From: an uncultured bacterium
Lineage (GTDB): Bacteria; Verrucomicrobiota; Lentisphaeria; Victivallales; UBA1829
DNA length: 33,547 nt
Reading direction: 5' to 3'
Assembly (NCBI GenBank): GCA_949290385.1
Contig: CASERY010000054.1
Coordinates: 1 to 33,547, forward strand
Position numbers and translations under genes: made by a program. Shown in pieces: positions 1 through 33,547 of this stretch. The notes under the pieces were generated by a model, which did not search any database, was not told where the DNA came from, and saw only the letters and a program-made list of their open reading frames with translations. Every line of letters starts with the position of its first letter. Position 1 is the first letter of the stretch.

Positions 1-390
1 GTCCCCCCCCGCATAATTCTCTTTCATCCTCGTTCAATCTGTTGAATTTTCAGTTTGTACAGACTTTTTACGTGTGTCCATTTTTTCATGTTTTTTAGGA
101 TGGATGCTTTTGCTGGGACTTATTTTTTGATCGAAGGGAAGGTGTGCCGTTGTCTTGTCCACGAAGACTGGAAGATATCCTGTCCTTTTTCGTTCATGAA
201 GCAGAATCCGGTTTTCAAATTTCATACCACAGGCGTCCCAAGTTTACTCTTTTCCGTTTGTGAAATGGGATCCGGGTGTGAAAGAATTAGAATCCTGGAT
301 TGTATACCGGAGAGATGTTGTCATTGCCGGCATTTTGGGCAACATTGATGTTAGAAAAAACAAGGGGAAATGGTATCTGAGAACAGAATA

Positions 391-427
391 AAAAAACGGA
401 TTCCTTTGAAAAGTATGGAATCCGTTT
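391..427 (-). terminator. Intrinsic terminator downstream of gltX
   Basis: Read on the minus strand, ACGGATTCC pairs with GGAATCCGT across a loop of about 12 bases, followed at once by a run of T. It lies about 75 bases after the gltX TGA stop. Bases 1-390 show no convincing gene: the short open frames there lack a ribosome site and family features. Confidence 0.85.
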
Positions 428-499
428 TATCGGGAAGCCGATTGAAAAACTCTGATTCGAAGGAATAAAATGGAAAAACAATCGGCAGTCAGAATACCA

Positions 500-1981
500 T
501 CAGGAAAGTTTTGCAAGAGCTGTCTCAAGTCTTGCCAGACTTTCCTCCCTGCCCAGAAGAGCCATAAGGTCTGAAGCTCCGCCTGGCGTTGCCTTCAGTC
601 CGGATACCGCAAACAAAAGTGGCAGCATGACAGAGAGATATTTACAGGATCTTTCTGACGCACAGGCCGTAATGGCATCATTGATTGTTGCCGCATTCCA
701 AACCTTGAGTTCTGAAAGTCTTGGAATCATGATGGAAAGAATCTCTCTGGAACTTTCTGCGTTGACTTTGTTCTTCTTGTTGAAAAATAGATCGGGTCCG
801 TAATCCGGGCACTGAAGAAGAAAGGCTAGTTTTTCTCCGGCCTCAGACAGTTTGCTCAGCCTCGGTTGAAGCAGAGCTGCAAGCTGTTCCATTACAGGTT
901 CAAAACGGGTTCCCTGAAGATGGGTATAAGGCGCAATAAGCACTCCCAGCTGAGCCGGAGTCATTTTCCGGATGTACTCACCGTTGAGCCAGGCAAGTTT
1001 TTCGTAATCAAAAATGGCAGATGCCTTGTTGAGTCCGCTGATATTGAATGCTTCCACAAGTTCAGGCAGAGAAAAGATTTCCCGTTCATTTTTGGGGTTC
1101 CAGCCAAGAAGCGCAATATAGTTGACAATGGCTTCCGGCAGATATCCTTCCGCACAGAGATTTTCAAAACTGACAGATCCATGCCGTTTGGAGAGTTTTG
1201 CAACATTTCCTTCCGCATCCCTGCCCATAATAAGAGGCAGATGAACATAGACCGGTATTGTCCATCCGAATGCCTCATAAAGCATGTTGTATTTTGGCGT
1301 GGATGAAAGATATTCCGCCCCGCGGACAACATGGGTGATTCCCATGAGATGGTCATCGACCACATTGGCAAAGTTATAAGTGGGGAATCCATCCCGCTTA
1401 ATCAGGATCTGATCGTCCAGCACGTCATTTTTTATCGTGATCTCTCCAAAGACAGCATCCTGGTAGGTCGTGGATCCTTCCCGGTTGATTTTCTGGCGGA
1501 TGACAAACGGTTTTCCTGCCGCCAGATTCGCAGAAACTTCCTCCTGCGGAAGATTGCGGCAATGCCCGTTATAACCGGCAGAGAAAGACGCTTCTTCGGG
1601 CTCATGAGATTCTTCAAGGGGATCGGCTTTGTCACAAAAACAGTAGTAGGCGGCGCCTTTTTCTACGAGCATTTTTGCGTATTTCATATAAATGCCGGCA
1701 GCTTGTCTTTCGCTTTGAACATAGGGACCGCACGGACCGCCAACATCAGGTCCTTCATCGTGTTTCAGTCCGGCAGCATCCAGGGTTTTGTAGATGACTT
1801 CCACAGCCTGATCCACCATGCGTGTGCGATCGGTGTCCTCGATCCGGAGGATGAAGCTGCCTCCTTTGGACTTTGCAAGAAGATAAGCATAAAGGGCTGT
1901 CCGCAGATTGCCTACGTGCATCATGCCTGTGGGACTGGGAGCAAAACGGGTGCGTACAGAAGCAGTAAGTTCCTGATCCAT
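500..1981 (-). CDS. gltX: Glutamate--tRNA ligase (GluRS)
   Basis: Class I aminoacyl-tRNA synthetase that charges tRNA-Glu in the cytoplasm; in bacteria without GlnRS it also misacylates tRNA-Gln for GatCAB. The 493 residues match the usual bacterial length. The HIGH-like signature is HVGN at residues 22-25 within PSPTGMMHVGN, and the KMSKS-like loop is KLSKR at about 262-266. Zinc-type ligands are visible as C114, C116, Y137 and C141. The C-terminal third is the helical anticodon-binding region. GGAGG lies nine bases before the ATG, and the gene ends in TGA with no internal TAG. A histidine phosphatase gene lies 160 bases upstream on the same strand. Whether this enzyme discriminates between tRNA-Glu and tRNA-Gln cannot be read by eye, but it matters here because UAG appears to mean Gln. 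Confidence 0.97.
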   Translation of the reverse strand: MDQELTASVRTRFAPSPTGMMHVGNLRTALYAYLLAKSKGGSFILRIEDTDRTRMVDQAVEVIYKTLDAAGLKHDEGPDVGGPCGPYVQSERQAAGIYMKYAKMLVEKGAAYYCFCDKADPLEESHEPEEASFSAGYNGHCRNLPQEEVSANLAAGKPFVIRQKINREGSTTYQDAVFGEITIKNDVLDDQILIKRDGFPTYNFANVVDDHLMGITHVVRGAEYLSSTPKYNMLYEAFGWTIPVYVHLPLIMGRDAEGNVAKLSKRHGSVSFENLCAEGYLPEAIVNYIALLGWNPKNEREIFSLPELVEAFNISGLNKASAIFDYEKLAWLNGEYIRKMTPAQLGVLIAPYTHLQGTRFEPVMEQLAALLQPRLSKLSEAGEKLAFLLQCPDYGPDLFFNKKNKVNAESSREILSIMIPRLSELKVWNAATINDAITACASERSCKYLSVMLPLLFAVSGLKATPGGASDLMALLGREESLARLETALAKLS

Positions 1982-2063
1982 GAATGGATTCCTCCGGTAA
2001 TATGGATTTTCTGTTGAAAAGAACTAATATACTTTCAAAAGGGAAATAATCAAGGATGAAAGC

Positions 2064-2090
2064 CATGGGCAAAAGAGTCTTTGCACCATG
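2064..2090. repeat. Imperfect inverted repeat upstream of gltX
   Basis: CATGGGCAAAAGA and TCTTTGCACCATG form a near-perfect 13-base inverted repeat with two mismatches and almost no loop. It sits between the histidine phosphatase stop and the gltX start. No T run follows on the minus strand, so an operator or mRNA hairpin is more likely than a terminator. The function is unknown. Confidence 0.45.
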
Positions 2091-2141
2091 CCCGCCAAGG
2101 TAGATTGCTCCCTCAACAGAAAAACCGTAAATGCTGTTGAA

Positions 2142-2855
2142 TCAGAGGTCGATCCTGTTTTGAAACTGGTAGGGCAGAGAATTATCCAGAAGAAGATGAG
2201 AGTTGTCCGAAAAAGCAATGCATCGCGGGGCTGTAAGGCCGTCCGGGTTATTTTTGAATTCAAAGATGGAGACCCCTGCATGATTTACATCAAAAGCACT
2301 CCAGAACAAATGCGGAGGAAGGTTCAGTAGATAAGGAAACCAAAGCAGGGAAAAACCTTGATGACAGAACAGTGCTACACGTCCTTCATTTGGATGGATT
2401 ATCTTATAGACAGAACCAGTTCTCTGATAACCAAGCCGTTCAAGAAATGCGTCTGATTCCTTCTGGATTCGGGTCATTGCCCGTTCGGTATCCAGTTTTT
2501 CCAGAGAGCGGGCCTTTTTCCAGTTTGCAAATCCCAGAAGCTCATCACCGTTTTGCCGGAAAAGTGTGTTCTGACTGCTGAAAATCCAGCGTCTGCTGCC
2601 ATCCTCCTGCTGTACGGAAAGATCCTGCCACGCAAGATTTTCACTGGTCCATTCTTCAATTTCCACCGGAAGATGCAGTACTTCACTGGTAGGCTTGGCT
2701 GTTTGCTGCGCCCGGATCAGGGGAGAGGAATAGATCCTGTCCAGTCCATGGATGGCAAAACGTTTTGCAAGCGCTTGCGCCTGGAGTCTGCCTTTGGGTG
2801 TGAGAGAGTCCGGATCGTAAATGGGATCCCCGTGGCGGATTACAAAAAGAAGCAT
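2142..2855 (-). CDS. Histidine phosphatase superfamily protein
   Basis: A 237-residue protein of the phosphoglycerate-mutase-like histidine phosphatase superfamily. The phospho-acceptor motif RHG is at residues 7-9, and YSSPLIRAQQTA a little further on is the conserved RAxQTA block. The second catalytic histidine is probably in FCHQGF near residue 164. The start ATG follows GGAGAAAAAA. The gene ends in TGA and contains no TAG. The physiological substrate cannot be deduced. It lies upstream of gltX on the same strand and may be co-transcribed with it. Confidence 0.9.
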   Translation of the reverse strand: MLLFVIRHGDPIYDPDSLTPKGRLQAQALAKRFAIHGLDRIYSSPLIRAQQTAKPTSEVLHLPVEIEEWTSENLAWQDLSVQQEDGSRRWIFSSQNTLFRQNGDELLGFANWKKARSLEKLDTERAMTRIQKESDAFLERLGYQRTGSVYKIIHPNEGRVALFCHQGFSLLWFPYLLNLPPHLFWSAFDVNHAGVSIFEFKNNPDGLTAPRCIAFSDNSHLLLDNSLPYQFQNRIDL

Positions 2856-3049
2856 TTTTTTCTCCTTCTGATTGTCGGCATGGTCTGTTTGTACAGAATT
2901 TTGGGACGATGGATATATTTCAGGAAATCATACTGCAGACCGCGGCAAGCTATGCTAATGTATCATTGCCTAAAGAAAAAACAAGCCTTTTTTTCAGAAT
3001 GGACTGAAGTGAAAACGCGTCTGAAATCCGAATGAATATCCGGGATCAT

Positions 3050-3100
3050 AAAAAAATCCCGCAGGATACTGCCACGTAAACAGCTCTTATCCTGCGGGGA
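3050..3100 (-). terminator. Intrinsic terminator after the first Gfo/Idh/MocA gene
   Basis: On the minus strand TCCCGCAGGATA pairs perfectly with its complement across a loop of about 20 bases, followed by seven T. It lies about 80 bases beyond the TAA stop at 3180-3182. Confidence 0.85.
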
Positions 3101-3179
3101 CAAATGGAGTTCCGTCGGAATCTATGTAGATGAGAAGAGGTGTCTCTACTGCTGTTTTTTCCAGGCGGAAGCAAAGATT

Positions 3180-4361
3180 TTACTTTTTCTAATTGGCAAA
3201 GGATTTGCTGAAGTCATCACCGGCTGTCATATTTTTCCCTTCAGTTTTCTGGAAAGAAGAATGTTCAATCAGTTCCTGAAGTTTTGCCCAGAAAGCATCT
3301 CCATCCAAGGGCAGTTTTACATCGGAATGTGTCAGCGATGAATACAGCATGGCATTCGCCAGTTCCACAGAATTCAATCCTTCTTCGGCGTGGGCAATGA
3401 GTTCTGTCCCGTGAAGAATGGCAGAGGCAAAGTTCTCAAGAATTCCTTTGTGTCCGGGGCCTGGATCCGGCTGCGTGGGGATCGTGACAACCCAGTAGGG
3501 CGGAAATCCGAAAAGAACGTCTGTGTGTTCCCGGAAGTCTGTCGTGGTAATTTCATTCCTCAGGAATTCAATTTTATCGTTTTCCACAACGACGCGTCCG
3601 CGGTCGCAGGTAATTTCAAGACGGTTTGTTCCAGGAGCTTCACCCGTGGAGGTGATGAAAACAGCAGTTTTCCCATCCGGATACTCAAAGAATGCGGTGA
3701 CCTCATCTTCCACTTCAATCCGGTGATATTTTCCAATGGCGCAGTTTGCATGGACCGTGGACGGCATTCCGAAAAGCCATTGAAAAAGGTCGATGTGGTG
3801 CGGACTCTGATTCAGAAGAACACCTCCGCCTTCGCCTTTCCAGGTGGCTCTCCAGGTACCTGAATCGTAATAAGCCTGGCTGCGGAACCAACTGGTGACA
3901 ATCCAGTTGATCCGCATAATTTTGCCGAATGCACCCTGTTGAATCAATTCTCTGAGTTTTATGTAAATCGGGGTAAGGCGCATTTGAAACATAGCGGCAA
4001 AAACACGGTCCGGATGTTCTTTGTGTGCCTGAATCATTTTCAGAACATCATTTTTATGGACTCCCACAGGTTTTTCCGTCAGCACATGAAGATTGTGATT
4101 CAGCGCACTGATTGCTATGGGCGTATGAGAGTAATGCGGAACAGCAATGGTAACAGCCTCAACAAGGCCGGACTTAATCAGTTCATCTGCATCGGTAAAA
4201 TATGGAACTGCATATTGTTTGCCGTATTTTTCCGCGCGTTCGGGAAGAATATCGCAGCAGGCGGCAAGTTCCATTTCGGGGATTTGAGAAATCAGCGAGA
4301 GATGTCCGGATCCCATATTGCCGAGTCCGATAACACCAACTTTAACTTTTTTTTCAGACAT
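3180..4361 (-). CDS. Gfo/Idh/MocA-family oxidoreductase (one in-frame TAG)
   Basis: NAD(P)-dependent sugar or cyclitol dehydrogenase family. The Rossmann motif GLGNMG is at residues 12-17, and the EKP motif with its catalytic-type lysine at 97 is in LTEKPVG. A downstream block GGVLLNQSPHHIDLF holds the conserved Asp/His region. Start choice: ATG at 4361 (MSEKKVKV) is preceded by GAAAGGTTG, while the ATG at 4382 overlaps that ribosome site. Near the end the frame reads Asn-TAG-Lys-Lys-TAA, with TAG at 3189-3191 (codon 391). Ending at TAA gives 393 residues, with a basic C-terminus. Under the standard code the protein would be three residues shorter and just as plausible, so this TAG alone is weak evidence for recoding. 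The substrate is unknown. Confidence 0.93.
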
Positions 4362-4554
4362 AGCAGAACAACCTTTCATCATGGTTTCAAAGTGGAATAT
4401 GACTGAAACATATCATTTTTCCTGTTTTTTGCAATGACATTTTTCTGAAAAGCGAACTTTAGATTCCAGGAAGTACCGGCAATTTCTCAGAGTGACTCCT
4501 GTTTTGTGTATAGTTATCCTTTTTTCAGGAATGGATACGGTCTTCCTTTTCTTG

Positions 4555-4598
4555 AAAAAATCCCCCCTTCATCCCGGTGCCGGGACAAAGGGGGGATC
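4555..4598 (-). terminator. Intrinsic terminator after the isomerase-dehydrogenase pair
   Basis: On the minus strand ATCCCCCCTT and its complement flank an inner GTCCCGG/CCGGGAT hairpin and are followed by six T. It is a strong GC-rich terminator about 30 bases after the TAA stop at 4630-4632. Confidence 0.92.
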
Positions 4599-4629
4599 TA
4601 TTCTATACTGTGGATATTCAGCAAAAGTC

Positions 4630-5721
4630 TTATTTAACTTTTACGGTTTTTCCATGAGCTTCCGCTGACTTGATTTCAAGTTCAATCATGCGGATCGTAT
4701 CACGGGTGCTCTCCGGATTGGATATGACCGGTTTCTTCCCGGCTTTGACACATTTTGCAAAGTAGGCAATTTCATTGAAGTACATGTTTTTGCCTTTTGC
4801 CGGTATTGTTTTCACGGGCTTGTCCAACTGATAGACTGTCAGTCCGTCCGGACCGATTTCAAGGGTGGCTTTTTCAAATACAGCCGCAACATTTACAGAG
4901 AATTTATGTCTGGCCCAGCTACCCTCGGAAGAAACCAGCGGGCCTCCGTCCGGATAGTTGTAATAGGAAATGGAGTCATCAAAACCGCCACTCATGACCT
5001 TGACTCCGTGACAGACAACAGATTCAGGCATGCCCAGCATGAAAATGACAAAGTCAATATCATGCAGATGCAGATCCATGAGGGCGCCTCCGCTGCGTGC
5101 CACATCCCGGAACCAGCCACCGGGACATCCTCCCAGACGTCTCATATCCAGCCTGAGGAGCTTGCCGTATTTCCCGGAATCGTAAGCTTTTTTGATGGCA
5201 TTGAAGGATTCGTCAAAGCGCAGACACTGGGCAATCATCAGAGACTTGCCGGTTTCCTTGCTGACCTGGATCATTCTGTCAGCATCTTTGGAATTCAGTG
5301 CCATCGGTTTTTCACAGATGACGTTAAACCCATCCTTCATGGCACGGATGGCATATTCACAATGGAGATCTGTGGGAAGACAGATGTCAATATAAGCCAG
5401 ATCCGGCTCATTTTTGATGAGTTCTTCGTAACACAGGTATTTGTGGAGACTGTTCACGTCGGTTTTACCGGAATTGCCAATATTAATGGTAATATTGTCG
5501 AGTTCCAGTTTTTTCGGATCAATGTCGCAGAGTGCAACCAGTTCCACATCGGGCTGTTCTGCATACTGGGAAGCATGGCAGTGCCCCATGCCTCCAAAGC
5601 CCAGAATTGCAGCCTTGATTTTTCTGTTTTTCCCAGCAGTCTTTTTTGCCGCCGGAGCTTTTGCCTTTGCTGTCTTGTCTGAACAGACAGTTTTTGCTGC
5701 TTTTACAGCTTTTGCAGTCAT
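4630..5721 (-). CDS. Gfo/Idh/MocA-family oxidoreductase with Lys/Ala-rich N-terminal extension
   Basis: A 363-residue NAD(P)-dependent dehydrogenase-family protein. The nucleotide motif GFGGMGHCH comes only after about 40 residues because an N-terminal tract rich in Lys and Ala (roughly residues 2-34) precedes it. The EKPMAL motif and the Asp/His block GGALMDLHLHDID follow in normal order. The start is supported by GAGGA eight bases before the ATG, so the extension is probably translated. It ends in TAA without any TAG. It starts 18 bases after the isomerase stop, so the two are almost certainly one transcript. Such dehydrogenase-isomerase pairs act on inositols, 3-keto-glycosides or related sugars; the exact substrate is not visible. 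Confidence 0.92.
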   Translation of the reverse strand: MTAKAVKAAKTVCSDKTAKAKAPAAKKTAGKNRKIKAAILGFGGMGHCHASQYAEQPDVELVALCDIDPKKLELDNITINIGNSGKTDVNSLHKYLCYEELIKNEPDLAYIDICLPTDLHCEYAIRAMKDGFNVICEKPMALNSKDADRMIQVSKETGKSLMIAQCLRFDESFNAIKKAYDSGKYGKLLRLDMRRLGGCPGGWFRDVARSGGALMDLHLHDIDFVIFMLGMPESVVCHGVKVMSGGFDDSISYYNYPDGGPLVSSEGSWARHKFSVNVAAVFEKATLEIGPDGLTVYQLDKPVKTIPAKGKNMYFNEIAYFAKCVKAGKKPVISNPESTRDTIRMIELEIKSAEAHGKTVKVK

Positions 5722-5739
5722 GATGCCAGTCCTCTTTTC

Positions 5740-6615
5740 TCAGTAAAGTTTTTCAAGCTGGTATTGCAGGAATGCAATGGCAATTTTAATGTCTCTGGCA
5801 GGATTTTCACCGCATTCGCGTTCAATGGTCAGATAACCGTCGTAACCGTGATCCTTCAGAGCCTTGAGGTACTCTTCCCAGGGAACGAGGCCTTTGCCCA
5901 GCGGAACTTCCTTGAAGCCGGAGGCGCGTGCGGAGATTTCGCGCGCGGAACCATCCAGATTGCGCATGCCGTAAAATCTGGCGGCACTGCCCATGTGGGT
6001 ATTGATGGAATCTTTGGCATGGGTATGGAAAATGTAGTCGGCAAGAGTTTCCACTGCGTAGACGGGATCTTCACAGGAAACACCGCGCAGATTGGCAGGG
6101 TCAAGGTTGACGCCCAGTGCCGGACAGTCAACATCCTGAATGAAGCGTTTCAAGGTATCTGCCAGTTCCGGACCGGTTTCGATGGCGAAACGGAGGCCAA
6201 GGCTCTAAGCGTGCTGAGCGGCTTTGCGTACGGAGGAAACCATGGGTTCGTAGACGGGATCCTGAGGACTGTCCGGAACACAACCGATGTGCGTGGTCAT
6301 AACTGTGACTCCGCCAAGTTTTGCCATGTTGTCCAGCACTTTTTTCGTGACATCAACGCGTTCCTGGCTTTCAGAGGGAACCTGGAAGGATTTTCCGCAG
6401 ATGTCGCCGCAGACGGCTGTGATTTCAAGATTGTTTGCCTGACATGTTTCACGGATCTGTTTGATTTCATCATCTTTGAGTGCGGTGAAATCATATCCGT
6501 GTCCGCCGTGTCCACCGTAAATCTGGACGCCTTGTGCGCCGATTTTAGCTGCTTCCGCGATTCCTTCGAGCAGAGGTTTTCCAAGGAGTTCCGGAATGAC
6601 GCCGATTTTCATCAT
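5740..6615 (-). CDS. Sugar phosphate isomerase/epimerase, AP-endonuclease-2 fold (one in-frame TAG)
   Basis: A TIM-barrel xylose-isomerase-like protein of 291 residues if TAG at 6205-6207 (codon 137) is read as an amino acid. Upstream of it are the N-terminal barrel strands (KIGVIPELL and GAQGVQIYGGHGG). Downstream, in the same frame and with no gap, come RFAIETG with a metal-ligand-type Glu, the HTHAKD motif, and YLTIERECG near the C-terminus. Neither half is a complete barrel. The local reading is AAQHA-TAG-SLGLRFAIETG, where Gln would suit a surface helix just before the strand. AAGGA precedes the ATG at 6615, and the gene ends in TGA. It is the upstream partner of the dehydrogenase that follows. 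Confidence 0.93.
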
Positions 6616-6802
6616 GATAAAAATTCCTTCTGTTTGTGATAGCTTGTTTTATCGTAGAATTTGATCTTATGCGTTTTCTGAATTCAAGAGAATCCATGAC
6701 TTTACTGTACGTCTTTTCCTGTAAATAGCAAAGGTTCTTTTCAAGGAAAATGATAAATAATGAATATTTTCCTCTCGAATCCGGAAGAGTGTTTCTCTGC
6801 GC

Positions 6803-8212
6803 TTACAACCTGTTGCCGGAAGATGCAAAAAGTCCTTTTTCCCGGCCGATTTTTCTGAACATGAAACAGGAGAACAGTGCTGCGCAGAATTCTGAAATCA
6901 CAAATGCCCACCAGACCATGGCCGTACATTTCAGTGCCCCGATCCATGCCAGCGGCAGAAGAATAACCACCATGCGGAGCAGGGATACTGCAAGGCTGCA
7001 GAAACCGTGCCCCAGCGCCTGAAAGATTCCGCAGAGAATGATATTAACACCTGCAAAGACGAATCCTGCTGCAATGATTCTGAGCATGGGAATCCCAAGC
7101 TGAAGCATGGCGGAATCGGCCTTGAACATTTCCAGCAGTGCTCCGGGAAAGATTTCAAGAAGAATGGTTCCCGCAAGCATAATGCAGAACATGATTTTCA
7201 GCGCGGCATAAACGGTTTGCCGTATCCTGTCTGCCCTGCCTGCTCCATAATTGAATGCCGCAATGGGGATGATGCCGTTGTTCAATCCGAATACAGGCAT
7301 GTAAATAAAGTTCTGAAGACGGTAGAAAATCCCGAATACGGCAATGAGCAAGGCAGCCTGAACGGGTGTTCGGGTTGTTTTGAAAATAGTGTTGATTCCG
7401 ATGAGCATGACAACCTGGAGAGACTGCATGATAATGGCAGGGAATCCTACGGAATAAATTTTACGGATCATCTGAAAATCCGGTCTGAATCCCTTCATGG
7501 AGAAGGAAATTTCCTTGTTGATGTGCAAATTCAGATACAGTGCAAAAAGCATGGATGAAATCTGCCCGATAACGGTTGCTGCAGCGGCTCCTTTGACTCC
7601 GTAGTCGAAGGTGTAGATCAGCAGGGGATCCAGAATCAGATTGACTGCTGCGCCCAGCATCTGGGTCATCATGGAACAGGTGGTTTTTCCTGTGGCCTGG
7701 AGCATCCGTTCAAAGACAAACTCTCCGATTTTTCCGAAGGAGAACAGCAGACAGATGGAAAGATATTCAGATCCGAGTTTTCTGATTTCCGGCGTATCGG
7801 TTTGCAGTCGGAAATAGAGATCCGTGAAAAAAAGTCCGAACAGGGCGGCGGCGATATAACATATGAGACCGATGAAAATGCTGTTGGCAGCTGTCTTGTT
7901 GACTGATGCCTGATCGCGCATGCCCAAAAAACGGGAAAGCTGTGCATTCATTCCAACACCGGTTCCGACCATGATGCAGATAATCAGCAGTTGAACAGCA
8001 TAAGCAATAGTAACCGCGGCCACGGCATTGCTGCTGTTCGGCAGGTGGGCAATGAACAGCGTGTCTGCCACATAGTAAAAAGCCTGGACCAGCATGGAGA
8101 CCATGATGGGGAGAGACATGGTGATGACCAGTTTTGTTACAGGCATGACGCCCATTTTATTGACAGGAAGAGGCGTCTGGTTTTGGGAAAGATGATTTTC
8201 AGCAGAATTCAT
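6803..8212 (-). CDS. MATE-family multidrug/sodium antiporter
   Basis: Inner-membrane efflux protein of the MATE (MatE) family, about 469 residues. It contains roughly 12 hydrophobic segments arranged as two homologous halves; TKLVITMSLPIMVSMLVQ at the start of the first half is typical. I place the start at ATG 8212 (MNSAENHL), since GGAGAAACC lies directly before it; an ATG at 8233 is the alternative. It ends in TAA with no internal TAG. Substrates cannot be inferred. No regulator is adjacent. Confidence 0.92.
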   Translation of the reverse strand: MNSAENHLSQNQTPLPVNKMGVMPVTKLVITMSLPIMVSMLVQAFYYVADTLFIAHLPNSSNAVAAVTIAYAVQLLIICIMVGTGVGMNAQLSRFLGMRDQASVNKTAANSIFIGLICYIAAALFGLFFTDLYFRLQTDTPEIRKLGSEYLSICLLFSFGKIGEFVFERMLQATGKTTCSMMTQMLGAAVNLILDPLLIYTFDYGVKGAAAATVIGQISSMLFALYLNLHINKEISFSMKGFRPDFQMIRKIYSVGFPAIIMQSLQVVMLIGINTIFKTTRTPVQAALLIAVFGIFYRLQNFIYMPVFGLNNGIIPIAAFNYGAGRADRIRQTVYAALKIMFCIMLAGTILLEIFPGALLEMFKADSAMLQLGIPMLRIIAAGFVFAGVNIILCGIFQALGHGFCSLAVSLLRMVVILLPLAWIGALKCTAMVWWAFVISEFCAALFSCFMFRKIGREKGLFASSGNRL

Positions 8213-8371
8213 GGTTTCTCCGGGATGCTGCAATTTTTCGCGGGGAAGATGGAAAATGAAGACATCCTGATTTTTCTTTTTGTCTTTTTATCTATTTATT
8301 TCATTTGGAGTTGTTCTGCCGCAGATGCGGGTTCCCGATCCTGATGTGATGAATGAACGTTTGCTGTGAAG

Positions 8372-8405
8372 AAAAAACCGTTCTCCGGATGGGGAGAACG
8401 GTTTC
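8372..8405 (-). terminator. Intrinsic terminator after the aminotransferase
   Basis: On the minus strand AACCGTTCTCC pairs with GGAGAACGGTT around a short loop (CCAT) and runs into TTTTTT. It lies about 70 bases after the aminotransferase stop. Confidence 0.92.
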
Positions 8406-8476
8406 CCGTTTTTAATCGTGCAAAATCTAGTCAGCCAGGCTGAAACAACAGATATCAGGAGAATTTTTCCTACAGA

Positions 8477-9670
8477 TTATCCTTTAACTGCCTGTACTGC
8501 GCGTTTGAAGGATTCCGCAGAGTTCCGGATAACCTTTTCTCCGACACAGAAGGAAAGACGGAAGTAACCCGGAAGGCCGAATCCTTTACCAGCCACTGCA
8601 AGCACCCGTTCATTGAGAAGTGCATTAATAAATACGGATTCATCCTCTACAGGAGATTTCGGGAAGAAATAGAATGCCCCACGCGGAAGGAAATATTCAA
8701 TGCCGGCATCATCCAGAACTTGGGCCATAACATCGCGTCTTCTGCGGTAGATTTCCGGATCCACCTGGCTGTTTTCACAGGCAATAATAATTTTCTGTGC
8801 GATTGCCGGGGTATTGATGAAGCCGAGAATACGGTTTGCAAGAATCAATCCTGCAACAAGTTCATCTCCGTTTTCAAGTTCCGGATTGACCGCAATGTAA
8901 CCGGCACGCTCTCCAGCGAGAGAAAGGCTCTTGGAGAAGGAACCGATGATGACAGAAGCATCATAAACAGAAAATACGCACGGGATTTCCTCATGATCGA
9001 AATTCAGAAAACGGTACGGCTCATCGGAAATCATGTAAATGATTCTGCCGTTCTTTTCAGAATGCTGTTTCAAAATGGCTCCGAGCAGTGCAAGTTCGTC
9101 ATGGGAATAAATCTGACCTGTCGGATTATTGGGGGAATTGATAATAATGGCTCTGGTTTTTTCTGTAATGGCTTTCTCAATGGCTTCAAGATCCAGTTTG
9201 AAGTCGGGCAATTTCGAGGGAACAGGAATCAGGACTCCTCCAAAATTTCCCGCATAGCTGCCATATTCCACGAAATAGGGGGATGGGCAGAGAATCTCGT
9301 CGCCCGGAGTGAGTACGGCGCGCATGAAAACATTGAGACCGCCTGCTGCTCCGCAGGTTCCGATAATCTTTGCAGGAGGAATTTCAAAATTCTGCTCTCT
9401 GGAAAGTCGTCTGGAGAGCGACTGGCGCATTTCCGGATATCCGGCATTGGGCATGTATCCCAGAGAGAAGGGCTGACTGGAATCCTGTGCAATCTGACGA
9501 AGTGCTGTTCCAACCGCATCCGGAGGAGGCAGATCGGGATTCCCGAGGCTGAAATCGTAAACATTGTCTGCCCCGTATTTCTTCTTGAGTTCAATGCCGG
9601 CCTCAAACATTTTCCGGATAGCGGAGGATCCGGAGAGCATTCCATGAACCTGATCAGATAATAAATTCAT
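8477..9670 (-). CDS. Pyridoxal-phosphate aminotransferase, class I/II
   Basis: Fold-type I PLP enzyme of 397 residues. NSPNNPTG carries the Asn that contacts PLP, SDEPYR carries the conserved Asp and Tyr, and SFSKSLSLAGER contains the Schiff-base lysine (Lys247 with this start). YFRLSF carries the substrate-carboxylate Arg. I chose ATG 9670 (MNLLSDQVHG), which has GGGAG about 11 bases upstream, over the longer frame beginning at 9739. The gene ends in TAA with no TAG. It resembles aspartate/alanine-type aminotransferases, but the amino-acid substrate is not determinable. The 325 bases to the divergent rnr gene must hold both promoters; that stretch is AT-rich and no gene is seen in it. Confidence 0.93.
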   Translation of the reverse strand: MNLLSDQVHGMLSGSSAIRKMFEAGIELKKKYGADNVYDFSLGNPDLPPPDAVGTALRQIAQDSSQPFSLGYMPNAGYPEMRQSLSRRLSREQNFEIPPAKIIGTCGAAGGLNVFMRAVLTPGDEILCPSPYFVEYGSYAGNFGGVLIPVPSKLPDFKLDLEAIEKAITEKTRAIIINSPNNPTGQIYSHDELALLGAILKQHSEKNGRIIYMISDEPYRFLNFDHEEIPCVFSVYDASVIIGSFSKSLSLAGERAGYIAVNPELENGDELVAGLILANRILGFINTPAIAQKIIIACENSQVDPEIYRRRRDVMAQVLDDAGIEYFLPRGAFYFFPKSPVEDESVFINALLNERVLAVAGKGFGLPGYFRLSFCVGEKVIRNSAESFKRAVQAVKG

Positions 9671-9995
9671 TGTTCGTAAACTCCCGAGTTGATTCAGCCG
9701 CCGGGGAAAGTGCAAGTCTGCGGATGGAGGCAGACTCAATGGGGATTTATCTCTTTTCCCGGGCGCGTTTCTAAAGCGGTTTGCCCATTTCTAAAGTGTA
9801 AAGAATATCTCTTATACTATACCACAATTTCAAAAATACGCAATCCAGCCATGAAATCCGTTTTTTGGGATTTGTATTTTGCAAAGAATGCATTCTATTG
9901 TTTTAACAGAAGAAGAATCAAAATTTGAACCTGTGGAAAACAGAATAGGTACAGCCGCCGCAAAAAAAAGACGGTTTTTGAGGGAGGTGTTTCTT

Positions 9996-12041
9996 ATGGC
10001 AGGAAAAAGACGCATTGGAGCAAGGAAGAACGAGCGTCAGGAAAAACGCTTGAAAAAGTCACGGTATGAGACTGAAGAAGTTCAGACTTCATCCGGGAAA
10101 AAACGTGCGAAAGCGCCCGAGTACACTGGAATCTTCTCTTCAAGTACAGCCGGATTCGGTTTTGTAAAACCTGATGATCCGGATCTTCCGGAATTTTTCA
10201 TCCCGGGTCGCTATGTTTCGAAGGCGATTGACGGGGATAGAGTCCGTTTTCATGAAATCCCGTCCCGCCCTGATTCTGGTGGCAGAGACAAGCGCGATCT
10301 GGGGCCTGTGGGGGCAATCGTGGAGATTCTGGAACATACCCGGAAAAATGTGGTTGCGGAACTTTCCTCCCGTCATGAAGCACGTCCGCTGGACAAACAT
10401 CTGCCGGAGTCTCTTCGTGTCAATTCTGTTCCGAAGGGGGTAAAGCCCGGGGAATGGGTGAAACTCCGTCTGCTGAATGATGGCGGCCGTCATACCGAGA
10501 AGATGACCGGAGAAGTAGTGGAAGCCTATGGAGAAGCCGGAACTCTGATGGCGGATCTGGATGCGGTTTGTGCTGAATACAATCTTCCTGAACCTTACAG
10601 CATGCAGGATAATCAGGAGGCAGAAAAAATTCAGCCGCTTGATATAGAGCGCGAGGACTGCAGAGGGTTCTGCACGGTTACCATTGATCCGGCAGATGCT
10701 CATGATTTTGACGATGCGCTTTCTATTGCTCCCGGTGAAAAACGGGGAGAAGTCATCCTGGGCGTTCATATCTCAGATGTGGCCGCATTTATCAGACCCG
10801 GTTCAAAATTTGATAAAAAGGCTGCTTTCCGCGGTTTTTCTTCCTATATACCCTTCCGTTTTTCACCTATGCTGCCCAAGGCTCTGACGGCGAAAATCAG
10901 TCTGCGAGAGGGAGTGGATTCCTGTGCTCATTCGGTGCTTTTTACCATTCGAAAAAGAGACGGTCATATCGTTTCTTTCCGTCGGGTGCATTCGTTGATT
11001 CATGTATAGAAACGCTTGAATTATGGAGAAGTCCAGTCTTTTATGGACAATCCAAGATCTGCACCGAAAGACTGGTCTGCAGATCTGAAGAAAAGCTTGA
11101 AACTTCTGATCGAAGTTTTTGAAAAAATGCGAGTTCAGCGTTTCAAAACTGAAAAATTCCTGAACCTGGATATCCCTGAAATTCGTGTTTGCTGCGATGA
11201 GGAAAAACAGGAAATTACCGGAATTGAACGCAAAATTCAGGGGCCTTCCGACCAGCTGGTGGAGGAGTGTATGCTTGCGGCCAACAGTGCGGTGGCATCT
11301 GAACTGATTGCCAAAGGAATTGCCGGATTGTTCCGGGTTCATCCGGAACCTGATCCGGAGAAAATAGCTGAGTTCTCCTCTTTGATGGCACAGTCGCTGC
11401 ATTTTCATACAGGCGACATCCTTTCGAGCCGGGATGCCTGCATTCATTTCCTTGAATCGATTCCGGATGATCACAGAAAACCATTGATCCTTTCAAATTT
11501 TCTGCGTTCTCTTCCTCGTGCAGGTTATTCTGTGGATCCTGCAATTCATTACGGACTTGGAAAAGTTCAGTATTCGCATTTTACAAGTCCGATCCGCCGA
11601 TATGCGGATCTTACCGTGCATCAGCAGCTTTGGCAGGCTGATACGAATGGTCGCTTAAGAAGCAAGAAATCGCTGAAGCCCATTGCCGAGGATCTTTCGG
11701 ACAAGGAAGAACGCAATGACAATGCCTATTTTGCCGCAGTGGACCGCCTGAAAATTCATTATCTCAAGCAGCATGGAGCCATGGAAGATGGAACCATGTA
11801 TGAAGGGGTGATTACAAAAATTACTTCCAGTGGTCTTGTTTGTGATATTGCAGAACTGGGACTTTACGGTTTTGTGCCCATGGAAAAAATCCGGGGAGGT
11901 GCGTTCCGACGTACTAAAAGCAAGCATAAAATGAAAGCCTCCAACAGCCATACGGAATACAAGATCGGCGATTTTGTCTATCTTATGCTGGATTCGGTGG
12001 ATACTGTGCGAGGAACTGCCATTTTCCGTCCGGCACTGTAA
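9996..12041 (+). CDS. rnr: Ribonuclease R (one in-frame TAG)
   Basis: Processive 3'-5' exoribonuclease of the RNB/RNase II family, 681 residues if TAG at 11007-11009 (codon 338) is sense. A basic N-terminus leads into an OB/cold-shock region (GFGFVKPDD). Next comes the RNB catalytic block DPADAHDFDDAL near residue 230, whose aspartates bind metal. After the TAG come KRLNYGEVQ, the ECMLAANSAVA helix, HFTSPIRRYADL, and an S1 domain from about residue 600. The TAG lies inside the RNB domain, between IHV and KRLNY, where E. coli RNase R has IHSHARLTY from memory; that position varies in the family. AGGGAGGTG lies six bases before the ATG, and the stop is TAA. Two separate halves would both be inactive. 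Confidence 0.96.
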
Positions 12042-12475
12042 TAAAGCTCTTATCAGCAAGATAGCAGAGAACTTCCTTGGAAATTTTGAAGCCTCTACAG
12101 ATTCCCTCCTTCCCTTTGAGTCCCGGGAGGGAGGAATTAAAGAATTGCGAATCTACTTTTAGATATAGTCCAGTACAGTCCGGAATGGGTTTCGAATGAG
12201 CCTGGCCGATTTGACGGCACTGCGGACTCAGTTTCTGTCTGTCCGGAAAAACCTGGATAGGTCAGGGAAGTCATTGCATCTGCTCAGGAAATCGCCAGCG
12301 AAAAGAAAAAGTTTATATCCTGCTCCTGTCTACAGAAAAAGGGTTATTGCCTTCCTGAAAATCGCAAAGGTTTCTGCCCCGGAATTCTTGCGGTAAATAC
12401 CGGAGCATTATTTTGGGGGACTGTATCCCGTACAGAGACGATATAAAAGCAGGCGGGAATGTCTGATTTTTAGAC
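12042..12475. other. Intergenic stretch between convergent rnr and acetyltransferase genes
   Basis: There is no supportable gene. An imperfect GC-rich inverted repeat (CCCTCC ... GGGAGG, about 12107-12135) follows rnr, but it lacks a T run and is not a convincing terminator. Short open frames on both strands have no ribosome sites or recognisable motifs. Confidence 0.5.
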
Positions 12476-13267
12476 TCAGAACTGCTGAATAATTTCCGAT
12501 TCAGAATAAAGAGGATATAAAATTTTACAGTTCTGGAACATCCAGCCGACGCAGTGTCCGTTTTCTGTGAAGAAGCAATACAGCGGTTTTCTCGTCTGAC
12601 CTGCGTGATGGCACGCTGCCTCAAAGGAATCAAAACCTGCGGCTTCATAGGAGAGCTTCATTTTCCGGAAACAGATTTTCAGCAGGCAATCAAGTTCATG
12701 ACGGTATTCCATGGTGGCTTTCCGCATATAAACTTTATCGGAAGGCTGATAGTATTCACAGCAGAAGTCCTTGAAGTTTTTGGGAACATTGGGAGAAACA
12801 GGACAGAACAAATCTCCATGTTCCTGACCATCATCCACCATTCGGAAACCCATGGTCCTGCAGATATTCACCATCCATCTGGAATCGGTGCTGCAGAAGA
12901 TGGCAGAGGCGCGGCATGCCCCGTGATGAAGGTCCTGTTCAAAACGTTTTAAAAGAGTACGTCCGACTCCTTTACCCTGATATTTTTCAAGGACTTCAAA
13001 ATGTCCGAAATTCCCAATGGCATCCAGATGGCGTCCCCACCCGTACCAGAGGCGTCCGGCATATTGCCCGTCGACGGATGCCAGGAAGAAGCGGTCTTCA
13101 CATTCGGGCACTGCTCCAATGCTGCGGCGGAGAATACTTTTCAAATGCGGAGGCATTTCATGAATGCTGTACTGTGTGTGAATCAGTGTTTCGTGCTGTC
13201 TGGCGAAATCCAGTGCCTGGTCGGAGTTAATGGCTCTGGGAATGTAGCGCGCTACAATAATATCCAT
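12476..13267 (-). CDS. GNAT-family N-acetyltransferase
   Basis: A 263-residue protein. The central acetyl-CoA motif A is visible as EVLEKYQGKGVGRTLLKRFE (Q/R-x-x-G-x-G/A pattern), followed by a strand-helix with TMGFRMV that is usual near the end of a GNAT fold. The C-terminal ~90 residues (around YEAAGFDSFEAACHHAG) form an extra region, perhaps a degenerate second lobe. I start at ATG 13267 (MDIIVARY), preceded by GAGAGAAAACAAG. The stop is TGA and there is no TAG. The substrate is unknown. It is convergent with rnr. Confidence 0.85.
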   Translation of the reverse strand: MDIIVARYIPRAINSDQALDFARQHETLIHTQYSIHEMPPHLKSILRRSIGAVPECEDRFFLASVDGQYAGRLWYGWGRHLDAIGNFGHFEVLEKYQGKGVGRTLLKRFEQDLHHGACRASAIFCSTDSRWMVNICRTMGFRMVDDGQEHGDLFCPVSPNVPKNFKDFCCEYYQPSDKVYMRKATMEYRHELDCLLKICFRKMKLSYEAAGFDSFEAACHHAGQTRKPLYCFFTENGHCVGWMFQNCKILYPLYSESEIIQQF

Positions 13268-13406
13268 CTTGTTTTCTCTCACATTTTCTTGAGGTTATTC
13301 AGTAGTATACATCTTCTGGTGTTTTTGAAAAGGAGAAAAGTGTAAAAAATAGAGAAAAGAATTTTTTGTTTCCGCCGGCAATGGCTGTTTTTTTGCAGAA
13401 CTGGAA

Positions 13407-13655
13407 ATGAGGGTGAGCGGAGACTGCCGAAAAGCTGGGAAAAGCGGTTTTATTCAAAAAATCTTTTCGTCTGTCAGACAGATAAAGGGATCCAAAATAT
13501 TGGATGCAATGGATGAATTTGAAAAGATTTCTGAAGAATATCAGACAGACAATGCTTGTTTACTGCAAAGATGTATGACGTTTGTCCAGTTCTGCCCATA
13601 GAATGAAAAAGAATTTGGAAATTCCAGGATTATTTCAGGATTGTTTTTCCCTTGA
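13407..13655 (+). other. Doubtful small ORF upstream of guaB
   Basis: This is an open frame of 82 codons beginning MRVSGDCRKAG. It contains a TAG at 13599-13601 and ends in TGA. A middle stretch, ILDAMDEFEKISEEY, is helix-like, but there is no clear ribosome site and no family I recognise. Because a recoded UAG lengthens random open frames, this may be chance. The rest of 13268-13984 is AT-rich with no gene. Just before guaB there is a cluster of ATAGAAA-like repeats (about 13926-13962) flanked by CCTGT and ACAGG, which may be leader RNA structure. Confidence 0.2.
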
Positions 13656-13984
13656 ACTGTTTTTGGAGCAGATCTGGACCCCGAAGGGAGAGGGGAAATT
13701 TTTACCTGACCCGAGATTTTTGTACGGGGGTATTTTCTGAAAAATCTGTTCCCCGATTCACGATGAAGAAGACTTGCTTTTTATGGAAAATGTGCTAGAT
13801 TAAATCAATTTAACGATCTGTTTTCAGAATAGAATTGTCTTTGATGCAGGAATAATGAAACAGCCCGTTAAAAATATTTTTTGACAGAAGAGTCAAACTG
13901 TTTGCAAAGTAGATCAACAGCCTGTATAGAAAATAGAAAAATAGATAGAATATAGAAATAGGAACACAGGAAGAAGGAGCGATT

Positions 13985-15493
13985 ATGGCTTTCTATTACA
14001 ACGAACCGTCCCATACCTTCAGTGAATATCTCCTGGTACCGGGTTATTCCGGTGCGGACTGCATTCCCTCCAAGGTTTCATTGAAAACGCCGGTGGTGAA
14101 GTTCAAGCGGGGCGAGTCATAGCCGCTTACCATGAATATTCCTCTGGTTTCAGCTATTATGCAGGCTGTTTCAGATGACCGTATGGCTGTGGCGCTGGCC
14201 AAAGAGGGTGGTATTTCTTTTATTTATGGGAATCAGACAATTGAAAATCAGGCAGCGATGGTTCGTCGAGTCAAGAATTACAAAGCCGGTTTTGTTCGTT
14301 CTGATTCGAACCTGCGTCCGGATGCTACTCTGACAGATGTGCTGGCTTTGAAGGCAGCCAATGGTCATTCCACGATTGCTGTCACGGATGACGGAACGGC
14401 CAACGGTATTCTGCTTGGACTGATAACAAGCCGCGATTACCGCGTGGACCGTATGGATCTGTCTGCAAAATGCAGAGACTTTATGACACCGATTGAAAAG
14501 CTGATCACGGTTCAGGAGGGAATATCCCTGCAGGATGCTTATGACGTGATCTGGGACCACAAACTTAATTCTCTTCCTGTGATTGACCGGGAAGGTCATT
14601 TTGTGGCTTTTGTGTTCCGGAAAGATTACGATCAGCACAAGGAGAACCCGCTGGAACTGGTGGACAGCAAACACCGTTTTATTGTAGGGGCCGGCATCAA
14701 TACCCGAGATTATGAAAAGCGTGTTCCTGCCCTGGTGGAGGCTGGTGCCGATATTCTGTGCATTGATTCCAGTGAAGGCTTTACTGAATGGCAGAGCCGT
14801 ACGATTGCCTTTATTCGTGAAAAATACGGTGATCGGGTGAAAGTCGGCGCTGGAAATATTGTGGATCGTGACGGATTCCGCTTCCTGGCAGATGCCGGAG
14901 CCGATTTTATCAAGGTCGGAATTGGCGGCGGATCCATTTGCATTACGCGGGAGACCAAGGGAATCGGACGCGGACAGGCTACGGCTGTAATTGATGTGGC
15001 CAAGGCCCGTGATGAATATTTTGAAGAGACGGGTGTTTATGTTCCGATTTGTTCGGACGGCGGCATTGTGCATGATTATCATATTACGCTGGCTCTGGCC
15101 ATGGGTGCGGATTTCTGTATGCTGGGACGCTATTTCTCCAGATTTGATGAAAGTCCCACTAAGAAAGTCATGATAAACGGCAATTTTATGAAGGAATACT
15201 GGGGCGAGGGCAGTGCCAGAGCCAGAAACTGGCAGCGTTATGACCTGGGCGGAAAATAGAAACTTTCCTTTGTGGAAGGTGTTGACAGTTATGTTCCGTA
15301 TGCCGGCCCCATGCATGACAACATCGGCATTACTCTGAATAAAATCCGTTCCACTATGTGCAATTGCGGAGCTCTGTCGATTCCGGAACTCCAGCAGAAG
15401 GCAAAACTGACTTTGGTCAGCAGTGTGTCTCTGGTGGAAGGCGGTGCTCATGATGTGCTTGTAAAAGACAATGTGAATCATCCTCATGGATAA
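13985..15493 (+). CDS. guaB: Inosine-5'-monophosphate dehydrogenase (two in-frame TAGs)
   Basis: Catalyses NAD-dependent oxidation of IMP to XMP, the committed step of GMP synthesis. The reading from ATG 13985 ([17 protein letters not shown]) to TAA is 502 residues, which I recall as the normal length of the Clostridia-like IMPDH subtype it resembles. TAG at 14120-14122 (codon 46) falls between KFKRGES and [17 protein letters not shown] at 15257-15259 (codon 425) falls between YDLGGK and [16 protein letters not shown]. Tandem CBS-type segments lie at about 95-205, and the catalytic cysteine is Cys319 in [16 protein letters not shown] precedes the ATG. Under the standard code the middle piece would lack the N-terminal strand and the C-terminal active-site flap region. 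guaB and purD both carrying TAG argues strongly against pseudogenes. Confidence 0.97.
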
Positions 15494-15564
15494 TTATTGT
15501 CAGGGATTTTCCTGGGCTCCGGAAAGAAGTCATTCCTGATGAAATGAGCTTTGGCTTTTTATTA

Positions 15565-15607
15565 AAAATACTGGAAGAGAGAAAATGCTTTTCCAGTATT
15601 TTTTTAT
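15565..15607 (+). terminator. Intrinsic terminator after guaB
   Basis: AAATACTGGAA pairs with TTCCAGTATTT and is followed by a T run. It lies about 70 bases after the guaB TAA and more than 300 bases after the second in-frame TAG, in keeping with the longer gene model. Confidence 0.9.
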
Positions 15608-16060
15608 ATTTTCCTTGTTTTGGAAACCTGATTGACTAAAGTTCAGGGAAGTTTTGTTTCGTTTTAAAGACCAATTCAAAGACCTGTATGATTTTATTCC
15701 GCAAGGCTTTTTATTTTTTCATCAAGGGGGAGTATTGTGGAAGAGACTATATACAGTTCAACTGCCCGATGATAAAGCAGCGTTTGATGTTTTATCAAAG
15801 AACAAAAATCATTATTTTCGGTGATTATTGCGTTGCGGCCTTCGTGCAACAGAAGGTGGAATTAGAAAAAGTCTAAAGACTGCCGAGAATAATCCATGAG
15901 GGGTAATAAATAAAGATCAGCGGATTTTTCCAGGGACTGCGTTTCGGCATGATTCATTCTTTGCCTGATCTTTATGCTGGCAAAGTTGTTGAAATAACTC
16001 CGACTGTGTTTCGATATGATTTACGTTTTACCTGATGCCTTGTGGTTTCCCGGAGGAAAT
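15608..16060. other. Gene-poor region with an 11-bp inverted repeat
   Basis: I see no supportable gene. A 62-codon open frame at 15688-15876 (plus strand) lacks a ribosome site. A perfect 11-base inverted repeat, ATAAAGATCAG at 15910-15920 and CTGATCTTTAT at 15965-15975, encloses 44 bases. It could be an RNA hairpin or a remnant of a mobile element, but no transposase is present. Confidence 0.4.
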
Positions 16061-16109
16061 AAAAAACTGTTCTGAAACCCGGGGAGGAAAACCGAATTCC
16101 AGAACAGTG
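16061..16109 (-). terminator. Intrinsic terminator after the macAB-type operon
   Basis: On the minus strand CACTGTTCTG pairs with CAGAACAGT across a loop of about 25 bases, followed by TTTTTT. It lies about 70 bases after the permease TAA. Confidence 0.8.
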
Positions 16110-16178
16110 AAACAAGAAGAGTCTGTTCCTGTATAACCGGCGGAATATGTATCCAGAGAAATGCCGCCGGTATTTTCT

Positions 16179-17540
16179 TTATTCATATCTGAGGGCTTCG
16201 ATGGGATCGAGCTTGGATGCTTTCCAGGCAGGATAAAATCCAAACACAATCCCCACAAGAGCCGAAACAAAAAATGCGGCTACAACAATTCCCGGACTGG
16301 CCTGAATCGGCCAATTGGATACATGGTGCACCATGAGTGCCGCCCCGTGCCCCAGAAGAATTCCAATAATTCCGCCGAGGGAACACAACAGAATGGATTC
16401 TGTAAGGAATTGCTGAAGAATATCTCTGGACCGGGCACCTACAGCCATGCGCAGACCAATTTCACGCGTTCGTTCTGTTACCGAAACCAGCATGATGTTC
16501 ATAATGCCTACACCGCCTACAACCAGAGAAATCAGAGCAACAGCCAGAAGCAGATTGCTCATCTACTAGGAAGTGCCGCTGAGCATTTTTCCGAGTTCTT
16601 CAGGGTTTCGGATTCTGAAATCATTTTCTGCATCCTCTGCCAGATGATGGCGTTCCCGGAGGAGCTGTTCCACTTCGGTTTCCGCCTGATTGATGAGGGA
16701 TGGCGAAACGGCGGAGACCATAATCTGATCCACATGAGTGAATCGAGGCATCAGGAGTGTATCGGTTTCCAGATTTTCATCCTGTTCCGGGTAAAAGGCA
16801 ACGCCTTCAGCCGGATAGAGGTCGGACGGAGACGTGCTGGGCGTACTGGTGGTATCAGTAGCGGTTCCTGTTTTGAGCCCGGTAATGCGCAACCGGATCG
16901 TTGTCCAGGGAGCAATGACGATATCATCTTCGTCCATACCCATCATGTTGGCACCTTTTTTCTCGAGAACGCCAACAACGGTGAAGGAAACCGACCCCAG
17001 GCGAATAATGGAATCAATGGGAGATTCCCCATTGAAAACTTCTCTTACGATGGTTTGACCTACAAGACATACTCTTGAACGGTTTTCCACATCTCTTTCC
17101 GTCAGGGTGCGGCCTTCACTGACATTCCAGTTTCGGATGGTCAGATAGTCCGGCGTACTTCCGACAATGGAACGCGGAATCCAGTTTGTGTTCCCGTAAA
17201 TTAACTGAAGACTGGAGGAGCTGACAATAGGCGTGGCATACGCCACATTGGGACACTCTCGGATAATGGCACTGCAATCTTCCGGTGTCAGACTCATGGC
17301 ACTTCCCTGAGCCTGGGAGACCCTTCCGGGCTGCCGCGGTGCACCCGGCATAATAACCAGGGTATTGACTCCGAGGCTTTCCAGAGATTCCTAAATGTTG
17401 GCTGCGGAACCGCGTCCGATTTCCATCATTGTAATCACTGCGGCGATGCCGATTACAATGCCAAGTGTTGTGAGAAGAGAGCGTGTGATATTCCGGCGAA
17501 GTGCACGGAATGCTCCTATGAGAGAACTGCGGAATGTCAT
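16179..17540 (-). CDS. MacB-like ABC transporter permease (three in-frame TAGs, two adjacent)
   Basis: Inner-membrane permease of the MacB/FtsX type, 453 residues from ATG 17540 to TAA. The N-terminal FtsX-like start (ALRRNITRSLLTTLGIVIG) is followed by the periplasmic MacB_PCD domain, then GGVGIMNIMLVSVTERTREI and the last membrane segments. TAG at 17391-17393 (codon 50) lies in NI-TAG-ESLESLG; from memory MacB proteins have V/I-Q-E/Q-x-I-x-S-L-G there. TAG-TAG at 16566-16568 and 16563-16565 (codons 325-326) follow LSGTS and precede MSNLLLAVALISL; MacB proteins commonly have TSQTLT-like sequence here. Gln fits the first and third-listed contexts well. The start overlaps the ATPase stop as ATGA. 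Split at TAG, none of the three pieces would form a permease. Confidence 0.95.
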
Positions 17541-18256
17541 GGCTTCTGCGCTCCTTCTTCTGCATCATTTTTGCCGAAAATGCCGCCAATAATGATTCCA
17601 TCTTTGATCTGGATGGTCCGTTTCGCGTATCCAGCAACTTCAGCCGAGTGAGTTACCAGAATAATCGTGATGCCTTCCTTGTTCAATTCTTCAAACATTT
17701 GCATAACTTCCACACTGGTTTTGGAGTCCAGATTGCCTGTGGGTTCATCTGCAAAAAGCACCGGGGGATGGTTGATCAGTGCACGGGCAATGGCTACACG
17801 TTGCTGCTGGCCTCCGGAAAGCTGTGAGGGAAAATGGTTCATCCGGTCTCCGAGACCAACACGCTGGAGCATCGCAACAGCACGTTTTTTGGCCTCTTTG
17901 GAGGAGAGTTTTGCATTCGTATAAGTCAGGGGCATGGTGACATTGTCAATGGCACTGGTCCTGGGAAGAAGATTGAAACTTTGAAAAACAAAGCCGATTT
18001 TCCGATTTCGGACAAGAGCTCTGTAATCATTGTCGGCGTATCCCACGTCCTCTCCTTCCAGCAGGTATTTCCCGCTGGTCGGACGGTCCAGGCATCCCAG
18101 GATATTCATCAAGGTGGATTTCCCGGAACCGGAAGCTCCCATCAGCGCCACATATTCCCCATGCTGAATGGACAGGGAAATACCTTTAAGCACAGGAACC
18201 TGCATCTCACCGATGAAATAGGTTTTATTGATATCCTGAAGCTCAATCAAGTTCAT
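17537..18256 (-). CDS. ABC transporter ATP-binding protein, MacB/LolD type
   Basis: A 239-residue nucleotide-binding subunit. Walker A is GASGSGKST at residues 40-48. The signature LSGGQQQR and Walker [13 protein letters not shown] follow, and the switch histidine is in LVTHSAE. As in many LolD/MacB-type exporters the ATPase is a separate protein rather than fused to the permease. Its ATG overlaps the macA stop (ATGA), and its own TGA overlaps the permease ATG, so the three genes are translationally coupled. No in-frame TAG. Confidence 0.96.
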
Positions 18257-19557
18257 TTTTTAGGTCCTTTGTTGCGGCTGGGCGGTTGCGGAAGGAAGGG
18301 ATTGGTTGCAGACTGGCTTTCATTGTCAGACTGGTTGGCAAGAGTGACAATGCTGCTGCCTGTGATAATTTGCATGCCTTCCTGAAGACCGCCGCTGAGG
18401 ATTTCTGTATTAACCCCGTCATTGAGGCCGGTAACGACAGAAACCGGTTTGGGAACACCGTTTTCCAGCACCCAGACAAGGCGCTCGTTTTCTTTCAAGT
18501 CAATGGAATCGGAATGGATGCCGGATTCCATCGGAGGGTTAAAACGAAGTGCTGCATTGGGGACATACAGAACACCGGAACGGCTGTCCAGAATGAATTT
18601 TACGTTGGCTGTGAGATAAGGCAGCAGAAGATTGTCTGAGTTGTCTGTATAAATTTCAACCACATAGGTTACCACGTTCTGAGACATCGTGGCATTCAGA
18701 CGAATTTTCTGAACAGTTCCATCAAAAGTCCTGCCTGGATAGGCATCAACTGTAAAGATAACCTTCTGCCCTTCCTTGATGGATCCGATATCTGCCTCGT
18801 TGACAGAAACCCATACTTCCATGCGTTTCAGATCTTTTGCCAGGAGAAAAAGACTGGGGGCGCTCATGCTGGCATTCACTGTCTGACCAATACTGACTCG
18901 GCGGTCAATGACAACCCCGTCCACGGGTGATGTTATCACACAGTATCCAAGATTACGTTCACATTTTTCCAGGGAAGCCTGTGCAGATGCAAGCTGGGCT
19001 TGTGCTTCAAAGAGTTTTGCTTGATTGATTGCATGAGAGGCTTTTGCAGATTCAAAAGTTGCTTTTGCACTGTCATATTCGCTTCTTGCCATAATGCCCT
19101 GCGGATAGAGTTGCTGCGCTCTGTCCCAGTCGGCAGTGGCAAGGTCCAGACTGGCCTGACTTTGAAGAAGTGTCGCCTGTGCATTGGCTATGGCTGCTTC
19201 TGCCTGCTGCTTTGAAGCCTTTGCAATATTGACTTCCGCCTGGTACAGGTCATCATCAATATAGGCTAGGACCGCCCCTTCCTTGACCTGGGAACGGTAA
19301 TTGACTTCCTGATTGTTTTCATCGAGTCCGAAACTTGTGATCATTCCGCCAACCTGGGCACCAACATTGACCAGTTCTTCCGGTTCGAGTGTTCCCGTGG
19401 CACTGATTGTGCTGAACAGGTCCCCTTTTTCTGCTGTTTGGGTTTTGTAAATGATTTGTGTGGTTGCCGCAAAGAAGTGACGATAAATCCAAATGCCTAC
19501 AGCAATCAGCACGGCAATGACAGCAATCAGCACAATCCAGCTGAATATCTTTTTCAT
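18253..19557 (-). CDS. MacA-like periplasmic adaptor (membrane fusion protein)
   Basis: A 434-residue RND/HlyD-type adaptor linking an inner-membrane MacB-type transporter to an outer-membrane channel. There is a single N-terminal membrane anchor (about residues 4-26). Then come a lipoyl/barrel-sandwich half (SATGTLEPEELVNVGAQVGG), a long alpha-hairpin rich in Ala, Gln and Ser (about 110-200), the second lipoyl half (VITSPVDGVVIDRRVSIG), and a beta-barrel/membrane-proximal domain. The end is proline- and lysine-rich. AAGGAG lies upstream of the ATG, and the stop is TGA overlapping the ATPase start. It is the first gene of the operon. No outer-membrane TolC gene is in the window. Confidence 0.94.
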   Translation of the reverse strand: MKKIFSWIVLIAVIAVLIAVGIWIYRHFFAATTQIIYKTQTAEKGDLFSTISATGTLEPEELVNVGAQVGGMITSFGLDENNQEVNYRSQVKEGAVLAYIDDDLYQAEVNIAKASKQQAEAAIANAQATLLQSQASLDLATADWDRAQQLYPQGIMARSEYDSAKATFESAKASHAINQAKLFEAQAQLASAQASLEKCERNLGYCVITSPVDGVVIDRRVSIGQTVNASMSAPSLFLLAKDLKRMEVWVSVNEADIGSIKEGQKVIFTVDAYPGRTFDGTVQKIRLNATMSQNVVTYVVEIYTDNSDNLLLPYLTANVKFILDSRSGVLYVPNAALRFNPPMESGIHSDSIDLKENERLVWVLENGVPKPVSVVTGLNDGVNTEILSGGLQEGMQIITGSSIVTLANQSDNESQSATNPFLPQPPSRNKGPKK

Positions 19558-20190
19558 AAGAAATATTTTCTCCTTGTTTTTCTAGGGTTCGGACATGAAG
19601 ATTCAAAAGTTATTTTTTAATATTTATTAGGAAATTCATATAATATAACGCATAATTTCTTTTTTTTATTGCCGTAAGAAGAAAAAATCCTGTTTTTTTT
19701 ATGCAAAACGGCATTTGCATTTATAATCCTTTTGAGCGGGGAACGGTCCAGGCATGATGGGGATCCCTGTGAGGGAAAGGCGGTGAAAGTGAGATTGTAT
19801 ACGGACAAATGCTTTTCCCCTGTCGGAATGGGAAGGATTTTTGTCTTTTTGCCATTGGAAAAGTTTGGAAAAGGACGGAAAGGGATTTATATTACAAGGC
19901 CGTCCAGAGCCTGTTTGAGATGGAGTTGGTCGAAATGGATCCGAACAGAATCAGGATGGGGTCGGCACCGTATTTTGCAATTTTTACCCGATCTTTTCGG
20001 AGAGCGTGTAGAGAGTCTCTGGAAAGGCCTTTTCAAGGCGGAAGATTTACACGGTGCAGAGATATTCCTGCAGGAACTGCCGCTTCGCTGAAGAGGACGG
20101 AACGCGGTGGCAGTTATCGGCGGATTTTACGGAAAAAGTCATCATTACCAACAGATATGACAATAGCATGAAAACCGGAGGTTTTATTCC
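19558..20190. other. Intergenic region upstream of purD with a possible decayed ORF
   Basis: Three plus-strand frames each carry a protein-like stretch in turn: DLYYKAVQSLFEMELVEMD (from about 19884), then LFGERVESLWKGLFKAEDL (about 20000-20055), then RFAEEDGTRWQLSADFTEK (about 20080-20140). The last frame runs to a TGA at 20192-20194 that overlaps the purD ATG and contains a TAG at 20009-20011. This could be a small gene with frameshifts, or chance. The region also has to hold the divergent promoters of macA and purD. I make no functional call. Confidence 0.25.
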
Positions 20191-21477
20191 ATGATGGATG
20201 TACTGGTAGTCGGCAGCGGAGGAAGAGAACACGCGCTTTGCTGGGGATTGAAACGCAGCCCCGGAATCGGAAAACTGTATTGTGTCCCGGGAAATCCCGG
20301 TATTGCGCAGATTGCTGAAACGGCTCCCATTCCGGTTGAAAGTCTGGATGCAATTGCTGCTTTTGCTGAAGAAAAGAAAGTCGGCCTTGTTGTCGTAGGT
20401 CCGGAAGTGCCGCTTTGCCTGGGACTTGCTGATGTGATTCGAGCTCGGGGAATTCCGGTTTTCGGACCATCCAAAGAAGGGGCGAAACTTGAGGGAAGCA
20501 AAGATTTTTCCAAGAAGTTCATGGATACTTATGGTATTCCGACGGCCCGGTATGGATCTTTTGATAATGAAAAGGATGCAGTTGCCTATATCCGCAATGA
20601 ATATGCCGCAGGACGCGCTGTTGTGGTAAAAGCTGACGGCCTTGCCGCTGGAAAAGGTGTAGTTGTAGCTGAAAGTGAAGCGGATGCTGTCAGAGCTGTG
20701 AAAGAATGTTTTGCAGGAGCTTTCGGTTCCGCAGGCATGAGAGTTGTGGTGGAGGAACTGCTGATCGGTGAAGAGGCATCAATTCTGGCTTTAACAGATG
20801 GAAAAACCGTGGTGCCGCTGGTCAGTTCTCAAGATCACAAGCGGCTGCTGGATGGCGATAAAGGACCCAATACCGGAGGAATGGGGGCGTATTCTCCGGC
20901 TCCGGTTGTAACCGATGCGGTTATGGAGGAGATCCATTAGAAGATTCTGATTCCGTTCCTGAACGGGGTTAAAAAGGAAGGATTTGACTATCGCGGTCTG
21001 ATTTATGCCGGCATCATGGTTACAGACAAAGGATGTCGTGTTCTGGAATTTAATGTGCGGTTTGGAGATCCGGAAACAGAAGCGGTGATTCCCCGTTTGG
21101 ACAGCAGTCTGCTGGATGTCCTCCTGAAAACCGCGGAAGGTCGGCTTTCTGAAGCTGAATTAAAATGGAATCCCGATCCGTGTGTCTGCATTGTGATGGC
21201 CTCCGCAGGATATCCGGCTGGACCTGTACAGGGTGGTTTTCCGATTGCCGGTATTGAGGATGCTGAAAAAGCGGGCGCTCTGGTGTTTCATGCGGGGACC
21301 GCGCTGAATGACGGAGGCGTTTTGGTGAACAAAGGCGGACGGTGCCTGGTTGTGGCTGAAACGGGTAAAACGATGGAGGAGAGCATTCGCAGAGCTTATG
21401 AAGCTGTGCACAAGATTCATTGGAAGGGTGTTCAATATCGTTTGGATATTGCAAAGAGAGCGATCCATCGTCCGTAA
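20191..21477 (+). CDS. purD: Phosphoribosylamine--glycine ligase, GARS (one in-frame TAG)
   Basis: ATP-grasp enzyme making glycinamide ribonucleotide in purine synthesis, 428 residues if TAG at 20938-20940 (codon 250) is sense. Before it are [11 protein letters not shown] at the N-terminus, the ATP-grasp lysine region [15 protein letters not shown], and [14 protein letters not shown]. After it, in frame, are [28 protein letters not shown] with the metal-ligand Glu/Asn, and the C-terminal domain. The TAG lies in VMEEIH-TAG-KILIPFL, a surface helix that varies between species. GGAGG lies nine bases before the ATG, and the stop is TAA. The TAG falls between ATP-grasp subdomains, so either half alone would be inactive. 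Confidence 0.97.
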
Positions 21478-21597
21478 TATAAAAAAAAGCCGTATTTCTG
21501 CTTGAAAAGATTGGTCTTTCGGACTATTATATGAAAAGAGACAACTGCATCAAAAGAAGTTGAAGAAAGAAAAAATTTTTTTCAGGAGGTTTCCTAA

Positions 21598-21996
21598 ATG
21601 CTTAGAAAGGCAATGTTGTTCGTTATGGCAGCCGTAGCTGCTTCTGTGTTTGTTGCATGTTCTTCGGTTCAGACCGGAAGTGTTCTGAACAATCAGAAGC
21701 TTACTACAGATGCAAATTATGAAAGCATGGGGCATGTCCATGCTAAAATCTGGGGTATTTATCTGCTTTCTCTGCCTGTCTTTACCGGCAGCAGCAATTC
21801 CTCCGGCAGATGCACCATGTTCAACGATACTGTGACGGTGAACAATGCCGTTGATCTGGCAACAAAGGTTGCTCGTACAAAACTGAACGGATCTGTTGTA
21901 ACAGATATGACTTCTGAAACAACTTCTGTATGGCTGATTCCGACAGCTCTTTTCTGGTACGAAAGTGTGGAAGTTTCCGGAAACGTCCTGAAGTAA
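21598..21996 (+). CDS. Small predicted lipoprotein
   Basis: A 132-residue protein with an N-terminal hydrophobic signal and a lipobox-like FVAC giving Cys21 as the lipidated residue, so it is probably anchored in the inner or outer membrane facing the periplasm. The mature part contains IWGIYLLSLPVFTGSS and ends in a beta-rich stretch (ESVEVSGNVLK). I do not recognise the family with confidence. A perfect AGGAGG precedes the ATG, and the stop is TAA with no TAG. A strong terminator follows, so it is probably a well-expressed single gene. Confidence 0.85.
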   Translation: MLRKAMLFVMAAVAASVFVACSSVQTGSVLNNQKLTTDANYESMGHVHAKIWGIYLLSLPVFTGSSNSSGRCTMFNDTVTVNNAVDLATKVARTKLNGSVVTDMTSETTSVWLIPTALFWYESVEVSGNVLK

Positions 21997-22022
21997 TTTC
22001 TGATTTTATTTTTAGATTGTTG

Positions 22023-22060
22023 CGTCTCTGCTCTGAAAATGGGCAGGGACGTTTTTTTTA
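22023..22060 (+). terminator. Intrinsic terminator after the lipoprotein gene
   Basis: CGTCTCTGC pairs with GCAGGGACG (one G-U pair) around a short loop and is followed by eight T. Confidence 0.92.
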
Positions 22061-22346
22061 GGCAGAAACAGCAGATCTCTTTTAGTTAATAGACTGGAGG
22101 GAGGAAAGAGGAGGCGGGGAAAGGATGATGGAGGAGGACAGCATTTTTATCTTCGGTAAAACAGTGTCGCTTTGATGCAGAGAAAGAGTTTTGCAGGAAA
22201 GAGACAGAATAGAAAATTCTTTCCGGAATAAGTTTTTATTTTATGGAATCCTGTGATAAATTCCAGTGTGGAATGAGATACAACAGAAATCCATGTGTTC
22301 GACTGAATATGTTCTGAAATGAACATTAAAGGAAAGGTATTCAACG

Positions 22347-23711
22347 GTGGTCCGGATCTTCAAAAATATTTTTTTATGGCTTGCCGGGCATTTCCTGGCA
22401 ATTGCAGTGGTCACGCTGTTAATCCTTTCCATTGGTCCTCTTGTGCACTATGTGAAAAGCTCGGAGAATCAGGAGGCTTCCCTGAAGGAGGACTGCTTGA
22501 AATGGACAAAACGTATAGAATATAAAACAAAAGAACTTTCCAATATGCGCCGGCTTCTGTGGATGAAACAACGGGATATTCTGCAGAAGGAAGTGGAACT
22601 GGATCAAATCGGAACTGGAGATTATATTTTTCACCCTGTTGATACCACATCCAGGGCTGCCAGACTGAAAATGGAGATAAAGGCTGAGCGTCTTGCCTAT
22701 ACTGCGCTGATCCGATCCAGAGAGAAGACCGAAAAGGAATTGAAAGATGCACGGGCGCAGTTGAAGCGTGCTGAACTTGAACTTGCAGAAACTCTGGAGC
22801 CTGTGAAACTGCGTTAGCTGGAGGAATGGAATGCACGCGGATTACCAACTCTTTTATGGGTCGCTGCTCTGTTCCTGCTGGTTCCGATTTTATGGCCTGT
22901 GGTGATTTATTTTATTTTGATGCCGGTTTTTGAAAGATTCCCGCCTGTGAAGATTTCGTGCTTTGATGGAAATAGCAGCATAAGCTGTGTTTCTGCTGGA
23001 TCGGATCAGCGGAATGTGCAGGTGCATCTTGCCGAAGGAGAGAAGATTTTTGTCCGGACCCGGGAAGGGGACTGGTGCAAGGTGCGTCATGGTCTGAGGG
23101 CCAGATCCAGAATTTTGTGGAAATGGTCGGCTCCGCTGGTGTCGATGGCATCCAATCTGGCTGTGCTGAATGTTTACACGCCGGAAAAGGGACGCAGAGA
23201 AGGATATCTGGAATTGACAAGTCCCAATGAGGATGAATATATTTTGCATTTGGAAATGAATGACTTGAATGGAATTGTTCTTCGTCCGAAATATGTGGTT
23301 GCATTAAGCAGCGGTATTTCTGTAAGAACACATTGGAGTTTCAATGTGCACAATCTTTTTTCGGGACGCATCCGGCAGATTATCTATTACGGGAAGGGAT
23401 CTGTTTTCATCCGGGGCGGGAATGGGCTTGATCTGAGAATGCTGGAGAATTCAGGCTCCGATGCCGTGTTCAAGGTCGAGGATGGGGCGTTAATCGGCTA
23501 TGCCGTGAGTGCTCATTATTCTCTCTGCAGAACAGAGACGTTTCTTCCGTATCTGCTGCACCGGACATCCTTGACGGACTACCGTCTTCAGCATGGCCTT
23601 TTCATTACCCAGAATCAAGAGCCGAAAGCAGACCGGAAAAAATAGAATTCTCTGCTGGAGAAAGCCTTTGGGATCCTGCTGAACGGCATTGGAAAACTTC
23701 TGGGGTTTTGA
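22347..23711 (+). CDS. Two-membrane-segment protein with a beta-rich C-terminal domain (two in-frame TAGs)
   Basis: A 454-residue protein if TAG at 22815-22817 (codon 157) and 23643-23645 (codon 433) are sense. It starts at GTG with GGAAAGG upstream. A membrane segment lies at about residues 8-30 and a charged coiled-coil region at about 35-155. The first TAG follows LEPVKLR and leads into LEEWNARGLPTLLW. A second membrane segment (about 167-190, VAALFLLVPILWPVVIYFIL) comes next, then a beta-rich domain (about 200-400). The second TAG follows QEPKADRKK and leads into a short amphipathic tail, NSLLEKAFGILLNGIGKLL, and TGA. The beta domain loosely recalls AIM24/TspB-type folds (SGRIRQIIYYGKGSVFI), but I am not sure. 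The function is unknown. The join at the first TAG puts the coiled coil and second membrane helix in one protein, which is sensible architecture. Confidence 0.8.
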
Positions 23712-24095
23712 TTCCATCAAGAGGTTTGTGCCATTGCTGGTGTCGTGTACTTCACAATGAAGCTTTTTCGCTTTAATCCTATCAAGGAGTTTATACAATT
23801 ATTATTCAGACCAGTTTTTTCTTCAGCATCTGAATTTTTAATTCCATAAAGTGTCATGAAGCAATTTTTGAGAGCATCCAAGACTGGTGGTACAGCAAAT
23901 TTTTTAACTTCATTAAAAGCTTATGCAGGAGAAGAGGAATCTGGCTGCAGGTGAAGTGAAGTCTTTCCCTTTCGGTTTTTTGCCTTTTCCCATGGCAGAA
24001 TTGTTTTCCTGCCGGTGCCGGAGTATATTACGATATATTAAAGACAATGCATTTGTTTGCTCCTGTCCGGAGCGGAAGTGGAAAGGAATTATGGA
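23712..24095. other. Intergenic region upstream of pepF
   Basis: No supportable gene. The 16-base stretch CCAGTTTTTTCTTCAG, starting near 23810, recurs near 26357. AT-rich sequence before pepF probably contains its promoter, but I cannot pick out a clear one. Confidence 0.4.
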
Positions 24096-25895
24096 ATGAG
24101 TGAAAACAGTCAGGATGTAATGACGCGGGATCAAATTCCCGAAGATATGTGTTGGGACTTGAAAAACCTTTATGCCTCTGAAGAAGCATGGGAAGAGGAT
24201 TTTAAAAAACTGGATTCTCTGCTGGAACGCTATCAGTCCTATAAAGGGCGTCTCGCAGAATCTGCCCAGGTTTTAAAAGAGGCTTTTGAGGCAGGCGATG
24301 AACTGGAGATGCTTCTGGAGCGTCTGGCCGTGTATGCTCATCTGAAACATGATGAAGATACGGGAAATTCTGAAAACAGTGCACGCTACAGCCGTATCTG
24401 TGCAAGATCTGCTGAAATCGGCGGAGACACGGCCTGGTTTGTTCCGGAACTGCTGACAATAGATCCTGAAAAACTGAAGCGTTATGCGGAGAAGGAACTA
24501 TGTTTTTATAAACGGACCCTGGAACAGATTGAACGGGACCGGAAACATGTGCTTTCTGCGCCGGAAGAACGGATTCTAGGGATGTCTTCAGAAATTTTCA
24601 ATGGATCCTGGAACTGTTTCAGTCTCCTGAACGATGCAGATTTGCGTTTCCCGAAGATTAAAACGGCAGATGGTTTCGAAAAGGAACTGACACATGGAAA
24701 TTATATTCAGTATATGCAGAGTCCGGACCGTTCCGTGCGAAAGAATGCCTTTAAAGCCTGTTATGATACGTATGCATCGTTTAAAAACACCTTTGCTGCA
24801 CTCCTGGATGGCACCATCAAAGGAAACTGTCTGAATGCCAGACTGAGAGGATATGAGTCTGCTCGTTTTGCCGCATTGTATGCGGACAATATTCCTCTGT
24901 CCGTCTATGACCGGCTGATCAGCAATGTCCATGAAGGGCTTCCTCATATTCACCGCTATTTTGCACTCCGTGGAAAGGTGCTGGGATTGGATAAGATCGA
25001 AATGTTTGATATTTACAACCCCCTTGTCCCAAAAGCGGAGTTCAAGGTCGACTGGAAGCAGACTGCAGATCTTGTCCGGGAGGCTTTGAAGCCGCTTGGC
25101 AGTGAATACTGTACAAACCTTGAACGGGCTTTTGATGAACGCTGGATCGATATCCTGGAATGCAGGGGAAAGCGATCCGGAGCTTATTCCAGCGGATGTT
25201 ACAGAAGAAATCCATATCTGCTGTTGAATTTTTCCGGCAATCTGGACAGCGTATTTACACTGGCTCATGAGCTTGGCCATTCCATGCATTCGTTCTTTTC
25301 GGACCGGGCACAGCCCTATCACTATGCTTCGTACCGTATTTTTGTAGCGGAAGTAGCGTCTACGACCAATGAACTTCTTCTGCATCACAGTCTGATGAGC
25401 AAGGCCAGGGACAAAGAGATGAAAGCCTATCTGTTGAATCATCTGATTGATGAGATTCGCGGCACTGTTTATCGGCAGACCATGTTCGCCGAGTTTGAGC
25501 GGGATATTTATGCCATGTCAGAAAAGGGAGAACCTCTTACTGCTGATGCTTTGAGCAGTCATTATCTGGAATTGAACAGACTGTATCATGGCAGCTCAGT
25601 TGTTTCCAATGACGAGATTCGTTATGAATGGGCAAGAATTCCTCATTTCCATTACGACTTCTATGTCTATAAATACGCAACCGGCATGTCTGCAGCGGCT
25701 GCACTTTCCAAAGATATTCTGGAAGGGCGTACAGAACGTTATTTGTCGTTCCTGAAAGCCGGAGATTCTAAAGATGTCATCGATATCATGAAAGATGCTG
25801 GCGTTGATTTTACCACGGATGTGCCGGTTCAATCGATGATGAAACTCTTTCAGGATACCGTGGAACAGCTTGAAACAATTCTTCTTCCGCAATAA
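24096..25895 (+). CDS. pepF: Oligoendopeptidase F (M3B metallopeptidase)
   Basis: Zinc metallopeptidase of the M3B thimet-oligopeptidase family that cleaves short peptides in the cytoplasm, 599 residues. The zinc motif HELGH is at residues 391-395 (TLAHELGHSMHSFFS). The downstream VAEVASTTNELLLHH supplies the third ligand Glu. The N-terminal helical lobe has the typical YASEEAWEEDFKKL. I use ATG 24096 (MSENSQDV); the frame is open upstream to a TTG at 24057. It ends in TAA with no TAG. It stands alone, followed by a terminator. Confidence 0.95.
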   Translation: MSENSQDVMTRDQIPEDMCWDLKNLYASEEAWEEDFKKLDSLLERYQSYKGRLAESAQVLKEAFEAGDELEMLLERLAVYAHLKHDEDTGNSENSARYSRICARSAEIGGDTAWFVPELLTIDPEKLKRYAEKELCFYKRTLEQIERDRKHVLSAPEERILGMSSEIFNGSWNCFSLLNDADLRFPKIKTADGFEKELTHGNYIQYMQSPDRSVRKNAFKACYDTYASFKNTFAALLDGTIKGNCLNARLRGYESARFAALYADNIPLSVYDRLISNVHEGLPHIHRYFALRGKVLGLDKIEMFDIYNPLVPKAEFKVDWKQTADLVREALKPLGSEYCTNLERAFDERWIDILECRGKRSGAYSSGCYRRNPYLLLNFSGNLDSVFTLAHELGHSMHSFFSDRAQPYHYASYRIFVAEVASTTNELLLHHSLMSKARDKEMKAYLLNHLIDEIRGTVYRQTMFAEFERDIYAMSEKGEPLTADALSSHYLELNRLYHGSSVVSNDEIRYEWARIPHFHYDFYVYKYATGMSAAAALSKDILEGRTERYLSFLKAGDSKDVIDIMKDAGVDFTTDVPVQSMMKLFQDTVEQLETILLPQ

Positions 25896-26040
25896 AAGAA
25901 GGAAGGAGAAAGGTTTGTTGGCGACATCTTATTAGAGGAGTGGATATTTTTCCCTGTCGGGTACAGACTAATGGACTGGAGTCCATTTTACCGTGTCCTA
26001 TCCGGGAAGCTTGTATCTGGAAGAGCTGTCTGTGAACGAA

Positions 26041-26089
26041 AAAATCCTGTCTGAGTCATTGCGTTGGTTATGATTCAGACAGGATTTTT
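26041..26089. terminator. Bidirectional-type intrinsic terminator
   Basis: AAAATCCTGTCTGA and TCAGACAGGATTTT form a perfect 14-bp stem around a loop of about 20 bases, with T on the plus side and A on the other. It lies about 145 bases after pepF and ends a region (25896-26040) without a gene. Confidence 0.85.
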
Positions 26090-26430
26090 GTTTTTTCAGC
26101 CTCAGATGCTCCTTCTTTTTGTGTTCCTCACCTTATTTCAAAAAAGACTGGAGCACTCAGTATCTGGAGACGCATATGGATATGGAAATTGCCTTTTACT
26201 GCAATGTCGCTTGAATAGGCCTGCTTTTGATGATCCGGAATTCCAGGGGTCGGTTGGCATTTATTTTTAGAGCAACCAAATAGTGTACTGATCGTTTAAG
26301 AACGGGATTTTACCTGTGGGCTTGTGGTAATTCCCGTTTGAGAAAATTTATTCATGCCAGTTTTTTCTTCAGTACAGATCTTTTCCCATGGAAATTGATT
26401 GTATCTGCTTGAGATGTATTAAAAAATAAA

Positions 26431-26530
26431 AGCAGTCTTTTCCTGTTTGTATGATGGCGCTGTCTGCCAGGGACACTTTTCTTCCAGAGTGATTTCATAG
26501 CAGTCCTTTCCTGTTTGGATGATGGTGTTC
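26431..26530. repeat. Imperfect direct repeat, period 68
   Basis: AGCAGTCTTTTCCTGTTTGT at 26431-26450 recurs as AGCAGTCCTTTCCTGTTTGG from 26499, and each copy is followed by ATGATGG. The matching stretch is about 27 bases with few differences. It lies in a gene-free region (26090-26546). Function unknown. Confidence 0.5.
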
Positions 26531-26546
26531 CTGCATGCAAAAATAA

Positions 26547-26580
26547 AAACCGCATCCATTGCTGAAAAATGAATGCGGCT
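26547..26580 (-). terminator. Intrinsic terminator after jag
   Basis: On the minus strand CCGCATTCATT pairs with AATGGATGCGG (one mismatch) and runs into TTTTTATTTTT. It lies about 70 bases after the jag TAA, ending the rpmH-to-jag cluster. It is far from the internal TAG, so it supports a continuous jag gene. Confidence 0.85.
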
Positions 26581-26647
26581 GAATAGAATACTTGTACTAT
26601 TTGCGTTTATACTTCCATTCTCAGGAAAGAGAAAGAGGGATGCACGC

Positions 26648-27466
26648 TTATTTTTTCAGAGCAATAACCACGCTTTTACGACTTCCTTCTCCAGTACTTT
26701 CTGTCGTGAGATCCGCTTCTTTTTCCAGCGTGATATGGACAATCCTGCGGTCATGAGCATTCATTTCCGGCAGAGTTACAGGTTCTCCCCAGCGGCGGAC
26801 TTCCTTGGCTGCGTCAATGGCCTGCTGTCTGAGCACTGCTTCATGCGGATTGGATTCGCCTGCTTCACTGCTGCCTCTGCTGTTCCTGCGTCCTCCGCCG
26901 CGACGGGATTCGCGCGGTTCAGAAGAAGAGGTGCGCTTGCGGCTTTCAGGACGTTTGGAAGAATATCCATCAATATCAATGTAGACTTTGGGGAAGTCCG
27001 GATCATTTTTCTGCATCATGCGGTTAAGCAGAAGTTGCAGGGCTTCCAGGGACTGGCCTTTGCGGCCAATAATGCGACCGGTTTCTTCACTGGCGACCAG
27101 CAGATTGATTTTGGAGCTGCGTCCTTCCTATTTAACTGCTGCATCCAGGCCCAGGTAATCGAACATTGTGGCCAGCGTTCTGGAAGAGACGTCCAGCATT
27201 TCCTGAGTGACAGTGACCTGTGGACGGACTGTTTTTTCCGGGGTGTCTTCTTCGTCTCCCTGAACAGAAAGACTTTCCTGGCTCTCTGTTTCCTGAAGGG
27301 GTTCTTCGGATGTGATTTTTTCTTCAGTCTTCGGGGCTGCCTGTTCGGAGGAGCAGCAGTCTGCGGAGACTTTCTGATCGAGGTTCTCTGCTCCGTCCTG
27401 AACAGCCGCCTGCTGAGATGCCTGAAGTTTTTCGGCGTCGTTCGGGACCAGTTTTTCGTTTTCCAT
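26648..27466 (-). CDS. jag: Jag/KhpB-type RNA-binding protein (one in-frame TAG)
   Basis: Single-stranded nucleic-acid-binding protein of the Jag family, always near yidC. It is 272 residues if TAG at 27128-27130 (codon 113) is sense. The N-terminal ~95 residues are acidic and Gln/Glu-rich, followed by LATMFDYLGLDAAVK, then the TAG, then EGRSSKINLLV and the KH core with GRIIGRKGQS. A basic Arg/Ser linker (SRRGGGRRNSRGSSE) and a C-terminal R3H-type domain (MNAHDRRIVHITLEKE) complete it. The TAG is at the start of the KH domain, so termination there would leave no RNA-binding part. GGGAG precedes the ATG, the stop is TAA, and the gene lies 28 bases after yidC. Confidence 0.93.
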
Positions 27467-27494
27467 TGTTTTCTCCCAACGTTTTCAATTTGGA

Positions 27495-29303
27495 TTAAGC
27501 AGTTTTCTTTTTATTTGAACGGCTGGAATCTGCTGCGTCCTCTTCCTTTTTGGCAAGATACTGGCCGTATTTCAGCTGAACAATGCTGAAGATTTGGCTG
27601 ACAGTCCAGTAAAGCGTCAGACCGGACGGCAGATTGTAGAATAAAACAAGCATGATAACAGGCATGGCCATCATCATTTTCTGCTGCATGGGATCTGCAC
27701 CGGTGGGCGTAAGCTTCTGCTGCAGAATCATCAGAACGGTCATTATAATGACCAGCGGATGCAGACCGAACTGTCCAATCAGCGGCAGGTTTACAGTCGG
27801 ACCAACCAAATCTGCCTTAGTCAGGTCTGTCGCCCACAGGAAGGATACATGGCGCAGTTCCACAGAGGAATCCAAGGCAGAATACAGGGCAAGAAATACT
27901 GGAATCTGAAGCAGAATCGGCAGACATCCTCCCAACGGATTGACCTTGTAATCCTTATAGAGCTGCATCATACGTGAATTCAGTTCCTGAGGATTGTTTT
28001 TATATTTTTCACGAAGATCCTTGATAAGTGGCTGGATCTTTTGCATCTTACGCATGGAGTTGTTGGCTTTCTGGGTAATGGGCCAGAAAATAACCCGTAC
28101 GATAATAGTCAGCAGAATGATGGCTATTCCGTAGGAGCCGCAAAGACCTTTTAGCCAGATCAGGAAGCGCAGCATTGGCCGGGCAATGAATTCAAACCAG
28201 GAGAAGACAGAAATATGCATAACTTTCATGGCTTCTTCATGAAGTTTGGAGATACGTGAAATTTCCTTGGGGCCGCAGTAATACTGGAAAGCCAGGGTCT
28301 TGGATCCATTGGACTGGATCTGCAAATTTTTGTAAATACCGGCAATCGCAGGGACCACATATTTTTTTTCAGGATCAGTGGCAGTGGGATAGTAAACTCT
28401 CTGCAGATCAATACCTGCATTGAAGGGTTCGCTTGCAGAGGCAAAAAGCAGAGACGCAATGAACTTGTTGGATGAACCAACCCAGTCGACAGGGCTGTCT
28501 GTAAGCGCATTCAGGAATTTTGATTCTTTTGCATCGGGACTGAACGAATAGACAGATTTATCCCGGGAAAGGCAGTAGTCCAGATTATGTCTTTCTGTGT
28601 AGATTTTGTCTCCGGCAAGGTCGTGCATCGGAGGGACTCCGCAGGACCAGACTTCAAATTCCGGAATGGTTATGAGGTTTTGAGAATGGTTGACAAGCTG
28701 ATAGGAGCATTCAATCTGATAAGAATTTTCATGAATGCGGTATGTTTGAAAAACGGTCAGACCATCGGCATAGGTTCGTTTCAGAATGATTTCGGCTGCT
28801 TCATGTTTTACACATTCAAAAGAGAGAAGCGGACTCTGAGTAAAATCGTTGGTTTGAAAGGTCTTCCGGATCCCATGGATCCCGATTTGAATCGGATGGG
28901 TCTTATCGGCGGTGAGGAAGCTGTTCAACTGAATGGATTCAATGACACCGCTTCCGGAGTTAATCTGAACGGTCATGAGATCGTTGGAGAGTGTCAGTAT
29001 TTTGGCGGAAGCCAATTTCTCCGCAAGATCAGGAATCTGGCTGGGAAGAGTACTTTGCTGTACAGCAGCGGGAAGCTCTTTTCCGGATACACTGTTTCCG
29101 GAGTCGGAGGAACTGTTTCCTGCAGAAACCGCTGGAAGTTCAGAGTCAGAAGGAGGCACAGGAACTGCCGTTTGAGTCTGCTGGGCGATTCTGGCATTTT
29201 CCCTGGCCTGTTTTTTTACGTAGCCCGGGTAGAAGATAAACCAGGCCAGAAGACAGGCGGCGGCTATAGCAAGTACGATAATCGTCTCTTTATCAAATTT
29301 CAC
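27495..29303 (-). CDS. yidC: Membrane protein insertase YidC
   Basis: Oxa1/YidC insertase of 602 residues, the long Gram-negative form. An N-terminal membrane anchor (about 7-25) is followed by a large periplasmic beta domain (to about 340), then the conserved five-helix core. LTIIVRVIFWPITQKAN carries the groove arginine, and KNNPQELNSRMMQLYKDY is the cytoplasmic hairpin. PVIMLVLFYNLPSGLTLYW is the last helix region. The tail is basic. The start is a GTG at 29303, 51 bases after yidD. It ends in TAA with no TAG. Confidence 0.97.
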   Translation of the reverse strand: MKFDKETIIVLAIAAACLLAWFIFYPGYVKKQARENARIAQQTQTAVPVPPSDSELPAVSAGNSSSDSGNSVSGKELPAAVQQSTLPSQIPDLAEKLASAKILTLSNDLMTVQINSGSGVIESIQLNSFLTADKTHPIQIGIHGIRKTFQTNDFTQSPLLSFECVKHEAAEIILKRTYADGLTVFQTYRIHENSYQIECSYQLVNHSQNLITIPEFEVWSCGVPPMHDLAGDKIYTERHNLDYCLSRDKSVYSFSPDAKESKFLNALTDSPVDWVGSSNKFIASLLFASASEPFNAGIDLQRVYYPTATDPEKKYVVPAIAGIYKNLQIQSNGSKTLAFQYYCGPKEISRISKLHEEAMKVMHISVFSWFEFIARPMLRFLIWLKGLCGSYGIAIILLTIIVRVIFWPITQKANNSMRKMQKIQPLIKDLREKYKNNPQELNSRMMQLYKDYKVNPLGGCLPILLQIPVFLALYSALDSSVELRHVSFLWATDLTKADLVGPTVNLPLIGQFGLHPLVIIMTVLMILQQKLTPTGADPMQQKMMMAMPVIMLVLFYNLPSGLTLYWTVSQIFSIVQLKYGQYLAKKEEDAADSSRSNKKKTA

Positions 29304-29354
29304 GGAAAGAAAACCTTCATGTTTAGAGTGAGTCGTTGAACAAATTCAGTTTTT

Positions 29355-29606
29355 TTACTTCTTTTTCTTGTTTCTGGGTTCTGGAACTGGATCATATCCG
29401 CCTTTGGAAAAGGGATTGCACCGGAGGATACGCCAGACAGCCAGAACGATTCCTTTCAGAACGCCATGTTTCAAAATCGCTTCTGCTGCATATGCCGAAC
29501 AAGTCGGGGTATATTTGCAACAGGGGGGAAGCCAGGGGGATATTGCCTTTTTATAAAACCAGATGGGCAGAAGAAACAGAGATTTTAATGTCAGAGAAAA
29601 TTTCAA
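29355..29606 (-). CDS. yidD: Membrane protein insertion efficiency factor YidD
   Basis: Small membrane-associated protein found between rnpA and yidC. The core [20 protein letters not shown], then SAYAAEA and [15 protein letters not shown], is diagnostic. The frame is open upstream to ATG 29759, which would add 51 residues with no family counterpart and overlap rnpA deeply. I prefer TTG 29606, which overlaps the rnpA stop as TTGA and gives 83 residues, close to the usual length. That start lacks a good ribosome site and would rely on coupling. Stop TAA, no TAG. The tail is Lys-rich. Confidence 0.85.
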
Positions 29607-30082
29607 ATCCGGGAAGGATTCAGATGATGCATCCGGAGCAGGATCGTTTCCAGCTGAGTTTTGACTTCGTTCATGCCTGCAGTGTATATGCCGCGTCTTG
29701 GAATAACGATGATCCGGCATGGTAGGATCCTTGCTTTTAGAAGTCTGAACGATTCCCAAATGATTCGTCTTGCCCGGTTTCTTACGACGGCCCGCTTATG
29801 GAATCTGCGGCTGCATATGACTCCGCACTGCACCGCGGACATGGCAAGGCCCGACTGCTGAGAGTCTGCCGGCAGAAGCAGAAGTGTAAAATAACGGCAG
29901 GTCTGACGTTTACCCCGGTTTTTTACTTCATCAAAATCCTTTTTGTTTTTCAACTTATCGGATTCCCGCAGGGAAAACTCTCTGCGCTTTCTTCTGCTTC
30001 CATGCGCCGTCTGAAGACTCTTGCCGGCTGCCGTTGTGTTCATGTTCAAGGCGGATTCCGGAGAGTCCATATTGTCTGTCAT
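29603..30082 (-). CDS. rnpA: Ribonuclease P protein component
   Basis: Protein subunit of RNase P that helps mature tRNA 5' ends. The core starts at [20 protein letters not shown] and carries the RNR signature in [13 protein letters not shown]. The ATG at 30082 lies one base after the rpmH stop and gives 159 residues with a ~35-residue Ser/Thr/basic extension; ATG 30070 and 30043 are alternatives. The frame also stays open upstream inside rpmH to 30166, recalling the rpmH/rnpA overlap known in Thermus, but a start there is not needed. Stop TGA, no TAG. Confidence 0.92.
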
Positions 30083-30083
30083 A

Positions 30084-30221
30084 TCAGAGATTGACCAGAT
30101 GCTTGCGGCCTTTAGCTCTGCGTCTTGCCAGGACCTTGCGGCCGCCTTTTGTTGCCATTCTTGCACGGAACCCGAGTTTGCGGGCGCGGGAGATAACGGA
30201 GGGATGGTAGGTAGTTTTCAT
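30084..30221 (-). CDS. rpmH: 50S ribosomal protein L34
   Basis: A 45-residue ribosomal protein reading [20 protein letters not shown] and continuing with the conserved [19 protein letters not shown]. Length and sequence are typical of bL34. AAAGGAAAGG lies just upstream of the ATG. It is the first gene of the rpmH-rnpA-yidD-yidC-jag cluster. The stop is TGA. It is a useful coding check: a highly expressed gene without TAG. Confidence 0.97.
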
Positions 30222-30237
30222 GTTTAGCCTTTCCTTT

Positions 30238-30266
30238 CGGCGGAAACTTAACTGCTGGTTCCGCCG
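30238..30266 (-). promoter_or_regulatory. Hairpin in the rpmH leader
   Basis: CGGCGGAA pairs perfectly with TTCCGCCG around 13 bases, ending a few bases before the rpmH ribosome site (AAAGGAAAGG). There is no T run. It could affect translation or stability of the L34 mRNA; that is inference from position only. Confidence 0.5.
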
Positions 30267-30741
30267 GGGTTCACCAGTTATTTTAGATTGTTTTTATTTC
30301 AGTAAGGTAAAAACAGATGCCATAAAATAACGCTGGAAATCTTTTCTTCAAGCGAAAAATTGATTTTTTTCAAGAATAATATTTAAAAAAGGCTTTTTCA
30401 GGCTGTCCCTGTTTGAGCGTTTAAAACATGCTGTATTGCAGGGGATTAAGAAGTCGGATGACTGTCTTTTTTTCGGCATATCGCAGCTGGCTGTTTTTTA
30501 TAGGAAGACGGATGATTGATTTTATTTCAGACGACTGAAATTCTTGAAATCTGTTGTTTTTCATGTAGAATAACGCATAGAACAGAAGAATAAATAGCTG
30601 GAAGTTGGAAGAAGGCCGGCAGCGGCTGGTTTATCCGTTTAATGGAATAGTAAAACGGGAAGATTCTTCCTGTTCCAGAATTCAGTTGTTCTGTTATCCA
30701 TAGAATCATAGAATTACAGAGAAACAGAAAAGGAACCTTAT
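30267..30741. other. Divergent intergenic region between rpmH and the glycosidase-like gene
   Basis: AT-rich with no gene. It should contain promoters for both directions. One near-match to a DnaA box (TTATCCATA at about 30693) is present, but there is no cluster, so I do not call an origin. AAAGGAA lies about seven bases before the plus-strand ATG. Confidence 0.4.
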
Positions 30742-32922
30742 ATGGCTCGCAAAATCAAGCTCCCGAAAGAAGGCATCTTTGTCGGATCCGGGGTTTATCC
30801 GACCGATACAGACACACTTTTATGTACGATGATTGGACATTATACGTGGCAGGCGCAGTCTTTCGGCCCGATTGAAATTCTGGATAAAATTGTGGAAGAT
30901 AATCAGGGAAATCTTGCCCAGGTATGGGGCATAGCCCGCGGTTTTTCTCCCAAAAACCGTTCCGAATGGTTTTATGCACTGGATGAAATTGGCATTGACA
31001 TTCCGGCCCCGGACTGGGAAAATTATAAAAATCTGGTTGTTGAAGAATATCAGACGGTTTTTGATGAACATAAAGACCGTTTTGGGGCAGGGTATGTGCG
31101 TTTTATTCGTGAGGCAAGGAAGCGGGGAATTTATACGGCGTTGATTTACACCAATTCCAATCCGCAGTGGATACCTCAGCTTTCGGAAGTCGGTGGAGAT
31201 TATTATCTCGGGTACGACTTCGGGGAACGGTATAATATCGGACTGGATGATGCCCGTAGCATTCTCAAGGAAATGGGTACATTGAAACTGGGTGCCCTGG
31301 CGGACCGTCTCTTGAAACGAGTCCGTGAACATGTGAATGAGCGCCACCAGCAGGGGTGGGGCTTTGTGATGGCCACCAGCAGCAATTTCCATCTGGATTA
31401 CGAGGTTCTTGGCGGGGCCGAGATGCCTGTTGTTGAGGATTTTGCTTTTCCGAGTCTGAATTTTGCCTCGGCTTTTTCGCGTGGGCTTTACCGACAGCAT
31501 GATCTGCCTTTATGGGGGTCGCATCTGGCGCATGAGCATTATTCCTGGCTGCCGAACAGCAATTCGCATCGGTGGGATCAGCTTCGTGCGGGTATGTATC
31601 TGAAATATATGGCCGGATCTAAAATGATCATCAATGAATCTGGCAACTGGTTTGTGGAACATACGCTGGCTCCGGATTCCCCGAAATTTGAAGTCCCGCA
31701 GACAACACGCAAAGCCTTTGGTGTGATTGGCTGGGGAGCTGCGCATGAAATCATGAAAACGAATCCAGCTGCGCTTAAACCCTATCTTGAAGAAGCCCGT
31801 CCGTACTTCGGGATGCTGAATTACGATTCTCCTGTGTGCCGGAAGTACCGGGAGATTATTTCAGACTTCTGGGACTTTGTAAAAGCCAATGGCACACCGG
31901 AAGGCCAGCCGGAAACAACCATTGCCCTGGTGAAAGGCAATTATGATTTCTGCTCGAGCCGTTACAATCACAATTATGCCATTGGCGGACTGGGAGATAT
32001 TGCAGAAGAGAATCCGTCCTGGTATGAAGATACTCCGGAACGCGGCTGGGTGATTGCAAATGAAGTTTTTTTCCCGTTGAAACCTGTGATGGCGCCTTAT
32101 AAGAATCTGAGTATTTCCGGGACGCCGTTCGGTCAGGTTGACGTGGTAAGTTTTGCGAAAGACCATATTACTGCGGAATTTCTGAACAAGCATTATAAAG
32201 CGATTCTGTTTACGGGCTGGAATACGTGTTCGGAAAAACAGTACGGAATTCTCAAGGAATATGTCTATAACGGAGGAACACTCTTCATTTCGACTCCGCA
32301 GCTCAGCACAAATGAAACAAGGAACTTTGCGTACAATGCGGATGAACTTGTCAATGGCGGTGATTTCAGTGAATTATGCGGCGTTAAAGTTCTTGGCAAA
32401 GGTGATCGCTTTTACTGGGCAACGGCTCCGATCGGGGAGGAGAAACTATTCAAGTTCCCCCGGCGCTTTGGCATTATAGCTTCGCGGATTGCGAATGTTG
32501 AAATCACAGATCCAGAACTTGAGGTTCTAGCCATCGACGACGAAATTGAACGTCCTCTGATAGTACATCATCGTTACGGAAAAGGACACACCTATTTTCT
32601 GAATTCCTGGGCGTATCCTGGAGCCTTTGAGTAGGATGACGGCCCCGGAGGCACTCTTGACAGCGCCGGCATGATCGGTCTTCTCTATCGGTATATTGCC
32701 AATCAGAACCGTGGACACGTCTATATCACGGATGACACCTCTGAACCTGGCAATGAGTGTGGATATATTGCATTTTCCTATTTCCCAGAAGCCGGAAAAA
32801 CATGTCTCCTCAATATTGACTTTGAGCACGAACACACTTTCTATCTGCATCGTTTTGCGTTCATCGAAAAAGTTACTCTTGCCCCGGGTGAATTCAGAAT
32901 GCTGGATACAACAAAAGGCTAA
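30742..32922 (+). CDS. Large glycoside-hydrolase-like protein (one in-frame TAG)
   Basis: A 726-residue protein if TAG at 32632-32634 (codon 631) is sense. The N-terminal ~350 residues look like a TIM-barrel hydrolase (IREARKRGIYTALIYTNSNP, then MIINESGNWFVEHTL with a possible acid/nucleophile Glu). A GATase-like alpha/beta domain lies at about 480-560 (KAILFTGWNTCSEKQYGILK), as in some beta-galactosidase families. The frame then runs through HHRYGKGHTYFLNSWAYPG, AFE, the TAG and DDGPGGTLDSAGMIGLLYRY to a beta-rich end (KVTLAPGEFRML) and TAA. The C-terminal beta domain is lost if TAG stops translation. There is no signal peptide, so it appears cytoplasmic. The GH family and substrate are unassigned. 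Confidence 0.85.
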
Positions 32923-33036
32923 GGAAAGTATCTCAGGATGGCCTTTCTGTTCCGGACCATCGGAGATAAAAATTAAAGCAGTTTTATAAATGGTCTGATT
33001 GGAATATCCGGAACTGGAATTCCATTCCATCTAACT

Positions 33037-33091
33037 AAACGGAGAGATTTTAGAGAAGAAAGTTTTCTTCCTGAAGTCTCTTCGTTTTTTT
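33037..33091 (+). terminator. Intrinsic terminator after the glycosidase-like gene
   Basis: AACGGAGAGA pairs with TCTCTTCGTT (one G-U) across a loop of about 30 bases that contains an inner hairpin, followed by a T run. It lies about 115 bases after the TAA at 32920-32922 and about 400 bases after the TAG. Confidence 0.75.
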
Positions 33092-33547
33092 ATGTAATCT
33101 TTTCAAAAAGAATCATCTGCTCATATTCTCCGGTTCTCCGGCAGTTCAGTCAAATCAAATTACAGGAATTTCTTTTGGCTGATGGACGATTCTGTTTTTG
33201 GTTTTTTGTGCATAAAAATACAGAAAGTTCTTTTTTTACGGCTTGACAAAATTGAGATAGAGGTGTAGTTTAAATCTCACGTCATCTTTGGTTGACGTAT
33301 GCTTTTTGAGATATACGCACAAACGTCTAGGGTGTTTTCTGAGTTTGGATTTTTGCTGGGAGGAGTTTTTGTATAGGATCTTAGGAAGGATCCGGAGAAA
33401 GACCACAGAAAAAATCTGAAAAAAGTCAGAAAACGTATTTGACAAAGTGCGAAATGATGATAAGTTAAAGACCATTGCCCCTGATGCCCGGCAGGACGCC
33501 AGGAGCAGATGTTCGTAAAAAGATTAGAATGATCCAAAGAAGCATCT
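33092..33547. other. Gene-free end region with promoter-like boxes and a hairpin
   Basis: TTGACA at 33243-33248 is followed after 17 bases by TAGTTT, and a second TTGACA at 33439-33444 after 16 bases by TAAGTT; both have weak -10 boxes. Just after the first, ACGTCA (33279-33284) pairs with TGACGT (33293-33298), enclosed by ATCTC and GAGAT. This might be a small RNA or the leader of a gene beyond the window. No coding region is convincing. Confidence 0.35.

What the first reader, a model, noticed from the sequence alone, without database searches (positions are those of the whole stretch)
3189..32634. UAG appears to be reassigned from stop to sense across this chromosome segment
Seen directly: 13 in-frame TAGs occur inside nine genes, at 3189, 6205, 11007, 14120, 15257, 16563, 16566, 17391, 20938, 22815, 23643, 27128 and 32632. 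In each case the frame continues to TAA or TGA, with family motifs on both sides in the recognisable genes. None of the interruptions is TAA or TGA; if stops were equally likely by decay, 13 of 13 TAG would have a chance near one in 1.6 million. Known: cellular stop reassignments in bacteria mostly involve UGA, and UAG=Gln is best known from some phages and ciliates. A bacterial chromosome using UAG as an ordinary sense codon would be notable. Inference: a genetic-code variant, not readthrough of single genes.
Basis: partly seen in the sequence, partly recalled or inferred. Interest (0 to 1): 0.96.

Follow-up and report, generated by a model that had tools for sequence, protein, structure and literature searches.

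The report
Bacterium reads UAG stop as sense
Intact genes of an uncultured bacterium related to gut Lentisphaerae carry the stop codon UAG inside them, so the cell likely reads UAG as an amino acid, most likely glutamine, which would be an unusual natural change of the bacterial genetic code.

Summary
In detail: all 13 in-frame TAGs are there, and eight of the nine genes run on well past them. It is genome-wide. In an 864 kb sample of the genome, 46 TAG, 2 TAA and 3 TGA lie inside alignments to relatives (58,674 codons). The reverse control on the sister genome gives six stops in 54,447 codons, all in one shadow frame. Essential genes are included (prfB, rpoC, alaS). At 161 gene ends TAG comes first 3 times, each followed by TAA or TGA within 11 codons. 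RF2 is present and no RF1 gene was found, but the genome is 78% complete and 9 of 25 similarly incomplete relatives also lack prfA. No CUA tRNA and no PylS were found. Gln is the best-supported residue (75-96% of gene bootstraps). UAG is not an ordinary sense codon, though: 7 of 46 reference residues are Gln, against 869 of 1,575 at CAG, and TAG is depleted in conserved genes. I favour RF1 loss followed by inefficient, mainly glutamine, reading. The decoding tRNA is unknown.

The parts
3180..4382 (-). Gfo/Idh/MocA-type dehydrogenase; TAG at 3189-3191 is codon 398 of 400, three codons before TAA (weak case)
5740..6615 (-). xylose-isomerase-like TIM-barrel protein; TAG at 6205-6207 (codon 137) inside domain PF01261 (residues 19-284)
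9879..12041 (+). RNase R family exoribonuclease; TAG at 11007-11009 (codon 377) inside the RNB domain; sister residue Lys, solved relatives Arg/Lys
13985..15493 (+). IMP dehydrogenase; TAG at 14120-14122 (codon 46, relatives mostly Pro) and 15257-15259 (codon 425, relatives Ala/Lys/Ser/Gln), both inside the IMPDH domain
16179..17540 (-). MacB-like ABC permease; TAG at 17391-17393 (codon 50; two closest relatives Gln), 16566-16568 (codon 325) and 16563-16565 (codon 326), the last two in tandem
20191..21477 (+). purD, phosphoribosylamine-glycine ligase; TAG at 20938-20940 (codon 250) inside GARS_A; solved relatives Asn/Glu/Asp
22347..23711 (+). AIM24-domain protein; TAG at 22815-22817 (codon 157) and 23643-23645 (codon 433), on either side of the domain
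26648..27466 (-). Jag/KhpB-like RNA-binding protein; TAG at 27128-27130 (codon 113) inside the KH domain, with R3H downstream
30742..32922 (+). 726-aa protein with no Pfam or NCBIfam match; TAG at 32632-32634 (codon 631). A relative at 85% identity (P0123) also ends at this codon; the two closest full-length relatives have Gln here
2024..2026 (-). TAG upstream of the likely gltX start (1981): not counted
19582..19584 (-). TAG at codon 5 of a frame that also starts downstream at 19557: not counted

Best explanation
In this bacterium UAG sits inside intact genes across the genome and is almost never found where genes end, so it is likely read as an amino acid, most likely glutamine, after a likely loss of release factor 1. 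Shown: genome-wide internal UAG with intact flanking homology; RF2 present with its usual SPF and GGQ motifs (roles recalled); no RF1 gene and no UAG-cognate tRNA in the assembly. Inferred: in relatives UAG had nearly gone out of use as a stop (1 of 161 ends), so RF1 could be lost cheaply; ribosomes then read UAG slowly, mainly with a glutamine tRNA. Slow or partly ambiguous reading would explain why TAG is rare and kept out of conserved positions. Untested: which tRNA reads UAG (a CUA tRNA in the missing fifth of the genome, or tRNA-Gln as a near-cognate reader) and how efficiently.
For:: 46 internal TAG, 2 TAA and 3 TGA in 58,674 aligned codons; sister G008 has six stops in 54,447, all in one shadow frame; three listed G000 ACR_tran genes carry 1, 6 and 3 TAG; the other rows listed from 36 genomes carry one TAG between them; 3 of 42 G000 ABC_tran matches carry TAG, none TAA/TGA; G008 0 of 32 and G016 0 of 27 carry any stop; 161 gene ends; in G000 TAG is the first stop 3 times, each followed by TAA/TGA 3, 7 or 11 codons on. 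TAG in prfB, rpoC, alaS (69) and mreB (70); no prfA over cut-off; prfB 523 bits. Gln: best single residue (bootstrap 1,414 of 2,000; 3,750 of 5,000; 4,783 of 5,000 without acrB); all 7 reference Gln codons are CAG; Gln is seen in the sister or among the solved relatives shown at four of seven conserved-enzyme columns (alaS, mreB, prfB, carB). P0123, 85% identical, ends at the same codon 631. Slow reading.
Against: RF1 may simply be unassembled: 9 of 25 other genomes of the order at 69-80% completeness also lack prfA. No CUA tRNA in 46 tRNA hits, by pattern or in held DNA. Gln at only 7 of 46 TAG sites in the reference; no amino acid is seen in all 13 deep columns and Gln is unseen in 6; acrB columns favour Ala, and Ala takes 917 of 5,000 bootstraps over all sites. 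Slow reading is inferred from site choice alone; CAA also falls in conserved genes.
Confidence: 0.5

Rival explanations
1. UAG is a clean glutamine codon read efficiently by a dedicated tRNA-Gln(CUA) whose gene lies in the unassembled fifth of the genome.
For: Gln is the best single residue. 4 of 28 tRNA types of the G008 sample are missing from G000, so one missing tRNA is expected. Phages use UAG=Gln with suppressor tRNAs (abstracts of PMC9523058 and PMC10879173 in listings).
Against: CAG-to-TAG would be silent, yet the reference has Gln at 7 of 46 TAG sites against 869 of 1,575 at CAG (Fisher p 7e-8) and 85 of 189 at CAA. Mean log-odds per deep column are negative for TAG for each residue tabulated and +1.2 to +1.9 for nine real sense residues.
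Confidence: 0.2
2. UAG is read as one other amino acid (Ala, Ser or Lys) by a missing cognate tRNA; Gln is only common in relatives because CAG-to-TAG is the commonest mutation.
For: Ala is the commonest reference residue (9 of 46); acrB columns favour Ala; Ala wins 917 of 5,000 bootstraps over all sites; for Ala no single-step silent route leads to TAG, which would explain why TAG sits at tolerant sites.
Against: After correcting for residue abundance Ala, Ser and Lys fit worse than Gln. At the seven conserved-enzyme columns read from the sister and the solved relatives shown, Ser is unseen, Ala is seen once (one CTP synthase) and Lys in two.
Confidence: 0.12
3. RF1 is present but unassembled, and a natural amber suppressor reads many UAGs while RF1 ends others.
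For: The assembly is 78% complete and prfA is often missing at that level. Frequent stop readthrough in bacteria has been proposed (abstract of PMC7918605 in a listing).
Against: Essential genes (rpoC, prfB, alaS) carry TAG; no clear TAG-ended genes; no suppressor tRNA in the assembly.
Confidence: 0.1
4. The TAGs are decay, sequencing error or contamination.
For: It is a fragmented assembly of 168 contigs.
Against: TAG is affected almost alone. 20 of 35 well-aligned stretches carry it. The cluster representative P0121 differs from the window in sequence yet ends at the same codon, and a relative at 85% identity ends there too (P0123); the other members of these clusters were not seen.
Confidence: 0.02
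5. UAG encodes pyrrolysine.
For: UAG is the pyrrolysine codon in some bacteria (recalled).
Against: No PylS: best match 20.2 bits against a cut-off of 178.15. No CUA tRNA.
Confidence: 0.01

Closest known systems
UAG=Gln code (NCBI table 15) of crAss-like and other gut phages
   Same: internal UAG in essential genes, ends at UAA/UGA, Gln the best residue
   Different: here it is a bacterial chromosome, no suppressor tRNA was found, and UAG sites do not behave as Gln sites
UGA reassignments in bacteria (Mycoplasma Trp; Absconditabacteria/Gracilibacteria Gly; PMC8629427, passages)
   Same: a stop becomes sense, with the matching release factor expected to be lost
   Different: the codon is UAG and the factor is RF1, leaving RF2 with UAA and UGA
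RF1-deleted recoded Escherichia coli with unassigned UAG (PMC6207430, passages)
   Same: no RF1 found; UAG would be read by near-cognate tRNAs (Gln, Tyr, Asp and Val reported there), with tmRNA present
   Different: natural, and UAG is spread through genes instead of being removed from the genome
Pyrrolysine code
   Same: UAG read as an amino acid
   Different: no PylS

Membership tests
Stop-to-sense reassignment of UAG | UAG inside conserved genes genome-wide, specific to UAG | tested here: met
Stop-to-sense reassignment of UAG | UAG not used as the terminator | tested here: met
   3 of 161 ends meet TAG first, each followed by TAA/TGA within 11 codons (one of the three is ambiguous); relatives themselves use TAG at 1 of 161
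Stop-to-sense reassignment of UAG | RF1 (prfA) lost | tested here: inconclusive
   absent from the assembly, but 9 of 25 relatives of similar completeness also lack it
UAG=Gln code (table 15) | UAG sites are glutamine sites | tested here: inconclusive
   Gln best, but 7 of 46 against 869 of 1,575 for CAG
UAG=Gln code (table 15) | tRNA-Gln with anticodon CUA | tested here: inconclusive
   not found; assembly 78% complete
Pyrrolysine code | PylS present | tested here: not met
Recoded phage | the DNA is phage | tested here: not met
   window genes are purine synthesis, RNase R, ABC transport and similar cellular genes; contig 54 of a 2.68 Mb genome
Any UAG reassignment | peptides spanning UAG | not testable with these tools
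   no proteomics available

The most novel reading that the evidence does not exclude
A wild bacterium has lost RF1 and has no tRNA dedicated to UAG: UAG is a living, ambiguous codon read mainly as glutamine by near-cognate tRNAs and tolerated wherever the residue hardly matters, a natural counterpart of recoded E. coli caught in mid-reassignment.
Probability: 0.3. Interest if true: 0.97.

Novelty: new variant of a known kind. Interest (0 to 1): 0.88.

Why it matters
In the papers listed by my searches (two of the lists were capped) I saw no bacterial chromosome with UAG as a general sense codon. The 2021 screen of over 250,000 genomes validates only UGA and arginine-codon changes in bacteria; it also mentions 290 bacterial stop codons with an inferred residue, not broken down by codon in the passages I saw. 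The case would test how a code change begins. In close relatives UAG is almost unused as a stop (1 of 161 ends), as the codon-capture idea requires, and in this lineage TAG sits mostly at tolerant sites, as expected if a codon passes through an unassigned or ambiguous stage. Standard gene finding would also be broken about once per 1,300 aligned codons in this genome.

Tried and rejected
Pyrrolysine: no PylS. A CUA tRNA hidden as a weak hit: RF00005 at E up to 10 gives 47 hits, none new except one of 13.7 bits. The pattern search gave four places, none a CUA tRNA; one on contig 164 looked tRNA-like but does not fold as one. A low-threshold ARAGORN scan with introns gave a long list of weak, mostly intron-bearing candidates that I took for noise. 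A changed tRNA-Gln: the CTG gene is nearly that of G008 with an ordinary anticodon stem by eye. prfA synteny: G008 has glnN-prfA-msbA-like genes (names by eye); in G000 the glnN relative sits before a purF-like gene in another gene order, so this says nothing on loss.

Two scorings favoured Ala because they did not divide by residue abundance. One search repeats them with that correction and calibrates on real sense codons of the same genes (each of 9 residues called rightly 300 of 300 times, 16 columns each). In some searches I had typed Gly for one CTP synthase residue that one search shows as Ala; one search repeats the scoring with the right letter (Gln 3,750 of 5,000 bootstraps over all sites, 4,369 without one acrB gene, 4,783 without any acrB; these were 3,885, 4,465 and 4,808). 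acrB columns still favour Ala and I report that. The rpoC search in the solved-structure library gave no alignment across the TAG, so 7 of 8 searches gave a column; two of the ten searches were not used. The first end-of-gene count included shadow frames and was replaced.
Full report
What was seen. The window is the whole of contig 54 of a 2.68 Mb, 168-contig draft genome (G000), 78.5% complete and 2% contaminated. All 13 stated TAGs are in frame in nine genes. One (3189) sits three codons before TAA and is weak; two more TAGs lie near doubtful starts and are not counted. In six window genes a Pfam domain runs across at least one TAG. Of 80 IMP dehydrogenase loci fetched from named genomes, the first three (83-84% identity) are labelled Lentisphaeria or Lentisphaerae and the next several Clostridia, many of them from sheep, deer or rumen samples; two MacB-like relatives are labelled Victivallales. 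I take the host as a Lentisphaeria relative on that basis.

Is it genome-wide? I aligned 864,063 sampled bases (848,270 not N) to open frames of relatives, mainly G008 (1.09 Mb held), with one vote per codon. G008 and G016 of one genus gave the best matches to the 726-aa gene in the family. Inside alignments (identity 40% or more, at least 3 of 10 flanking residues identical) there are 46 TAG, 2 TAA and 3 TGA in 58,674 codons; at four of the five TAA/TGA places another long open frame covers the place, one is unresolved. The reverse control on G008 gives 1 TAG and 5 TGA in 54,447 codons, all in one alignment antisense to a ribosomal L3-like frame (by eye). 20 of 35 stretches with at least 600 aligned codons (overlapping alignments counted) carry TAG. 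Whole-genome family searches agree. Of 42 ABC_tran matches in G000, 3 carry TAG and none TAA or TGA; G008 (32) and G016 (27) have no stop. Over 36 genomes of the family, the three listed G000 ACR_tran genes carry 1, 6 and 3 TAG (its fourth match fell below the capped listing), while the other listed rows together carry 1 TAG, 2 TAA and 1 TGA. TAG occurs in rpoC (codon 1013 of its frame), prfB, alaS, mreB, carB, pyrG and recN-like frames (the recN name is by eye and was not searched). Eight GTP_EFTU matches carry none.

Is UAG still a stop? For 161 genes aligned to within 12 residues of a relative's end, the first stop in G000 is TAA 93, TGA 65 and TAG 3. In those three a TAA or TGA follows 3, 7 and 11 codons later, in two of them within one codon of the relative's own end; the third is ambiguous. 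The relatives end in TAA 72, TGA 88 and TAG 1. So UAG is not a clear terminator here, and it was already nearly unused in the relatives.

Machinery. prfB is present (523 bits) with an in-frame TAG, SPF and GGQ (motif roles recalled). No prfA match over cut-off exists, and at E up to 0.001 no other match than prfB and a short GGQ protein. In the order 123 of 137 genomes exceed the prfA cut-off; of the 14 that do not, one (G001) is a near-miss at 416 bits. By my count from that table, 9 of 25 other genomes at 69-80% completeness also lack it, so the absence in G000 is weak alone. The assembly has tRNA-Gln CTG and TTG and 46 tRNA hits in all; none has CTA (the fragment at the end of contig 154 was read by eye as tRNA-Glu). 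Four of 28 tRNA types in the G008 sample are missing from G000, so one more could be missing. tmRNA is present. PylS is not found.

Which residue? Opposite 46 TAGs the best-scoring reference has A9 Q7 K6 S5 G3 E3 R2 D2 T2 N2 and one each of I, P, M, L, F. Gln is the best single residue (next Ser -9.9 and Lys -12.7 nats), winning 1,414 of 2,000 gene bootstraps (Ser 349, Lys 129, Ala 104). With deeper columns for window genes, acrB and solved-structure relatives (55 sites, 39 genes), Gln wins 3,750 of 5,000 bootstraps (Ala 917), and 4,783 of 5,000 without acrB (which mends one mistyped residue). At seven conserved-enzyme columns (sister where aligned, plus the solved relatives shown) the residues are R/Q, D/Q/R/N, N/E/D, Q/K, N/Q, E/A and R/K. 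At codon 631 of the 726-aa gene Gln is the commonest residue (31 of 116) and is present in the two closest full-length relatives, while P0123 (85% identity) ends at that codon; which stop it has there is not known. All 7 Gln sites are CAG in the reference.

Against a clean code. Each of 61 sense codons matches its own residue in 45-87% of columns; TAG's best is 20% (Ala), with Gln 15%, against CAG 55% and CAA 45% (TAG vs CAG Fisher p 7e-8). In 13 deep columns no residue is always seen, and Gln is unseen in 6 where 11% is usual for Gln codons. TAG falls from 1.41 per 1,000 codons in the least conserved genes to 0.40 and 0.47 in the two most conserved bins, with lower flank identity; CAA falls too, so rare-codon avoidance explains part. 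acrB sites favour Ala.

Reading. The evidence is strong that UAG is read through genome-wide and not clearly used as a stop. It is fair that RF1 is lost, fair that Gln is the main residue, and suggestive that reading is slow or ambiguous. In RF1-deleted E. coli an unassigned UAG is read by near-cognate tRNAs (Gln, Tyr, Asp, Val seen), with frameshifting and tmRNA rescue (PMC6207430, passages). I take this lineage as a likely natural relative of that state, and leave the tRNA open.

Literature. Searches listed no bacterial chromosome with UAG as a general sense codon. Lists were capped (20 of 104 papers; 15 of 112); most subscription papers and preprints are not held. PMC8629427 (passages) states that known bacterial stop changes reassign UGA, and that 290 bacterial stop codons had an inferred residue, not broken down by codon in what I saw. 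PMC13092985 (passages) discusses bacterial UGA and arginine-codon changes. Phage UAG=Gln: abstracts in listings only (PMC9523058, PMC10607447, PMC10879173). PMC8318568 on code expansion in Deltaproteobacteria: listing only.

Noticed in passing
L154-L211 (G008) and other reference loci: Reference relatives end genes in TAG at only 1 of 161 aligned ends: UAG is nearly abandoned as a stop there although RF1 is present.
   Followed up: partly
window 30742-32922: A 726-aa protein family with many metagenome relatives and no Pfam or NCBIfam match; one relative (P0161) carries Pfam PF08532, a glycoside hydrolase 42 domain as I recall it.
   Followed up: no
L033, L036, L206: Both G000 tRNA-Gln genes have A at the base before CCA; the G008 tRNA-Gln(CTG) has G there. 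It may bear on charging.
   Followed up: no
L215:11116-14265, L287:82-3207: Two acrB-like genes hold 6 and 3 TAGs, some at conserved Gly/Ala columns, in frames without any TAA or TGA.
   Followed up: partly
L002:1177-1755: A 193-aa GGQ protein like a ribosome-rescue hydrolase.
   Followed up: no
G104: A 92% complete, 8% contaminated genome of the order without a prfA match over cut-off.
   Followed up: no
P0001: An IMP dehydrogenase with an internal repeat of its catalytic region, 594 aa.
   Followed up: no
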